From assembly GCA_017550285.1 (NCBI GenBank), contig JAFZPP010000041.1, forward strand, positions 1 to 64,000: 64,000 bases of DNA, written 5' to 3'. Positions 1 to 64,000 of the stretch are shown here, piece after piece (the first letter of the stretch is position 1; the number at the start of each line of letters is the position of its first letter). The translations under genes and the position numbers were made by a program. The notes under the pieces were generated by a model. The model was not told where the DNA came from and did no database searches. It saw only the letters and a program-made list of their open reading frames with translations. This stretch comes from Oscillospiraceae bacterium (lineage in GTDB: Bacteria; Bacillota; Clostridia; Oscillospirales; Ruminococcaceae).

Positions 1-2130
1 CAGGCGTGTCGTATTGCCCATTTGCAGAATCGCATTCTGATAGAACTGCTGCATCTGCGGAGAAGCCGTTTCCTGATAGCTGTCCCATTCGTTCGGAATA
101 TTGACGATCACAGGTGCAGGCAATTCGTTTGTCTGCGCGGTCAGATACTGCACATACCATGCAGCATCGGTTCTGTCAACGCTGCCGTCACAGTTCACAT
201 CTGCGGCGGTATTCATTTCTGCTTTGCCGCGTGCAATCCGCTTAACAAGTGTCAGATCTTTTGCCGTAATTGCACCGTCTTTGTCAACATCACCGAGCAA
301 AATATCATCCGCCTTCCGAATTGCAAATATCAGATAATTCACAGAATCCGACTTGCCGCCGTTTGTACCGAGCGTTACCGTTTCGCCGGATTTTGCAGCG
401 CGGCGGAACAGTTCCAGTGTCACGTTATTCGAGGTTTTGATTGTATCACCGGTTTTTGTCCATTCATTCAGCCAGTCGAGGGAGCCGCTCACACGGGAAT
501 CAACCGCAGCATAGATATTTGCATCCGCGCCGACTGTAAACGACGCAAGATCGCCGGTATACATTTTGGAATCACAGGCTGTGCGGATATATTCTGCGCC
601 GCTGAACTTTTCCGGCACGTTCGCCGCTGTTATATCGCGGTCGCCATAAATCATTGTGCCGCGGCTGAATCCGCTTTGTACCGACCAGTCAACGGCGTTT
701 TCGGTATCGTTGACTTTCAGATTCTGAATCAGCCGTTCCGATTTGACTTCGGCTGATGATATATCGGTCGAATCTGCGCTGCCGAACTGCCACCAGTCCA
801 GATTATAGAGCGGATCGCTGCCGCTGCCGGAGAATGTCAGATAAAGGTCATGCTTGCCGGATGCACCGGCAATATCACAGGAATACTCCTTCCAGCTCTG
901 CCAGCCGCCTGTTGCGGTGATATTCACCGTACCGATTATTGTACCGGTCTGCGAATCAAGATGCAGATTCAGCGTACCGCCGTTGTTTGCAGACGATGCA
1001 CTGACCTTGAATGTGTTTGCGCCGTTTCCGAAATCTACACCGGAAACCTTGATATATTCGCCGTTATTGACGTCGCAGACATTCCGCCCGCCCGCGGAAC
1101 ATTCCTCCGTTTTGATGCCGGATGCGTAATTGATTGTTTCTGCTTCGGTACGCTGATACGGATTCAGCGCTTCGATTTGTGCGGGACCGGTCTTTGTGCG
1201 TTTGACTACCTGCATACTGCCGTCCGCGTTCCAGATGATTTCATCGACACATTCCGAGCGCGCATAGTCGCCGCCGCCCGGCAGATTGCCGTCATGATAG
1301 GTGAGATAGGTTCTGCCCTTGTAATCTGCGATGCCGGGGTGATTTGTGCCGCAGTTGCCGCCTGCATCCTCCATGATGACCTTGCCGAATGTCCACGGTC
1401 CTGTCGGCGAATCGCTGATGGAATAGGACACATCCTGCGGCAGCCAGTTCGAGGCGTAGATCATATAATACTTCCCGCCTCGTTTGTAGAGATACGGTGC
1501 TTCGTCAAATGCTGCGCCGAATGTGCCGTTTTTCGTGTTAATGACAACCGGCTCAGTTTTGCAAGAAATCATATCGTCATTCAGCAGAACATACCGCAGC
1601 TCGCCGTTGCCGAAATACAGATACGCCTGCCCGTCATCGTCCACAAATACGGTCGGGTCAATGCATTTCATACCGTCCATCGGGCCGACAAGCGGCTTGC
1701 CGATCGCATCTTTGTACGGTCCATCCGGCTTGTCCGCGACCGCAACGCCGATTGCTCTGCCGCCGGTTTTCGCCGTAACCGTCACATAATAATAGAATTT
1801 GCCCCCGCGCGCAACGACCTGTGCTGCCCATGCTTCACCCTTTGCCCATGAAAACACATTGTAATGCAGCGGAGAACCGAGGTCCGTCCAGTTCTGCATA
1901 TCGGTCGTGGAGAAGCAGCGCCAGTCATTCATGGAATAAAAACCGGAATTGCCCTCATCATGACCGGTGAACAGATAAAACGTGTCATTGTATACAAGCG
2001 GTGCGCCGTCTGCCGTATAGCAATACTGTACAATCGGATTTGCGGCTGCTGCGGGAATCACAGGCAGACCGCCTGCCGTAAGCAACATGCAGACGATCAT
2101 CGCCGCAATTCGTTTCGTCTTTGTATTCAT
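1..2130 (-). CDS. GH43-CBM6-X module-dockerin-(esterase) cellulosomal enzyme, 3' end outside window
   Basis: Secreted enzyme, 710 codons visible, running off the left edge in frame. The start at 2130 follows a GGAGGG ribosome binding site and gives a signal peptide ending near AAAA. A GH43 five-bladed propeller (about residues 28-320, starting NPIVQ..YTADGAP) is followed by a CBM6 (325-445), the ~140-residue X module shared across this locus (468-607, YGDRDIT motif) and a two-repeat dockerin (610-670). After a linker the last visible residues (NAILQMGNTTRL) resemble the start of SGNH/GDSL esterases, so a C-terminal esterase is likely but unproven. The GH43 and CBM6 are close paralogues of those in the gene at 10408-13992. 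It lies 76 nt after the GH5-CE1 gene with no promoter seen between, so the two are probably cotranscribed. Expected role: removal of arabinose or xylose side units from xylan on the cell-surface cellulosome. Confidence 0.85.
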   Translation of the reverse strand, partial: MNTKTKRIAAMIVCMLLTAGGLPVIPAAAANPIVQYCYTADGAPLVYNDTFYLFTGHDEGNSGFYSMNDWRCFSTTDMQNWTDLGSPLHYNVFSWAKGEAWAAQVVARGGKFYYYVTVTAKTGGRAIGVAVADKPDGPYKDAIGKPLVGPMDGMKCIDPTVFVDDDGQAYLYFGNGELRYVLLNDDMISCKTEPVVINTKNGTFGAAFDEAPYLYKRGGKYYMIYASNWLPQDVSYSISDSPTGPWTFGKVIMEDAGGNCGTNHPGIADYKGRTYLTYHDGNLPGGGDYARSECVDEIIWNADGSMQVVKRTKTGPAQIEALNPYQRTEAETINYASGIKTEECSAGGRNVCDVNNGEYIKVSGVDFGNGANTFKVSASSANNGGTLNLHLDSQTGTIIGTVNITATGGWQSWKEYSCDIAGASGKHDLYLTFSGSGSDPLYNLDWWQFGSADSTDISSAEVKSERLIQNLKVNDTENAVDWSVQSGFSRGTMIYGDRDITAANVPEKFSGAEYIRTACDSKMYTGDLASFTVGADANIYAAVDSRVSGSLDWLNEWTKTGDTIKTSNNVTLELFRRAAKSGETVTLGTNGGKSDSVNYLIFAIRKADDILLGDVDKDGAITAKDLTLVKRIARGKAEMNTAADVNCDGSVDRTDAAWYVQYLTAQTNELPAPVIVNIPNEWDSYQETASPQMQQFYQNAILQMGNTTRL

Positions 2131-2171
2131 TTCAATCCCTCCGATATTTCTGTTGCTCTCAATCTCGCAGA

Positions 2172-2198
2172 ATGCCCCTGAATGAGAATCAGGGGCAT
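2172..2198 (-). terminator. intercistronic hairpin between the GH5-CE1 and GH43 genes
   Basis: Ten-base-pair stem (ATGCCCCTGA / TCAGGGGCAT) with a 7-nt loop, not followed by a T tract on the minus strand. It looks like a partial terminator or mRNA-stabilising hairpin inside an operon. It resembles the hairpins at 10371 and 23533. Confidence 0.6.
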
Positions 2199-2206
2199 CC
2201 GTCATG

Positions 2207-4969
2207 TTATTCATGGAAGAAGTAAGGCAGTGCATCGTAAATATAATGCACGATGTATCCCGTCCACCAGTGTTCACCGCCGTTGCAGAGCAGATAGTAG
2301 AAATTGCCCTGCGAGAAATCCGATGTGTATGTAAATGCGTCGGTTCGCTTTTTCATGGATTCGATCTGCGGATTCATGCCGCCGTATGCGATATCCTTTG
2401 TGCCGGTCGCTGCAAGGATGAAATATTCATTCTTGGCATAACCGGATTTCAGGCATGCGTTTGCAACTGCTGCCGCCTTTTCATCTGCGGTGTTGCCTGC
2501 CCAGCAGTCTCCCGATAGCGGCATATGATATGCAAAATAATCGAGATCGTTGAGCAGCACATACCACGCGCACAGACTGCCCATTGAAAACCCGCCGAAT
2601 GCACGGTGCATTCTGGATGCTTTCAGGTCTGCGGCAGATGTGGATTTCGCATAGGTCGAATACTTCGATTCGACTGCCGGAACAACATCGGCAGCAAGCT
2701 CCTTCCAGAAATTCTTGGCATTCGCTGTCATATCCGAACCAGCTGCATTGTTGAAGGTCGGCGTTACGACAATCATCGGCTCGATATCGCCGTTCATAAT
2801 CATGCTGTCGAGAATCGGTTTGAGCGCCTTGTCCTCATAGTAAATAGAGTTTTCATTTCCGCCGCCGCCGTGCATCAGATAGAAAATATTGTACTGCTTG
2901 GACGGGTCGTAGCCGTAGGGCAGATAAACTAGCGCATTTTTCGTCAGGTTGTTCTGATATACCGTTGTCTTGTAGGTGACCTTCTCGACCTTGCCCTGCT
3001 GTGCGCATTCTTTTAAGTAGGAATCCGGCGCCTTGTGATACTGTAAATTGGCATCATATTTGAAATCCGACTGCGGTTTCATAGGTTCTTTTTTCGTAAA
3101 TGTGCTGATTTTTCCGAGCAGATATTCCTGCATCTGCATGAGATCATCTTTGCTGATCTCGCCGTTTTCGTCAATGTCTGCGGCATTTTTCATGCGGTTA
3201 TCCGGCGCCCTGCCGAGCAGAATCTGTTTCAGCAGCGTGATATCAACCGCATTAATTCTGCCGTCTGCGTTGAGATCGCCGGCTGTGTAATCATTCGCGG
3301 CAGGAACTGCAAGAACGAGATAATTTGCAGAATCGCTCTGTCCGCCGTTTGTGCCGAGTGTGACCATTTCGCCGGATTTGACCGTTTTGCGGAACAGATC
3401 CAGCGTCACATCATTGGACGCCTTGATTACATCACCGGTTTTCGACCATGATTTCAGCCAGTCGAGTGAAGCATTGACGCGGGAATCGACCGCTGCATAT
3501 ACGGTCATATCCGTGCCTGCCGTGAACAATACCAGCGTATCGGTATACATTTTGGAATCGCAGGCAGTGCGGATATATTCTGCGCCTGTGAGCTTAGCCG
3601 GCACACTGACTGCCGTGATATCACGGTCGCCGTAGATTGCAGCGCCGCGTCTGAAATTTGTCTGAACAGACCAGTCTGCGGCGTTTTCTGTGTCATTGAC
3701 CGTGAGGCTTTTGAACAGGGTTCCGCCGGTGATACTGACTGCTTGTGTCTGTATTTGCGGCTGCGCGGTTGTTTGTACGACTGCTGCCTGCTGACCCGCG
3801 TGTGCCGTTTTATAGTTATATACCGACTGCAAATTGCTGAGCAACTGCGCATCGCTGAATTTGCAGGTCTTGCGGTTATAATGATCGACACCTGCCACAT
3901 CCCACAGCACCGGACAGAGATTATGACTGTACGCCGATTTTGCAACGGATGACAGATAGTTGCGTACAGAATCAGCATCTTTATTTTTCTTCGGACAGCC
4001 GTATTCGCCGATGATGACCGGAATGCCCTTGTCCGCAAAGGTTGTCTGCATCAGCTTCATGTTGCTTTCCAGCTCCTGCTTGTCTGCATCGCTGCCCCAT
4101 GAATACTGATTCTTGCCCCAGCTTGCATCTTCTTCGAGAATCGCAAAGGTCGAGGGAATATAATAGTGCATTGACACGGCACAGCGGTTCTGCGGATCGT
4201 TCGGCATTTTGAACATTGCGTCACAGGTCAGGTGCACATCGGTACCGTATCCGGCAATCAGCAGGTGGCGCTTCGGATTATTGCCCTTTCCTCCGCGTAT
4301 GAGATCAACAAACGCCTGATTGATCTCATTCACCATTCCGTATGCTTCCGCTTTGCCGTTCGTGCTCCCGGAATACTGATTCCAGACCGTATTCCAGCCT
4401 AGTTCTTCGTTCTGGGATTCAAACATCAGATGATCGTCGTAATCCGCGAACGCATCACTGACCTGTGACCAGATTTTCTTATAACGGTTCATACAGCCCG
4501 TTTTGTCATTCGGATAGTTTTCGAGCCAGCCGCCGTCCCAGTGCAGATTCACGATAGCGTACATTCCGGTATCAAGCGTCCAGTCCACAACCTCTTTGAC
4601 GCGGATCATCAGCGCTGGGTCGATCGTGTAATCACTGCTGATACGGTTTGACCATGCGACCGGAATGCGCAGCACACCGAATCCCGAATCGGCATATCCC
4701 TGAATCATCTGTTTTGTAATGACAGGGCTGCCCCAGGCCGTTTCGTAATTGGTGATGCTGCTGCTGTCGATCCAGTCGCCGCACGCTTCAAACGTGTTGC
4801 CGAGATTGATGCCCTGCCCCATGTCGCGGACGATCTGCATGGTTGTCATTTCGCGCATTTGTCCCGCTGCATCCGCATCAAGCTGCAAGCCCGACATTAT
4901 GTTGATGCCGCAGACTGCCGCGGCACAGAGCGCAAACCATTTTCCTGAAAACCGGTGTATTCGTATCAT
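2207..4969 (-). CDS. GH5-X module-dockerin-CE1 bifunctional cellulosomal enzyme
   Basis: 920-residue secreted protein with an N-terminal signal peptide. The GH5 domain (about 37-373) has the INLGNT start, the acid/base Glu in QNEELG (about E188) and the nucleophile in IIGEYG (about 322). The NLHWDGGW motif suggests subfamily 4, which includes endoglucanases, xyloglucanases and xylanases. The X module (413-553) and dockerin (561-621) follow, then a CE1-type alpha/beta hydrolase (641-920) with YLMHGGGG, nucleophile Ser about 795 in GFSMGS and a late GGEHWW histidine. CE1 members remove feruloyl or acetyl groups from xylan. The dockerin therefore sits between two catalytic modules. Transcription starts from the type-1 box promoter at 5013-5071, divergent from GH98a. 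The GH5 substrate cannot be fixed from sequence alone. Confidence 0.9.
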   Translation of the reverse strand: MIRIHRFSGKWFALCAAAVCGINIMSGLQLDADAAGQMREMTTMQIVRDMGQGINLGNTFEACGDWIDSSSITNYETAWGSPVITKQMIQGYADSGFGVLRIPVAWSNRISSDYTIDPALMIRVKEVVDWTLDTGMYAIVNLHWDGGWLENYPNDKTGCMNRYKKIWSQVSDAFADYDDHLMFESQNEELGWNTVWNQYSGSTNGKAEAYGMVNEINQAFVDLIRGGKGNNPKRHLLIAGYGTDVHLTCDAMFKMPNDPQNRCAVSMHYYIPSTFAILEEDASWGKNQYSWGSDADKQELESNMKLMQTTFADKGIPVIIGEYGCPKKNKDADSVRNYLSSVAKSAYSHNLCPVLWDVAGVDHYNRKTCKFSDAQLLSNLQSVYNYKTAHAGQQAAVVQTTAQPQIQTQAVSITGGTLFKSLTVNDTENAADWSVQTNFRRGAAIYGDRDITAVSVPAKLTGAEYIRTACDSKMYTDTLVLFTAGTDMTVYAAVDSRVNASLDWLKSWSKTGDVIKASNDVTLDLFRKTVKSGEMVTLGTNGGQSDSANYLVLAVPAANDYTAGDLNADGRINAVDITLLKQILLGRAPDNRMKNAADIDENGEISKDDLMQMQEYLLGKISTFTKKEPMKPQSDFKYDANLQYHKAPDSYLKECAQQGKVEKVTYKTTVYQNNLTKNALVYLPYGYDPSKQYNIFYLMHGGGGNENSIYYEDKALKPILDSMIMNGDIEPMIVVTPTFNNAAGSDMTANAKNFWKELAADVVPAVESKYSTYAKSTSAADLKASRMHRAFGGFSMGSLCAWYVLLNDLDYFAYHMPLSGDCWAGNTADEKAAAVANACLKSGYAKNEYFILAATGTKDIAYGGMNPQIESMKKRTDAFTYTSDFSQGNFYYLLCNGGEHWWTGYIVHYIYDALPYFFHE

Positions 4970-5012
4970 ATAGAATCCTCCTTATTTCCCATTCGATACA
5001 GCCGTTTTTTTC

Positions 5013-5071
5013 ATTATACTGTACAGCATCCGAGAACACAATGAAGAATTTATGCAATCTAGGGACAAAAT
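5013..5071 (-). promoter_or_regulatory. type-1 box promoter of the GH5-CE1/GH43 operon
   Basis: On the minus strand: -35 TTGTGT (5036-5041), 17-nt spacer, -10 TATAAT (5013-5018). The 33-bp box occupies 5039-5071 and overlaps the -35 by 3 nt. Its core reads TGCAATCTAGGGACAAAAT on the plus strand. Confidence 0.8.
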
Positions 5072-5094
5072 ACGCATTTATATAACAAATGACT

Positions 5095-5153
5095 AAATTA
5101 TCCTCAAATTGCACATTTTCTTCATTGAACATCAGGTGCACCTTTGCTATAAT
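5095..5153 (+). promoter_or_regulatory. type-1 box promoter of GH98a
   Basis: -35 TTGAAC (5125-5130), 17-nt spacer, extended -10 TGCTATAAT (hexamer 5148-5153). The box lies at 5095-5127, inverted relative to the one at 5039-5071, and overlaps the -35 by 3 nt. The two boxes face away from each other and serve divergent genes. Confidence 0.8.
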
Positions 5154-5194
5154 GAGATTGACCCGAAAAGGGAAATGTTTTTAAGGGGGAATTT

Positions 5195-8100
5195 ATGATG
5201 AAACTGAACAAACTGTGTGCCGCGCTGCTTTCCGGTCTGCTGACATGCAGCGCAGTGACCGCCGTCAAGCCTGAAACCGGCTGGCTTCAATCGGGCAGCA
5301 CTGCAATTACCGCGGAAGCAGCCGGTACGCTGCGCCGCCCGTGCGATCCGGAGCATCCGATGCTGATTGTCCACATCGACACATGGAATGTCGCTGATCC
5401 TGCAAAGGTCATTCAGTCGATTCCGGAGGACATCCGACCGTACTGCGTGTTCAACATCTCGCTTTCGATTTACTGGAACAATCATCAGTGGGGACTCGTG
5501 CAGAACGGCTACGAATGTGCAAAATCATGGCTAAAAACCTGTTCCGATGAGGGAGTCTGGTGCATGATTCAGCCGGCTTCCGGCGGTCAGTGTCATTTTC
5601 CGGATTATGACAACAGCTACAACATTGTCAATTCGCCGAACAAAAATCTTTTTGTTCAGCACGCGGATGAAGATTACGAAAACACGATCTATGCAGAATT
5701 CTTCCGCGATTATCCGGGCTTTATCGGCTTCAATTACTCCGAACAGTTCTGGGGATTTGATTCCGCAGATCATCCATGCACATTCCAGCAGCGTTATCAG
5801 CATTTTGCGCATCTTCTGAAATTATGCAACAAATACGGCGGCTATCTCAACATCAACTGGTGCGCGAATCAGTGGTCGGCGCCGCTCAATCCGATCGCAA
5901 TGCTAAAAACCAATCCGCAGTGGCGCGAAGCCTGCGAAAAATACGGACAGAATTTACAGCTCGAAGAAAAATACACGCAGGGCAGCTTCATTGAAGATGT
6001 GGAGAGCGAGGTGCTGGGATTCTATCTTGCCGGATACTGCGGCAGCTTCGGCGTGCGCTATGATGAAACCGGCTGGACAGACTGCGATGATAACGGCAAG
6101 GTGCAGTTCCAGAAAAACTACTACCGCCAGATTACCGGCATGCCGATCCACATGGAGCGCATGGTTCTGAACGGCGCAACGGTCATTGACGGACCGGAGC
6201 TTGTCTGGCAGGATGATTTCCGTGAGACCAGCTATAATGACAGCGAAGGCTACCGCTGCCGCGGCTGGGAAACAAAGGACATTTATTATGATTCCACACT
6301 TGCATTCTTCCGCAAGGTCATCGACGGCACAGTGAAAATTCCTTCGCGGCAGGAGGTCATCGACCGCACGCAGTATGTCATTATTCACGATGTCAATTCC
6401 GGCGACGACCACAAGAAATACAGCACCTACGAAACATTATTCGAGGGCTTATACCGGATGCCCGGCGACGGCAATCTCCGCAACAACAATAATCTGTTCA
6501 AATGTACCGGACGCTATCCGACCATTCCGACCGTGTATTCCCTGCGTGATGATACGGCAAAATCCTTCAAGTATCAGCTCAAGCAGTCGGAGCTGCCCTC
6601 CCGCTGGAACAGCATTGCTTCAAAGCAGGATGAGCTGAACAAGGTATTTCCGGCGCTCTATTCAGGCAACTGCTATGTTGCAAACTATAACAATTCGTGG
6701 GTGACTTACAATCCGAATAAAACCGGCAAAAACTGCGGCGGCGTATTCGATCTGAAATACAACACCTGCAAGAGTATGGATGTCAATTTCAACGCATACG
6801 GCAATGCATTGATTACAGAATATCCCGACCACATCGACATTCACACCAACAACTTTGACAACAAGGCGCAGACCACTCTGAAAACCGATACATTCAAGAT
6901 CAACGGCTGCTCCGCACAGCCGACCTATACCGCAAAGGATACCGGACGGAATCAGGCGAAATCGCAGATTGCCGAAAGCTACAGCAATGGTACATATACA
7001 CTGACCGTGCAGCACAACGGTCCGGTTGATATCACGATCAACTGCACCGGAAACGAAACCAACCGCCTGACGAATACACCTGCAAAGAAGGTTCAGACAA
7101 TCGCACAGCCTGCACCGTATACCGGCACACGGCAGTATGAGGGCGAATTCTTCGATCTGAAAAACTGCGAGGGCTATGTCGGCAATGCCTGCGGCAGCGG
7201 CGTGAACAATGTGCAGGGACAGGGCTTCCTCAAATTCGGCAAGAACGGAAACGCAATGGCAAAGGATACCGTGCATACCGAAAAAGCCGGCGATTTCAAG
7301 CTGAAACTGCGCTATTCCAACACCTCAGACATCAACAATGTCGATCTCTATGTCAACAACAGCAAGGTCACAACACTCAAACTCAGCAATACCAACGGCT
7401 ACTCCAACTGGAAAACCGTCGAACAGAAGATCACGCTGAAGCAAGGCGATAACCGCGTGGAATTCAAGGCAAACGGCGCACTGTCCTCCTCGCTTTACAT
7501 CGACAACTTCACGGTAGACGGCGATTTCGGTGCGGGCACATCGCAGACTGTTGTTGTCAGTGAGCCGGAGCCGCTCAGCGGCAAGCTCATCAAAAACCTG
7601 AATGTCAGGGATACTGAAAATGCATCTGACTGGTCGATTGCAAACGGTTTCAAATCCGGTGATACGGCTTACGGTGACCGCGACATCACTGCATCCAGCG
7701 TACCGGCGAATCTTGCAAATGCGGAAATGATCAAAACCGCATGCGATTCCAAGATGTACACATCTGATCTGGCAACATTCACGGCAGGCGCTGATATCAC
7801 GGTTTATGCGGCGGTTGATTCCCGTATCAGCACAGGTCTGAACTGGCTCGGCAAATGGCAAAAAACCGGTTCAGCGATCATTACCTCAAATGATGTGACG
7901 CTGGAGCTCTACAAGATGAATGCCAAAGCAGGTGAAGAAATCACGCTCGGCACAAACGGCGGCGATAACGAATCGGCGAATTACCTTGTATTTGCACTGA
8001 ATGCTGCGGACGATTATCTGCTCGGCGATGTCAGCGGCGACGGAAAGATCACCGCAGTGGACATGACCCTTGCAAAACGAATCGTCCTGACAGACGGTGC

Positions 8101-8206
8101 GTTCGACCCCGCAGCGGATATCGACAGGGACGGCAGGATCAGCAGGACAGATATCGAATGGTATGTGAAATTCCTCACGGGTCTGACACCGGATTTTGCT
8201 GCATGA
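5195..8206 (+). CDS. GH98-CBM-X module-dockerin enzyme (GH98a)
   Basis: 1003-residue secreted protein; AAGGGGGA precedes two adjacent ATGs (5195 and 5198), either of which could be the start. The signal peptide ends near ITAEAAG. GH98 catalytic and C-terminal domains span about 42-625, with the family-like stretches FNISLSIYW, YAEFFRDYPGFIGFNY and VRYDETGWTD; acidic residues in NYSEQFWGF and near VIDGPELV are candidate catalytic residues. A CBM6/35-like module (647-775), the X module (792-932) and a C-terminal dockerin (942-1000) follow. Characterised GH98 enzymes are endo-acting: blood-group endo-beta-galactosidases, or glucuronoarabinoxylan endo-xylanase in Bacteroides ovatus. With xylanase neighbours, the xylanase activity is the better inference. 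A close paralogue lies at 31812-34820. It is driven by a type-1 box promoter. Confidence 0.88.
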   Translation: MMKLNKLCAALLSGLLTCSAVTAVKPETGWLQSGSTAITAEAAGTLRRPCDPEHPMLIVHIDTWNVADPAKVIQSIPEDIRPYCVFNISLSIYWNNHQWGLVQNGYECAKSWLKTCSDEGVWCMIQPASGGQCHFPDYDNSYNIVNSPNKNLFVQHADEDYENTIYAEFFRDYPGFIGFNYSEQFWGFDSADHPCTFQQRYQHFAHLLKLCNKYGGYLNINWCANQWSAPLNPIAMLKTNPQWREACEKYGQNLQLEEKYTQGSFIEDVESEVLGFYLAGYCGSFGVRYDETGWTDCDDNGKVQFQKNYYRQITGMPIHMERMVLNGATVIDGPELVWQDDFRETSYNDSEGYRCRGWETKDIYYDSTLAFFRKVIDGTVKIPSRQEVIDRTQYVIIHDVNSGDDHKKYSTYETLFEGLYRMPGDGNLRNNNNLFKCTGRYPTIPTVYSLRDDTAKSFKYQLKQSELPSRWNSIASKQDELNKVFPALYSGNCYVANYNNSWVTYNPNKTGKNCGGVFDLKYNTCKSMDVNFNAYGNALITEYPDHIDIHTNNFDNKAQTTLKTDTFKINGCSAQPTYTAKDTGRNQAKSQIAESYSNGTYTLTVQHNGPVDITINCTGNETNRLTNTPAKKVQTIAQPAPYTGTRQYEGEFFDLKNCEGYVGNACGSGVNNVQGQGFLKFGKNGNAMAKDTVHTEKAGDFKLKLRYSNTSDINNVDLYVNNSKVTTLKLSNTNGYSNWKTVEQKITLKQGDNRVEFKANGALSSSLYIDNFTVDGDFGAGTSQTVVVSEPEPLSGKLIKNLNVRDTENASDWSIANGFKSGDTAYGDRDITASSVPANLANAEMIKTACDSKMYTSDLATFTAGADITVYAAVDSRISTGLNWLGKWQKTGSAIITSNDVTLELYKMNAKAGEEITLGTNGGDNESANYLVFALNAADDYLLGDVSGDGKITAVDMTLAKRIVLTDGAFDPAADIDRDGRISRTDIEWYVKFLTGLTPDFAA

Positions 8207-8223
8207 AGACATAATCTCATATA

Positions 8224-8264
8224 AAAAGCAGATGAACCGTCGGTAAGGCGGTTCATCTGCTTTT
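8224..8264. terminator. bidirectional terminator
   Basis: Perfect 16-bp stem (AAAAGCAGATGAACCG with its complement) between convergent GH98a and the GGDEF gene, with A and T runs on the two sides so it can serve both strands. Confidence 0.85.
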
Positions 8265-8289
8265 CTGTATATCCGGAATCAGGATGCAC

Positions 8290-10230
8290 TCATTTTCTGT
8301 GCATATTCCGCTGCATTTTATTGTGATACATGATCTCATCGGCGAGAATCAGCACGTCATCCAGTTTTTCTGTTTCTGACAGGCTGCGAAACGTACAGCC
8401 AATGCTTGCTGTCACGGAATACGGTTTGCCTGCTTCCTCGGATTTTTGGGCAAGCAAACCATTAAAACGGTTGATTTTCTCAGAACAAATCTGTGTATTG
8501 TATTTTCCGATTCCGATGACAAAAAATTCATCACCGCCTGAACGGACACAGATTTCATGCCGGTCGGTGATTGCCATTGCCGCCTCACTGACTGCAAGAA
8601 TGCCGAAATCGCCTTCGCTGTGACCGAAGGTATCGTTGATATATTTCAGTCCGTCCATATCAATGACGCAGGCAAACAGCATATCATCCGGCTTTGCGCG
8701 TTTCAGCATCAGCTCATACTCTTCATACATTCCGCGGCGGTTGAGCAATCCGGTCATTTTATCGTGAACAGACATGACAGAAAGTCTGTTTTTAGAGCGC
8801 GTCATTTCCAGTGCCGTATTGACAAACCGCAGCCAGTTCCGATAAACAAGATTGAACTTTTCACAGTCACGCAGATTTCTTTGCAGGACAGCATATCCCA
8901 GCGCTTTGCTGCCGAAATGCACAGCCGAAAAATAAAAAGCATACGGTTTATCTCGCTCTGTAAACATTTGCGGCAGCATTTCGGAGGTGTTGAATGTGAT
9001 ATGCTGGTCTTCGTTATAAATTTCCGGCTCGCCGAGTTTGGATGACGCCAGTACAAGACGCATTTTTTCAGGATAACCGGTTGTCAGATCATTCTCCATG
9101 TCAAGCCAGTCTTCCCGCAGACAGATATACATATTGGCATAAGGGGAGATTGTGAAGAAAGACTGGAAGATTTGCTGCAAACAGGCTATTGGGGTTTGTG
9201 CCGAAGCAAGCTGTTCGGGAATATAATTTTCCATGAGCAGTCCGATGTCAATATTATCATTGAAAGTCTCGTCGGTATAATTTCTTGATACATAATATAA
9301 GGATGACTTAATGCTCTCCAGCGTTCGTTTGAAATCCGGAGCGCACCCGCAGCTCATACCAATCCGGAGCATTTCTTTCGCGTCCGGTTCATAGGGAATG
9401 ACCGGTTCATCTGGTTCAATCTCTGCCCTGATCCGGTCAACCGCATCTGCACCGCACTTGACAAAATTGGATTCAATGGTTGTGAGCTGTATTTCATTTA
9501 ACGCTGCTTCCGGTGTGGCGTCGAATCCAAGTACACGAATATCTTCAGGGACTTTCATGCCGAGTTCAGTCAGTTTCTCAATAACGCCAAGTGCCATATG
9601 ATCGCTGACAGCAATCACTGCATCCGGTCTGGAGATCCTGCCGGCTGCAATGTCTTCGGCAAGACGGTTTCCGCTCGTATACCAGAAATCTCCGTAAACG
9701 ATATGTTCATCGGCAACCGAAAGACCGTGCTTTTCAATTTCATCGCGCATCACGGAAAGCCGTTCCTCAGATTCATGATTGCCCTGCATTCCGGTCAGTA
9801 TGCATATTTTTTTGCAATGATGCGTCTCGATCGCATGACGGCAAATCTCACGCAGGAGCTCCGAATTGTTGTTGTCAATCGTCGGAATTCCGCCGAACGG
9901 GATCCCGATGCCGTATACCGGACATTTTGCCTTTTCTTTGATTCGGGTGCAAAGTGTTTCGATCAGATCGGTTTGGTTCGCGTAAATCAGGCTGATATTG
10001 TCAAGAATGATGCCGTCGAATTTCTCATAGTTTATCAGCTCATAGATATTCCGTTCGCCCTGTGCATAATCCTTAAAGTAGAATTCCAGCGTGATCATTG
10101 ACGCGAATTCCGCAAGATGATAGCCGTATTTCTCACATTGCGCAGCGATGCCTTTTGTCAGTCTGTGCGCATGAAACGACTCCGGCACACAGGTAATGAA
10201 ACAGAGTGTTTTCCGCTTACTCACAGCCAT
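8290..10230 (-). CDS. LacI-type sugar-binding-GAF-like-GGDEF diguanylate cyclase
   Basis: 646 residues from ATG at 10230, chosen because GGGAGG lies 7 nt upstream; no signal peptide or membrane segment, so cytoplasmic. Residues about 1-285 resemble the ligand-binding part of LacI/PurR repressors but lack their N-terminal helix-turn-helix. Residues about 300-470 form a GAF-like region shared with the two AraC-type regulators here. The C-terminal domain is a GGDEF cyclase with DKMTGLLNRRG and an intact SGGDEF active site, so it should make cyclic di-GMP from two GTP. No I-site RxxD was confidently seen. Its promoter (10272-10300) lacks the locus box, suggesting constitutive expression. Inference: it links intracellular sugar levels to c-di-GMP, perhaps to adhesion or cellulosome display. 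Confidence 0.85.
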   Translation of the reverse strand: MAVSKRKTLCFITCVPESFHAHRLTKGIAAQCEKYGYHLAEFASMITLEFYFKDYAQGERNIYELINYEKFDGIILDNISLIYANQTDLIETLCTRIKEKAKCPVYGIGIPFGGIPTIDNNNSELLREICRHAIETHHCKKICILTGMQGNHESEERLSVMRDEIEKHGLSVADEHIVYGDFWYTSGNRLAEDIAAGRISRPDAVIAVSDHMALGVIEKLTELGMKVPEDIRVLGFDATPEAALNEIQLTTIESNFVKCGADAVDRIRAEIEPDEPVIPYEPDAKEMLRIGMSCGCAPDFKRTLESIKSSLYYVSRNYTDETFNDNIDIGLLMENYIPEQLASAQTPIACLQQIFQSFFTISPYANMYICLREDWLDMENDLTTGYPEKMRLVLASSKLGEPEIYNEDQHITFNTSEMLPQMFTERDKPYAFYFSAVHFGSKALGYAVLQRNLRDCEKFNLVYRNWLRFVNTALEMTRSKNRLSVMSVHDKMTGLLNRRGMYEEYELMLKRAKPDDMLFACVIDMDGLKYINDTFGHSEGDFGILAVSEAAMAITDRHEICVRSGGDEFFVIGIGKYNTQICSEKINRFNGLLAQKSEEAGKPYSVTASIGCTFRSLSETEKLDDVLILADEIMYHNKMQRNMHRK

Positions 10231-10271
10231 AATGAACCTCCCTTCCGTATGCGAGCATCCTCTTTGCACTT

Positions 10272-10300
10272 ATTATACCATAACCCGCTGCGAATTGCAA
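10272..10300 (-). promoter_or_regulatory. sigma-A promoter of the GGDEF sensor gene
   Basis: Minus strand -35 TTGCAA (10295-10300), 17-nt spacer, -10 TATAAT (10272-10277). No regulatory box is visible upstream. Confidence 0.75.
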
Positions 10301-10370
10301 GTTTTTTGTTGAATAATAACCATCCATTGCAGGGCGGTTCCGGTTTGGAGTAAAAATCTTATAATAAGGT

Positions 10371-10399
10371 GATGCCCCCGATCTGCAATCGGGGGCATC
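10371..10399 (-). terminator. terminator-like hairpin after the GH43/GH43 gene
   Basis: Twelve-base-pair stem GATGCCCCCGAT / ATCGGGGGCATC with a 5-nt loop just after the stop at 10408. A T-rich stretch follows on the minus strand after some spacing. Confidence 0.75.
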
Positions 10400-10407
10400 T
10401 GTTGTTG

Positions 10408-13400
10408 TCACTTCAGCGAAGGCTGATACTGTGTTTTCTCATACCGGAACCAGTCTACATCGACATAGCCGCCGCTCTGCTTTGTTGCATAGTTGAAGAT
10501 CGCATTGCGGTAGCCGGTGAACAGCGTCAGCTTGTATTTCATTGAAAGCTCACTGCCGATCTTTGTCCAGTTTGTGCCGTCATAGGAATACCAGAATGTC
10601 GCTTTGTCAATGTCATTAGAGGAAGACATTGTATTCTGATCGAACGTCGAGAACTGATAGTCGATCTTGAAGTATACCGTGTCAGATTTCAGCGGGGTTT
10701 CCTCGACAATCTTTGTCACGCCGCCCTTGCAGCCGATACCCTGCTGATTGCCGTCGCCGTTGACTGCCATGAACACCTTTTTGTTGCCGCTGTTGTCAAC
10801 ATAGACGCCGACCTGACCGTAAACCTCCTGGAATGCTGCAAGTCCTGCATAATCGCCGGTTTTCATGTTGGCAGCATCCATTTTGATGCTGCCGGTGCAC
10901 GCAGGACCTTCGGTACGCTGCGTCAGAGAATTGCGTGCGTTCAGCAGATTATTTGTCACCGCACCGGTTTTCAGTCTGAGCCAGCCCTTGCGTTCCGTCA
11001 AAGACCACTTTGTATTGTCAGGATTGTGATTCCACTGCCATTCCAGCGGCAGTGCTGTTTCTTCAAATTCATCGCTGACTGCGAGATTTGTTCCGGTGTA
11101 ATTGGTGTTGACCGTCAGTGTGGTCGGGACCTTGCCGTTGACACCGAACACCGGCCAGTGATCCTGCCAAGTGACCGGAATCAGGCTCGGAATGCGCCCG
11201 ACAGCACCGTGATCCTGGAACATGATGCTGTACCATTTGCCGTCTGCGGTGTCGATCAGACCGCCCTGCGCACAGCCTGCCGCATAGCTGCCGACACCGG
11301 CAGACATCACCGTTTTGTAGTCATAATTGCCGAGCAGTGTTTTGCTGCGGAAGACCATTTCAGAGCGCGGCCATTTGCCGATGACAAAGTTATAATAATA
11401 CCCGTCGATTTTATAGAAGTGCGAGCCTTCGCAGAGACCTTCCCACTGTCCTTTCATCAGCACCTGCGATACGCCGCCGTTCTGGAAGCCCGTGACATCG
11501 CTGTTGAGCTGCTTAATGCTGATCGTGCCGCTGCCGTAGATCAGATAATTCTTGCCGTCATCGTCAAAGAACAGGGAAGCATCATGATAAACACCGTTGA
11601 TCGTGTATTTTTTCCATGTGCCGTGCTCAATATCGTCGGTCTGGAAAATATAGGATTTGCCCTGATCGTTCGATGCAAAAAATGCGATATATTTGCCGTT
11701 GTGATATTTGAGCGACGCTGCCCACTGCCCGTAGCCGTAGCAGCTTTTTCCGTTCAGCAGATTAGTTGTATCGTTGTTTTCGAGCGTGTCATAAATGTAG
11801 TTGCAGATTTCCCATGAAACGAGGTCTTTCGATTTCATGATCGGCGCACCGGGATTGAAGAACATCGTTGTACTGACCATGTAATAGGTATCACCGACAC
11901 GCAGATAATCCATATCCGGAACATCTGACCAGATCATCGGATTTGCAACAACCGTATCGGTTTTCACTTCAGGAACTTCCGGTTCCTCCGGTACAGCCGC
12001 AGCAGCAAATTTGTCGACCTTCGTCAACAGGTAATCACGCAGCATGGTAAGATCGGTGATATCCACCTTGCCGCTTCCGTCCACATCTGCTGCCTTTTCA
12101 GACTGCTGATCTGCAAACTGATTCTGTACACCGCGCTTTGCAAGAGAAAGATCAGCGCCGCTGATGCTTCCGTCGCCGTTGACATCGCCCTTGATGCGTG
12201 CTGCATTTTCCAGCGGCACTGCCAGCACAATATAGTTTGCAGATTCCGATTCGCCGCCGTTTGTACCGAGCGTGACTGTGTCACCTTCCTTGGCGTTCAT
12301 GCGGAATAATTCAAGGTCTGTGCCGTTTGATGCAGCAATCTTCTCGCCCGTCTTTGTCCATGTGCTGAGCCAGTCCAGCTTTGCATTGACACGCGAATCG
12401 ACCGCCGCATATACCGCAATATCCGCGCCTGCTGTAAAGCTGCCAAGCGAACCCGTAAAGAGCTTGGAATCGCATGCACTGCGGATATATTCTGCGCCCT
12501 TGACCGATGCCGGAACACCTGACGCCGTAATATCGCGGTCGCCGTAAATCACGCTGCCGGATTGCAGGTTCTTTTGCACCGACCAGTCCGCCGCATTTTC
12601 AGTGTCATTTATTTTGAGTGACTGAATCAGCCTGTCGGATTTGACTTCGGTGAATCCGGATGCATTGCCGAACTGCCACCAGTCGAGATTGTAAAGCGGA
12701 TTGCTGCCGCTGCCGGAGAATGTCAGGTACAGATCATGCTCGCCGGATGCGCCCGTGATATCGCAGGTAAACTCTTTCCAGCTCTGCCAGCCACCTGTAC
12801 CGGAAATGTTCACAGCGCCGATCTTTGTACCTGTTTTGGAATCGAGATGCAGCTCCAGCGTGCCGCCGTTATTCGCAGAAGATGCGCTGACCTTGAACGA
12901 ATTTGCACCGCTGCCGAAATTGACGCCGGACACTTTGATATATTCGCCGTTCTGAATATCGCAGACATTTCTGCCGCCTTCGGAGCAGTCTTCGGTCTCG
13001 ACGCCCTCCTCCCAGCAGATTGTTTCGGCTTCTGTCCGCTGATAGGGATTCAGCGCTTCGAGCTGCGCAGGACCGTTATTTGAGCGTGTCATTTCCTTGA
13101 TCTTGCCGTCCGCGGTATAAGTCATTTCCTCAAGGCACATGGAGCGGTCGAATCCGCCGCCGCCCGGCAATGTTCCGGTATGATAGGTGAAATACGAATG
13201 CCCCTTATAGTCAACGATGCCGGGATGATTGGTAAAGCTGTTGCCGCCGCTTTTCATAATCACACCGCAGTAAGTCCACGGACCTGTCGGGCTGTCGCTC
13301 ATGGAATATGCAATATTTTCCGGAATGCCGTCCGCGGCAAAGACCATGTAATATTTGCTGTCGTGCTTGTAGAGATAAGGTGCCTCTGTATACTTAGAGT

Positions 13401-13992
13401 ATCCGGAATCGACCTCGACAGGCTGCCCGTTATAAGAAATCATATCCGCATTGAGCTTGACCATATACAGTTTCGGATTGCCCCAGTAGAGATACGCCTG
13501 ACCGTCATCGTCAATAAACACGGTCGGGTCAATATAGCTCCAGTTCGGACCGCAGAGCGGCTTGCCGATCGGGTCAGCAAACGGTCCCTCCGGATTGTCT
13601 GCAACCGCAACGCCGATTGCTCTGCCGCCGCCGTTTGCTGCGGTCACGGTCACATAATAGTAGAACTTTCCGTTCCGTTCGACGCACTGCGCTGCCCACG
13701 CTTCTCCTTTCGACCAGCTGAATGTTTTGTAGTCGAGCGCAATGCCGTGATCTGTCCAGTTCTGCATATCTGTCGAAGTATAGCAGCGCCAGTCGTTCAT
13801 TGTGAAGTTTGTGGAATTGTCCTCGTCATGTCCGGTATACATATAAAATGTATCGTTCCAGACCATCGGTGCGCCGTCTGCGGTGTAGACCGTCTGCACG
13901 ATCGGATTTGCAGCAGATACAGGCAGTACGCTGAGACTTCCGGCTGCAAGAATGAGTGCGATTGCGGCAGATTTCACTTTCTTTCTTTTCAT
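10408..13992 (-). CDS. GH43-CBM6-X module-dockerin-GH43 double arabinofuranosidase/xylosidase
   Basis: 1194-residue secreted protein with signal peptide ending VSAANP. First GH43 propeller about 28-309 (NPIVQTVYTADGAP, SYIDPTVFIDDDG, YTEAPYLYK), CBM6 about 317-440 ending LDWWQFG, X module 455-594, dockerin 600-660, then a second and different GH43 (680-955: NPMIWSDVPDMDYLRVGD, WEGLCEGSHFYK) with a C-terminal beta-sandwich (964-1194) typical of GH43 enzymes such as subfamilies 10-12. Two propellers of different subfamilies in one chain suggest two side-chain specificities on arabinoxylan. The N-terminal half is a paralogue of the gene ending at 2130. It is transcribed from a type-1 box promoter divergent from regulator 1. 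Exact substrate linkages cannot be read from sequence. Confidence 0.9.
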   Translation of the reverse strand: MKRKKVKSAAIALILAAGSLSVLPVSAANPIVQTVYTADGAPMVWNDTFYMYTGHDEDNSTNFTMNDWRCYTSTDMQNWTDHGIALDYKTFSWSKGEAWAAQCVERNGKFYYYVTVTAANGGGRAIGVAVADNPEGPFADPIGKPLCGPNWSYIDPTVFIDDDGQAYLYWGNPKLYMVKLNADMISYNGQPVEVDSGYSKYTEAPYLYKHDSKYYMVFAADGIPENIAYSMSDSPTGPWTYCGVIMKSGGNSFTNHPGIVDYKGHSYFTYHTGTLPGGGGFDRSMCLEEMTYTADGKIKEMTRSNNGPAQLEALNPYQRTEAETICWEEGVETEDCSEGGRNVCDIQNGEYIKVSGVNFGSGANSFKVSASSANNGGTLELHLDSKTGTKIGAVNISGTGGWQSWKEFTCDITGASGEHDLYLTFSGSGSNPLYNLDWWQFGNASGFTEVKSDRLIQSLKINDTENAADWSVQKNLQSGSVIYGDRDITASGVPASVKGAEYIRSACDSKLFTGSLGSFTAGADIAVYAAVDSRVNAKLDWLSTWTKTGEKIAASNGTDLELFRMNAKEGDTVTLGTNGGESESANYIVLAVPLENAARIKGDVNGDGSISGADLSLAKRGVQNQFADQQSEKAADVDGSGKVDITDLTMLRDYLLTKVDKFAAAAVPEEPEVPEVKTDTVVANPMIWSDVPDMDYLRVGDTYYMVSTTMFFNPGAPIMKSKDLVSWEICNYIYDTLENNDTTNLLNGKSCYGYGQWAASLKYHNGKYIAFFASNDQGKSYIFQTDDIEHGTWKKYTINGVYHDASLFFDDDGKNYLIYGSGTISIKQLNSDVTGFQNGGVSQVLMKGQWEGLCEGSHFYKIDGYYYNFVIGKWPRSEMVFRSKTLLGNYDYKTVMSAGVGSYAAGCAQGGLIDTADGKWYSIMFQDHGAVGRIPSLIPVTWQDHWPVFGVNGKVPTTLTVNTNYTGTNLAVSDEFEETALPLEWQWNHNPDNTKWSLTERKGWLRLKTGAVTNNLLNARNSLTQRTEGPACTGSIKMDAANMKTGDYAGLAAFQEVYGQVGVYVDNSGNKKVFMAVNGDGNQQGIGCKGGVTKIVEETPLKSDTVYFKIDYQFSTFDQNTMSSSNDIDKATFWYSYDGTNWTKIGSELSMKYKLTLFTGYRNAIFNYATKQSGGYVDVDWFRYEKTQYQPSLK

Positions 13993-14125
13993 TCAAATCC
14001 CTCTTTCCTAGATTTTCTTGTTTGTATGCGGGTAAAATGAGCAGCACAAACGGGAAGGGGTTTGCCGTCTGCGCTGCTGCTTCTGATTCAATTATACACC
14101 CCCTATTATATCATTCTTTGCTTTC

Positions 14126-14184
14126 ATTATAAGCCTGTATGTTACGAATTGCAATGAAGAAAATATGCAATCTAGGGACAAAAT
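14126..14184 (-). promoter_or_regulatory. type-1 box promoter of the GH43/GH43 gene
   Basis: Minus strand -35 TTGCAA (14149-14154), 17-nt spacer, -10 TATAAT (14126-14131). The box at 14152-14184 is closest to the type-1 consensus and overlaps the -35 by 3 nt. It lies between this gene and regulator 1. Confidence 0.82.
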
Positions 14185-14197
14185 TCATCATCTTCAC

Positions 14198-14226
14198 TTG
14201 ACACTGCCGAGAAAATACATTATAAT
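14198..14226 (+). promoter_or_regulatory. consensus sigma-A promoter of regulator 1
   Basis: TTGACA (14198-14203), 17-nt spacer, TATAAT (14221-14226): full consensus, so probably strong without an activator. The neighbouring box ends 14 nt upstream of the -35. Confidence 0.85.
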
Positions 14227-14250
14227 AAGAAAAAAACAGGGGGATTTCTT

Positions 14251-16437
14251 ATGGCAGAAAGGCGTATCATAGGTGTCATTGCCACACGGACACCGGACAC
14301 GGAACAGCGTGAGCTTTTGCAGGGCATCATTCCGGCGGCTTGGGCGCAGAACGCGGATGTTGTTGTGATCTCAAACATCTATAATCCGGAATATGACGAT
14401 GAAAAGCTTGCCGCAGAAAATGACATTTACCGTCTGATCGAATCGCCTGATCTCTGCGGACTGATTCTCGTGACGGAAGCATTTATCAATCCAACGCACC
14501 GAGCCCAGATCACATCGCTGATGAACAGCCGCAGCGACATTCCGCAAATTGCAGTCGGCTCAGATATGGCAGGTTTTCATCTCAATCACTGTCTGATGCT
14601 GAATACAAGCGACGCTGACGATCTTGCAGATCTGACCGAACATTTGCTTTCGGTACACGGCTTCACGGAAATCGACCTGCTGACCGGCAAGGACGATTTT
14701 GCCGCTTCGCACAGGCGCATTGAGGGATACCGCCGTGCGCTGGAACAGCACGGCATCCCGTTTGATGAGGAGCGTGTGATCTTCGGCGATTTCTGGATGC
14801 CGTCCGGGGCAAAGCTCGCGGAGGACTATCTCAGCGGTGCGCGCAGGATGCCGCAGGCTGTCATTTGCGCGAATGACTATATGGCTTACGGTCTGCTTGA
14901 TACGCTTGCCGATCGCGGTGTGAATGTGCCGGAAGCGCTGACCGTTGTCGGCTATGAATTTGTCAGAGAACGCCACTTCCATACACCGATCCTGACAACA
15001 TTTCAGCGGAACCGCGAGAGGCTCGGCAGAACCGCGGTCGAAATGCTCCTTCGCAAAGCAGATACCGGAAAATTCGGCAGCTTTACTCCGCCCCACGGCA
15101 GAGTCATCTGCGGTGACAGCTGTACCTGTGGAATCGCACTTTCTGATCTGAACAGCGAGCTTGCCGCTGCACGCACCAAGAGCTTTTACGAGTTTCTGCA
15201 TCTGTACAATCAGCTTGAACAGCGCCTGACCGAAGCACAGTCGATGCAGGAATTCCGCATCAAATTCATTGGCTCGGAATATCTGCTGCGCAATGTGAAA
15301 ACACTTGACCTCTGCCTGTATCAGCACTGGTATCAGGGTGCGCAGCCAGACGAAACAATCACGCACTATCCGATCTACAGCGAAACCTTCACCAATGAAA
15401 TCAATGTGTTTCCGCGGCTTTCCCTGAAAAGCCTGACGGAACGCTGCCCGCATCCTGCTGCCTATTACTGTTCGCCGCTGTTTTTCAGCGACCGGCCGCT
15501 CGGCTTTGTCGTGACGCGCTATGACACGCCGGAAACCTACGATCCGGTGTTCCGAAACTGGATGAAAGCAGTCTCCAATGCTCTGGAATTTCTGCGCATG
15601 AAAAATGACATCCAGTATCTGACAGCGTGTCAGAATCTTTCGGAGTATCAGGATACGCTGACCGGTCTGCTGAACCGAAAGGGATTTGCGCACGAACTGC
15701 ATTTGCAGATTTCGCAGCAGGAAACGGAGCACCCGCAGGTCTGGTGTCTGCTGCTGCAAACCGGCCTGTTCTCCGATCATATGATGCTTGACAACAAGAA
15801 TGCCGAAATCGGCGCAAGCAAGGAGATCGCCGAGATGCTGCGGCTTCTCACAAAGCCGCCGATGCTCTGTGCGCGTCCGGAACAGAATCTGTACGCGATT
15901 GCCGGAATCGGCGACGGCAAGGAAATCCTGCCGCTGCTGCGGGAACGGCTGACCGCCTTGCTGCTGCACGGTGAGCATTGTTTTGCGCTCTACGGGCTGG
16001 ATTCCTGCTGCATCGCCGGTGTGCAGACTGCATACGAAAGCAGCACAGAGCTGCTGAAATCCGCTGAACAGGTGCTTCAAACGGAATTGCAGCGTTTGCA
16101 AACCATGCGGAAGAAGGAGCATTATGAAAAGCTCATGTCTGCACGGATGATGCTGTATCAATCCGAAAGTGAAGCGCCGACGGTCGAGCAGCTCTGCAAG
16201 CAGTATCTGATTTCCACGGGACATTTCCGGAAAATCTATAAGGAAACCTTTGAGATCGCATATCATCAGGACGAGATTCGCAAGCGGATGCTGCAAATGA
16301 TCTGGCTGCTGACAACAACAACGCTTGACCTCTCGGTGATTGTCTCACGCTGCGGCTATGATGATTACGGCTACTGTCTGCGGCTGTTCCGGAAATTTAC
16401 CGGCTGCACACCGAATCAATACCGAAAAATGAACTGA
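14251..16437 (+). CDS. Regulator 1: LacI-type sensor-GAF-like-degenerate GGDEF-AraC regulator
   Basis: 728 residues, no signal peptide or membrane segment. Residues about 1-290 form a LacI/PurR-type ligand-binding domain (RIIGVIATRTPDTEQ, VICANDYMAYGL) with no N-terminal DNA-binding helix. A CTCG motif and a GAF-like region (about 300-475) follow. Residues about 485-620 keep the first GGDEF-domain signature (DTLTGLLNRKGF) but the active-site loop is gone, so no cyclase activity is expected. The last ~100 residues are an AraC-type double helix-turn-helix ending in GCTPNQYRK. It should bind an intracellular sugar or oligosaccharide and activate nearby genes. It is adjacent to a type-1 box and is the best candidate to read all type-1 boxes. 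The ribosome binding site AGGGGGATTTC (14238-14248) is complementary to the candidate small RNA at 19980-20102. A paralogue of similar length is at 25869-28058. Confidence 0.85.
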   Translation: MAERRIIGVIATRTPDTEQRELLQGIIPAAWAQNADVVVISNIYNPEYDDEKLAAENDIYRLIESPDLCGLILVTEAFINPTHRAQITSLMNSRSDIPQIAVGSDMAGFHLNHCLMLNTSDADDLADLTEHLLSVHGFTEIDLLTGKDDFAASHRRIEGYRRALEQHGIPFDEERVIFGDFWMPSGAKLAEDYLSGARRMPQAVICANDYMAYGLLDTLADRGVNVPEALTVVGYEFVRERHFHTPILTTFQRNRERLGRTAVEMLLRKADTGKFGSFTPPHGRVICGDSCTCGIALSDLNSELAAARTKSFYEFLHLYNQLEQRLTEAQSMQEFRIKFIGSEYLLRNVKTLDLCLYQHWYQGAQPDETITHYPIYSETFTNEINVFPRLSLKSLTERCPHPAAYYCSPLFFSDRPLGFVVTRYDTPETYDPVFRNWMKAVSNALEFLRMKNDIQYLTACQNLSEYQDTLTGLLNRKGFAHELHLQISQQETEHPQVWCLLLQTGLFSDHMMLDNKNAEIGASKEIAEMLRLLTKPPMLCARPEQNLYAIAGIGDGKEILPLLRERLTALLLHGEHCFALYGLDSCCIAGVQTAYESSTELLKSAEQVLQTELQRLQTMRKKEHYEKLMSARMMLYQSESEAPTVEQLCKQYLISTGHFRKIYKETFEIAYHQDEIRKRMLQMIWLLTTTTLDLSVIVSRCGYDDYGYCLRLFRKFTGCTPNQYRKMN

Positions 16438-16472
16438 AACAAGGCGGAATCCGTGAAGGGTTCCGCCTTGTT
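16438..16472. terminator. bidirectional terminator
   Basis: Stem with AACAAGGCGGAA and its complement plus flanking pairs, between the convergent regulator 1 and GH30-GH43 genes. Confidence 0.8.
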
Positions 16473-16489
16473 CATTATTTGGAAGGAGA

Positions 16490-19400
16490 TTATTGGAGCT
16501 TCCATGTGTCGATCTGCACATCGCCGCTGCATACGAAAAACAGATTTTGTTCGCCGGAAAGACCCACAACCGCCGCCGTGATCTCCTGCATATTGCCGCC
16601 CGCCGGAACCTCCACACAGCCGACCATCTTGCCGGATGCACTGCCTGTGAAAATGCCGATCTTTGCGCCGGAAGGGGACGATGCACGCACCGTGATGCTT
16701 TTGGCATTGCCGCAGTCCGCGCCGGTCACACCGAACCAGCTTCCTGCTTTGCCGGCAACGGTGGTATTGCCGGAACCGCTGATCGTCACACCGCCCTGAT
16801 GCGAGAATGTTTCCGCCTGCACAGTCTCAAAGGCGTTCAGCGGCTGAACCTGCGTGACACCGTTTTTCGTGCCGGTCACACTGCCGAATTTGCCGTCCTG
16901 ATAGGAAAGCTCGTCGATATGCGTGCTGCGGTAGCCGCCCTTGATACCCATCTGATCCTGCAAGTATTGTGCGTGATAGAACAGATAATACTGTCCCTTG
17001 AATTGCATGATCGTGTGGTGATTGTTGCCTGTTGTACCGAAGAAATTTCCGATATTCTTGAATACTTCGCCCGCGTATGTGAACGGCCCCATTGGGTTAT
17101 CGGAAACCATGTATTCGATTGCCGCGCTGCTCATGCCGTAGGGGTTGCCGCCGGTTGACCAGTTCGAGCAATAGCTGTAATAATACTTTCCGTCGATCTT
17201 GTTGATGCCGGAGTCTTCAAACAGATACGGTGCATCGAGCAGGACAGGATTACCGGCAAGACTGGTCATATCTGCGCCGAGCTTGACCACTCTGCCCGTT
17301 TTCGGATTTGCACTCTGCTTGACGCCGTTGACCTCCGGCACACCGCCGCCGAAATACAGATACCCGGTGCCGTCGTCATCGACCAGAACCGCAGGATCGA
17401 ACACCCATGTGACCGTATTGCAGGTTGCGGTATTGCGGCTGATGAGCGCCTTGCCGTTCGGGTCTGTCCACGGACCGGTCGGGCTGTCCGAAGTCAGCAC
17501 ACCGATGCCGTTGGCGTTATTTGCAAAATAGAGGAAGAATTTTTCCTCGCCGCCGATCTTCTTGTGGCAGGCAGTCGGTGCCCATGCGCAGCCCGCCCAT
17601 TTTGCAATACCGTTTGAACCTGCGACATTGATCAGCCCGTGATCTGTCCAGTTGACCATATCGGCAGAGGAAATCACGCGCAGACAGTTAATGGAACCGT
17701 AGTTGTTATCCGTGATATTGCCGTTATTGTAAATCAGATGATCGTCTGTCATGTAGATATAAATGCGTCCGTCATACTCCATGACACCGGGGTCTGCGCC
17801 GAAATACTGTGTAATCAGCGGATTGTGCTCATTCGCGCCTTTATAGCATTTTGCTCGGTTCAGCGAGGAGAAAGCCGAGGCATACTGACTGAGATCAACC
17901 GCCGGAACAGCCGGTGTGACAACCTTTGCTTCCGGATATTTGTCAGTCTTTGCAAGCAGAAAATCACGGAACCACGCAATATCTTCTGCATCGACCTTAC
18001 CGCTCTGATCGACGTCCGCCGCTTTGTTCAGACTCATTTTTCCGGCGGCAATACATTTTGCAAGGCTCATATCTGAAGCGGTAATCAGCTTATCACCATT
18101 GACATCGCCGAGCAGAAATGCAGACACATCTGTACCCGAACCGGAATCGGTTGATGCAAAAATGAGGAGATTCGCAGATGCTTCACTTGCGCCGTTCGTG
18201 CCGACTGTGACAATATCGCCTTTTTTGACAGCCTTTTTGAACAGTTCCAGTGTCACATCATTCGAGGTTGTGATTGCATATGCGGTTTTCTCCCAGCCGC
18301 TCAGCCAGCTCAGTGTACTGTTCACGCGCTGATCGACCGCGGCATAGACGGTCGAATCCGCGCCGGCAGTAAATGTACCGAGATCATTCGCATACATTTT
18401 GGAATCACAGGCAGTGCGGATCATCTCTGCATTTGCAAGAAACGCCGGCACACTCGACGCAGTAATATCGCGATCGCCGTAGACTGTATCGCCGGATCGG
18501 AATCCCTTGACAATCGACCAGCTTCCGGAATTTGTGCGGTCATTGACAAGCAGATTTTGAATTAGCGTACCATTGATCGGTTCCGGCGGTGCAGCTTCAC
18601 CGGTCTGCACAAGGAATGTCGAGACGGATTTTGCAGGTAGTTGTGCGGCGAAGCTCGATTGGGATGCATTCAGATTATCCGTAAATGCAAGATTTTCGTT
18701 TGCTGATGTACGATAGCGGTCTACCTCGGAAATTGTCTCGCTGAGCTTGAAATTCTGCGTATAAGTGCTGTCGCTCTTGTTGATCGCCACGATCGTGAGC
18801 TGTCCGTCATTGCTTTTATACGCGGAAATGAACACATTGCTTGAAGGTGATTCCGTGCAACCGATGCGTACATCGCCGGGACGGATAAACTTGGAATACT
18901 GCGCCATGCAGTAGCCGCGCTTGGAAAGATTGCCGTTTTCCTTCATCGGGCTGTAGCTGCGGCGGATGTACCACCAGACATAAGCATTGATATTGCCGAC
19001 AACCAGACCGTTGTGAATATTCTCGGAAACATCGAGCGCGAGCGGATACACATCTGCATCCTGTTTGCTGTCTGTATATACCTCGGTCATCCAGATTTCG
19101 CGCTTGTCTTTTTCAAGCGTCGGAAAGTCCATATTCTGACGGCTTGTTCCGTAGAAATGCGTACCCCAGTAATCCGTATTCTGATTTGCTTTGCTGTTCG
19201 CAAGAATCTTCTCATAGTAGCTCTTGCGGTAGCTGAATGACTCCGGCGACATCACGGGACAGTCAATTTTATCAGCGTAATTTGCTAGGAAATCCACGCA
19301 TTCATCCTCTGTCCACCATGTCCAGTCAAAGCCCCAGTCCGGCTCATTCTGAATCGAAATGCACGCGAGATTGACGCCGTTATCCTTCATGTACTTGACG

Positions 19401-19867
19401 AAATTGTTGAGGTGCTGTGCATAGGCGGCGTAGCTGCTTTTCTTGAGACGCTTTGCATCATTGTCGCCGTTTTTCTGAAATTTTTCGCACATGGATTCCG
19501 GCGGATTCCATGGTGATGCAAATACGATTGCACCTTTTGCCTGTGCCGCCTTTGCAGTTGCAAGCGCTCTGTTCCACTGCGAAGAATCATGGTTGACAAA
19601 GATGCGGCAGACAGTCAGACCAAGCTGATTGGCACCGTTCCCGAATGCGGTTTCGCGCTGCGCGGCAGTCAGATCGCCGACCCACTCCGGATGATTCATG
19701 CCGCCGAATCCGGTGATCTTCTGGTAGGTCGTGCCGCTGTCAATGACGCAGTCACTTGCCGCAAGTGCTTCGAGCGGCTCATTCTCCGGCAGCGTGCAGA
19801 GCAACGCACCTGCACCGAGAACACAGCCTGCCAATGCGGAGATTGCCCTTTGGAAGAAAGTTTTCAT
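16490..19867 (-). CDS. GH30_8 glucuronoxylanase-X module-dockerin-GH43-CBM6
   Basis: 1125 residues from ATG 19867, preceded by AAAAAGGGGGAAT; signal peptide ending LAASD. The GH30 domain (about 30-425) has acid/base E175 in QNEPDW, nucleophile about E262 in WMTEVYTDS and the WWYIRRSY.P loop. In subfamily 8 an arginine of this loop binds the 4-O-methylglucuronate branch, so a glucuronate-dependent endo-xylanase is expected. X module 435-571 and dockerin 582-642 follow. The C-terminal half is a GH43 (665-1005: ITQYFGADPGVMEYDGR, WAPTACHKK) plus CBM6 (1012-1125), the arrangement of arabinoxylan arabinofuranohydrolases such as XynD. One chain thus joins backbone cutting at glucuronate sites with arabinose removal, with the dockerin between. 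It has its own type-1 box promoter. Confidence 0.92.
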   Translation of the reverse strand: MKTFFQRAISALAGCVLGAGALLCTLPENEPLEALAASDCVIDSGTTYQKITGFGGMNHPEWVGDLTAAQRETAFGNGANQLGLTVCRIFVNHDSSQWNRALATAKAAQAKGAIVFASPWNPPESMCEKFQKNGDNDAKRLKKSSYAAYAQHLNNFVKYMKDNGVNLACISIQNEPDWGFDWTWWTEDECVDFLANYADKIDCPVMSPESFSYRKSYYEKILANSKANQNTDYWGTHFYGTSRQNMDFPTLEKDKREIWMTEVYTDSKQDADVYPLALDVSENIHNGLVVGNINAYVWWYIRRSYSPMKENGNLSKRGYCMAQYSKFIRPGDVRIGCTESPSSNVFISAYKSNDGQLTIVAINKSDSTYTQNFKLSETISEVDRYRTSANENLAFTDNLNASQSSFAAQLPAKSVSTFLVQTGEAAPPEPINGTLIQNLLVNDRTNSGSWSIVKGFRSGDTVYGDRDITASSVPAFLANAEMIRTACDSKMYANDLGTFTAGADSTVYAAVDQRVNSTLSWLSGWEKTAYAITTSNDVTLELFKKAVKKGDIVTVGTNGASEASANLLIFASTDSGSGTDVSAFLLGDVNGDKLITASDMSLAKCIAAGKMSLNKAADVDQSGKVDAEDIAWFRDFLLAKTDKYPEAKVVTPAVPAVDLSQYASAFSSLNRAKCYKGANEHNPLITQYFGADPGVMEYDGRIYIYMTDDHLIYNNGNITDNNYGSINCLRVISSADMVNWTDHGLINVAGSNGIAKWAGCAWAPTACHKKIGGEEKFFLYFANNANGIGVLTSDSPTGPWTDPNGKALISRNTATCNTVTWVFDPAVLVDDDGTGYLYFGGGVPEVNGVKQSANPKTGRVVKLGADMTSLAGNPVLLDAPYLFEDSGINKIDGKYYYSYCSNWSTGGNPYGMSSAAIEYMVSDNPMGPFTYAGEVFKNIGNFFGTTGNNHHTIMQFKGQYYLFYHAQYLQDQMGIKGGYRSTHIDELSYQDGKFGSVTGTKNGVTQVQPLNAFETVQAETFSHQGGVTISGSGNTTVAGKAGSWFGVTGADCGNAKSITVRASSPSGAKIGIFTGSASGKMVGCVEVPAGGNMQEITAAVVGLSGEQNLFFVCSGDVQIDTWKLQ

Positions 19868-19905
19868 TTCAGATTCCCCCTTTTTATTTGCCAAAGGCTG
19901 TTCCC

Positions 19906-19964
19906 ATTATAACAGACGCTCTGTATGAAGTCTATGTAGAAAATATGCAATATAGGGACAAAAT
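19906..19964 (-). promoter_or_regulatory. type-1 box promoter of the GH30-GH43 gene
   Basis: Minus strand -35 TAGACT (19929-19934, poor), 17-nt spacer, -10 TATAAT (19906-19911). The box is at 19932-19964. The weak -35 fits activator-dependent transcription. Confidence 0.78.
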
Positions 19965-19979
19965 ACTCATTACATGGAT

Positions 19980-20102
19980 AAAAAATATGCGGTATCAGCG
20001 ATAACTGCTGAAACCGCACGAGTGGTAGGGGGATTTCGGAAGCTGCGGAATACTTCTTTCCAACAGATCCCGAAGCAAAACGGCGTATGAAGCCGTGATG
20101 TT
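19980..20102 (-). ncRNA. candidate small RNA controlled by a type-1 box
   Basis: A complete minus-strand unit without a convincing reading frame: promoter at 20109-20137 with a type-1 box, predicted start near 20102, and a classic terminator (11-nt arms at 20007-20017 and 19989-19999 with one mismatch, 7-nt loop, then six T at 19985-19980). A small hairpin ACGGC/GCCGT lies near the 5' end. The apparently single-stranded stretch before the terminator contains GAAATCCCCCT (plus-strand 20027-20037), the exact 11-nt complement of the ribosome binding site of regulator 1 (14238-14248). It also partly matches the AGGGGG sites of GH98a, GH30-GH43 and GH95. C-rich single-stranded motifs that cover Shine-Dalgarno sequences are typical of Gram-positive trans-acting small RNAs. 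Existence and targets are inferred; it could be only an upstream leader. Confidence 0.55.
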
Positions 20103-20108
20103 GTCCTC

Positions 20109-20167
20109 ATTATACGCTGACGGCGCCATGAAATCAATGGAGAAAATATGCAAACTATGGATAATCT
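20109..20167 (-). promoter_or_regulatory. type-1 box promoter of the candidate small RNA
   Basis: Minus strand -35 TTGATT (20132-20137), 17-nt spacer, -10 TATAAT (20109-20114). The box is at 20135-20167, more diverged in its distal half. Confidence 0.75.
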
Positions 20168-20202
20168 TCATATTTCAAGTATGATCATAATATATCATGC
20201 AC

Positions 20203-20261
20203 ATTTTATCCCTAAATTGCGTAAATACTTCATTGATTTCCGTATACACCTCTGTTATATT
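20203..20261 (+). promoter_or_regulatory. type-1 box promoter of the GH10-CE1 gene
   Basis: -35 TTGATT (20233-20238), 17-nt spacer, -10 TATATT (20256-20261). The box at 20203-20235 reads on the minus strand and overlaps the -35 by 3 nt. Transcription yields a leader of ~110 nt before the ATG at 20377. Confidence 0.8.
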
Positions 20262-20376
20262 GATAACAGCAGCAGCTTTCATCTGCTGAATCTGTACAAT
20301 GCCGGAGCGAGGCTGTCCCCCTTCACAGCGGCTGTTCCGTTATGTACATGCAAACAGAAAACGGGGGTATGAAACC

Positions 20377-23300
20377 ATGCAGCACAAACGATTTGCGGCG
20401 GCAATGACCGCTGCCGGCTGTATTGCAGCCATGATGACAGTCATGCCTATGTCGGTAGAGGCAGCCGAAATTGTTCACAATGATTTCGAGATCAACTACG
20501 GCGGCTGGTATGCAGAATCTCCTGACGATTCTGCATACCTCGATGCCGCAACGGGAATCGGCTTCGGCAGTTCCCGCGGAATGCAGATCTCAGGCAGGAC
20601 ATCGCCGGCAGACGGCGCAGTTTCCGAAAAAGATCTGTATCTCATCGGCGGTGAACGTTATGATTATGCAGTATCCGTATTCAGCAAAACACCGCAGACA
20701 TTCATGCTGACACTGACAACTTCTGACAGCAAAACCGGGAAGGAAACGGTCAAGGTACTCGACAAACAATATGCCAAAGGTGGCGTATGGCTGACGCTTT
20801 CCGCATCTTACAAAGCACCGCTGAACAGTCAGTCCTTCAAACTGAGAATCACAACCGACACCACGGATGATTTTATTTTTGATAATGTGTCTGTCAAAGG
20901 ATACAAAGGGCTGACTGCATACGCTGCTGAAAGAGGATTGAAAGACGAGCTGGTCAATTACGGCATCCGTTCCGGCAATCTTTTGAACGGCGCGACGATC
21001 AACAATGATACGATCAAAAATCTGATTCTCAAAGACAATAACGCTGTTGAATGTGAGAATGAGACAAAGCCGGATGCGACGCTGGTACAGAACGGTTCGA
21101 CAAACACCGATATTAAGGTACGCGACAGCAGCTTTGCGAAAATTGCAGACTGGTGCGCAAAGAACGGAATCGCATTCAGAGGGCATACACTTGTCTGGCA
21201 CGGACAGACGCCGGAATGGTTCTTCAAGGAAAATTTCCAGAAGGACGGTAAATGGGTCTCTGTTGATGTGATGAATCAGCGGCTCGAAAGCTATATCAAA
21301 AATATGTTTGCAATGTATGCGAAGAATTATCCGAATCTGAACCTATACGCATACGATGTCTGCAACGAATGTGTTTCCGATGACGCCAACCGCACAGCAA
21401 ATTTCGGCGGTGCCAGAGAGCCCGGCTACGGAAACGGCAAATCGCCTTGGGTACAGATTTACGGCAGCAATGTGTTTGTCGAAAACGCATTCGCCTATGC
21501 GAAACAGTACGCACCGAAATCCTGCAAACTGTTTTATAATGACTACAACGAATATGCAGGACACAAACGCGACTGCATCTATAATATGTGCAAAAAGATT
21601 TACGAGCAGGGCAATCTGGACGGTGTCGGTATGCAGTCACATATCAATGCATCCTGGGACGGCTTTTCCGGCTACGATGCTTATGTTACTGCAATGAAAA
21701 AATATCTGTCCATCGGCTGTGATGTGCAGATCACAGAAATGGATGTCAATGTCAAGAGCGGAACCACACTGGACGATCAGGCGAAAAAGTATAAGGCGAT
21801 CTTACAGGCTGCTATGGACTGGAATAAAGAGCATAAGGACGGCGGACATGTTACGCTGTTCCAGATCTGGGGTCCGAACGATGCAAATTCATGGCTCGGC
21901 AGAGATGCCAAGGGTACACTGTATGATGTGAACAACAATCCGAAAGCTGCATACACAGCCGTGACATCCATAATTCCGCAGTCTGAATGGGGCGACGGAA
22001 CAAAATTCAGCGATGATTTTACACCGCCTGCACCGGAACCGATCAGCGGTACACTCATCAAAGAGCTGACGGTCAACGATACCGCAAATGCATCGGACTG
22101 GTCAATTCAAAACGGCCTGAAACGCGGCGATGCTGTTTACGGTGACCGTGATATTACAGCGGCAAGTGTACCGGAAAAGTTCGCAAATGCTGAATTTGTC
22201 AGGACAGCATGCGATTCCAAATTATTTTCATCCGATCTCGGGACGTTTACTTCCGGTGCGGATATGAATCTCTATGCGGCAGTTGATGTACGTATCAGCG
22301 GCACGCTCACATGGCTGAATACGTGGACGAAAACCGGTGAAGCAATCAAGACGTCAAACGATGTGACGCTGGAACTGTTCAAGAAGGCAGTCAAATCCGG
22401 CGAAACGGTGACGCTGGGTACAAACGGCGGACAGTCGGATTCCGCGAATTATCTGGTATTTGCACTTCGTCCGGCAGATGAATTCAATCTCGGTGATGCG
22501 GACAGGGACGGTGCAATCACTGCCAAAGACCTGACGGCGGCAAAGCGCATTGCACTCGGCAAAGCGGATATGAACAGCGCAGCCGATGTCAACTGCGACG
22601 GCGCTGTGGATGAAACCGATGTAGAATGGTATGTGCTGTATCTGACCGGTCAGACGAACGCATTTCCGGAAAAGGTTGTGCAGGAGGTGCAGCACATGGA
22701 CGGCAAAACCTATATGGCACAAATCCGGCAGACGCTCACCAACACCGCAGAGCCGAACGGTGCAACTGCCGAGAACGCCGGAACCGCATACGGTACTTAC
22801 AAAAAGGAAACGATCTATTCTGATGTCTGCAAGCGCAGCAAGAGCTTCAATGTGCTGATTCCGGCAGGATACACCACAAGCAAGCAGTATCCGGTCATGT
22901 ACTGCATGCACGGTTACTGGGGCGATGAGGATGCGCTGCTTGACAAAGGGGATGCATCCCTGCGGCTCAGGCAGATCATCGGCAATGCAATCGCATCAGG
23001 CGAAGCGGAAGATATGATCGTGGTATTTCCCGACATCTACGCAAGCGCGACACAGGACAAATGCAGTGCGCTTGATGACAAAAACAACGCAGCATATGAT
23101 AATTTTATCAATCTGCTGACAAAAGAAATCATGCCGTTTATGGAGAAGAACTATTCGATTAAAACAGGACGCGAAAACACTGCAATTACCGGCTTTTCAA
23201 TGGGCGGCAGAGAATCGCTCTATATCGGCTTCACGCGCCCCGATCTGTTCGGATATATCGGTGCGATGTGTCCGGCGCCGGGCGTTCCGCTGCAAAACAG

Positions 23301-23517
23301 CCAGTTCACATTCAAGCAAGAGGAGCTGCCGTATCTGCTTCATGTCAGTGCAGGCTCGAATGACGGTTTGATTCATGAGATTCCGGCGGGATATCACAAC
23401 ACGATGACACAGGTCGGCACAGACCACATCTGGCATTATGTGCAGGGCGGCGACCACGGCGGCAAAACGATTCGACCGCATATGTATTATTTCGTGAGAG
23501 AGGTTTTCAAAGCATAA
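20377..23517 (+). CDS. CBM22-GH10 xylanase-X module-dockerin-CE1 esterase
   Basis: 1046 residues from ATG 20377, downstream of a GGGGG motif; signal peptide ending VEAAEI. CBM22-like module about 28-175, GH10 about 180-536 with HTLVWHGQTPEW, acid/base E331 in DVCNE and nucleophile E454 in QITEMD. X module 555-698, dockerin 703-758, then a CE1 esterase (771-1046) with MYCMHGYWG, nucleophile S941 in GFSMGG, Asp in GSNDG and His in GGDHGG. The pairing of an endo-xylanase with a feruloyl/acetyl esterase, again around an internal dockerin, fits ester-decorated cereal xylan. Expression is from a type-1 box promoter facing the small RNA unit. Confidence 0.93.
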   Translation: MQHKRFAAAMTAAGCIAAMMTVMPMSVEAAEIVHNDFEINYGGWYAESPDDSAYLDAATGIGFGSSRGMQISGRTSPADGAVSEKDLYLIGGERYDYAVSVFSKTPQTFMLTLTTSDSKTGKETVKVLDKQYAKGGVWLTLSASYKAPLNSQSFKLRITTDTTDDFIFDNVSVKGYKGLTAYAAERGLKDELVNYGIRSGNLLNGATINNDTIKNLILKDNNAVECENETKPDATLVQNGSTNTDIKVRDSSFAKIADWCAKNGIAFRGHTLVWHGQTPEWFFKENFQKDGKWVSVDVMNQRLESYIKNMFAMYAKNYPNLNLYAYDVCNECVSDDANRTANFGGAREPGYGNGKSPWVQIYGSNVFVENAFAYAKQYAPKSCKLFYNDYNEYAGHKRDCIYNMCKKIYEQGNLDGVGMQSHINASWDGFSGYDAYVTAMKKYLSIGCDVQITEMDVNVKSGTTLDDQAKKYKAILQAAMDWNKEHKDGGHVTLFQIWGPNDANSWLGRDAKGTLYDVNNNPKAAYTAVTSIIPQSEWGDGTKFSDDFTPPAPEPISGTLIKELTVNDTANASDWSIQNGLKRGDAVYGDRDITAASVPEKFANAEFVRTACDSKLFSSDLGTFTSGADMNLYAAVDVRISGTLTWLNTWTKTGEAIKTSNDVTLELFKKAVKSGETVTLGTNGGQSDSANYLVFALRPADEFNLGDADRDGAITAKDLTAAKRIALGKADMNSAADVNCDGAVDETDVEWYVLYLTGQTNAFPEKVVQEVQHMDGKTYMAQIRQTLTNTAEPNGATAENAGTAYGTYKKETIYSDVCKRSKSFNVLIPAGYTTSKQYPVMYCMHGYWGDEDALLDKGDASLRLRQIIGNAIASGEAEDMIVVFPDIYASATQDKCSALDDKNNAAYDNFINLLTKEIMPFMEKNYSIKTGRENTAITGFSMGGRESLYIGFTRPDLFGYIGAMCPAPGVPLQNSQFTFKQEELPYLLHVSAGSNDGLIHEIPAGYHNTMTQVGTDHIWHYVQGGDHGGKTIRPHMYYFVREVFKA

Positions 23518-23532
23518 ACACCATAAAGAATC

Positions 23533-23559
23533 ATGCCCCCGATGTGAAATCGGGGGCAT
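23533..23559. terminator. terminator hairpin between convergent GH10-CE1 and GH30
   Basis: Eleven-base-pair stem ATGCCCCCGAT / ATCGGGGGCAT with a 5-nt loop, nearly the same as the hairpin at 10371-10399. Confidence 0.75.
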
Positions 23560-23580
23560 ATTACGAATAGAAACTGTAGA

Positions 23581-25716
23581 TTACAGAAAGAATCTTCGCT
23601 TCATCAGTGTCAAATCCGTTGCATTGAGAATCCCGTCCGAATTCATATCTGCGGCTTCTGTGTCGAGCTGTGTTTCCTTTGAAACCAAATAATCCAGCAT
23701 CAATTTCACATCCGCAGCATTGATACTGCCGTCATCATTTATGTCTCCCGCTTCCGTGCGGTGCAGAGTGCCGTAAACGGCAAGCTCCGCGATGTTGCAG
23801 CAGTATACATCGTCGTGATTGACATTGTTCTGCGGCGCGCCGTCCGGTACGCTGTAGCGCACATAGCGCCCAACCGCCTGCCTTTCGATGAAATGCATCC
23901 CGAAGTCTGGTATTTCCGGAATGGTATACACTGTCTGCCAGTTTATCCCGTCCATGGAGACTTCAAAGCGTGCATCGACACAGCGGTTTTCATAGCCCTG
24001 ACGGGGACAATAGGCAAATGCTGTGAAATCATAGACTGCACCGAGGTCAGCCATTGCGTAGCCGCTTCCGACTCCGTCAAAATATGTATTGAGATTTCCG
24101 TCAAAAGCATTGCGATAGGATACTGTTTCATCACCGCGCCATGCGATTGAACCGGAAAGGACAGCATCTGAAAGGTCTATTTGGTCTTCACGGTTCAGGT
24201 TCGAGCCGACTCCGTCAATGATATAGGTCGTGATCGAATTCGGCACTAGTGCGGCGTTCAGTTTTCTGCCGGAAAAAGCCGCTGTTCCGGCGTCTGCCCA
24301 GTTTTCACTCTGACTTGTGCGGATGATTTTCGCATTTGAAAAGCTGCCTGTAAATTCAGAAAGATCATATTGCAGCTGGGCTGTGCTGCCGGCAGTGTTA
24401 TATACGGTAATAACAAGCTGCTGCGCATCCGGATCATATGCTGCCATAGTGTTCCCTGTGGTATCGAGCATCAGCATGCCCGGTCGGATATAGCGCGTAT
24501 ACTGCCCGAAGGCATAATATTTTTTCGAGAGAACAATCGTGTTCCGGTCATGGTCTGCGACCGCCGTACCCCAGAACCCGCCGTTGATATCCGGCATTCC
24601 GGAATCTTTTTTCCCGTTATAGCCCGCCGCACAGACATGACTGTCGATAATCTGCCACAAAATCCATGCGCTTGCCTGCATTTCGTTGCAGTCTGCGGTG
24701 ATGTGCTCTGCAAGCCACAGACCGGCACCCATTGCGCCTGCATTGCTGCCGGCGGTTCCTTTTCCGTCAAATTCGCTCATCCAGAGGTTTTTACCGGCGG
24801 AAACCGCTGCATTTTTCAGTTCTTTCCGCTTCACACCGCTGTATCCGTGCGTGTCGATGCGGGAAAGTGCAGCCTTTGCTTCGGAAGAAAACGCATTCCA
24901 TTCGTCAAGCTGCAAGTCGATCGAGGTTTCGTCTGAGGCACAGACGATCGTATCCTGCATTCCGCGTGCTGTAAGGGCTTTTTGCAGTTCGAGCACGATT
25001 TTGCTCTGTGAATCGCCCATACTGAAACGGCAGCCCTCCTGCTTGTTGCTCATCGCACGCCAGTAGAAGGTATGCGGCTCGTTCATCGGTTCCACGCTCT
25101 GAATCGGGATGCCCCATTCATTCTGATAGTGCGCGCAGACCTCTGCCAGATACGCCGCAAATGCCGGATAACTGTCATCGCGCAGATTATTTTTGCCCGG
25201 ATCGATAGCGCCGGTCGAGCATCCGCTGTTTGTCATGTAGTACGGCGGAGAATTGGAGAACATTTCGACAATCGCATCTTTGCCGGCAGCCTTCACACAC
25301 CGTTTCAACACATTCCGCTGGGCAGCATCTGCATCCCAGTCATAAACAGTTTTTCCGTTCTCGATACGGGTATATCCGGGCATATTGGAATCTGTCCGCG
25401 TAATGTGATCGTGCTTCGGATCGTCGCCGCCGCCGATGTTGAACCGTGCGATATTCAGACGCAGACCGTTCTCGCCGTAAAACGCATCGGCTGCTTGCTG
25501 TGAAAGTGAATCTGAGTAACCGATACGGTTTGCCCACCAGCAAAGCGATGTTCCCCAGCCCTCAAAAACACCGTCATTGACCGTATGAATGCGATATGGC
25601 GAAAGCGTTACGGTATTTACCGCAGCGGCAGGGAAAGAAAAAGTACTGCACGTCTGAAACAGCAGTGTGCAGGCGAGTGCGCCGGACATGAGCCCGGAAA
25701 AAACAGATCGTTTCAT
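23581..25716 (-). CDS. GH30 (galactanase-like subfamily)-discoidin CBM-dockerin
   Basis: 711 residues from ATG 25716, with GGAGG 8 nt upstream; signal peptide ending PAAAVN. The GH30 domain (about 38-508) has FEGWGTSLCWWANRIG, acid/base Glu in PMNEPHTFYW and nucleophile in LWMSEFDG. This start motif is nearer to GH30 endo-beta-1,6-galactanases (subfamily 5) than to the GH30_8 xylanase at 16490, and the glucuronate-binding RR loop is absent. A discoidin (F5/8-type) module (518-648) and a C-terminal dockerin (652-711) follow; there is no X module. The dockerin carries the DLTLMKR helix in its second repeat rather than the first. Promoter with a type-2 box, next to regulator 2. Substrate uncertain: galactan side chains are one option. 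Confidence 0.8.
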   Translation of the reverse strand: MKRSVFSGLMSGALACTLLFQTCSTFSFPAAAVNTVTLSPYRIHTVNDGVFEGWGTSLCWWANRIGYSDSLSQQAADAFYGENGLRLNIARFNIGGGDDPKHDHITRTDSNMPGYTRIENGKTVYDWDADAAQRNVLKRCVKAAGKDAIVEMFSNSPPYYMTNSGCSTGAIDPGKNNLRDDSYPAFAAYLAEVCAHYQNEWGIPIQSVEPMNEPHTFYWRAMSNKQEGCRFSMGDSQSKIVLELQKALTARGMQDTIVCASDETSIDLQLDEWNAFSSEAKAALSRIDTHGYSGVKRKELKNAAVSAGKNLWMSEFDGKGTAGSNAGAMGAGLWLAEHITADCNEMQASAWILWQIIDSHVCAAGYNGKKDSGMPDINGGFWGTAVADHDRNTIVLSKKYYAFGQYTRYIRPGMLMLDTTGNTMAAYDPDAQQLVITVYNTAGSTAQLQYDLSEFTGSFSNAKIIRTSQSENWADAGTAAFSGRKLNAALVPNSITTYIIDGVGSNLNREDQIDLSDAVLSGSIAWRGDETVSYRNAFDGNLNTYFDGVGSGYAMADLGAVYDFTAFAYCPRQGYENRCVDARFEVSMDGINWQTVYTIPEIPDFGMHFIERQAVGRYVRYSVPDGAPQNNVNHDDVYCCNIAELAVYGTLHRTEAGDINDDGSINAADVKLMLDYLVSKETQLDTEAADMNSDGILNATDLTLMKRRFFL

Positions 25717-25757
25717 TGTTGCACCTCCGCAAAAGATGAAAAATACGTTCCTGCATT

Positions 25758-25816
25758 CAGTATAGCATAATACATTATTTGAAACAATCAATGAAATAAA
25801 CAATCTGTTTGAAATC
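25758..25816 (-). promoter_or_regulatory. type-2 box promoter of the second GH30 gene
   Basis: Minus strand -35 TTGTTT (25781-25786), 17-nt spacer, -10 TATACT (25758-25763). The box starts at 25784 with CAATCAA and has TCTGTTTGAAA in its distal half, like the boxes at 31633 and 31694. Confidence 0.65.
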
Positions 25817-25868
25817 AAAACAGAAGTCCGAACCATTTTCAATCTGCAATCATAAGGAGATGATGAGA

Positions 25869-28058
25869 ATGCGCAGAAAACTGATCGGCGTGATTTCCAC
25901 ACAAACAGCCTTTTCCGAACAGAGCGAGATCATCCGCGGCATCATCGCGGAAGCGTTCACGCTCAATACGGATATTGCGGTGATTTCAAATATATATAAT
26001 CCTGCCTACAATGATGACGCGCTGAACGCGGAGAACGACATCTACCGGCTTCTGCTTTCGCCGGATCTGGATGCACTGATCCTGATTACAGAAGCCTTTT
26101 CCGATCCGTCGCAGCGCAGACGCATCACAGAGCTGATCCACAGCAGACCGGAAATCCCAATGGTTGCGATCGGCTCGGTTGCTTCCCGCTTTGATCTTCC
26201 GAATTGCCTGATGCTCAATACCAGTGATGAGGATGACATTGCTGATGTCACCATGCATCTGATTTCCGAACACGGCTTTACAGACATTGATATTCTGACG
26301 GGCCCTGATACTATGATTGTTTCGCATCATCGCGTTGCAGGTTACCGCAGAGCACTGGAACAGAACGGTATTCCGTATGATGAATCCCGCGTGATCTACG
26401 GTGATTTCTGGATGAATTCCGGTCAGACGCTTGCGGAACAGTATCTCAGCGGAAAGCGCAGAATGCCGCAGGCGGTCGTCTGCACCAACGATTATATGGC
26501 GTTCGGTCTGATTGATGTGCTGTCAAGGGCAAATGTGCACATACCGGAGAAACTGACGGTCATCGGCTACGAATACGCGCAGGAACGGCATCTGCATACA
26601 CCGATCTTGACCACCTATCAGCGGAACCGCCCGGCGCTCGGTAAAGCGGCTGTGCAAATTCTGCTGCACAAACTTAACAAAGGTGTTTACAGCAGCTTTT
26701 CCCCGCCGCGTGGAACGGTCATCCCCGGCAATACCTGTTCCTGCGGTGTCTGCGCACCGGCATTCACGGAAGAGCTGGAAGCTGTCCGCGCTCGCAGTGA
26801 CAATGAATTCCTGCATCTGCACAGCCGGCTTGAACTAAAACTGATCGAAGCCAAAAGCATGGAGGATTTCCGGCTTGCATTCATCGGTCAGGAATTTCTG
26901 CTCCGCAATGTGCAGGAAATGTCCGTCTGCCTGTATGCAAACTGGTATACGGAGGATGAACCGGGCGAGAATGTGATCTCGTATCCAGTCTATTCCGAAA
27001 CGCACGAAGGCAATTCCGCAGTGTTCCCGTTTACATCATTGCAGGAGATCATCGGGAAATGCAGGCATCCGGCAGCCTATTTCTATACACCTTTGTTTTT
27101 CAGCAGGTATCCGCGTGGTTATGTGGTATTGCGCTACGACATCCCGACAACCTACGATCCGGTATTCCGGAACTGGGTGAAATCGGTCTATAATGCGCTG
27201 GAATTCCTGCGGATGAAAAATGACATTCAATCGCTGCTTGCCTGTCAGAATCTTTCGGAATATCACGATACACTGACCGGACTTTATAACCGCAAGGGCT
27301 TTTCCCATGCGCTGCATCTGGAAATCGGGAAGACAAAGCCGTCGGTTTTCTGCATTTGTCTGCAAATTGGTCTGCGGCATGACTGCCTTGCGCTTGAAAG
27401 CAAACTGCCGGAATCAGCCGCAGCCAAATCTCTCGCTAAAATCCTGCATCTAATTGGATCCGAAAAGCTCGTTTCGGCACGCATTTCCGATCAGCGATAT
27501 GTGATCGCAGCGGTCAATTTGCCGAAAGAAATGCAGCGTGTTCTGACCGACCGTCTGCACGCGCTGCTGCTGCAGAATACGGACTGCTTCCGCATAAACG
27601 GTTCCTGCGGGTATGCAGTCGTCACACATGAAACAGCAGAATATCAGAGCAGCACAGCACTGCTGCAAGCGACTGAGAATGCGATGGAGGAACAGCTGAT
27701 GCATTTGCAGAGCACCAGTCACAGCCCGCATTATACTTCCTTTTGCACGGCACGTAATCTGGTATACGCACACGATAAACCGGTGCAGGATATTGCTGTG
27801 CTCTGCCGCAGTTTCTCTTTTTCCGAGGGCCATTTCCGCCGTATATATAAATCTATGTTCGGTCTGAGCTTTCATCAGGATATCATCCGGCGGCGCGTAC
27901 TGCATTCGATTGCGCTGCTGATTACCACAGAGCTTGACCTGTCAGCGGTTTGTCAGCGCTGCGGCTATGAGAATTACAGCTATTTCATGAGCCAGTTTCA
28001 CGCTTTCACAGGCATGACACCGAATCAGTACCGCAGAATCATCTCTGCGCATACATAA
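25869..28058 (+). CDS. Regulator 2: LacI-type sensor-GAF-like-degenerate GGDEF-AraC regulator
   Basis: 729 residues from ATG 25869; this start is preferred over the ATGs at 25860 and 25863 because AAGGAG ends 9 nt upstream and the N terminus then aligns with regulator 1. Same order of domains: LacI-type ligand binding (1-290, CTNDYMAFGL), GAF-like region with CSCGVC at its start, a GGDEF remnant (DTLTGLYNRKGF) without the active-site loop, and an AraC double helix-turn-helix ending GMTPNQYRR. Cytoplasmic. It diverges from the second GH30 gene and lies near GH95 and GH98b, whose promoters carry type-2 boxes, so it probably controls those. Its ligand is unknown; differences from regulator 1 in the sensor suggest a different sugar. 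Confidence 0.85.
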   Translation: MRRKLIGVISTQTAFSEQSEIIRGIIAEAFTLNTDIAVISNIYNPAYNDDALNAENDIYRLLLSPDLDALILITEAFSDPSQRRRITELIHSRPEIPMVAIGSVASRFDLPNCLMLNTSDEDDIADVTMHLISEHGFTDIDILTGPDTMIVSHHRVAGYRRALEQNGIPYDESRVIYGDFWMNSGQTLAEQYLSGKRRMPQAVVCTNDYMAFGLIDVLSRANVHIPEKLTVIGYEYAQERHLHTPILTTYQRNRPALGKAAVQILLHKLNKGVYSSFSPPRGTVIPGNTCSCGVCAPAFTEELEAVRARSDNEFLHLHSRLELKLIEAKSMEDFRLAFIGQEFLLRNVQEMSVCLYANWYTEDEPGENVISYPVYSETHEGNSAVFPFTSLQEIIGKCRHPAAYFYTPLFFSRYPRGYVVLRYDIPTTYDPVFRNWVKSVYNALEFLRMKNDIQSLLACQNLSEYHDTLTGLYNRKGFSHALHLEIGKTKPSVFCICLQIGLRHDCLALESKLPESAAAKSLAKILHLIGSEKLVSARISDQRYVIAAVNLPKEMQRVLTDRLHALLLQNTDCFRINGSCGYAVVTHETAEYQSSTALLQATENAMEEQLMHLQSTSHSPHYTSFCTARNLVYAHDKPVQDIAVLCRSFSFSEGHFRRIYKSMFGLSFHQDIIRRRVLHSIALLITTELDLSAVCQRCGYENYSYFMSQFHAFTGMTPNQYRRIISAHT

Positions 28059-28061
28059 GAA

Positions 28062-28089
28062 GAAGCGGCACCGTTTGCGATGCCGCTTC
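28062..28089. terminator. terminator hairpin between regulator 2 and GH95
   Basis: Nine-base-pair stem GAAGCGGCA / TGCCGCTTC with a 10-nt loop between convergent genes, partly T-rich downstream. Confidence 0.7.
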
Positions 28090-28095
28090 CTTCTG

Positions 28096-31000
28096 TTATT
28101 TTCCGAGCAGATAATCCCGGATTCCTTTTGCATCTGTTGCATTCAGATTATTGTTTCCGTCGTAGTCTGCATTAGAGCGCCCGAGCGGCGTCAGAAGGGT
28201 GTCGTCGCCGGTCAGCATCACACGCTTTGCAAGGGTCAGGTCGCGTGCGTCGATCTGTCCGTCACAGTTTGCATCGCCCTTGATTCCAGTGAAAACGAAG
28301 GAATCCACATTCAGCAGATAATCACTGCCGCCTTTGAACACAAGGCAGATATCCTGTACATCTCTGACTTCTTCCAGCTTGCAGGTGAAGGTTTCATAAT
28401 CCTGCCAGCCGCCTGTGTTCGGGATTTCACAGCTTCCGAGCAGTTTTCCGGTCGGCGATCCGACGCGGATTTCGATTGTTCCGCCTTCCGTATTGCTTGC
28501 AGCACGCACGGAAAAGTCCTTCGCACCGGATTCAAACTCCAGCGAACGGTAAACCACATACGAGCCGTCTTTGATAAAGCCGAGATTTGCTGTGCCGTCA
28601 TCTTTTCGCTCGATCTGAGCCTCGCTGACAAAGCTGTATGCTTCTGCCTGCTGTGTCACAAATGCGCTTCGTGCTTTGGCGACAGATGTATCGCCCCACA
28701 GTTCCAGTTCATAAACACGCGCTCCGCCCTTATTGTTCTGCGTCGCGGTATTCAGATAAAGCCGCACATACTGCGCTGAAAAAGGCTTGACATTTTTATT
28801 ATAAACTGTTCGCGTATTGCCGTAGACCGTGTCAATATCCGTCCAGTTCTGTCCGTCATTGCTTGCCTGCAAGCTGAAATCACGAGCGTTGAACTGAATA
28901 TCTTCAGCGTCTCCCGCAAAATGAAGGGTATACCTTGAAATATTCGCGGGTGCATCAAATTCGACCTGCGCCCATTCGCCGCCCAAACCGTCAACATGAC
29001 ACCATTTTGTCGCGGCATTTCCGTCCGTGAGATTTTCGGCTGCTTCACCGGTTTCTGCACCGGATGCCGTAACCTTCTGATTCAACGCAATGTTCATCAG
29101 AGTCTCAGTATCATCGGTGAATTGCAGCGCACCGTTCAGGGAGTAGGATCTGCCTTTTTCTGTCTCAAAGCTGATCTGTGTACTGCCGTATTTCAGATTG
29201 CACACGCCGCCCGATTTCGAGAGAATCGTCACATTCCGGAGCTTGCCGTCCGTCCAGTTCATTTCCGTGATCTCAAAATTACCCCGTGCGCAGAGACCGT
29301 TTGCATGACCGGTGTTCCATGCTTTCGGCAGTGCAGGCAGCAGCTGGATCATATCATTCTGGCTTTGCAGCAGCATTTCTGCAACACCCGAAGTAAAGCC
29401 GAAATTGCCGTCGATCTGGAACGGCGGGTGTGCATCCCATAGATTTGCATATAATCTGCCGCTTTCGCTGCCGTCCACCGGCGTAATCAGCAGCCGGATG
29501 AGTTGATAGGCGTGTTCGGCATCGCCGAGCCGTGCCCAGCAGTTCAGTTTCCATGCCTCAGACCAGCCTGTTCCGGCATCGCCTCTGCCTTTCAGCGTTG
29601 TGACGGCAGCCTTTGCGGTTGTGCTGTTCGTTTCAGGGTTGACCTCGCAGCCCGGGAATACGCCGTAAAGATGCGAAATATGGCGGTGCTTTTCATTCTG
29701 ATTGTCAAGATCGGCTGCCCATTCCTGAATCTGCCCCCATTTTCCGATTGTTTCCGGCCTGAGCAGCGTCAGCTTGGATTGCAGCTCGCCGCGCAGTGTT
29801 GCATCTTTACCGAGAATGGTCGATGCTTCCGTCACATCCTTAAAGAGCTCGCGGCAGATTGCATTGTCCATTGTCACGCTGAAGCTGCAATAGACATTGT
29901 CGCCCCACGCATATCCTGGAATCGGCAATTCCGGCGAAGCGCTCGGGCTGATGCCTGCGTATTCCTGCCCGTTCACAGTCTGCTTCACCATAAGCTGATT
30001 GAGGAAGGAAGCGCTGCCCGAAATCACCGGATAGATTTCCGTGAGATAGCTTTCATCCTGATTGAAGCGGTATGCATCATAGAGCATATTGGATATCCAC
30101 GCACCGCCGACCGGCCACTGTCCCCATGAGCCGTCAATCGGCGCGGTCCGGTTCCAGAGGTCGGTATTGTGATGCAGCACCCAACCGTCCAAGATGCCGT
30201 AATGGACACGCGCAGTTTCATTGCCGTTTGCCTGCAATGCCTTCGCCTTCTCCACAAAGGGTTCAAAGCATTCCGCAAGATTGGTCGTAAACGCTGGCCA
30301 ATAGTTCATTTCGTAATTGATATTCGTGGTCGCCTTGCTGCCCCATGCAGGAAATGAGTATTTATTCCAGATGCCCTGCAAATTCATTGCCTGTGCATCG
30401 CGGGAAGCGGAGATCATCAGATATCTGCCGTACTGAAACAGCAGCTTGACCATTTTCGGGTCATTTGTCTGCGAGAATTCTTTGATGCGCTGTTCTGTCG
30501 TCTTTGCATTGGAAACATCACTGTTTCCGCCGAGGTCAACATCGACACGATGAAACAGCTCCTGATAATCTGCGATATGCCGCGTATACAGCTCATCGTA
30601 TGTCATATTCTGCACAGCTTTCATATCGTTCGCGGCATTGCCTTTTTCATCCGCATTGCAGGTCTTGGAATCAACATAATTCGTGCGTACAGTCGTCAGG
30701 ATCAGAACCTCGTCTGCTCCGCTGACCTGAATTCTGCCGTTTGCTGCGGTCATGGTTCCGCCTTTCGGAATCAGCTTGGTACGCGCCGAAAAATGCACTG
30801 CACCGGCAACGCCGCAGTCGCTGTCGCCGTGTCCGTTAGCAACAAGCGTGTCATTGCCGTCCGTTACACCTCCGCCGCCAAGAATATCCGCATAATACGC
30901 AGAAAATGAAACACTGGCGCCCGTATTGCAGCGAATGCGCGTCACCATGACCTGATCGGGATGACTGATAAAGGTCTCGCGGGTATACTGTTTACCGCCG

Positions 31001-31542
31001 GTCGTATAGGTTGAGGAGGCGACCGCATCGTTGAGATCAAGCTGACGGGAATAGCCGGACACATCCTTATGCCCGAAATCGAGCTTGAGCATACCGACTT
31101 TCTGATATTTCGCCTGTCCGCCGCCGATCATGCTGTCGGTGATGATCTTGTTCGCATCCTTGTAATTGCCTGCGGCGATCAGATCCTGCACCTGTTTCAG
31201 TTTGGAAGCTGCGCCGGATTTATTATTGTTTCCCGGGCCGCTGCTCCAGATCGTGCATTCGTTGAGATCAAACCATTCCTCCGGATAGTTGCCGTAGACG
31301 GTTGCGCCGATTCTGCCGTTTCCGACCGGCAGCGCACGGTAGAACGATTCGTCATTCTTCCATGCGTCATTACGGTTGACTGTACCTGCCATGCTGTCAT
31401 AGCGCATGACGAGATCATCGTCATGAATGACAGCCGCTGCGACGACCGGCGTATGCGGTACATATGACATACCGGAAAGCATCGGCAGCATGACTGCTGC
31501 CATAAAAACAGCAAGTATGCTTCGCTTTGTTCTTTTTCGCAT
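28096..31542 (-). CDS. GH95-discoidin CBM-CBM6/35-like-dockerin enzyme
   Basis: 1148 residues from ATG 31542 (another ATG two codons earlier is too close to AGGGGG). Signal peptide, then GH95 (about 44-810) with RALPVGNGRIGATVYG, acid Glu about 607 in QEWAADL and the DGNFGFTSG region. Known GH95 enzymes are alpha-L-fucosidases or alpha-L-galactosidases. Just before the NIN pair this protein has TT; my recollection is that a Thr there in place of the fucosidase His marks the B. ovatus L-galactosidase that trims complex xylan. A discoidin domain (817-950), a CBM6/35-like module (964-1084) and a dockerin (1087-1148, second loop slightly altered) follow. Type-2 box promoter, divergent from GH98b. 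Confidence 0.88.
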   Translation of the reverse strand: MRKRTKRSILAVFMAAVMLPMLSGMSYVPHTPVVAAAVIHDDDLVMRYDSMAGTVNRNDAWKNDESFYRALPVGNGRIGATVYGNYPEEWFDLNECTIWSSGPGNNNKSGAASKLKQVQDLIAAGNYKDANKIITDSMIGGGQAKYQKVGMLKLDFGHKDVSGYSRQLDLNDAVASSTYTTGGKQYTRETFISHPDQVMVTRIRCNTGASVSFSAYYADILGGGGVTDGNDTLVANGHGDSDCGVAGAVHFSARTKLIPKGGTMTAANGRIQVSGADEVLILTTVRTNYVDSKTCNADEKGNAANDMKAVQNMTYDELYTRHIADYQELFHRVDVDLGGNSDVSNAKTTEQRIKEFSQTNDPKMVKLLFQYGRYLMISASRDAQAMNLQGIWNKYSFPAWGSKATTNINYEMNYWPAFTTNLAECFEPFVEKAKALQANGNETARVHYGILDGWVLHHNTDLWNRTAPIDGSWGQWPVGGAWISNMLYDAYRFNQDESYLTEIYPVISGSASFLNQLMVKQTVNGQEYAGISPSASPELPIPGYAWGDNVYCSFSVTMDNAICRELFKDVTEASTILGKDATLRGELQSKLTLLRPETIGKWGQIQEWAADLDNQNEKHRHISHLYGVFPGCEVNPETNSTTAKAAVTTLKGRGDAGTGWSEAWKLNCWARLGDAEHAYQLIRLLITPVDGSESGRLYANLWDAHPPFQIDGNFGFTSGVAEMLLQSQNDMIQLLPALPKAWNTGHANGLCARGNFEITEMNWTDGKLRNVTILSKSGGVCNLKYGSTQISFETEKGRSYSLNGALQFTDDTETLMNIALNQKVTASGAETGEAAENLTDGNAATKWCHVDGLGGEWAQVEFDAPANISRYTLHFAGDAEDIQFNARDFSLQASNDGQNWTDIDTVYGNTRTVYNKNVKPFSAQYVRLYLNTATQNNKGGARVYELELWGDTSVAKARSAFVTQQAEAYSFVSEAQIERKDDGTANLGFIKDGSYVVYRSLEFESGAKDFSVRAASNTEGGTIEIRVGSPTGKLLGSCEIPNTGGWQDYETFTCKLEEVRDVQDICLVFKGGSDYLLNVDSFVFTGIKGDANCDGQIDARDLTLAKRVMLTGDDTLLTPLGRSNADYDGNNNLNATDAKGIRDYLLGK

Positions 31543-31606
31543 TTTCATAACCCCCTGTATCTGATTCATACCCATTTGCGAAAGCGGCGTATCATCCGCT
31601 ATTTTG

Positions 31607-31671
31607 ATTATAGATTTCCATGCTGAAAAAAGCAATCAACAAACCGGCTTTTCTGTCAGAAAAACGAACAT
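31607..31671 (-). promoter_or_regulatory. type-2 box promoter of GH95
   Basis: Minus strand -35 TTGCTT (31630-31635), 17-nt spacer, -10 TATAAT (31607-31612). The box starts at 31633 (CAATCA) and continues with TTCTGTCAGAAAAACGAACAT-like sequence to 31671. Confidence 0.75.
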
Positions 31672-31707
31672 CTAACGGCGCAGAATCATGTTCATTTTCC
31701 TGATAGA
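31652..31707. repeat. inverted repeat joining the two type-2 boxes
   Basis: Two 20-nt arms (31652-31671 and 31688-31707) match in about 17 of 20 positions when one is reversed, separated by 16 nt. They are the distal halves of the GH95 and GH98b boxes, placed symmetrically between divergent promoters. Confidence 0.8.
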
Positions 31708-31752
31708 ATACAAACATTCCTGATTGATTTTCAAAGCTTTACGCTCTATAAT
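31688..31752 (+). promoter_or_regulatory. type-2 box promoter of GH98b
   Basis: -35 TTGATT (31724-31729), 17-nt spacer, -10 TATAAT (31747-31752). The box runs on the minus strand from 31726 to 31694, extended to 31688. Confidence 0.75.
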
Positions 31753-31811
31753 AGAATTACAGATAAAGAACTGCGTATGCAGAATACGTGAAGGATTGAG
31801 GAGGAATTATC

Positions 31812-34800
31812 ATGAAATTACGAAAACTTTTTGCAGCGATGTGTGCCGGGATTCTGACATTCAGCAATGTAGCATTCCGTGTCCCGCAGACGGATGACAA
31901 TGCAGCAGCCCTCACGGCAATCACAGCATCTGCGGCAAGCACGCTGCGCCGTCCGGTGGACAACGAGCATCCGATGTGGATTGTTCATATCGAAACATGG
32001 AACACACCCGATCCGCAGAAGATCATTGCGCTGATTCCGGAGGATATCCGCCCTTATGTCGTGTTCAATATTTCAATGTCGATCTACTGGACAAATCATC
32101 AGTGGGGCATGGTGCAGGACGGATATGAGCTTGCAAAATCGTGGCTGAAAGCCTGCGGCGATGCAGGTGTCTGGTGCATGATCCAGCCCTCCAGCGGCGG
32201 ACAGTGCCACTTCCCGGATTATGACCGCAGTTACAATTCGGTCAATTATCCGAACAAGGGGAAATTTGTTTCACACGCGGATGAAGACTACGAAAACACG
32301 ATCTATGCCGAGTTCTTCCGCGATTATCCGAATTTTATCGGCTTCAATTACTGCGAACAGTTCTGGGGCTTTGAAGCGGCGGATTTCCCGATTACAGTGC
32401 CGCAGCGTTATCAGCATTTTGCACATCTGCTCAAGCTCTGCAACAAATACGGCGGCTATCTCGATGTCAGCTGGTGCGGCAATCAGTGGAGCCCGAATAT
32501 CAATCCGCTTGCAATGCTGAAGCAGGTTCCGGAATGGGAGGAAGCCTGCCGCAAGTATTCCGAAAATTTCATACTCGAAGAAAAGTACACGCAGGGCGGC
32601 TATATTGCAGACATGGAAAGTCTTGTCTACGGCTATTATGTGGCGGGCTACTGCGATAATTTCGGCATACGGTATGATGAAACCGGCTGGACGGATTCCA
32701 CATGGAGCGGCAGCGGTGCTTCATCCAAGGATCAGTTCAATCAGGTGACCGGTCTGCCGATTTATCTGGAACGCATGGTTAAAAACGGTGCAACCGTCAT
32801 CGACGGACCGGAGCTCGTAACCGTCGATGACTTCAAGGAAACTTGGGGCTATACGGACAGCGAAGGCTATCATGTGCGCGAATGGAAAATGCTTGACCAG
32901 TTCCAGAACGTCGCAATGGATTTCATGCGCAAGATCGTTGACGGCAGCGTAGAGATTCCGACCCGTGAGGAAGTCGTTCGCAATACAAAAGTCGTTCTGA
33001 TCCATGATGTGAACAGCGGTAACATTGATAACAAATACAGTACTTATCCTTCGCTGTTTGAGGGCTTGTACCGCATGAACGGCGACGGCAATCTGAAAGA
33101 CAATCACAATCTGTATAAACAGACCGGCAGATACCAGACGATTCCGACCGTTCTGGCGCTGACAGACAGTCTCGCCAAATCCATTCCGGTTCAGGTGAAA
33201 CACAGTGCATATACTTCCAAGTGGAACAGCATCAGCGCCAAGCAAAACGAATTCAATTCGCTTTATCTGTCCGAATATACTGGAAACTGCTATGTCGGCA
33301 GAAACGACAACACATGGATCGCATATAACAACAATAAAAACGGCAGCAACTGCGGTGCAGTCTTTAATCTCAGATATAATTCCTGCAAGAGCATGGATGT
33401 CAATTTCAATGCATACGGAAACGCGCTGATCCATGAATTCAATGACCGCATCGAGATATACGCAAATAATTATGACGAAAAGCATCCGACCGAGCTACGG
33501 ACGGATACCTTCAAAATTGTAGGCTGCTCCGGTGAACCTGCTTTTACTGCAAAGGACAGAGGCGTCGGTCAGGTCAAGAGTCAGATCACGACATCCTATG
33601 AGAACGAAACCTTTACCGTTACACTGCGGCACAACGGCCCTGTCGATCTTTCCGTCAACTGTCAGGGCAGCGAGACGAACCGACTGACAGCCCCTGCAAA
33701 ACACGCTCTGACAGCTCCGGCGCAGCCCTCTTTTTATGTAGGTGTGCGGCAGTATGAAGCGGAAACCTTTGATTACAAGAACATCGAGGGCAATGTGGCA
33801 AATGCCTGCGGCAGCGGCGTTTCCAATATCCAGGGACAGGGTTTCCTCAAATTCGGCAAAAACGGAAATGCGGCGGTCAAGGACATTGTCACGACGAAGA
33901 AAGCAGGAGAATTCACATTCAAGCTGCGCTATTCCTCGACCTCCGACATCAACAATGTTGATCTGTATGTCAACGGGAGCAAGGTCACAACACTGCGTCT
34001 CGGCAGCACAAGCGGCTATTCCAACTGGAAAACCGCCGAACAGAAGATCAACCTCAAAGCAGGCGACAACAAGATCGAGCTGAAAGCAAATGCCGGCCTT
34101 TCATCCTCACTGTATCTCGATAACTTTACCGTACAGGGTGTATTTGGTGACGGCACACAGACCATTATCATCAGCGAGCCGGAGCCGCTGAACGGAACAC
34201 TCATCAAGAATCTGACAGTCAGGGATACTGAAAATGCGGCAGACTGGTCGATCACAAGCGGCTTCAAAGCAGGCGATACCGTCTACGGCGACCGTGATAT
34301 TACGGCAGTCAGCGTTCCGGTAAATCTTACAAATACGGAGATGATCAAAACCGCCTGCGATTCCAAACTGTTCACATCCGATCTGGCAGCATTCACCGCT
34401 GGTACAGACATCGTACTTTATGCGGCAGTCGATGCCCGTGTGAATGCTTCCCTTGACTGGCTGAAATCATGGACAAAGACCGGCAGCACAGTGACAACCT
34501 CCAATGATATCACACTGGAGCTGTTCAAAAAGACGGTCAAAAACGGTGAATCCGTCACACTCGGCGCCAACGGCGGGAATAACGAATCCGCGAATTACCT
34601 GGTGTTTGCACTGAAAGCAGAAGACGATTATCTGCTCGGCGATGTCAACGACGACGGAAAGATCAACGCAGTTGATATGACGCTTGCCAAGCGTATCGTT
34701 CTGACAAATGCCGTATACGATCCTGCGGCAGATATCAACAAGGACAGCAAAGTAAATCTGGCTGATATTGCATGGTATGTGCAGTATCTTACCGGACAAA

Positions 34801-34820
34801 CGGCGGTGTTCCCACAATAA
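31812..34820 (+). CDS. GH98-CBM-X module-dockerin enzyme (GH98b)
   Basis: 1002-residue secreted paralogue of GH98a with the same modules end to end: GH98 (about 40-620; FNISMSIYW, FIGFNYCEQFWGFE, IRYDETGWTD), CBM6/35-like (643-776), X module (791-933) and C-terminal dockerin (940-997). The start has GAGGAATT upstream. The two proteins are clearly similar along their whole length, so this is a duplication, but they sit under different box types and presumably respond to different signals. Endo-xylanase on branched glucuronoarabinoxylan is the favoured activity; endo-beta-galactosidase is the alternative. Confidence 0.88.
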   Translation: MKLRKLFAAMCAGILTFSNVAFRVPQTDDNAAALTAITASAASTLRRPVDNEHPMWIVHIETWNTPDPQKIIALIPEDIRPYVVFNISMSIYWTNHQWGMVQDGYELAKSWLKACGDAGVWCMIQPSSGGQCHFPDYDRSYNSVNYPNKGKFVSHADEDYENTIYAEFFRDYPNFIGFNYCEQFWGFEAADFPITVPQRYQHFAHLLKLCNKYGGYLDVSWCGNQWSPNINPLAMLKQVPEWEEACRKYSENFILEEKYTQGGYIADMESLVYGYYVAGYCDNFGIRYDETGWTDSTWSGSGASSKDQFNQVTGLPIYLERMVKNGATVIDGPELVTVDDFKETWGYTDSEGYHVREWKMLDQFQNVAMDFMRKIVDGSVEIPTREEVVRNTKVVLIHDVNSGNIDNKYSTYPSLFEGLYRMNGDGNLKDNHNLYKQTGRYQTIPTVLALTDSLAKSIPVQVKHSAYTSKWNSISAKQNEFNSLYLSEYTGNCYVGRNDNTWIAYNNNKNGSNCGAVFNLRYNSCKSMDVNFNAYGNALIHEFNDRIEIYANNYDEKHPTELRTDTFKIVGCSGEPAFTAKDRGVGQVKSQITTSYENETFTVTLRHNGPVDLSVNCQGSETNRLTAPAKHALTAPAQPSFYVGVRQYEAETFDYKNIEGNVANACGSGVSNIQGQGFLKFGKNGNAAVKDIVTTKKAGEFTFKLRYSSTSDINNVDLYVNGSKVTTLRLGSTSGYSNWKTAEQKINLKAGDNKIELKANAGLSSSLYLDNFTVQGVFGDGTQTIIISEPEPLNGTLIKNLTVRDTENAADWSITSGFKAGDTVYGDRDITAVSVPVNLTNTEMIKTACDSKLFTSDLAAFTAGTDIVLYAAVDARVNASLDWLKSWTKTGSTVTTSNDITLELFKKTVKNGESVTLGANGGNNESANYLVFALKAEDDYLLGDVNDDGKINAVDMTLAKRIVLTNAVYDPAADINKDSKVNLADIAWYVQYLTGQTAVFPQ

Positions 34821-34827
34821 TTTTATG

Positions 34828-34866
34828 AAAAGCAGCACGAACTTCTCCTTCATTCGTGCTGCTTTC
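34828..34866 (+). terminator. terminator of GH98b
   Basis: Thirteen-base-pair stem AAAGCAGCACGAA with its complement, followed shortly by a T run. Confidence 0.85.
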
Positions 34867-34942
34867 CTGTTTTTGTATTGTGCGGCACGAATTGATGTGC
34901 CTTTTGGCATCCTTTGATGTTCCAAATTGCCGGTGCTTCTGC

Positions 34943-34948
34943 TATAAT
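34943..34948 (+). promoter_or_regulatory. extended -10 of the SDR gene
   Basis: TGCTATAAT ending at 34948 with a weak -35 (TTCCAA, 34920-34925) 17 nt upstream. Confidence 0.55.
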
Positions 34949-34994
34949 AATGATAACAGCAAAACTATCAATCAATGAAACGGAGGTAAATAAT

Positions 34995-35789
34995 ATGAAA
35001 AACACAGCTCTTATCACAGGTTCTACAGGCGGACTCGGCTCCTGCTTCGTGAAGATTCACGCGCAGACTGGCGGCGATCTGATTCTTGTCGGACAAAACG
35101 AAGCAAAGCTCCTTGCACAACAAAAGGACATCGAAGACCGGTACAATGTCAAGGCTGAGATCATCGTTGCTGATTTATCCGATGCCGCACAAGTAGACAA
35201 CATCTACAACACCTGTAAGCAGAACGGCTGGGAAGTCGAGTACCTTATCAACAATGCAGGCTTCGGCGGTCAGGGCGATTTTGCCTGTGAGCGTACAATG
35301 GAGCAGGATATTTCTATGATCGAGGTCAACATCATTGCACCCACACGCCTCTGCAAACTGTTCTTGCCTGATTTCATCCAACGCGGCCACGGCAAGGTAC
35401 TGAATGTTTCATCCACGGCGGCGACAATGCCCGGACCGTTGCAGGCAGTTTACTACGCAACCAAGTCCTATGTCACAAGCTGGTCGAACGCGCTCTGGCG
35501 CGAATTGAAAGGCACCGGTGTAACCGTAACAGCTCTGATGCCCGGCGCAATGAAAACCGGTTTTGCGAATGCCGGCGGTCTTTCTGATACCAAGCTGTTT
35601 GCAAATGCCGTTGATCCGTACAAAGTTGCACTGGACGGCTATAACGGCATGCTGAAAGGCAAACTGAACGTCACATCCGGCTTGCCTGGCTGGCAGACAC
35701 CGATGATGAAACTGGCGCCGCTGTTCCCGAAGAAAGCAATGCTGAACTTTGTGTACGATCAGCAGATCGCGGGAAGCGCAAAAAAGTGA
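34995..35789 (+). CDS. short-chain dehydrogenase/reductase
   Basis: 264 residues from ATG 34995 with CGGAGG 9 nt upstream. Classical SDR fold: cofactor motif TGSTGGLG, NNAGFGG, catalytic Ser in NVSSTA and YYATKSY with the Tyr-x-x-x-Lys pair. Likely an NADP(H)-dependent oxidoreductase of the DltE-like group; substrate unknown. It is followed after 49 nt by an AraC-family regulator, a frequent pairing that suggests local control. Confidence 0.85.
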   Translation: MKNTALITGSTGGLGSCFVKIHAQTGGDLILVGQNEAKLLAQQKDIEDRYNVKAEIIVADLSDAAQVDNIYNTCKQNGWEVEYLINNAGFGGQGDFACERTMEQDISMIEVNIIAPTRLCKLFLPDFIQRGHGKVLNVSSTAATMPGPLQAVYYATKSYVTSWSNALWRELKGTGVTVTALMPGAMKTGFANAGGLSDTKLFANAVDPYKVALDGYNGMLKGKLNVTSGLPGWQTPMMKLAPLFPKKAMLNFVYDQQIAGSAKK

Positions 35790-35818
35790 TTGCCTTTCCA
35801 AGGAAAATATGGTATCCT
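35790..35818 (+). promoter_or_regulatory. possible promoter of the AraC gene
   Basis: TTGCCT (35790-35795), 17-nt spacer, TATCCT (35813-35818), starting at the SDR stop codon. Confidence 0.45.
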
Positions 35819-35838
35819 ATTCATAGAGGTGATGCCGA

Positions 35839-36816
35839 ATGAAACGATTTATCATTGACGGTCGCTATGTCGATCTTTTGAAATACTACAACATCAGCCT
35901 TGAGGAAGTCCTGCGGAAAGCTGAGCTTCCCGGCGATGTATTCAGCCATAAAACGCCAACCATGACCGAGGAGCAGTATTTCCGTTTCATAGAAACAATC
36001 AGCTGCTTTATAACTGATCCGCATATGCCGATACAGATTGCCTGCACCGACAAGATCGAATCATTCTCACCGCCGATCTTTGCATCCTATTGCAGCAAGA
36101 ACGGACTAGTGTGTATTGAACGGCTTGCAAGGTACAAGGCACTGATCGGACCGATGCGCTTTCTTTTAACTAAAACCGATGATACATTGACCGTCGAGCT
36201 GACTACCGTTGAAGGACATCTGCTGCCGCAGTTTCTGGCTGAAAGTGAGATCGTATTTCTGGTGAACCTAATCCGAAAGGCATCCAAAGAAGAAATTGTA
36301 CCGGTTTCAGCTGAAATGATAAAGCCGCCTGACGGTAGTGCATTTGCTGAATATCTGAAAACGAGAATCATTCAATCTGAGCGCAATGCTATCACATTTT
36401 CACTTGCAGACATGTCACTGCTGTTCATCACTTATGATGAAGCGATGTGGAGCTATTTTGAACCGGAGCTGAATAAGCGCCTTGCCGAACTGGACATTGA
36501 CGAATCGACAGCCGCAAGAGTTCGCAGTGCGCTGACTGAACTTCTGCCCGGCGGTGCCTGCGGTATCGAAGATGTTGCAGAGAAACTCGGACTATCCAAA
36601 CGAACATTGCAGCGAAAGCTGTCAGAGGAGAACACCACATTTCAGAAGCAGCTCAACAGCGTCCGTGAAATGCTCGCTAAGCATTATATCCGCAATACTG
36701 ATATGACCACAAACGATATTGCATTTCTGCTCGGGTATCAGGAGATCAATTCGTTTGTCCGTGCATTCAGTCTCTGGACGGGAATGGGGATCAGCGAATT
36801 CAGAGCAAATCGGTAA
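35839..36816 (+). CDS. AraC-family transcriptional regulator (OruR/ArgR-like)
   Basis: 325 residues. An N-terminal arabinose-binding-like region (about 1-200) of the type seen in OruR-like AraC proteins is followed by a C-terminal AraC helix-turn-helix (about 225-325: AEKLGLSKRTLQRKL, IAFLLGYQEINSFVRAFSLWTG). Unlike regulators 1 and 2 it has no LacI-type sensor. Probably controls the adjacent SDR gene. Confidence 0.85.
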   Translation: MKRFIIDGRYVDLLKYYNISLEEVLRKAELPGDVFSHKTPTMTEEQYFRFIETISCFITDPHMPIQIACTDKIESFSPPIFASYCSKNGLVCIERLARYKALIGPMRFLLTKTDDTLTVELTTVEGHLLPQFLAESEIVFLVNLIRKASKEEIVPVSAEMIKPPDGSAFAEYLKTRIIQSERNAITFSLADMSLLFITYDEAMWSYFEPELNKRLAELDIDESTAARVRSALTELLPGGACGIEDVAEKLGLSKRTLQRKLSEENTTFQKQLNSVREMLAKHYIRNTDMTTNDIAFLLGYQEINSFVRAFSLWTGMGISEFRANR

Positions 36817-36986
36817 TTCATCAGGACAAATAAGTACGATGTGAGTTTGGGAGTCTCACGATTACACAGCGTAAATACTATCGAAGTCGCATGGCTTGCC
36901 AAAGGAGCGAAATTCTTTGTCATATTTGTACCGCTCTGATTCTGAACATTCTTTTTAATTAACCCGAAAAGCAATACTCCCATTTC
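36817..36986. other. intergenic stretch, no gene seen
   Basis: No convincing reading frame. There is only a short imperfect hairpin (GTGAG/CTCAC) near 36841-36859. Confidence 0.5.
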
Positions 36987-37058
36987 GTTACACCCTTGCA
37001 GTCGCGTTTGGTTATACCCCTGACGCTCCATTTTGTTATACCCTTTGCAGTTAAGTGA
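36987..37058. repeat. three iteron-like 24-bp tandem repeats
   Basis: GTTACACCC at 36987 and GTTATACCC at 37011 and 37035 recur with exact 24-bp spacing, each preceded by a TTTCG/TTTGG/TTTTG-like context. They sit at the 3' end of a replication-initiator-like gene. Confidence 0.7.
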
Positions 37059-37965
37059 AAATGCCGGACAGATCATACACCGGCTTCTGCTCTTGCCGGA
37101 GCTGTTCATCAATTTTCCGGTTCTCGGTGCCGCTTTTCAGATGTTTCCCGTTTGCCTCGTTGAACAAAGTGCTGAGAAGATAACGCTCATAGTTACGGAT
37201 ATGCTCCGTGTGCTTCATCGTTTCGATGGTACGCTCGACACAGCCACGGTCGATCTTGAGCATGACCGAACGAATTATTGACCGCGGAAACTCTTGTCCG
37301 CAGATACAGTCACTCTTCTTTTCAGAGGTGATCGCGTTGACGATGATCGCCACAATCTCGTCAAGCTCCTGCACCGTCATGTAGTCTCCGGCAAACAGTC
37401 GGATCCACTCAGCATATTCCGCATACACGATATTCTTCTTGACAAGCTCAGTATACTGCTCTCGAATCGTCAATCCATCCGATTGATTGATGGATGCTTG
37501 ATCAGATGATATTTGATTATTTGATACTTGATTACTATTTCTTTTATTATCGCACGGGTTTTTTAGTTCTAGGTTTTCTTGTTTTAGGTTTCCTAGAATT
37601 AGGTTTTCTAATTCTAGGTTTTCCGATTCTAGTAGCTCGGTACTGTCCGAGTTTTCAACCGTTTCAACATCTGGCATTGGCTCATCACTGAACAGATACT
37701 CCCAGTCAGTGATCTTTCCGTCCGTGTAGATGCGCCTCCGAACAAGGTAACCGGACTTTTCTATATTTTTGAGGGCTGTTGCGATTTTCGTATAGCCATC
37801 CGGCAGGATACTGCACAGTCCCTTGATCGAGAAGTTCCAGTTATCCGGCAATGAGAGCATGGTCAGCAGGAGACCTCGCTCTGTTGCGCCGAGCCGCATA
37901 TCGCGGAGCATGGTATTATGGATAGTCGTGAAATCACGGGTAATCTTCTTTTTAAGCTTCGGCAT
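37051..37965 (-). CDS. replication-initiator-like / DUF6017-type mobile-element protein
   Basis: 304 residues. The N terminus (about 1-95) is a winged-helix region with FTTIHNTMLRD and LLLTMLSLPDNWNFSIKGL, as in helix-turn-helix proteins of clostridial plasmids and conjugative elements. A variable linker with an (E/G)NL pentapeptide repeat and Asn/Gln/Ser-rich sequence follows. The C-terminal ~120 residues resemble DUF6017 (IREQYTELVKKNI, YLLSTLFN). No relaxase, integrase or other mobility gene remains nearby, so this looks like a relic of an integrated element next to tRNA genes. Base composition is more AT-rich than the neighbours. Confidence 0.65.
   Translation of the reverse strand: MPKLKKKITRDFTTIHNTMLRDMRLGATERGLLLTMLSLPDNWNFSIKGLCSILPDGYTKIATALKNIEKSGYLVRRRIYTDGKITDWEYLFSDEPMPDVETVENSDSTELLESENLELENLILGNLKQENLELKNPCDNKRNSNQVSNNQISSDQASINQSDGLTIREQYTELVKKNIVYAEYAEWIRLFAGDYMTVQELDEIVAIIVNAITSEKKSDCICGQEFPRSIIRSVMLKIDRGCVERTIETMKHTEHIRNYERYLLSTLFNEANGKHLKSGTENRKIDEQLRQEQKPVYDLSGIFT
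37567..37626 (-). repeat. 15-bp coding tandem repeat
   Basis: Four 15-bp units (TTCTAGGTTTTCTTG type on the plus strand) encode the pentapeptide repeats in the linker of the initiator-like protein. Such in-frame repeats can expand or contract. Confidence 0.75.
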
Positions 37966-37990
37966 CCGTTACTCCTTTCCATAAACGCAG

Positions 37991-38022
37991 AAAGCCCTGC
38001 GATCGGTTGGTCGCAGGGCTTT
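37991..38022. terminator. strong hairpin upstream of the initiator-like gene
   Basis: Perfect 12-bp stem AAAGCCCTGCGA / TCGCAGGGCTTT with an 8-nt loop. A terminator or a boundary hairpin of the element. Confidence 0.6.
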
Positions 38023-38207
38023 CGTGTGACTTATGTGACTTTTGCGCGTGTTTGAGCCTGAGAATGATTGTATGCTACTACACTTCGATTCTCTGTAAAA
38101 TGCCGCCGGAATATCTCCGGCGTGTGACTTTTCGTGTGACTTTCTATGCAGTTTCGTGTGATTTTACGCAGTTTGGACGTCACACGCGCAGTTTCAACGG
38201 ATTTTCA
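38023..38207. repeat. repeat-rich non-coding region with CGTGTGAC and 20-bp period repeats
   Basis: CGTGTGA(C/T)TT-type words start at 38023, 38121, 38133 and 38155 (a variant at 38033), with one inverted copy at 38179-38186. GCAGTTT starts at 38148, 38168 and 38188, exactly 20 bp apart. A hairpin CGCCGGA/TCCGGCG lies at 38104-38122. No gene is seen from 37966 to 38267. Confidence 0.6.
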
Positions 38208-38219
38208 GATAAAAGAAAA

Positions 38220-38260
38220 GCCGCGTAACTGCTAGTTTTTCAAGCAATTACGCGGTTTTT
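38220..38260 (-). terminator. terminator after the tRNA genes
   Basis: Stem CCGCGTAA / TTACGCGG with T-rich sequence on both sides, 8 nt beyond the tRNA-Ser 3' end. Confidence 0.7.
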
Positions 38261-38267
38261 ACGAAAG

Positions 38268-38356
38268 CGGAAAGAGAGGGATTCGAACCCTCGGTGCGCT
38301 ATTAACGCACACACGATTTCCAGTCGTGCGCCTTAGACCAGCTCAGCCATCTTTCC
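38268..38356 (-). tRNA. tRNA-Ser (GGA)
   Basis: 89 nt. Acceptor stem GGAAAGA/TCTTTCC, anticodon loop CTGGAAA with GGA, long serine-type variable arm and a T arm with GGTTCGAATCC. No CCA is encoded. Confidence 0.95.
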
Positions 38357-38402
38357 ACATGGTAAAACTGTCATCGCTCGCCCTATAGGGCAAGAAAAAA
38401 AG

Positions 38403-38485
38403 TGGTGCGAGTGACGGGACTTGAACCCGTACGCCGAAACACACGCCCCTCAAACGTGCCTGTCTGCCAATTCCAGCACACTCGC
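38403..38485 (-). tRNA. tRNA-Leu (GAG)
   Basis: 83 nt including encoded CCA. Acceptor stem GCGAGTG/CACTCGC, anticodon loop TTGAGGG with GAG, variable arm and T arm GGGTTCAAGTCCC. Lies just upstream of tRNA-Ser on the same strand. Confidence 0.95.
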
Positions 38486-38595
38486 ATTCACTACTCGATT
38501 ATTATATCAAAACAGAGTCAAAAAGTCAAGGGGATTTTCGCATTTTCTCGGAATTCAGCAGTTTGCACAAATTCCATGTGAAAATCCCCGAATTG

Positions 38596-39732
38596 TCAGC
38601 TTTCACTGAGGAGCAGCCGTTTCAGCAGTGTCAGATCAACGGCATTCAGCTTGCCGTCGCTGTTCATGTCGCCGCGCTGTGCCTGCTCCTTCGTCAGCGT
38701 CTCTGATGTTGCCAGATACTTGCAGAGCAGTACCGCGTCTGCGGCTGTCACATCGTTGCTCAGGTTCACGTCGCCGGCAAGTATTGACTGCTCGGGCTTG
38801 CTGTCAGACGTCGTTCCGGTTGCAGCAGTGCTCTCCGTTGTCTGCTTGGGCTGTGCAGAAACCTCCGCGAGACTCGGTTCCTTGTCATACCACCAGTCCT
38901 CCCACGGATTACCTGCGCGCTGCTTCGCAGCAACCTCGCCCTTCGTCCATGTAAACACATTGTCATAGAGATGGCCTTCCTCGTAATACCACTGTGCGAG
39001 TGCGGCGCCTTCATCCGGATAATTTTTATAATAGCCGTCATTGTCGCCGGTGAAATTCGCCCAGCCGGTATTATGTCCTTTCAGTGCACCGCGCACGACC
39101 TGCCAGCCGGTCAATTCATAATCGACCATTGCCTGACGGATAAAATGAATGATCTTGCGGACGCCCATATGATTCGAGATAATCGCATCATAGAAATTCG
39201 CTTCATTCAGATCATACCACTCAAGCTCGGGAACATCCTCCTCCTGCATGAAGCTCGTACCGGGATCCTTGAATGCAGTGACGGCGGTTTGCAGCGTGCC
39301 GTATGCATGCGCGGAGCTGACGCCGAAGCCCTCGGAGAACGCGGTTTCGATGTCGGCACCGTCGCCGTTTCCGCCGAGTGTGGATTCCAGCGTACCGACG
39401 CCGAGAAACAGCGCATAGACCTTCTCGCGGTTGGTCTGCCCGAAGCGCAGTGAAATCAGATCCCAGTGTTCGTCGATTTCTTTATAGAGTGCATATTTTA
39501 CCTGCTGCACTGTCATTTTGTGATTGATCGCGCGCAGTTCTTCGATGGATGTGCCCTCCGGTGCCATGCGCTCACCGAAGTTAAACGGATTGCCGACGCC
39601 CTCTTCCTGCACGTTGCGGCTCGGGTCATGTGCGATTTCGGCAGCCGATGCGCTGATTTGCACCGGCGGCATTGCTGTCAGCAGCAGAACGGTGCTGCAA
39701 AGCGCTGCAAACAGTTTTCTGCGGATACTCAT
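38596..39732 (-). CDS. dockerin protein with lysozyme-like domain (GH124 candidate)
   Basis: 378 residues from ATG 39732; the ATG nine bases upstream directly abuts GGGGAG. Signal peptide ending SASAAE. Residues about 40-290 are mainly helical and contain LGVGTLESTLGG, reminiscent of the catalytic-Glu segment of lysozyme/lytic-transglycosylase folds; cellulosomal GH124 endoglucanases share that fold. A Ser/Thr linker and a C-terminal dockerin (about 318-378) follow. In the dockerin the first loop is poor and the AVDLTLLKR helix lies in the second repeat. Function as a cellulase is inference; a peptidoglycan-acting or non-enzymatic role is possible. Promoter TTGACT-17-TAAGAT at 39812-39840. 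Confidence 0.7.
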   Translation of the reverse strand: MSIRRKLFAALCSTVLLLTAMPPVQISASAAEIAHDPSRNVQEEGVGNPFNFGERMAPEGTSIEELRAINHKMTVQQVKYALYKEIDEHWDLISLRFGQTNREKVYALFLGVGTLESTLGGNGDGADIETAFSEGFGVSSAHAYGTLQTAVTAFKDPGTSFMQEEDVPELEWYDLNEANFYDAIISNHMGVRKIIHFIRQAMVDYELTGWQVVRGALKGHNTGWANFTGDNDGYYKNYPDEGAALAQWYYEEGHLYDNVFTWTKGEVAAKQRAGNPWEDWWYDKEPSLAEVSAQPKQTTESTAATGTTSDSKPEQSILAGDVNLSNDVTAADAVLLCKYLATSETLTKEQAQRGDMNSDGKLNAVDLTLLKRLLLSES

Positions 39733-39811
39733 ATAGATCATGCTCCCCTCTGTTCTGATCTGCGGAATGCGCATCGGTACATGCTGCAAACCGCGCAGAT
39801 GCTCTGTATTC

Positions 39812-39840
39812 ATCTTAGCACATTCCGCATGAAAAGTCAA
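39812..39840 (-). promoter_or_regulatory. promoter of the lysozyme-like dockerin gene
   Basis: Minus strand -35 TTGACT (39835-39840), 17-nt spacer, -10 TAAGAT (39812-39817); no type-1 or type-2 box. Confidence 0.65.
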
Positions 39841-39892
39841 TCGTTTTTGCAGATTATACAGATTTCCGGCATTCCGGAAGAGAAACAAGAAA

Positions 39893-39923
39893 GCCGTTCC
39901 GATGCGCGGATGCACCGGAACGG
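39893..39923 (-). terminator. terminator of the VWA lipoprotein gene
   Basis: Nine-base-pair stem GCCGTTCCG / CGGAACGGC followed on the minus strand by TTTCTTGTTTCT. Confidence 0.75.
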
Positions 39924-39972
39924 CTGATCTGATGATATCAGGGAAATGCCTGCAAGCGGTCTGACAGATGCA

Positions 39973-41397
39973 TTAACCGGCGATTTCCTGAATATTGCGG
40001 ACGATGATATCGTGCAGCAGCTCGACATCATATGCACCGATAATCGGCTCCAGATGCGAATCGCCGACACCGGAATCGTCGGTCAGAAAGACGTAATTGC
40101 TGTCTGTCATGATTGAAAGCGCTCTGCCGAAAAGCTCGGTTTCACGCGCTGCATTCGAGGCGACAACCGGCACCACATGAATGCCCTGCTCGGCTGCGGC
40201 AGCAACGGCATTTGCAATCATTTCGGCTTCATTCGTACCGTCATGCGGCGGTGCATCAAAGATCAGGAATGCGATTTTGTTCGTATTTTCGTGCCAGTCA
40301 CCGTTCGCCAGCACTTCATCCAGAATCTCTGCGACTGCTTCAGGCTCATCTCCGCCGCCGTCCGCATATTCCCGATTCAGCGCAACTTGCAGCGTCTTGA
40401 CATCATCGGTGAACGGGTTGCAGCGTGTGACATAATCATCGCCTTTATCGCGGTAGAAGTTCACGGAGAAGGTCATGCCATCCGCCGCGACCTCGTCTGC
40501 GATTGCGGAGAAATCCTTTTGCAGATAGGTGATTTCGTCACCCATAGAGCCGGTTGTATCGAGAATGAAGCACACCTCGGTATCGGTATATTTCTGTGAT
40601 TCTGCGCCGGTTTCGATTGTATATTCCAGCGTCGGAACCGATCTGCCGCCCTGTCCGGAGGCGTCGGCAGGCGCTTTGAACTGCACAGGCTCTGCATCGG
40701 CTGTCTCGATTGTCAGGTCCTTGCCTGCATACGCTTTGCCATAGAACAGATAAGCGTTGCCGTTTTTATCGGTTTTTGCAGTCCAGAGGACGCCGTCCGC
40801 TTTCAGCTGCACGGTCTGATTCTGCACCGGTGCACCGCCGTTTTGCAGTGTCACGGCAACACGGTTGACCGGATCAAGCCCGTAGGACGGGAACGAAATT
40901 GTGCCGTTATGGACGAGATTTGCAAGGAAGCCCCAGTTCTCGTTGTCGTTCCATTCGCCGGCGGTCAGGATGAAGGGCTGTGCGCCGGTGTCAGCGGGCA
41001 GTTCCGGCTCATCGCCTGCAGGAGGCGCATCCGGATCTGCCGGTCTATCGCCGCTGAAATCTGCGTCGAGGGAAGCCGTCAGCGCTGCGTCCGCATTCAG
41101 GAATGCATCCGGCATCTCCTCTCCGGAACGGGCAGCCTTTTTGGCTTCTGCACCAAAGGTTACGGCTTCATCCGCTTCCGCTGCACAATACATTTCGGCT
41201 TCTCCGCCTGCATCATCCGCCGCATCCGCCGCGGACGCTTCTGCTTCGCTGCTCCGTTCTCCCTTCGAGGCGGAAACGGTATCGTCTGAAAACAGGTCTG
41301 TTTTGGCATCCATGACCGCGTCACAGAATTGATCGCCGCAGCCTGTGAGCATGATTGCTGCAAGCATGACTGCTGCATAAGTGAGATGTTTTTTCAT
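39973..41397 (-). CDS. VWA-domain lipoprotein
   Basis: 474 residues from ATG 41397 with AGGAGG upstream. Lipobox LTGCG makes it a membrane-anchored lipoprotein. An Ala/Asp/Glu-rich, disordered acidic stretch (about 25-125) is followed by a region with a carboxypeptidase-regulatory-like repeat (VAVTLQNGGAPVQNQTV) and a von Willebrand A domain (about 265-440) with the metal-site motif DTTGSMGDEI. VWA domains bind proteins through a metal ion; the partner is unknown. It is alone in its transcription unit, upstream of a strong terminator. Confidence 0.8.
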   Translation of the reverse strand: MKKHLTYAAVMLAAIMLTGCGDQFCDAVMDAKTDLFSDDTVSASKGERSSEAEASAADAADDAGGEAEMYCAAEADEAVTFGAEAKKAARSGEEMPDAFLNADAALTASLDADFSGDRPADPDAPPAGDEPELPADTGAQPFILTAGEWNDNENWGFLANLVHNGTISFPSYGLDPVNRVAVTLQNGGAPVQNQTVQLKADGVLWTAKTDKNGNAYLFYGKAYAGKDLTIETADAEPVQFKAPADASGQGGRSVPTLEYTIETGAESQKYTDTEVCFILDTTGSMGDEITYLQKDFSAIADEVAADGMTFSVNFYRDKGDDYVTRCNPFTDDVKTLQVALNREYADGGGDEPEAVAEILDEVLANGDWHENTNKIAFLIFDAPPHDGTNEAEMIANAVAAAAEQGIHVVPVVASNAARETELFGRALSIMTDSNYVFLTDDSGVGDSHLEPIIGAYDVELLHDIIVRNIQEIAG

Positions 41398-41649
41398 GGG
41401 TAATCCCCTCCTTTTATCTTCTTTACGTTCCGGCGTTTGCAATTCCTTCTGCAAATCAAAACTTTTGTGAGATTGCACAATCGAACGGCATCTGATTTGT
41501 CTATTATCACAATCCCGTGCAAAATGCTCCTTGCTGATACCCTGATTTTATCATACCGGACGCCGGAATGCAACAACAGTACGGTAAATATTCCGTCACA
41601 ATCCGGTGACGCACGGATAACATTCTGTCAAAAAATACCGCATAATCAT

Positions 41650-41679
41650 TTGACAAAGCATACTTCTATATGCTATACT
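41650..41679 (+). promoter_or_regulatory. promoter of fhs
   Basis: TTGACA (41650-41655), 18-nt spacer, extended -10 TGCTATACT (hexamer 41674-41679). Confidence 0.75.
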
Positions 41680-41742
41680 AAGAATGTCTTTCAATCATGA
41701 AAATAAGCGGTTTTTATGCCGCAGATCAGGAGGAATACCAAG

Positions 41743-43410
41743 ATGCTTACAGACATTGAGATCGCGCAGTCCATTCCCATGCGTCCGATCACGGAGATCG
41801 CGCAGACCGCAGGCATCCCCGACGATGCACTCGAACAGTACGGCAGATACAAGGCGAAAATCGACCTTGCAAAGCTGCCGGAAACCGGAAAGCAGGGCAA
41901 GCTGATCCTCGTGACCGCGATCAATCCGACCGCGGCAGGCGAAGGCAAGACCACGACGACAATCGGTCTTGCAGACGGCATGCGCCGCATCGGCAAGAAT
42001 GTTATGGTTGCGCTGCGTGAGCCGTCGCTCGGACCGGTATTCGGCATCAAGGGCGGCGCGGCAGGCGGCGGCTATGCACAGGTCGTCCCGATGGAGGACA
42101 TCAACCTGCACTTCACCGGCGACTTCCACGCAATCGGCGCTGCAAACAATCTGCTCGCTGCAATGCTCGACAACCATATCTATCAGGGCAATGCGCTGAA
42201 TATCGACCCGCGCCGCATCACATGGAAGCGCTGCGTCGATATGAACGACCGTCAGCTCCGCTATATCACGGACGGTCTCGGCGGCAGAATCAACGGCGTA
42301 CCGCGTGAGGACGGCTATGATATCACGGTCGCTTCGGAGATCATGGCGGTCTTCTGTCTTGCAACCTCAATCACCGATCTGAAGGAGCGCCTCTCGCGCA
42401 TCGTTGTCGCATATACCTACGATGAAAAGCCCGTCACGGCAGGCGATCTGAACGCTGTCGGCGCCATGACCGCGCTGCTCAAGGATGCGCTCAAGCCGAA
42501 TCTCGTGCAGACGCTCGAGGGTACGCCCGCACTCGTCCACGGCGGTCCGTTTGCCAATATTGCACACGGCTGCAACTCCGTTCTTGCGACGAAAACCGCG
42601 CTCAAGCTCGGCGATTATGCCGTTACGGAGGCAGGCTTCGGCGCCGATCTCGGTGCGGAGAAATTCCTCGATATCAAGTGCCGCATGGCAGGGCTGACCC
42701 CGTCGGCGGTTGTCATTGTCGCAACAATCCGCGCACTCAAGCTGCACGGCGGTCTCGCAAAGACTGAGCTCGGCTCTGAGAATCTTACCGCACTGGAAGC
42801 CGGTCTGCCGAATCTGCTGCGCCATGTTGCGAATATCAAAGAGGTCTATCAGCTGCCGTCGGTCGTTGCGATCAACCGTTTCCCGACGGATACCGACGCA
42901 GAGGTTGCGCTCATCATTGAAAAGTGCAAAGCGCTCGGCGTGAATGTTGTGCTCTCGAATGTCTGGGCAGAAGGCGGCAAGGGCGGCGAGGAACTCGCAC
43001 GCGAGGTTGTCCGTCTCTGCGAGGAGGAAAAGGGCAATTTCTCGTTCTCTTATGAACTGAACGGTACAATCGAGGAGAAGATCGAAGCAATCGTCAAGCG
43101 CGTCTACCGCGGCGAAGGCATCAATATCCTGCCTGCTGCACAGAAGCAGATTGCACAGCTCACCGCACTCGGCTTCGACAAGCTGCCGGTCTGCATGGCG
43201 AAAACACAGTACAGCTTCACCGATGATAAGGATGTGCTCGGCGCGCCGGAGGGCTTTACCGTTACAATCCGCAATGTCAAGGTATCCGCAGGCGCAGGCT
43301 TCATCGTCGCGCTGACCGGCGATATCATGACCATGCCGGGACTGCCGAAAAAGCCTGCCGCTGAGAATATCGACGTCGATGCGGACGGCAGGATTTCCGG
43401 TCTGTTCTGA
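41743..43410 (+). CDS. fhs: formate-tetrahydrofolate ligase
   Basis: 555 residues from ATG 41743 with AGGAGG 8 nt upstream. Makes 10-formyltetrahydrofolate from formate, ATP and THF in one-carbon metabolism. The P-loop [33 protein letters not shown] and [10 protein letters not shown] are all as in the family and the length is standard. The stop codon overlaps the start of the next gene (TGATG). Confidence 0.97.
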
Positions 43411-44417
43411 TGGACGGCATTCATCTTGTGATGCATCTGCCGCGGAACGAGATTCCGGCGGACGACATCATCGCGCTTTCGCATGAGCTGCTGCTCTTTC
43501 AGCCGACCGGTTTCAAATCCATGCCGAAAGCGCGGCAGTTTAAGCGGCTCGGCAGCAAGACCTTCTGGGAGCAGCTGCGGCTGAATCTTTCGTATGATGA
43601 TAAGATGCATATGGACGCGCACAGCGGCATTTATGACAGTCTGTTTTTCCGCTATGAACCGGTAACGGATATCCTTGCCGTTTTCCTTTATTTGAAAGAT
43701 GACCGCTATGACGCAGTACACGAGATTGTGCAGCGGTTTGTGCAGACGCATCCGGTTTATTCTGCGGCGCTGCGCACAAGAGCAGAATCCTCCTGGAATT
43801 CGTATGTCAATTTCTTGCGTGCCAACGAAAACCGGTCGGTCGCCAAGATCAAAGCGGAGCATCCGGAGATTACAGAGGTCAAGCTCGTTTATCAGAACAC
43901 CACGCCGCCGACGCCGCTGATCGACAATCGGCAGTTTGCAGGTTATACAACCGAGTTTGACGGCGTATGGTTCGGATGCACAAATGAGATGTGGTTCGGC
44001 AAGGGATATGACAAATATCTCCCGCTGCAAACGCTCGCCGCGTTCACCGAATGTGCGAACAATGAAACGCTCCGGAACGGCACGGTGCATATCACAATGT
44101 ATGATACGCCGGATGCGTTCAAAGAACCGGGATCTCAGCGCCGCGCATGGGCGTTCCGTGCGCTGACGGATTATGTGAATCTGGCGGAGGCATGGCGTAA
44201 GCGGCTGGCAGCTGCACCGGAACGGCGCGGCTTTGCCAATATGGAGATCGAGGACGGCAGCTTCCCGCACGGCGGCTGCAAGCGCATTCTGACCTATCTC
44301 GACGAGAACGGCAGACCGACCATTCGTAAAAAAGCATCTCAGGTTCATATATCGGAACGCGGCTCAGACGGAACAGCTGTGTTTGAAGAAATTGCCCCTA
44401 TCACGAAGAATCACTGA
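43410..44417 (+). CDS. conserved hypothetical protein coupled to fhs
   Basis: 335 residues. I do not recognise the family. No signal peptide or membrane segment; it has many aromatic residues (VWFGCTNEMWFGKGYDKY) and a basic C-terminal tail. Its ATG shares one base with the fhs stop, so translation is probably coupled, and it is followed 19 nt later by a symporter. Confidence 0.75.
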   Translation: MDGIHLVMHLPRNEIPADDIIALSHELLLFQPTGFKSMPKARQFKRLGSKTFWEQLRLNLSYDDKMHMDAHSGIYDSLFFRYEPVTDILAVFLYLKDDRYDAVHEIVQRFVQTHPVYSAALRTRAESSWNSYVNFLRANENRSVAKIKAEHPEITEVKLVYQNTTPPTPLIDNRQFAGYTTEFDGVWFGCTNEMWFGKGYDKYLPLQTLAAFTECANNETLRNGTVHITMYDTPDAFKEPGSQRRAWAFRALTDYVNLAEAWRKRLAAAPERRGFANMEIEDGSFPHGGCKRILTYLDENGRPTIRKKASQVHISERGSDGTAVFEEIAPITKNH

Positions 44418-44436
44418 AAAAAGGAGGATTTTATCA

Positions 44437-45996
44437 ATGGAAAGCAATATCGCCGGTATTCTGGTTACGATTATCGTTTATCTGGGCGGCATGATCGCAA
44501 TCGGTGCCGTATTCTCGAAAAAAAACAAAGACGTCAGCGACTTCTATCTCGGCGGCAGAAAGCTCGGACCGCTGGTCTCCGCGATGAGCGCCGAGGCATC
44601 CGATATGAGCTCGTGGCTGCTCATGGGTCTGCCGGGCGTTGCCTATCTCTGCGGTCTGGCAGAGGCAGGCTGGACCGCAATCGGTCTCGCCGTCGGCACA
44701 TACCTCAACTGGCTTTTTGTGGCAAAGCGCCTGCGCATCTATTCGCAGAAAACCGGCTCGATCACGATTCCGGATTTCTTCTCCGACCGGTTCCATGATA
44801 ACAGCCATGTGCTCTCCGGTATCGCGGCACTGATTATCCTGATCTTCTTCGTGCCGTATACCGCATCGGGCTTCTCTGCCTGCGGCAAGCTGTTCGGTAC
44901 GCTGTTCGGTCTCGATTATCATATTGCCATGATCCTTGCAGCAATTATTATTATCGCATATACGAGCATGGGCGGCTTCCTTGCCGCGAGCTTCACCGAC
45001 CTGATTCAGAGCATTGTCATGACAACCGCGCTGGCAATCATCGTCATGTTCGGCATCAGCAATGCAGGCGGCTGGAATGCCGTCGCGGAGAATGCAAAAT
45101 CCATTCCGGATTATCTGCATCTGACCGTGACGCGCTCGCTGAATTCCGACGGCACCTTCTCGCAGACCGGCTACGGCTTTCTGCCGGTTGTCTCGACGCT
45201 TGCATGGGGGCTTGGATACTTCGGCATGCCACATATCCTGCTGCGCTTCATGGCGACCGAGGATGAGAAGAAGATCAAGCTCTCCCGCCGGATCGCAAGC
45301 GTCTGGGTCGTCATTGCAATGGGCGTTGCAATTCTGATCGGCATTGTCGGCAATCAGCTCTCTGTGAACGGCAAAATCGGGACGCTCTGGGCAGCCGACG
45401 GCACCAATACCTCTGAAACAATCGTCATGGAAATGGCAAAGCTGCTCTCGAAGCACGGCTTTGCGGCGGCAATGGTTGCCGGTCTGATCTTCGCGGGCAT
45501 CCTTGCCTGTACGATGTCCACCTCGGATTCCCAGCTGCTCGCGGCATCCTCCTCGATGTCCGAGAATATTATGAAGGGCGTCTTCAAGATGAAGCTGAAC
45601 GAGAAGCAGTCGATGCTCGTCGCGCGCTGCGTGCTGATCGTCATTGCGATTCTCGGCGTCATTCTCGCATGGGACCCGAACAGCTCTGTTTTCCGCGTCG
45701 TTTCGTTTGCATGGGCAGGCTTCGGCGCAACCTTCGGTCCGGTCATGCTGGCATCGCTCTTCTGGAAGCGCTGCAACAAGTACGGCGCGATTGCAGGACT
45801 GGTTGTCGGCGGCGTGATGATCTTCGTCTGGAAGTTCATTGTCCGTCCGCTCGGCGGCGCACTCGATATCTACGAGCTGCTGCCTGCATTCATCTGTGCA
45901 TTTGTCGCAATTATCGTGACATCGCTCGTCACGAAGGCGCCTGAGAAGGAAATCACCGATGAATTTGATGAAGTCAGCAAACTGATGAAGGCTTAA
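44437..45996 (+). CDS. putP: sodium/solute symporter (PutP-like)
   Basis: 519 residues from ATG 44437 with AAGGAGG 8 nt upstream. Sodium:solute symporter family with about 13 membrane segments; DVSDFYLGGRKLGP, SAEASDMSSWLLMGLPG and FVPYTASGF match sodium/proline symporters. Proline is the likely cargo but close relatives carry other solutes. Third gene of the fhs unit, closed by a terminator. Confidence 0.88.
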   Translation: MESNIAGILVTIIVYLGGMIAIGAVFSKKNKDVSDFYLGGRKLGPLVSAMSAEASDMSSWLLMGLPGVAYLCGLAEAGWTAIGLAVGTYLNWLFVAKRLRIYSQKTGSITIPDFFSDRFHDNSHVLSGIAALIILIFFVPYTASGFSACGKLFGTLFGLDYHIAMILAAIIIIAYTSMGGFLAASFTDLIQSIVMTTALAIIVMFGISNAGGWNAVAENAKSIPDYLHLTVTRSLNSDGTFSQTGYGFLPVVSTLAWGLGYFGMPHILLRFMATEDEKKIKLSRRIASVWVVIAMGVAILIGIVGNQLSVNGKIGTLWAADGTNTSETIVMEMAKLLSKHGFAAAMVAGLIFAGILACTMSTSDSQLLAASSSMSENIMKGVFKMKLNEKQSMLVARCVLIVIAILGVILAWDPNSSVFRVVSFAWAGFGATFGPVMLASLFWKRCNKYGAIAGLVVGGVMIFVWKFIVRPLGGALDIYELLPAFICAFVAIIVTSLVTKAPEKEITDEFDEVSKLMKA

Positions 45997-46005
45997 ATCA
46001 CAACA

Positions 46006-46043
46006 AAATGCACCGTTTCGCAAGCCGGAACGGTGCATTTTTC
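46006..46043 (+). terminator. terminator of the fhs-putP unit
   Basis: Stem AAATGCACCGTTT with complement and a following T run. Confidence 0.9.
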
Positions 46044-46047
46044 TGCA

Positions 46048-46077
46048 TTGACAAACCTGTCCCGAATCGTTTATAAT
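46048..46077 (+). promoter_or_regulatory. promoter of the MATE gene
   Basis: TTGACA (46048-46053), 18-nt spacer, TATAAT (46072-46077). Confidence 0.8.
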
Positions 46078-46109
46078 GTATCATGAAAAAATGAACGGGA
46101 GAAAGGAAT

Positions 46110-47471
46110 ATGACTTTCAATAAGGATTTGTATAAGCGGCTGTTTTCGGTTGTGATGCCGATTGCATTTCAGTATCTCATGGCATCGCTGGTTTCCGCAA
46201 GCGATGCATTCATGCTCGGATTTCTCGATCAGGACTCGCTCTCTGCATCCTCGCTTGCCGGACAGATCGCGTTTGTGTTCTGCCTGTTTTACCTCGCCTT
46301 CGTGAATGGAATGACCGTTCTGGCAGCGCAGTACTGGGGCAAGGGCGACAGGCAGACGGCTGAGGCGGCATTCATGATTACCATGCGGTATTCGCTGCTG
46401 GCGGGACTGATTTTCACGCTCGGAACGGCACTGATTCCCGCACAGATCATGCACTTTTTCACCTCTGACACAATTCTGATTACCGAAGGCGCCAAGTATC
46501 TGCGGACAGTCTCACTGTCATATCTGCTGACAGGCTTTTCGCAGGTCTACTTCGGCATGATGAAGGTCTGCGACATGGCAAAGCTCAGCTCCCTGATCGG
46601 CTCGCTGTCTGTCGTGCTGAATATCATTCTGAATGCGCTGCTGATTTTCGGCATCGGCGTTTTCCCGAAAATGGGCATTGCCGGTGCAGCGCTTGCAACC
46701 GTTCTGGCGCGGGTATTTGAAACGGTCATGGTTCTGATTGCGGTGATGCGCGGGAAATGCACGCCGCTTCAGATCGGTTCGCTGCTGCATTCCGGCAGCG
46801 GGATGCTGCACAGAGATTACTGGAAATACACCTTCCCGCTGCTCATCAATCAGCTCGGCTGGGGCGGCGGCGTCACAATGTACTCCGTCATTATGGGACA
46901 TCTCGGCTCCGATGCGGTTGCAGCAAATTCAATCGCTTCGATTGTCCGGAGCATGATTGCAAGCCTCTGCTGGGGCATCGCAGCGGGTGTCGGGATTGTG
47001 CTCGGCGGCATGCTCGGCAGAGATGAGCTTGAGGAAGCCAGAAGCGCGGGCGGCAGCTTTGTCCGGTTTTCGCTTGTGATCGGAGCAGGCTCGGGACTTG
47101 TGATTCTCGCACTGACGCCGCTTGTGCTGCGTGTCATTACGCTGGAACCGCAGGCGCAGTATTATCTGAAATATATGATGCTCATGGCAGCCTATTATAT
47201 CATCGGCAACTCGCTGAATTCAACGGTCATCGGCGGAATTTTCCCCTCGGGCGGCGATACAAAATTCGGCATGTGCTGCGATGTGATTACGCTGTGGGCA
47301 GTGGTTGTGCCGCTCGGTATGCTCGGAGCATTTGTGTTAAAGCTGCCGGTTCTCGCCGTTGCGTTCATTCTGACCCTTGATGAATTTGTCAAGATTCCGG
47401 TCGTATATCATCATTATATGAAATTCAAATGGCTCCGGAATATTACACAGGAACAGGGGCAGACAACATGA
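46110..47471 (+). CDS. MATE-family efflux transporter
   Basis: 453 residues, about 12 membrane segments in two similar halves. Family hallmarks include the N-terminal VVMPIAFQYLMASLVSASDAFMLG and QYWGKGDR. Cation-coupled export of drugs or metabolites; substrate unknown. Preceded by GAGAAAGG. Confidence 0.9.
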   Translation: MTFNKDLYKRLFSVVMPIAFQYLMASLVSASDAFMLGFLDQDSLSASSLAGQIAFVFCLFYLAFVNGMTVLAAQYWGKGDRQTAEAAFMITMRYSLLAGLIFTLGTALIPAQIMHFFTSDTILITEGAKYLRTVSLSYLLTGFSQVYFGMMKVCDMAKLSSLIGSLSVVLNIILNALLIFGIGVFPKMGIAGAALATVLARVFETVMVLIAVMRGKCTPLQIGSLLHSGSGMLHRDYWKYTFPLLINQLGWGGGVTMYSVIMGHLGSDAVAANSIASIVRSMIASLCWGIAAGVGIVLGGMLGRDELEEARSAGGSFVRFSLVIGAGSGLVILALTPLVLRVITLEPQAQYYLKYMMLMAAYYIIGNSLNSTVIGGIFPSGGDTKFGMCCDVITLWAVVVPLGMLGAFVLKLPVLAVAFILTLDEFVKIPVVYHHYMKFKWLRNITQEQGQTT

Positions 47472-47502
47472 AAGAATCCGCATTCCGATTGCTTCCCTCA
47501 GC

Positions 47503-47531
47503 TTGCTTTTTTCGTGATAATATGATATAAT
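47503..47531 (+). promoter_or_regulatory. promoter of the small membrane protein gene
   Basis: TTGCTT (47503-47508), 17-nt spacer, TATAAT (47526-47531). It covers the first in-frame ATG at 47530, which therefore cannot be the start. Confidence 0.7.
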
Positions 47532-47562
47532 GAGAAGGAAAAAGGCAGAGGGGGAATGTGCA

Positions 47563-48063
47563 TTGACAGCCGTCGGGATGCTGATGCTCCGGCTTGGAAA
47601 GATGCGGTATCTGATCACCGGCGCCGCGATTGCGCTGCTGTTCGGACTGATCTGCCGCGGAATCAGCAGGGTGCTGCATCCGCTTACAGTCTGGCAGCGC
47701 TTCACCGGAACACTGACTGCCGCGAAACGCCGTGAAAACGATACCGTCCTGACCGTCACATTCACCGACAGCCGCCGCTTGCAGCACACAGCCGCATTTC
47801 CGGCTGTCCTGCCGGCACATCAGAAGCTGCAAAACGGTACGGCGATTCGCTTTGCCATGCAGCGGACACTGTTTGAATCGGGCAGCTATCCGCAGCATGC
47901 CGCGGATGCATCGGATGCCGCCGGTAAAATTCTGCTCGCGGATGCATGGAAAAGGCTGATCTTCCGGCAGATTCTGCGGGAGCTGATGATTCAGCTCGGA
48001 ATCTGGCTTGCCGCTGCACTGCTCTGTGCCGCAGCGGTCCGTATCTGCTTTCCGAAGCCCTGA
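47563..48063 (+). CDS. small membrane protein of unknown function
   Basis: 166 residues from a TTG at 47563, chosen because GAGGGGG lies 8 nt upstream and the promoter excludes earlier starts. One membrane segment near the N terminus (about 14-32) and one near the C terminus (about 140-160), with a soluble basic middle part (FTGTLTAAKRRENDTVLTVTF) between. Family not recognised. Probably cotranscribed with the sugar-phosphate kinase 84 nt downstream. Confidence 0.65.
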   Translation: MTAVGMLMLRLGKMRYLITGAAIALLFGLICRGISRVLHPLTVWQRFTGTLTAAKRRENDTVLTVTFTDSRRLQHTAAFPAVLPAHQKLQNGTAIRFAMQRTLFESGSYPQHAADASDAAGKILLADAWKRLIFRQILRELMIQLGIWLAAALLCAAAVRICFPKP

Positions 48064-48147
48064 CAGAGCATATCATCTCTGCTCTGTGCATATAAAAACC
48101 ATGGAAACGCCCGTTTGCGGCGAACTGATGAAAAGAGGAAAATCCAT

Positions 48148-49083
48148 ATGATCGCAACCGTTACGATGAATCCGGCAGTAGACTATACTGTTTCGCTGGA
48201 AGCACCGCTGATGCATAACGATGTCAACCGTACCTCGCAGGAGCGGATCACCGCAGGCGGCAAGGGCGTCAATGTCTCGCTGATTTTGCAGCAGCTCGAA
48301 ATTCCGACCACCGTTTACGGCTATCTCTCCGGCACAACCGGCTCCATGATCGCCGAGCAGCTGCTCCGGACGCAGATTCCGACCGACTGGATCAATGTTC
48401 CGAATCAGATGAACCGCATCAATCTCAAGGTCAAGGAGGATCATGCGGTCACAGAGCTCAACGGCAGAGGTGTTTCCATTTCTCCGGCGGAAACGGAGCT
48501 TCTGCTGAAAAAGCTCAGCAAATACGGCGACGGCGATTATATCGTACTTGCCGGTTCGGTTCCGGCAGGCTCACCGCCTTCCCATTATGCGGATGTCATG
48601 ACGGCGCTCGGGGATTCGGGTGTCCGCTTTGCTGTGGATGCCGAGGGTGAAACGCTGCGGCAGGCGCTGCGCTGTCATCCGTTTGTCGTCAAACCGAATC
48701 TGCGCGAGCTCTGCTCTCTTTTCGATGACGACGGCACGATTGATACGTGGTGGGATGCGCTGCCCTATGGCAGAAAGCTGATTGAATGGGGCGCACAGAA
48801 TGCGCTGCTCTCGCTCGGTGCGGAGGGCGCACTGCTCTTTACGGAAGCCGGCAGGGTCTGGCATCTTTCGGCGCCGCACGGTCAGGTCAAAAATGCGGTC
48901 GGCTCCGGTGATGCAATGCTCGGCGGATTCCTCGCAGGCTGCGCACAGGGCAAACCGCTGACCGAAGCGCTGCGCATGGGTATCGCGGCAGGCTCTGCAA
49001 CGGCATTCAGCGAATGGATTGCAAACCGCTCGCAGATGGATAATCTCCTGCGCACGCTCCCCGAACCGACGGAGCTGCTGTAA
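48148..49083 (+). CDS. 1-phosphofructokinase-like PfkB-family kinase
   Basis: 311 residues from ATG 48148. The start MIATVTMNPAVDYTV, the GGKGVNVS loop, the anion-hole motif VGSGDAMLGGFLAG with catalytic Asp and the length match fructose-1-phosphate / tagatose-6-phosphate kinases. Produces fructose-1,6-bisphosphate or its tagatose analogue with ATP. No fru PTS gene is adjacent, so the substrate is not certain. Confidence 0.85.
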   Translation: MIATVTMNPAVDYTVSLEAPLMHNDVNRTSQERITAGGKGVNVSLILQQLEIPTTVYGYLSGTTGSMIAEQLLRTQIPTDWINVPNQMNRINLKVKEDHAVTELNGRGVSISPAETELLLKKLSKYGDGDYIVLAGSVPAGSPPSHYADVMTALGDSGVRFAVDAEGETLRQALRCHPFVVKPNLRELCSLFDDDGTIDTWWDALPYGRKLIEWGAQNALLSLGAEGALLFTEAGRVWHLSAPHGQVKNAVGSGDAMLGGFLAGCAQGKPLTEALRMGIAAGSATAFSEWIANRSQMDNLLRTLPEPTELL

Positions 49084-49095
49084 AATACATACAGA

Positions 49096-49132
49096 AAAGC
49101 CCGAATGCAGAACATGCTGCGTTCGGGCTTTT
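49096..49132. terminator. terminator of the PfkB gene
   Basis: Stem AAAGCCCGAA...TTCGGGCTTT with extra GCAG/CTGC pairs and T run. Confidence 0.88.
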
Positions 49133-49184
49133 GATATGATCGGAAAATGTATTTCTGCGGTAAATCAGAATGAACATAGACGGT

Positions 49185-50135
49185 TCATTTTACGATTTTA
49201 TCCGAGTGCAGAATAATCAGGTCCTGCGGCTCAAGCGTCATTTCTCCGCGCGGCAGAACGGTCAGCCCGTTTCGCAGCACAAGCAGGATTTGCAGCTGAT
49301 AATGCGTCTGCACATCGGCAACGGTCTGCCCGCAGAAATCATGCGCCGCGTCAAGCAGCAGCTCCCCGACCTCGCGTACATCCTGCAAACGGGTATCGGC
49401 ATGCTCCTTCTGCGTATACTGCTCGACGAAACCGGCGCTGATGATACCGGTCGGGATTGCAACCACGCCGACGCCCAAGAATGCAATACAGATTGCCATT
49501 GCCTTGCCGACCGTTGTAACCGGATAGATATCGCCGTAGCCGACGGTCAGCAGCGTGGACATGCTCCACCAGATGCCCGAGAACGCATTGCGGAAATTCT
49601 CCGGCTGCGCATCATGCTCCGCGCCGTACATGCAGAGCGATGAGGAGAGCATCAGTACGATGATGATGAACACCGAGGAGAGAATCTGATTGCGCTTTTC
49701 AAATAAAACAGTGGTGATAACCTGAAACGAATCATACTGCGCATTGATGCGGAACAGATGCAGAATCCGCACGACGCGCAGCATCCGGAAGACAATGAAG
49801 CCGTCGAGAAAGAAAAAAGGCAGAATCGTCATCAGATCGACGACGCCGTCAAAGGAGCGCAGAAACCGCAGCCTTGCCTTGACCGGTGAGCGGTCGGGAT
49901 AGAGCAGATCAGCCGTCCAGATGCGCAGGATATACTCCACACAGAAGATGCCTGCCGTCACGACCTCGATCATCCGCAGAACCGAAAAAACCGGCGCAAA
50001 CAAATCAAATGTCTCCAGAAACATCACAAGAATATTGAGGATAATCACCGCAACGATAAACCAGTCGAATGCCCTGCTCGGCAAATCCTCGGTATTGCCG
50101 ATCTGGATGATATCAAAGATTCGCTTTTTCTTCAT
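49185..50135 (-). CDS. voltage-gated-type potassium channel
   Basis: 316 residues from ATG 50135. Six membrane segments; the S4-like helix FRMLRVVRILHLFRI carries regularly spaced Arg; pore helix and selectivity filter TVGYGD, followed by S6. The C-terminal ~90 residues are cytoplasmic and end in a short region with RNGLTVLPRGEMTLEPQDLIILH, like a TrkA-C/RCK-type end. Conducts K+ across the membrane. Single gene convergent with the PfkB gene. Confidence 0.9.
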   Translation of the reverse strand: MKKKRIFDIIQIGNTEDLPSRAFDWFIVAVIILNILVMFLETFDLFAPVFSVLRMIEVVTAGIFCVEYILRIWTADLLYPDRSPVKARLRFLRSFDGVVDLMTILPFFFLDGFIVFRMLRVVRILHLFRINAQYDSFQVITTVLFEKRNQILSSVFIIIVLMLSSSLCMYGAEHDAQPENFRNAFSGIWWSMSTLLTVGYGDIYPVTTVGKAMAICIAFLGVGVVAIPTGIISAGFVEQYTQKEHADTRLQDVREVGELLLDAAHDFCGQTVADVQTHYQLQILLVLRNGLTVLPRGEMTLEPQDLIILHSDKIVK

Positions 50136-50168
50136 TTTCTGTACGCACCCCCCCTGTCTTTTCCTCAA

Positions 50169-50287
50169 TTATAGCACATTATTAAGGAAAGTGCAATGGG
50201 AAAAATGAGAAAAAGGAGGAAGGTGTAGGAAGTAGAAAGTAGGAAGGACAGCATTCAGACTGATTTTGCAAATGCGCATCCTGAGAA
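50169..50287. other. intergenic, purine-rich
   Basis: No gene seen. A G/A-rich run (about 50210-50250, repeated GGAAG/TAGGAAG words) precedes the palindromic repeats. Confidence 0.5.
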
Positions 50288-50348
50288 CTTTAGATCAATA
50301 CAAGCGGGTGCTGCCCGCCTTTAGATCAATGCATGCGGGGCGCCCCGC
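50288..50348. repeat. two tandem REP-like palindromic units
   Basis: Two adjacent units of 31 and 30 nt (50288-50318 and 50319-50348), each CTTTAGATCAAT followed by a GC-rich palindrome: GCGGG/CCCGC in the first and a perfect 14-bp palindrome GCGGGGCGCCCCGC in the second. Looks like a small dispersed repeat. Confidence 0.75.
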
Positions 50349-50391
50349 TTTTCCACAATAAGCGCAGCAATTTTTTTCATAGACAACACCC

Positions 50392-50420
50392 TTGACAAAT
50401 AATCCCAAACACGATATAAT
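50392..50420 (+). promoter_or_regulatory. promoter of the TetR remnant / aldo-keto reductase unit
   Basis: TTGACA (50392-50397), 17-nt spacer, TATAAT (50415-50420). Confidence 0.8.
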
Positions 50421-50443
50421 GCTACCATAAACCTGTCCCAAAG

Positions 50444-50458
50444 TCAACCGACTGTTGA
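50444..50458. promoter_or_regulatory. possible TetR-type operator
   Basis: Palindrome TCAAC-CGACT-GTTGA about 17 nt after the expected transcription start. A further TGTTGATTT/AAATCAACA inverted pair lies at 50453-50461 and 50504-50512. Confidence 0.4.
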
Positions 50459-50540
50459 TTTTGGAATGTTCTGTTTACTGCAAAATTCAATATATTCGCC
50501 GTGAAATCAACATAGTAAGGATTTTGTTGAGGAGATTGTC

Positions 50541-50790
50541 ATGGAAAATCAGCGTATCCGCATTACCAAGCGCATGCTTCGGGAAGCTCTGATCCGGCTG
50601 CTCGGGAAGAAGCCGATTGAGAGGATCCGTGTGCAGGAGCTGTGTCAGGAAGCACAGATCAACCGCACGACTTTTTATAAATACTACGGCAACCAGTATG
50701 ACCTAGCGCTGGCTCTGCTCCGATACACCCGAAACACCGGAATTCATCGCGGATGTCATTCTGAATCTGGCACGCAGACTTTGCAGCTAA
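50541..50790 (+). pseudogene. decayed TetR-family regulator
   Basis: The first ~60 codons form a good TetR helix-turn-helix (RITKRMLREALIRLLGKKPIERI, QINRTTFYKYYGNQYDL). After codon ~60 the frame turns to low-quality sequence, while the +1 frame reads DTPETPEFIADVILNLARR and stops at 50790. Even with the frameshift the sensor domain is much too short (family about 190 residues). The open frame could still yield a 142-residue protein ending at 50969, overlapping the next gene, but this is unlikely to act as a normal TetR. Confidence 0.7.
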
Positions 50791-50851
50791 ACCTGCTGTC
50801 ACATAAGCAATCGGAACATCATTTTCTGTTTCATCAAAGGAGGCATGCGGA

Positions 50852-51763
50852 ATGTTTGAAAAAAACGATCTGTGTCAAACGGTCAAACGGGGCGTGCGCG
50901 GGACTGCCGGTACTGCGGCAGGCTGTACCGATACGAAAAAGGAATTCATCCTGCCGAACGGCACTGTAATTCCGGCGGTCGGCTTCGGCTCTTATCTTGC
51001 GACAAAAAACGGTACGCAAACAATCACCGATGCGCTCGATGCCGGATACCGCTATATTGATACGGCAAAATTCTATGAGAATGAGGCGGAGATCGGCGAA
51101 GCAATCGCACAGTCCGGCATTCCGCGCAGAGAGATTTTCCTTTGCAGCAAGGTCTGGCCGACCGATCTCGGCAGAGAAAATACGCTTGCATCCTTTGCGG
51201 AATCCTGCCGGAAGCTGCAAACGGACTATCTCGATCTCTATCTCATCCACTGGCCGAAGAATGATGCGCACGATCCGGCATGGCTCGAAAAGGTGCAGGC
51301 ATCCTGGGCAGCAATGGAGGCGCTGTACGAACAGGGCAAAGTGCGCGCAATCGGTCTTTCCAATTTCCTGCCGCATCATATCCGTCCGCTGCTGGAAACC
51401 GCACGGATCCGCCCGATGATTGATCAGCTCGAGCTGCATGTCGGTTATATGCAGGAATATGCGCTCGCCTATCTGCGGGAACAGGATATTCTGCCGCAGG
51501 CATGGAGCCCGCTCGGCAGGGCAAGACTGCTCTGTGATCCGGATATTTCGCTGATTGCTGAGAAATACGGCTGCTCCAATGCAAAGCTGCTCCTCCGGTA
51601 TCTGAATCAGCGCGGCATTCCGGTCATTCCGAAATCCTCCTCGAAGGAGCGGATGCTGGAAAATCTTGATATTTTCGGCTTTACAATCTCCGCAGATGAT
51701 ATGTCATACCTTTCCCGCCTCAATGAGCGCGGCTGGTCCGGCGAGCATCCGGATGCGGAATGA
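50852..51763 (+). CDS. aldo/keto reductase
   Basis: 303 residues from ATG 50852, 8 nt after AGGAGG. NADPH-dependent reduction of aldehydes or ketones: the AKR tetrad is present (Asp and Tyr in DTAKFYENE, Lys in SKVWP, His in LIHWP), as are GLSNF and IPKSSS. About 30 extra residues precede the usual FILPNGTVIPAVGFG start and have no obvious role, so the true start or N terminus may have been altered by the rearrangement that damaged the TetR gene. Confidence 0.9.
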   Translation: MFEKNDLCQTVKRGVRGTAGTAAGCTDTKKEFILPNGTVIPAVGFGSYLATKNGTQTITDALDAGYRYIDTAKFYENEAEIGEAIAQSGIPRREIFLCSKVWPTDLGRENTLASFAESCRKLQTDYLDLYLIHWPKNDAHDPAWLEKVQASWAAMEALYEQGKVRAIGLSNFLPHHIRPLLETARIRPMIDQLELHVGYMQEYALAYLREQDILPQAWSPLGRARLLCDPDISLIAEKYGCSNAKLLLRYLNQRGIPVIPKSSSKERMLENLDIFGFTISADDMSYLSRLNERGWSGEHPDAE

Positions 51764-51856
51764 GCATCGGACATGAAAATCACTGCACACCGAAGTCTTG
51801 CATTTTCTGACCAAATGTGGTATACTGGAGATAATACACTGAACAGGAGGTTTCCG

Positions 51857-52825
51857 ATGAACACTGCATTATCCGAACTGATCAACGCATATCTGGCAAA
51901 TTATGATGTGCTCAAAAGCTACAGCAAAATGGAGAGCGGCTCAACCAGCTATGCCGCAGCATCCAATCTGCTCTGCGCACATCACATGATCGCAGATACG
52001 GCAGGCTTGCTGCAATGCCGCAAACTGCTGCGGGCAAATGAAAAACTGTTTTCGTCCTTCCGTGCATACACCGAACTGTTTTCGGTCTGCGTGCTGTATA
52101 TTTCCGGCGATCCGGAGGCAAAGCTGCTCCGTGCCAAACAGAATTATACAGAGCTGAGAAAGCATTTCTCCGATTCATCCATGCTGTCTGTTGTTGCATT
52201 CCTGCTGGATGAGATTGCAAAGCCGGAGCAGATTCCCGCAATCGCGGAACGTGCCAAGCTGCTGTATAAGAAAATGCGGAAGATTCACCCCTTCCTGACC
52301 GGCAGCGAGGATATTCTGTTCACTGCGGTGCTCGCACTGTCCTCCAAGAGCGACGATGACCTGATCGACGAGACCGAGTCGATCTATAAGCTCGTGACGC
52401 CGCTGACGGAAAGCAATGCGCGGCAGACAATCTCTCATATCCTTTCGATGACCGATGAGCCGGTCGAAGCGAAATGCGAAAAGCTCTCCGTTCTCTGCAC
52501 CGGACTGAAAAATGCTGGAATCAAATACAGAAATGACCTTTCGTTTGCAATCCTTGCGATGCTGTCACTGCTGAATGACAGTCCCGAGGAGATCGTATCC
52601 GATATTGCAGAGGTCAGCGCGGCGATTGCAGAAAACAAGAAATATCAGGGAATCTTCGGCATTGATACGAAAACGCGCCTGACGCATACCGCGATGATCC
52701 TCTCGACCCATTATGCATCTTCCAACTCTGTCTCCGGCTATCTCGGCATTGTCATCGCAGTCATGGCTGCGGTTGAGGCTGCCGAAGCGGCAGCAACAAG
52801 CGCTGCAATCATTTCAACAACCTGA
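51857..52825 (+). CDS. DUF4003-family protein
   Basis: 322 residues from ATG 51857 with AGGAGG 7 nt upstream. Mainly helical, no signal peptide; LLCAHHMIADTAGLL, LLRAKQNYTEL and the alanine-rich C terminus match DUF4003 as I recall it. Function unknown. Single gene closed by a terminator. Confidence 0.7.
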   Translation: MNTALSELINAYLANYDVLKSYSKMESGSTSYAAASNLLCAHHMIADTAGLLQCRKLLRANEKLFSSFRAYTELFSVCVLYISGDPEAKLLRAKQNYTELRKHFSDSSMLSVVAFLLDEIAKPEQIPAIAERAKLLYKKMRKIHPFLTGSEDILFTAVLALSSKSDDDLIDETESIYKLVTPLTESNARQTISHILSMTDEPVEAKCEKLSVLCTGLKNAGIKYRNDLSFAILAMLSLLNDSPEEIVSDIAEVSAAIAENKKYQGIFGIDTKTRLTHTAMILSTHYASSNSVSGYLGIVIAVMAAVEAAEAAATSAAIISTT

Positions 52826-52854
52826 TACACGCAGATGATACCTTCATATCACAA

Positions 52855-52888
52855 AACCGCCGCAAAGCGCACAGGCTCTGCGGCGGTT
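52855..52888. terminator. bidirectional terminator
   Basis: Ten-base-pair stem AACCGCCGCA / TGCGGCGGTT between convergent genes. Confidence 0.85.
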
Positions 52889-52906
52889 CTTCTTTGGATT
52901 CAGGGA

Positions 52907-53194
52907 TTAACCGGCAGCCGGTTCCGTAGTTTTCAGCCATGCTGCTGCAAGCTCCAGCGCTTCATAGAGCGTCGGGCGCGCGGCAGTCTTGGTGATTGCC
53001 TCCATGGGGTTCAGGCTCTTGTCGGTCTTCATCAGATAGCATTTGATTTCCGAGGCGGTTTTCAGATCACCTGTTGCTTCCTCAGCGGTGACGTTCATCA
53101 TCACGACATACGGCGCTGCCATACTGCCGTAATAGATTGTTCTGCCGTTGCGGACAACCGGTCTTGCCTTATAGGTAAAGTAGCGTTCGCTCAT
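52907..53194 (-). CDS. small hypothetical protein downstream of the Gld-like operon
   Basis: 95 residues from ATG 53194, 6 nt after GGGAGG (an earlier ATG overlaps that site). Soluble, no recognised domain. Only 34 nt behind the DUF4340 gene, so probably cotranscribed. Confidence 0.65.
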   Translation of the reverse strand: MSERYFTYKARPVVRNGRTIYYGSMAAPYVVMMNVTAEEATGDLKTASEIKCYLMKTDKSLNPMEAITKTAARPTLYEALELAAAWLKTTEPAAG

Positions 53195-53228
53195 AGAAAA
53201 ACCTCCCATTCTCTGACGGAATCCTCGA

Positions 53229-54743
53229 TTACCATGACATCGTGAATTCCTTGTCTGCGTCGTTATAGATCTTCATATTCGAGATCAGCGTATCCACATA
53301 GGATTTGCGGCAGCGGAAGCGTGCTTCGCCGTCCACAACAATATACGCCTTCATATTGCCTGCATCGTAGAACTGGATATCGTAGCTGCGCTTGCCGTCC
53401 TGACGGTCAATTTTTACCGTAGCGAGCGGGTCGCCGCTGAGCTTTACATCCTCATCCGGCATGACAAGATCCTCAGCCTTCGTGTTCAGCAGATAGGAAT
53501 AGAACTTGCGGTAGCGCTCGATGCCTTCCTCATCCTGCTTTTTGCCGTCAAAGGTCACAACAGCGTCCTCCTTGCTCTCACCCTGAACGGTGAAGCTGAG
53601 CTTTTCGCCGCCGCCCTCAACGGTCAGCTTGCCGATATCCCAGACATACATGTCAATGACATTTCTGGAGATGATGTCCTCTGCTTTCAGATCTTCATAG
53701 GCGATCTGATCCGGTGCAAAGCCATAGATGCAGTCGATGCCCTTGAGCATGCCGTAGTAACGGGTTTCGCCGTCCTCGGTCTGATAGGTGTCGCCGAGGA
53801 TGAATTCCGTGGTCTTGTGATCGTCCGTTTTCATGGTAACCTTGACGAACGGATCATCGAGACCGGCGGCTTTCTTATCCGCATCCTTCGGGAAGGGCGT
53901 CAGCACCTCGGAAGCAGTCAGACCGTAAAGACCGTGTGTTGCTTCCGCAGAGCGGTCGCCGCTGAGCAGTGCCTTGACCGGCTCCTCCATGACATGCAGT
54001 GCCATAGCGCCACCGTTGGCATTTTCCTCGTAGTAGGGGTCATAGATAAAATAGAAATCGTAATCGAGGTCCTTGCGCTCGATGCGCACCGACTCGATCT
54101 TGGTATCATCGTCGTCCGCCTGCTCCTCTGTGAGCGAAGTACCGAGATAATCCTTGATGCCGTCAAGATACGGCTCCACATTGAACGAGCCAAGCGTATA
54201 GACGGTATTGCTGCCGTCCATTGCGACATAGCGGTTGCCGCCGACCGGCGTTTCATTGCCGATGCGGAACTTGATCGGATCGGAATTATCCAGCGAAAGT
54301 GTGACCTCGACCGGATGATCCAGACCGTACTTTGCAAGGTCTGCATCCGGCACATCCTCTGCAACGGTATCCTCCGATGTCACGGAGCCTGCGCGCGTTG
54401 CGAGCAGACGAATCTGCGTGGTGTTCATCGGGAGCTTCTCATAGCCCTTGAGGTAATAGTTTGCGATGTCCTCGGTTTTTTCGTTGCCGTCGGCATCGGT
54501 TGTTTTGGTCTGGTCGAACCGGCGGACGGCGATATAAGAATCGCCGTTCGGGTTCTTGACCTCGATCTGATTGATATCATCGGAATATGCGTTGAAAAGC
54601 TCTGTCTGAATGCCGCTGTCGGAGGATTTGGAGGACGAATCCTCGTTCGGCTCCGGCTCGGTCATTTTCAGATAGGCGAATACGCCGCCGAGCATCGCAA
54701 GCAGAATACTGCCGCCGATGATCCCTTTCAGCGTCTTGTTCAT
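53229..54743 (-). CDS. DUF4340 protein of a Gld-like ABC system
   Basis: 504 residues with one N-terminal membrane anchor (IIGGSILLAMLGGVFAYL), a short Ser/Asp linker and two similar beta-rich DUF4340 repeats facing outside. Typically encoded with GldG-type auxiliary proteins. Its ATG overlaps the stop of the upstream gene (ATGA). Confidence 0.82.
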   Translation of the reverse strand: MNKTLKGIIGGSILLAMLGGVFAYLKMTEPEPNEDSSSKSSDSGIQTELFNAYSDDINQIEVKNPNGDSYIAVRRFDQTKTTDADGNEKTEDIANYYLKGYEKLPMNTTQIRLLATRAGSVTSEDTVAEDVPDADLAKYGLDHPVEVTLSLDNSDPIKFRIGNETPVGGNRYVAMDGSNTVYTLGSFNVEPYLDGIKDYLGTSLTEEQADDDDTKIESVRIERKDLDYDFYFIYDPYYEENANGGAMALHVMEEPVKALLSGDRSAEATHGLYGLTASEVLTPFPKDADKKAAGLDDPFVKVTMKTDDHKTTEFILGDTYQTEDGETRYYGMLKGIDCIYGFAPDQIAYEDLKAEDIISRNVIDMYVWDIGKLTVEGGGEKLSFTVQGESKEDAVVTFDGKKQDEEGIERYRKFYSYLLNTKAEDLVMPDEDVKLSGDPLATVKIDRQDGKRSYDIQFYDAGNMKAYIVVDGEARFRCRKSYVDTLISNMKIYNDADKEFTMSW

Positions 54744-56503
54744 CTGTTCTTTCTCCTTATATACACGATCACGCCGATCACTGCAACCATAAGCGGAATG
54801 ATAAAGACCGTTACGTTGCGAATCATGGAGATCTGCGAATCGGAGACCGTGATGCTTGTGGTATCCAGAGACTTCTCTGCAATGGTCATTGCAGCTTCCT
54901 TGCCGGTCACGGTATTCATCACATTGATAAAGTAGTTGGAGTTATCGTAGCTGCCCGCGCTCTGTGCAAGTCTGATATCGAGAATCCACGCAGAACCGAA
55001 TGCGATGATCTGGCTCTTGAGGATATCGCTGCCGCCGGTGAAGGTGCTGTTGGCGAGGACGGCGATATCATAGCTGCTCTTCTCTGCCTTATCCGGATCG
55101 AGATCAGCTGCCGCATCGGACAGCGGATAGAGATAAGCGGTGTCTGCGGTCGAGAGCATTGCATACGTATTTCTGCCGGAATTCTGCTCATAGAGGCGCT
55201 TGATCGGGCAGCAGTACGGTGCAAGAATCGGCAGCTTGGAAACCTGATAGTTCACATTGATATCGGTTTCCATATTCGGCTTTGCAATCGGAATGCTGCC
55301 GACTGCGCCGACAGCCAGTGCTGCAACCTGTGCGGATGCCGCATCGCTTTCGGACACGAACGCATTGCCGTATTCCAGACCCCAGAGTGCAAGGAATGCA
55401 TCGAGATTCGGCGTATCCGGACTCTTGAAGGGCGAACCGAAGTAAACAAGGTTTCTGCCGTACTTGTTGTCATTGTTGAGATAATCGGTCAGCTTCTGAA
55501 CCTGTGCCTCGGTCAGATCGCTTGCCGGAGAGCAGAGCATCAGCAGATCATAGGTCTCGTTCAGCTCTGCCGTTGCGATATCGACCGACTCGACCTGATA
55601 GTTATTCTTCTCGAGCAGGTCCTTGATTGCCTGATAGTTGTAGGTATCCATCTGATCGTAGATCGCGGAACCTGCGGTCATGTCGATCATGCCGACCGTG
55701 ACCGGATTGAGATCGGTGACACCCATGAGTGCGGAGACCAGCGACTGCTCACCGATGAAGGAGAGCGAGGTGGTCTGCTGATAAGTCTGGTAGTCCATGC
55801 TCGTTTCCTGATTGAACATATAGGTCGAAGGACCGTTCGTTCTGTAGCCGGAGTTGGACATGCCGATGACACGGACGAGATCGTCCTTGGAGATGACGAC
55901 GTCGCCGGACTGGAGATCGCCGCTGTAATTCTTCTTATAGACGGAGATTGCTTCCGGATTCTTGTTTGCGTCGATATACTCGACGGAGATATGACCGTTC
56001 GATTCGGTCTTGAAGCGCGTCAGCGTTTCTGCGAGCACCTTGAGGTTTGCATCCTCAAGGAAGAACGACTCGTTTGCGAGAACGGTGATCTTGATGTCAT
56101 CGTTCAGCTTGTGCAGGAAATCGACCGTCTGATCGTCGATCTGATAGAGACCCTTCGAGGTCAGGTCGATGTTCCAGTTGTAGCGGCTGTCGAGCATGCC
56201 GCAGATCATGTTGATCGCAACGACAATCGCAATGACAACAACCGTAATGACTGCCGCGAGCGTGCCGTACTTGAACTTCTTGCGGCGCTTGACGCTTTTC
56301 AGTGCGCGCTCTTTTTCCGCTTCCGGTGTGCGCGCATGCTTTTTCTTCTTGGAATCTTTTTCCTTGTCCTTCTTGTCATCGGAGGCTTCGGAAGCCTCTG
56401 CGGCTGCCTGCTCCTCCTCTGCATATTCCTTCAGCGCATCGGCTGCGGACAGCTTTTCTTCGGAGGATTCCAGCTCCTGCTTGATTTCTTCTTTTTCGCT
56501 CAT
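54740..56503 (-). CDS. GldG-like ABC transporter auxiliary protein
   Basis: 587 residues from ATG 56503. An acidic and then Lys-rich cytoplasmic N terminus (about 1-75, EEKLSAADALKEYAEEEQAAA), a membrane segment (about 78-100), a large extracytoplasmic ABC-auxiliary domain (YNWNIDLTSKGLYQIDDQTVDFL and on) and a C-terminal membrane segment just before RRKNR. In Bacteroidetes GldG belongs to the gliding machinery; Firmicutes homologues have no known gliding role and the cargo is unknown. Confidence 0.82.
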   Translation of the reverse strand: MSEKEEIKQELESSEEKLSAADALKEYAEEEQAAAEASEASDDKKDKEKDSKKKKHARTPEAEKERALKSVKRRKKFKYGTLAAVITVVVIAIVVAINMICGMLDSRYNWNIDLTSKGLYQIDDQTVDFLHKLNDDIKITVLANESFFLEDANLKVLAETLTRFKTESNGHISVEYIDANKNPEAISVYKKNYSGDLQSGDVVISKDDLVRVIGMSNSGYRTNGPSTYMFNQETSMDYQTYQQTTSLSFIGEQSLVSALMGVTDLNPVTVGMIDMTAGSAIYDQMDTYNYQAIKDLLEKNNYQVESVDIATAELNETYDLLMLCSPASDLTEAQVQKLTDYLNNDNKYGRNLVYFGSPFKSPDTPNLDAFLALWGLEYGNAFVSESDAASAQVAALAVGAVGSIPIAKPNMETDINVNYQVSKLPILAPYCCPIKRLYEQNSGRNTYAMLSTADTAYLYPLSDAAADLDPDKAEKSSYDIAVLANSTFTGGSDILKSQIIAFGSAWILDIRLAQSAGSYDNSNYFINVMNTVTGKEAAMTIAEKSLDTTSITVSDSQISMIRNVTVFIIPLMVAVIGVIVYIRRKNR

Positions 56504-56517
56504 CACAGAATCCCTCC

Positions 56518-57222
56518 TCAGCTCCAGCGTCTGCGCTCAAACACGCGGATTGTCAGATAATTGAAAATGACTGCAACGCTGATATAAAATACAATCGTAG
56601 ATACATTGAACAGACCGCAGGTAATCGCATAATACTTGCGGTAGAAGCTCAGCTTTTCGAGTACGGTATTGACGACCTTGACCGAGATATAGTTATTGAT
56701 GACGTCGATCATATAGAGCGCCATCAGTGCAATGAAGCTCAGAACCGCGGCAGCGATCTGATTCTCGGTCAGCGCGGAGACCAGCTCACCGACGGCAATG
56801 AATGCCGCGCCGAGCAGGAACAGTGCGAGGAAGTTTGCGAAGATCATGCCCCATTCGACCACGCCGAAGCCGCTCAGGATCAGCGCATAGACAAACGGCA
56901 TCAGCAGCGCAACCGTATACAGCGCGAGCGCTGCAAAATACTTGCCGAAGACGATCTCGCCGAGGCTGACCGGTGCGGTCAGGAGCCCCTGCTCTGTTTT
57001 CTGCTTCTTCTCCTCACTGAACAGACGCATCGTGAGAATCGGAATCAGGAAAATAATAATCAGGAACATGCTCTGGAACATGCGGGACATATCGGTCGTT
57101 GCCGAAACCAGACATCCGGCAAAGAAGAAGTATCCGGAGAAAATCCAGAATACCGCAAGGAAAATATATGCGATACTCGATGTGAAATACGCACCGAATT
57201 CGCGTCTGAAAATCGCGCCCAT
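56518..57222 (-). CDS. ABC-2 type permease (GldF-like)
   Basis: 234 residues, six predicted membrane segments, starting with the short cytoplasmic MGAIFRREFGAYF. MRLFSEEKKQKTEQGLLTAPVS is characteristic of ABC-2/GldF permeases. Its start overlaps the stop of the ATPase gene by one base. Confidence 0.87.
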   Translation of the reverse strand: MGAIFRREFGAYFTSSIAYIFLAVFWIFSGYFFFAGCLVSATTDMSRMFQSMFLIIIFLIPILTMRLFSEEKKQKTEQGLLTAPVSLGEIVFGKYFAALALYTVALLMPFVYALILSGFGVVEWGMIFANFLALFLLGAAFIAVGELVSALTENQIAAAVLSFIALMALYMIDVINNYISVKVVNTVLEKLSFYRKYYAITCGLFNVSTIVFYISVAVIFNYLTIRVFERRRWS

Positions 57223-58211
57223 TATGCTTTCTCTCCCTTCTTCGCTTCTGCCTGATCCTCTGCATTCGGAATGACGATACCCTCACCCATGGTGATCTTG
57301 AGGAAGACATCCTCGAGTGTCATTTCGGCAGAGCGTGCGGAGAGCAGCGGCCAGTCGTGCTCGGCTGCAATATGGAAAAGCTCTCTGCGGATATCGCTGC
57401 CCGGTGTTGCCTCCAGCTCATACTCATAGACGCCCGGCTCACGCTCCATATCCGCCTTGACATACTTGATGCCGGTGATTTTGCGCAGTGCTTTGATAAT
57501 CTCATCGCGCGGACCTTCGATTCTAGCAATGATGCGGTGATCGTTGGAGACATTGCGCGAAAGATTGTCGGTTGTATCATGTGCTGCGACAACGCCGTGA
57601 TTGATGATGATGATGCGGTCGCAGACAGCCTGAATCTCGCTCAGAATATGCGAGGAGAGAATGACCGTATGATTCTTGCCGAGCTTCTTGATCAGGGTAC
57701 GGATTTCGAGAATCTGCTTCGGGTCGAGACCGACCGTCGGCTCATCGAGAATCAGCACCGGCGGATTGCCGATCAGTGCCTGCGCCAGACCGACACGCTG
57801 CTTGTAACCTTTGGAGAGGTTCTTGATGATGCGGTCCTTGACGTCATTAACCTTTGTCAGCGTCATGACCTCATTCAGATGCGCCTTGCGCGGCAGCTTG
57901 CACTTTTTCAGATCGAAAATATAGTTGAGATAGCCCTTCACCGTCATATCGAGATACAGCGGGGGCAGCTCCGGCAGATAGCCGATATAGGATTTCGCCT
58001 TGATTGGGTCCTCCAGAATATCGACGCCGTTGATCAGCGCCTGACCGGAGGTGGAAGAAATATAGCCGGTAAGCATGTTCATCGTCGTGGATTTGCCTGC
58101 ACCGTTCGGTCCGAGGAAGCCGAGAATCTCGCCGTCCTCAACGGTGAAGCTGATATCATTGACCGCGTGCTTATCGCCATAATGCTTCGTCAGATTCCGC
58201 ACTTCAATCAT
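57222..58211 (-). CDS. ABC transporter ATP-binding protein (GldA-like)
   Basis: 329 residues. Walker A GPNGAGKST, signature LSKGYKQRVGLAQAL, Walker B VLILDEPTVGLD and switch His in SSHILSE. The C-terminal ~100 residues form the extra domain found in GldA/CcmA-like ATPases. Powers the permease and auxiliary proteins encoded downstream. Confidence 0.92.
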   Translation of the reverse strand: MIEVRNLTKHYGDKHAVNDISFTVEDGEILGFLGPNGAGKSTTMNMLTGYISSTSGQALINGVDILEDPIKAKSYIGYLPELPPLYLDMTVKGYLNYIFDLKKCKLPRKAHLNEVMTLTKVNDVKDRIIKNLSKGYKQRVGLAQALIGNPPVLILDEPTVGLDPKQILEIRTLIKKLGKNHTVILSSHILSEIQAVCDRIIIINHGVVAAHDTTDNLSRNVSNDHRIIARIEGPRDEIIKALRKITGIKYVKADMEREPGVYEYELEATPGSDIRRELFHIAAEHDWPLLSARSAEMTLEDVFLKITMGEGIVIPNAEDQAEAKKGEKA

Positions 58212-58315
58212 GGATCAGTTTCAGTCCTTTCTGAAAATAAACTTAATACGGAATTATTCTAAATTTTTCATGTGATAGTTCCGTGTTGAGACAAAGAAAA
58301 CTGCGGAGATTTCTT

Positions 58316-59266
58316 TTAGAGCGCAAAGCCTGCCGCCGCAGCGGATATCCCGTCCGCCGGAAGAAAATGCATTCTTGTCCGGATATCGCGCCGAATCTGT
58401 GCGCCGAGTGCATCGAGGGATTCAAACGGCTTTTCCGGACGGATAAAACTGCAGAGCGTGACAGGCAGCAGCTTGCCCTCCAGCTCGCCGCTCCAGTCGA
58501 TCAGATGTGTCTCCGCAACCGGCTGCGCATCGCCGCCTGTGACGGTCGGACGCACGCCGATGTTTGTGATTGCCGGTACCCAGATGTCATTGATTTCTGC
58601 GAAGGAGGCATAGACGCCTCTGTGGGGGATGCACTGCCACGGCTCGAACGGCTGATTTGCCGTCGGGATGCCAAGCACCGTGCTGCCGATCTGCTGACCG
58701 GTCACAACATGCGCAAGAATCTGATAATCTGCGCCGAGCAGCTGATTTGCCGCTTCGATCTGTCCGCTCTCCAGCAGGAAACGGATATGGCTCGAGGACA
58801 CCGGAATATCGTTGTCATCGCGCACCTGCCGCACCACATCAACCGAAAAGCCGAGCTTCTCGCCGAAGTGCCGGAGATGACTGACATCGAACGCTGCATC
58901 CCTGCCGAACCGGAATTCCTCGCCGACCGCGACGCAATCGACCTGAAGCTGCTCCTTGAGAATCTGCTTGCAGAATGCCTCGCCGTCGAGATCGGCAAGC
59001 TCCGTGAAGGGGAGTGCAAAGACTGCATCCGCACCGCAGGTTGTCAGCAGACGCCGCTTCTGTTCATCGTGATAGATATAGCGAACCGGCTTGCCGCGCT
59101 TATGCGGCATCGAATCCGCTGCAAAGGTCACAACATGGCAGGCGCCGTGTGCAAGCGCATGTGCAAGCACGCGCCTGTGCCCGAGATGCACGCCGTCGAA
59201 TACGCCGAGCGCCGCTGCGATTCGGGGACGGGCAGGATTCTGTGTCTCATGCATTTCCTGCTTCAT
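58316..59266 (-). CDS. ribF: bifunctional riboflavin kinase / FAD synthetase
   Basis: 316 residues. N-terminal FAD synthetase nucleotidyltransferase domain (GVFDGVHLGHRRVL, S-S-S-H-I-R) and C-terminal riboflavin kinase (GIPTANQ, GVYASF). Converts riboflavin to FMN and FAD. AAGGAG 10 nt upstream; 14 nt after truB, last gene of the translation operon. Confidence 0.92.
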   Translation of the reverse strand: MKQEMHETQNPARPRIAAALGVFDGVHLGHRRVLAHALAHGACHVVTFAADSMPHKRGKPVRYIYHDEQKRRLLTTCGADAVFALPFTELADLDGEAFCKQILKEQLQVDCVAVGEEFRFGRDAAFDVSHLRHFGEKLGFSVDVVRQVRDDNDIPVSSSHIRFLLESGQIEAANQLLGADYQILAHVVTGQQIGSTVLGIPTANQPFEPWQCIPHRGVYASFAEINDIWVPAITNIGVRPTVTGGDAQPVAETHLIDWSGELEGKLLPVTLCSFIRPEKPFESLDALGAQIRRDIRTRMHFLPADGISAAAAGFAL

Positions 59267-59280
59267 GTGTGCTCATCTCC

Positions 59281-60177
59281 TTATAGATTTTTATAAACGC
59301 GCAGGATACCGTTTTCACGGTCCGCTTCGGCAAGTCCCAGAAAGCCCTGCTCTGCACCGTAAACACGGTAACGCTTTGCCTCTGAAATGCCTTTGATGCG
59401 TCTGAGCTCGAGCTTGACGCCGTTGCGGTAGAGCCTTGTCTGCACTTCGCCGAGCTGCAATGCCGGAAGCGTCAGAAAGAGCCTGTCCGTCGGAATCACA
59501 AGCGAATCAAGCGTATCTTCGTCCGCTGCCTGCTGCACTTCCGCAAAGGTATGCGCATCGCGGAGCGTAAAACCGCAGGCTGCCGTGCGTTCGAGCGCGG
59601 TCATCATGCAGCCGCATCCGAGCACGCCGCCGATATCATGCAGAATCGTCCGGACATACGTGCCCTTCCCGCATGTGATCGCAAGCGTACCGCAGCCCGA
59701 TGCCCTGTCATAGGCTTCGAGCGACAGTCCGCTGACCGTGACCGTCCGCGCCGGACGTTCGATCTCTTTGCCTTCGCGCGCCAGCTCATAGAGCCGCTTC
59801 CCGCCGATCTGCACGGCGGAATACATCGGCGGAATCTGCTGAATCTCACCGATGAACTGCGGCAGAATCTGACGCAGTGCTTCTTCCGGTACATCAAAGG
59901 GATGTGTCTCGAGCACCGTTCCGCTGCTGTCCTGCGTATCGGTCACCGTACCGAGCTGAAAACCGGCGCGGTAGGCTTTTCCTTCATCGGGCAGGATATC
60001 GCAGGCACGCGCCGCCGTCCCGATCAGCACCGGCAGCACGCCGGTCGCCATCGGGTCGAGCGTTCCGGTATGCCCGAGCCGTTTCATTTTCAATATGCCG
60101 CGCAGCTTTCCGATCACATCAAAGGACGTAAAGCCCTGCGGCTTGTTCATCACAAGGATTCCGCTTTCTGCTGTCAT
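59281..60177 (-). CDS. truB: tRNA pseudouridine-55 synthase
   Basis: 298 residues from ATG 60177, which overlaps the nrnA stop (ATGA). Motifs KPQGFTSFDV, GHTGTLDPMATGVLPV with catalytic Asp, and KGTYVRT. Modifies U55 in the T loop of tRNAs. Confidence 0.95.
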   Translation of the reverse strand: MTAESGILVMNKPQGFTSFDVIGKLRGILKMKRLGHTGTLDPMATGVLPVLIGTAARACDILPDEGKAYRAGFQLGTVTDTQDSSGTVLETHPFDVPEEALRQILPQFIGEIQQIPPMYSAVQIGGKRLYELAREGKEIERPARTVTVSGLSLEAYDRASGCGTLAITCGKGTYVRTILHDIGGVLGCGCMMTALERTAACGFTLRDAHTFAEVQQAADEDTLDSLVIPTDRLFLTLPALQLGEVQTRLYRNGVKLELRRIKGISEAKRYRVYGAEQGFLGLAEADRENGILRVYKNL

Positions 60178-61157
60178 CTGAGCGAAGCCTCCGCCGCAGC
60201 CATAAGTGCCGCACACGCCTCCTCCGGCGTGCCCTGCCGGATCGTACAGCCGCTCGCCTTGACATGTCCGCCGCCGTCAAACTGCTGTGCGACCGCGGAA
60301 ACATCCGCATGATCGCCTGCGCGCAGGGAAACGCGGTAGGTACCGTCCTCCTGCTGCTTGCAGGTAATGCCGATCTCCACGCCGATAATCTGCATCGGGA
60401 GATTGGCAACACCGTCTACTTCATCGTGTGAGACATGCAGCTCCTTCATCCATGCATCGGGCAGGTAGATCAGCGCGACCCTGCCGTCTTCGGAAAGCTG
60501 CACGTTCTGCATCAGGCGCGTATCGAGCCGGATGCGTCCCTGCGATTTCAGCACAAAGAATTCGCGGTTGAGCCGTGCATAGGGCAGATCGGGAAATGCC
60601 GCCTTGATCTGTGCGACCGCATCGAATGCGGCTGCATCGGCATTGCTGAACTGGAAGCATCCGGTATCGGTCGAGATGCCGGAATAAAGGCAGAGCGCCA
60701 GCTCCCTCGTCAGCGGAATATGATTGTCCTGCATCATGCGGAACAGCACCTCGCAGGCAGCCGCGGAATGCGGATTCCAGTACAGATGCTCTGCATAATG
60801 CGTATTGGAGATATGGTGGTCGATGCAGAGCAGAATCTCTGCGTTCTGTATATCATCCGGCAGATCGCCGAAGAGCTTTCTGTCCGCAACATCGACCGAA
60901 ATATACACCTGCGGCGCAAAATCTTCAAAGATGACGCCCTCGGTGATATCCCGATACATTTCGGGAATCGGATCGGCGCAGCAAACGCGGGAACGAATCC
61001 CGAGCTGCCGGAACAAATGATACAGTGCGTATCCGCCGCCGATGCAGTCGCCGTCGGGCGAACGGTGAATCAGAATATACACATCCTGAAGGGATTGCAG
61101 CATCGCAAATGCCGCCATACTGTCAATCTCTTTGCAGACAAACTCTGACTGTTCCAT
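60174..61157 (-). CDS. nrnA: DHH/DHHA1 phosphoesterase, NrnA-like
   Basis: 327 residues from ATG 61157 with AAGGAGG upstream. DHH domain with SPDGDCIGGGYAL and CIDHHISN, and a C-terminal DHHA1 domain ending in FDGGGHVKASG. Nano-RNase and pAp phosphatase in this operon context; some relatives hydrolyse cyclic-di-nucleotide products. Confidence 0.93.
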   Translation of the reverse strand: MEQSEFVCKEIDSMAAFAMLQSLQDVYILIHRSPDGDCIGGGYALYHLFRQLGIRSRVCCADPIPEMYRDITEGVIFEDFAPQVYISVDVADRKLFGDLPDDIQNAEILLCIDHHISNTHYAEHLYWNPHSAAACEVLFRMMQDNHIPLTRELALCLYSGISTDTGCFQFSNADAAAFDAVAQIKAAFPDLPYARLNREFFVLKSQGRIRLDTRLMQNVQLSEDGRVALIYLPDAWMKELHVSHDEVDGVANLPMQIIGVEIGITCKQQEDGTYRVSLRAGDHADVSAVAQQFDGGGHVKASGCTIRQGTPEEACAALMAAAEASLR

Positions 61158-61191
61158 GGAGCGCCTCCTTGCTGTTTGATGATCGGACGGA

Positions 61192-61581
61192 TCAGAATTC
61201 CGTCTCATCCGGTTCCTCGGCAGGCGCATTGCCCTCCGTCAGACCCAGACCGTTGAGTTTCTCGCTGATATCGGCAGCATACGCAATCGAATCGTCTGCG
61301 ATAAAATGCAGCTCGGGCGATTTGCGCAACTTGAGCCGGTGAAACAGCTCCTTCCGGATAAAGCCGGAAGCCTTGGTGAGAACTCTGCAAGCCTCCTCCG
61401 CCTGCGAAAGATCGGTGAGGCTGGAAATATACGCCTTGCAGTGTCCCATATCGCCGGACAGCTCTGCCCGCACGATTGTCAGATCCGGCGTAATGCGCGG
61501 GTCCTTGATCTCCTCGCGCATGATCGCCGTCAGCTCGCGCAGGATATCCTCCTGCAAGCGGCCAATTTTGAAGCTAGCCAT
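61192..61581 (-). CDS. rbfA: ribosome-binding factor A
   Basis: 129 residues; KH-like fold with the family start FKIGRLQEDILRELTAIMREEIKDPRI and the HCKAYIS segment. Helps 30S subunit maturation. AGGAGA 6 nt upstream. Confidence 0.94.
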   Translation of the reverse strand: MASFKIGRLQEDILRELTAIMREEIKDPRITPDLTIVRAELSGDMGHCKAYISSLTDLSQAEEACRVLTKASGFIRKELFHRLKLRKSPELHFIADDSIAYAADISEKLNGLGLTEGNAPAEEPDETEF

Positions 61582-61598
61582 GATTCTTCTCCTGTTGC

Positions 61599-61847
61599 TC
61601 AGACTGTGATCGAACTCTCCGCGTCAGGATTATAGTATTCACCGGTCTTGTCGGTCTCATTGAAGAAGCCTTCCTCATCAAAGATCGTTGCCGGATCCGC
61701 AACATCCTCCTGTGCACTGAATTCGCCTGTCAGAATGCGCTTCACTGTCTCAAAAAACAGCGTGTCAATCGGACCGAAGTCCGGCCATGCAAGTGCCTCC
61801 TCGCAGTATTGCAGCATATCGGCATTGCTCATTCTCTGAATTTCCAT
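61599..61847 (-). CDS. small hypothetical protein between infB and rbfA
   Basis: 82 residues, acidic (pI clearly low), GGAGGG 6 nt before the ATG. No recognised domain; the C-terminal part is rich in Asp/Glu/Phe (IFDEEGFFNETDKTGEYY). Inserted in an otherwise standard order, 17 nt from rbfA. Confidence 0.7.
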   Translation of the reverse strand: MEIQRMSNADMLQYCEEALAWPDFGPIDTLFFETVKRILTGEFSAQEDVADPATIFDEEGFFNETDKTGEYYNPDAESSITV

Positions 61848-61878
61848 GATAATCCCTCCGTTTTTGTGTATATCCCCT

Positions 61879-61901
61879 CCGCCGCAGATGCACCGCGGCG
61901 G
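61879..61901 (-). other. intercistronic hairpin after infB
   Basis: Stem CCGCCGC / GCGGCGG with a 9-nt loop and no T tract; perhaps an mRNA processing or stability element. Confidence 0.4.
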
Positions 61902-61929
61902 ATTTGTTTTGCAGTATTGCCGGTACGGA

Positions 61930-64000
61930 TTACTCCTCGCGGTATTCCTCAATGATAAACGCCTCGAGGATATCGCCCTCCTTGATATCGGCAAAGCGCT
62001 CGAGCGAGATGCCGCACTCGTAGCCGGTTGCGACCTCCTTGACGTCATCCTTGAAGCGGCGGAGCGAATCAATCTGATCCTCCGCAACGACGATGCCGTC
62101 ACGCACAACTCTGATCTGGCACTGTCGCGTGACCTTGCCGTCTGTGACATAGCAGCCTGCGACCGTGCCGACGCTGGAGATATGATAAACCTGACGCACC
62201 TCGATGCGCGCCATTTCAACCTCGCGGAATTTCGGTGCGAGCATGCCCTTCATTGCGGTCGAAATCTCCTCGATTGCATCGTAGATGATGCGGTAGAGGC
62301 GGATATCGACGCCGTCTCTTGCGGCAGCATCCGCAGCACCGGGCATCGGACGGACATTGAAGCCGACGATAATTGCATTCGATGCGGATGCGAGCATAAC
62401 ATCGCTCTCGGAAACCGCACCGACGGCACCGTGAATGACCTTGACGCGGACTTCCTCGTTCGTGAGCTTTTCGAGCGACTGCGTCACCGCCTCGACAGAG
62501 CCCTGAACGTCTGCCTTGACAATCAGCGGCAGCTCCTTCATCTCGCCCTCAGCGATCTGCGAGAACAGATTGTCGAGCGTGACCTTGCGGTAGCTCTTGA
62601 ACTGCTCCTCCTTCGCCTCGTGCTTTCTCTGCTCGACGAGTTCCTTCGCAAGGCGCTCATCCTCAACGGCGTTGAACACATCGCCTGCACTCGGCACCTC
62701 GGCAAGACCTGTGATCTCGACCGGTACCGAAGGACCTGCCTCCTTGACGACCTTGCCCTTGTAGTTCGTCATGACACGAACCTTGCCGACTGCCGTACCC
62801 GCGATAATGACATCGCCGGTATGCAGTGTGCCGTTCTGAACGAGAATCGTCGCAATCGGACCTCTGCCCTTGTCCAGACGGGCTTCGATGACGGTACCCT
62901 TTGCAAGACGGTGCGGATTCGCTTTCAGCTCACGCACTTCTGCAACAAGCAGAATGTTCTCAAGCAGATCTTCAATACCCTCGCCGGTCTTTGCGGAAAC
63001 CGGAACGCAGATCGTATCGCCGCCCCATTCCTCGCAGACCAGCTCATATTCGGTGAGCTGCTGCTTGACGCGGTCGGGGTTTGCACCTTCCTTATCCATT
63101 TTGTTGATCGCAACGATGATCGAAACGCCGGCAGCCTTTGCGTGGTTGATCGACTCGATTGTCTGCGGCATGATGCCGTCATCTGCTGCGACAACCAGAA
63201 TTGCAATATCGGTAATATTTGCACCGCGCGCACGCATCGAGGTAAATGCCTCGTGACCCGGCGTATCGAGGAAGGTAATGACCTTGCCGTCATGCTTGAC
63301 CTGATATGCGCCGATATGCTGCGTGATGCCGCCCGCTTCGGAAGCGGTGACATTTGCATTGCGGATGCGGTCGAGGATCGAGGTCTTGCCGTGGTCAACG
63401 TGACCCATAACGACGACAACCGGGCAGCGCTCCTCGAGGGAATCCGCCGGATCCTCCTCGTCTGCGATGAGGCGCTCCTCAATCGTCACAATGACCTCGT
63501 GCTCGACCTTTGCACCGAGCTCCTCTGCGACGAGCGAGGCGGTGTCGAAGTCGATCTCCTCATTGATATTCGCCATGACGCCGAGACCCATGAGCTTCTT
63601 GATGACGTCGCGGACCTGAACCTTCAAACGGGTTGCGAGTTCGCTGACGACGATGCTGTCCGGAATCATGACCTTGAGCTGCTGCTTTCTTGCACGCTCC
63701 AGCTCCAGACGGCGCAGCTTTTCCGCCTCCGTCTCTCTGGCAGCCTTGCCCGAGCGAGCCTGCTGCTTGCGCTGCTGGGATTTCTGGTTGATCTTCTGCT
63801 TTTTGGCAGCGAGGCTGTCATTCTTGCCGCCTCTGCCCTGCGGTGCAATCTGCTCATAGCGCTCGTTGTATTTGTCGAGATCGACATAGGTACCGCGCGT
63901 ATCGACCGTATGGCGCTGCTGGCTCGGCTGCACCTCGGTCGCGGTCGCAAAATCGCCTTCCATTTTGACGATCTCACCGCGCTCCTGTGCCTTTGCAGGC
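61930..64000 (-). CDS. infB: translation initiation factor IF-2, 5' end outside window
   Basis: 690 codons visible, open to the right edge. Shows the end of the variable Lys/Arg/Gln-rich N-terminal region, the IF2_N-like domain ([20 protein letters not shown]), the GTPase domain ([25 protein letters not shown]) and domains II-IV. Brings initiator tRNA to the ribosome. First visible gene of the operon; nusA and others presumably lie upstream. Confidence 0.97.

Follow-up and report, generated by a model that had tools for sequence, protein, structure and literature searches.

Hemicellulase genes in the window (the whole stretch of 64,000 nucleotides analysed here, from an Oscillospiraceae bacterium of the gut that digests plant fibre) appear to be under the control of RegA and RegB, a paralogous pair of one-component activators, which would act through two classes of promoter boxes, A and B, in separate local regulons, with small-RNA feedback on RegA. 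This model as a whole is given a probability of about 0.85. The LacI-type domain of each regulator would sense a xylan-derived sugar, a pair of AraC-type DNA-binding domains would sit on a 20-bp direct repeat, and at the lower end of the box, which overlaps a weak −35, the regulator would recruit or hold the sigma-70 RNA polymerase in class-II fashion. By reading class A, RegA would serve the promoters of five enzyme genes and of one small RNA; RegB, by reading class B, would serve three enzyme promoters. The boxes would have diverged along with the DNA-binding domains, which would make the regulons separate and local.

Promoter boxes and regulators of the locus

A preliminary description of this DNA had listed nine promoters sharing one layout, and the 59-mer was recovered at all nine sites, with a box that shares 3 nt with the −35, a 17-nt spacer and a strong −10. 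The −35 hexamers were indeed poor, matching at merely 3–4 of 6 positions in all nine, and the −10 hexamers matched at 5–6 of 6. Eight of the nine sites had been placed correctly; the remaining one, given as 25758–25816, was one off and was moved to 25759–25817, because the −10 (TATACT) and the box line up only then. The idea of a single common box was ruled out, as the sequences fall into two classes: class A (n = 6) within 5–20 kb, around RegA, and class B (n = 3) within 25–32 kb, around RegB. The features are listed in the table. The two GH98 genes of the locus are alike, as are parts of the GH43, GH30 and GH10 genes.

Table. Features of the locus, in window coordinates
Feature	Position	Strand	Basis
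GH5-dockerin-esterase gene	2207..4969	-	Pfam
Class-A box and promoter, GH5-dockerin-esterase gene	5013..5071	-	59-mer check, hold-out, own-genome scan
Class-A box and promoter, GH98 gene	5095..5153	+	59-mer check, hold-out, own-genome scan
GH98-CBM-dockerin gene	5195..8206	+	Pfam
Sensor of LacI type whose GGDEF motif is intact (RSGGDEF); no AraC domain detected	8290..10269	-	Pfam
GH43-CBM6-dockerin gene	10408..13992	-	Pfam
Class-A box and promoter, GH43 gene, perhaps also PBP-GGDEF gene behind	14126..14184	-	59-mer check, hold-out, own-genome scan
RegA's own promoter, TTGACA-17-TATAAT	14198..14226	+	
RegA ribosome-binding site AGGGGGATTTC, proposed small-RNA target	14238..14248	+	
RegA: LacI-type sensor, degenerate GGDEF, AraC HTH; proposed class-A reader	14251..16437	+	Pfam, tree
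GH30/GH43-CBM6-dockerin gene	16490..19867	-	Pfam; start by best ribosome-binding site
Class-A box and promoter, GH30/GH43 gene	19906..19964	-	59-mer check, hold-out, own-genome scan
Small-RNA-like unit, ~124 nt, three predicted hairpins, last terminator-like	19979..20102	-	ends inferred from −10 and T-run
GAAATCCCCCT, complement of RegA ribosome-binding site, 8/11 nt unpaired in predicted fold	20027..20037	-	
Class-A box and promoter, small-RNA-like unit	20109..20167	-	59-mer check, hold-out, own-genome scan, fold prediction
Class-A box and promoter, GH10 gene	20203..20261	+	59-mer check, hold-out, own-genome scan
GH10-CBM-esterase-dockerin gene	20377..23517	+	Pfam; start by best ribosome-binding site, the frame being open from 20299 on
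GH30-dockerin gene	23581..25716	-	Pfam; start by best ribosome-binding site
Class-B box and promoter, GH30-dockerin gene	25759..25817	-	59-mer check, own-genome scan; register corrected 1 nt
RegB: RegA paralogue, 53% identical; proposed class-B reader	25869..28058	+	Pfam, tree
GH95-CBM6-dockerin gene	28096..31542	-	Pfam; start by best ribosome-binding site
Class-B box and promoter, GH95 gene	31607..31665	-	59-mer check, own-genome scan
Class-B box and promoter, second GH98 gene	31694..31752	+	59-mer check, own-genome scan
Second GH98-CBM-dockerin gene	31812..34820	+	Pfam
Small AraC-domain protein	35839..36816		Pfam

When each class-A site was held out (box columns 1–30), it ranked 1st to 6th of 127,942 window positions, the five training sites being counted in. 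The class-B hold-out, with two training sites and the register before correction, failed (ranks 469, 1083 and 103218 of 127,942). Information in class A was 1.61 bits per column in the box and 1.89 in the −10, against 0.51 in the spacer and 0.66 and 0.62 in the flanks. A period-20 direct repeat was found in the class A, class B and general family boxes, matched in each case by 5 of 1000 column permutations.

RegA and RegB share the domain order LacI-type sensor, degenerate GGDEF part and AraC DNA-binding domain. Both end in the double helix-turn-helix of the AraC/XylS family (HTH_18 and HTH_AraC above the Pfam cut-off), and a second trait of that family, a direct-repeat site that adjoins or overlaps the −35, is present (period 20, 3-nt overlap). 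The sensor is of the LacI/PurR type, as in XylR-type regulators, with Peripla_BP_3 in both proteins and matches to LacI, PurR and CcpA chains in the PDB. The XylR-type chain of ~390–410 residues without a domain between sensor and HTH was not found in them; the chain is 728 residues long and carries the degenerate GGDEF part at that place. Tree support was 99 for the RegA clade, 100 for the RegB clade and 100 for the two as sisters.

Reach of the boxes and their proposed pairing with regulators

Further matches had been expected before other dockerin and xylanase genes, an expectation that the genome scans did not bear out. Beyond the nine sites, whose own E-values are circular since the same sites trained the models, the best further match had E 0.03 for class A and 0.18 for class B, among the best 150 of 1166 and 150 of 377 first-look candidates, respectively. 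With no convincing additional copy of the exact boxes, a wider regulon was dropped and both regulons look local. When the search was relaxed to a family pattern that tolerated up to two mismatches, it gave 14 matches in the same genome, versus 0 for the reversed pattern: five of the six class-A sites, two at the RegC locus, one at the RegD locus and six others. Four of these six precede esterase, GH97, esterase-CBM6 and GH43 genes; the two at C17 and C35 precede no gene of this kind.

In the sister species (G297), class A was confined to the RegA contig (three sites, E 2.2e-10 to 9.1e-8) and class B to the contig of RegB, whose orthologue there is 86% identical (two sites, E 2.7e-7 and 9.1e-4). 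It is these two RegB-contig sites that support class B from outside its training set. A class-A site also lies directly behind the RegA orthologue in G035 (E 1.2e-8), and in G158 the matrix scan placed a class-A box beside the RegA orthologue which the family scan, not fully sensitive in relatives, did not list. The class-A matches from G100 and G239 fall within open frames and appear to be chance hits, and a weak match to class B in G035 (E 0.0025) was set aside, there being no RegA- or RegB-like gene in the 9 kb around it.

Among relatives of the regulators, 96 variant boxes (86 distinct) were found, versus 0, 2 and 0 in shuffles; for 79 of the 96, a regulator gene lay no more than 600 bp away, although only 26% of the bases belong to this zone. 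No box was found within 3 kb of 21 regulator genes. The best −10 stood at exactly the distance seen in the window for 28 of the 57 non-seed period-20 boxes (permutation maximum 8 at a single offset, n = 1000) and at another distance for 29; the 17 period-21 boxes had no single preferred distance (four at offset 15, four at 22, three at 19). Of the regulator parts, the DNA-binding domain is the one that box sequence tracks most closely: in a Mantel test of box distances against domain distances, which leaves shared ancestry in and was run on matrix-found boxes, rho was 0.362 for this domain (0 of 2000 permutations), 0.236 for the middle part (4 of 2000) and 0.159 for the sensor (39 of 2000).

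Class-II activation by an AraC-type protein, as initially proposed, is thus well supported as a prediction from the DNA: the layout, the two AraC-domain regulators, the 20-bp direct repeat, the pairing of box and regulator in the sister genome and the correlation with the DNA-binding domain all fit. That RegA and RegB are instead LacI-like repressors, occupying these boxes and keeping RNA polymerase away as long as sugar has not released them, is unlikely: the sensor does resemble LacI, PurR and CcpA and the box touches the −35, but the DNA-binding part is AraC-type, the boxes lie upstream of the promoter with an overlap of merely 3 nt, and nine poor −35 hexamers suit a helper and not a blocker. 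A still less probable reader of the boxes would be another protein, for example a two-component regulator or the small AraC-domain protein, which is encoded nearby; against this, the boxes track relatives of RegA and RegB across genomes, and their closest correlation is with the DNA-binding domain of these proteins. Recent duplication of genes together with their promoters, with no regulator reading the boxes, would agree with the likeness among the enzyme genes, but is highly improbable given that likeness in class A is confined to box and −10 while spacer and flanks differ, and that other genomes retain boxes next to their orthologues of RegA and RegB.

A candidate small RNA complementary to the RegA ribosome-binding site

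The promoter at 20109–20167 has the box and geometry ascribed to it; downstream lies no protein gene but a small-RNA-like unit. Its stretch GAAAUCCCCCU is mostly unpaired in the predicted fold (z −5.0) and perfectly complementary to the RegA ribosome-binding site. The sister species retains the promoter, the terminator hairpin and the seed, with GAAATCCCCC kept; the RNA folds less strikingly there (z −3.0) and has a different 5′ part, and this conservation concerns the RNA side alone, the RegA start being absent from the contig. The RegA orthologues in L011, L012, L013 and L127 are without the AGGGGGATTTC ribosome-binding site. In the genome itself two other copies of AGGGGGATTTC occur, one before a gene in C29, presumably Obg-like from the look of its protein, and one inside a frame in C49. 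A model search of other genomes gave no convincing third one: by eye, the matches in G185, G135, G010 and G127 resembled a hairpin close to a tRNA, part of an open frame and unrelated hairpins. No Rfam family matched the unit.

Predicted promoter, fold and partial conservation are consistent with a C-rich small RNA of the kind described in Firmicutes, a terminator-ended transcript with an unpaired C-run. Against 35 start regions, the 14-nt seed paired best with RegA (−20.4 kcal/mol, next −15.2); for the whole RNA, its own folding being ignored, RegA came fourth (−33.9), the best being PBP-GGDEF (−36.6). The complementarity of the seed suggests negative feedback, in which the RegA-driven RNA would probably mask the RegA ribosome-binding site, a weaker part of the model than the rest. 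The RNA might instead be a by-product, or a leader with a conditional terminator before the GH30/GH43 gene, and the chance of this, though below even, is considerable. It lies just upstream of that gene on the same strand, the seed pairs with the ribosome-binding site of this gene as well (−14.4 kcal/mol), and RegA is not the best partner of the whole RNA. However, a second class-A promoter (19906–19964) stands between terminator and gene, so read-through is unnecessary for its expression, and the C-run is predicted to be mostly unpaired and is conserved.

Significance and comparison with known systems

Judging from the open literature surveyed, the choice of hemicellulases in cellulosome-forming Ruminococcus seems little studied. 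Since the regulator family, its operator and its promoter geometry are legible side by side in dozens of genomes, targets become predictable from sequence, and natural regulator–box pairs lend themselves to the study of binding specificity. If it is real, the small RNA would add a feedback layer that is new for such a locus. A broader proposal is tentative: that in cellulosomal Ruminococcus the sensor-GGDEF-AraC family may have multiplied into several local regulons, each insulated from the others (here A and B, and probably also RegC and RegD), all with one promoter geometry and with boxes that diverged along with the DNA-binding domain, joined by an activator-driven small RNA blocking RegA translation.

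In the open literature, covered mostly by titles and the beginnings of abstracts, the class A and B boxes and the regulator family were not named. The AraC DNA-binding part of E. coli XylR (PDB 4fe4, 4fe7) matches RegA residues 617–719. Compared with XylR, RegA and RegB are longer by ~300 residues, which separate the sensor from the DNA-binding domain and include the degenerate GGDEF part; their genes are surrounded by those of dockerin enzymes, and the two make up a pair, each with a box of its own. In the parts consulted of the report on XylS and its promoter Pm in Pseudomonas putida (PMC5481539), two monomers lie side by side on two direct repeats, contacted by AraC-type double helix-turn-helix domains, as proposed for RegA and RegB. 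There the half-site is TGCA-N6-GGTA and the sensor another one, and the likeness concerns the repeat layout.

XydR of Clostridium cellulolyticum, as described in the text covered (PMC3572039), is likewise an AraC-domain activator (proposed for RegA and RegB) of a dockerin hemicellulase cluster. It differs as a two-component response regulator binding at a distance, 237–599 bp upstream of the start codons, and no consensus box is defined in that text. In Bacillus subtilis, RoxS and FsrA pair through single-stranded C-rich stretches with G-rich ribosome-binding sites, according to the sections consulted (PMC10433868). The likeness proposed here is one of predicted action and not of sequence; unlike RoxS and FsrA as presented there, this RNA would owe its expression to the very activator whose message it targets. 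The type of mechanism is already known; the pair of separate regulons and the proposed RNA loop would be new variations on it.

Two box classes on one promoter geometry

In the xylan locus, nine 59-nt promoters had been proposed to share one activator box, a site whose end overlaps the -35 by 3 nt. All nine 59-mers were present, with one (25758-25816) off by one position; 25759-25817 aligns with the other two class-B sites. The single box was replaced by two sequence classes, A (six sites, ATTTTGTCCCTARATTGCAT-ATTTTCTTCATTGA) and B (three sites, roughly TTTTCCTGACAGAAT..-..ATTCCTGATTG). Common to both is the box ending on the -35, followed by a 17-nt spacer to the -10. The -35 hexamers are indeed poor, matching the consensus at 3-4 of 6 positions in 9/9 promoters, with -10 hexamers at 5-6 of 6. 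In contrast, the own promoter of regulator gene RegA (14198-14226) is a perfect TTGACA-17-TATAAT. In hold-out tests, left-out class-A boxes outranked the rest of the window; the class-B test failed in the window, this class of three sites being too small for it. The two box halves matched best at period 20 in class A, in class B (including two sites of the sister species, G297) and in a general set of 53 boxes, a peak reached by 5 of 1000 column permutations in each set. Two adjacent AraC-type domains would need this period to lie on one DNA face (cf. XylS, PMC5481539).

Eight of the nine promoters face enzyme genes (GH5, GH98, GH43, GH30/GH43, GH10, GH30, GH95 and GH98), each with a dockerin match (8/8). 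The paralogous regulators RegA and RegB are 53% identical, and the GGDEF motif is absent from their weak GGDEF match. They look like derivatives of the architecture of the third sensor protein, for which no AraC domain match was found and through which sugar-responsive cyclic-di-GMP signalling inside the xylan locus is possible. Elsewhere in the window, a DUF6017 gene holds 4.5 copies of a 15-nt tandem repeat, GGTTTTCTAGTTCTA (37557-37632), not far from two tRNA genes.

Sensor proteins and proposed small-RNA unit of the xylan locus
Feature	Position	Strand	Description
RegA	14251-16437		LacI-type sensor, weak GGDEF match, AraC DNA-binding domain
RegB	25869-28058		LacI-type sensor, weak GGDEF match, AraC DNA-binding domain
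Third sensor protein	8290-10269	-	LacI-type sensor of the RegA/RegB kind, intact RSGGDEF motif
Proposed small RNA	19979-20102	-	about 124 nt, behind class-A promoter 20109-20167

Further sites had been expected elsewhere in the 3.4-Mb genome. Among the best 150 first-look candidates scored per scan, the six class-A sites reached E values under 1e-11 and all three class-B sites values of 1.6e-8 or better, after which none was better than 0.03 (A) or 0.18 (B). The gap is the informative part, because those nine sites trained the models. Variant box pairs also accompany two further RegA-like paralogues, each pair at a divergent promoter: that of a GH10/GH43 pair, with RegC some 3 kb off, and that of a GH2-like/GH43 pair, with RegD some 5 kb off. 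These cases are weaker because RegC has poor hexamers where a -10 is expected (TAGAAT, TATGAT) and, for RegD, one of the sites is displaced by about one base.

Boxes and regulators across the family

Class-A matches at E<=0.001 occurred in 4 of 297 family genomes, own included; in G035 the match lies directly behind the RegA orthologue, and the remaining two appear to be chance matches. The 297-genome scan missed a box that a matrix scan showed next to the G158 orthologue of RegA. G297 has orthologues of RegA (76% over residues 211-727, on a contig without the gene start) and RegB (86%). At E<=0.01, each of the three class-A sites in G297 falls on the contig that carries RegA, and each of the two class-B sites on the one that carries RegB. 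Orthologues of RegA and of RegB form separate sister clades in the tree; the class of a box therefore goes with its regulator rather than with the genome it is in.

A matrix of the box alone picked out 96 boxes, 86 of them distinct, in 1.2 Mb of RegA-relative loci, comprising 52 from named genomes (45 titled Ruminococcus) and those of further relatives, some duplicated; shuffled controls gave 0, 2 and 0. In 79/96 cases a regulator gene was no more than 600 bp away, as is true of 26% of the bases. For 28/57 non-seed period-20 boxes the best -10, not used in the scan, was spaced precisely as in the window; in 1000 permutations no single offset was counted more than 8 times. Labelled solely by likeness to window proteins, the next gene within 700 nt resembled a window glycosidase for 45/96 boxes, was unlabelled for 30 and a regulator gene for two; seven had no gene nearer than 700 nt and 12 none on the strand within the locus.

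Among 56 non-redundant regulators, with shared ancestry left in the test, box distance correlated best with distance of the DNA-binding domain (rho 0.362, 0/2000 permutations), followed by the middle part (0.236, 4/2000) and the sensor (0.159, 39/2000). The recognition region (consensus CGYxDxKYFLRQF) changes in step with the box, being CGYDDYGYCLRLF in RegA and CGYENYSYFMSQF in RegB. For 21 regulator genes no box was found within 3 kb.

In L016 (9203-9883, Ruminococcus sp.) a box separates the regulator from an ECF sigma factor gene, behind which comes a large beta-propeller gene; the arrangement suggests control of a sigma factor by the regulator in this locus. Several R. flavefaciens strains (loci such as L023, L024 and L026) have the same gene order, with the genes typed in L016 only. 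Period 21 is common in this group, and boxes with that period have no single preferred -10 distance. L062:6811-8353 looks like a decayed RegA-box-GH98 unit, with pieces of a GH98 gene and of a RegA relative (88% identity across 108 aa).

The proposed small-RNA unit

Between promoter 20109-20167 and the box that follows there is no protein gene. The 132 nt downstream of this promoter have a fold z of -5.0, with three hairpins and six T after the last. G297 keeps the promoter, GAAATCCCCC and the terminator hairpin, with one pair altered on both sides; the rest has changed, the fold is less striking (z -3.0) and the 5' part folds differently. No Rfam family matched, and a two-sequence RNA model found only the own copy and four apparently unrelated matches in 297 genomes.

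The element GAAAUCCCCCU, with 8/11 nt unpaired in the predicted fold, complements AGGGGGATTTC at the RegA start in every base; the latter string occurs four times in the own genome. For a 14-nt seed, RegA was the best of 35 window start regions (-20.4 vs next -15.2 kcal/mol; GH98 -14.6, GH30/43 -14.4, GH95 -12.2). Whole-RNA pairing, which leaves out the RNA's own folding, placed RegA fourth of 35 (-33.9 vs -36.6 for a PBP-GGDEF gene). We lean towards a separate transcript; its control of RegA is a more tentative proposal. The RegA leader AGGGGGATTTCTTATG also stands identically before another gene (G000:C29:12340-12350, L149), which we take to encode an Obg-like GTPase.

Proposed mechanism and known systems

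At the sequence level, the two box classes keep a fixed distance, are local and go with RegA and RegB. We put the probability that activators read the boxes at about 0.85. RegA and RegB would sense sugar, bind the boxes in tandem and activate their promoters in class-II fashion, with the A and B regulons insulated and the RNA possibly giving feedback.

There is precedent for AraC-type class-II activation, for sensor fusions of the XylR type and for C-rich small RNAs; compared with plain XylR, RegA has an extra part of about 300 residues. As far as the open literature was searched, two variants are new: local regulons of paralogues kept separate on one geometry, and the RNA loop proposed here.
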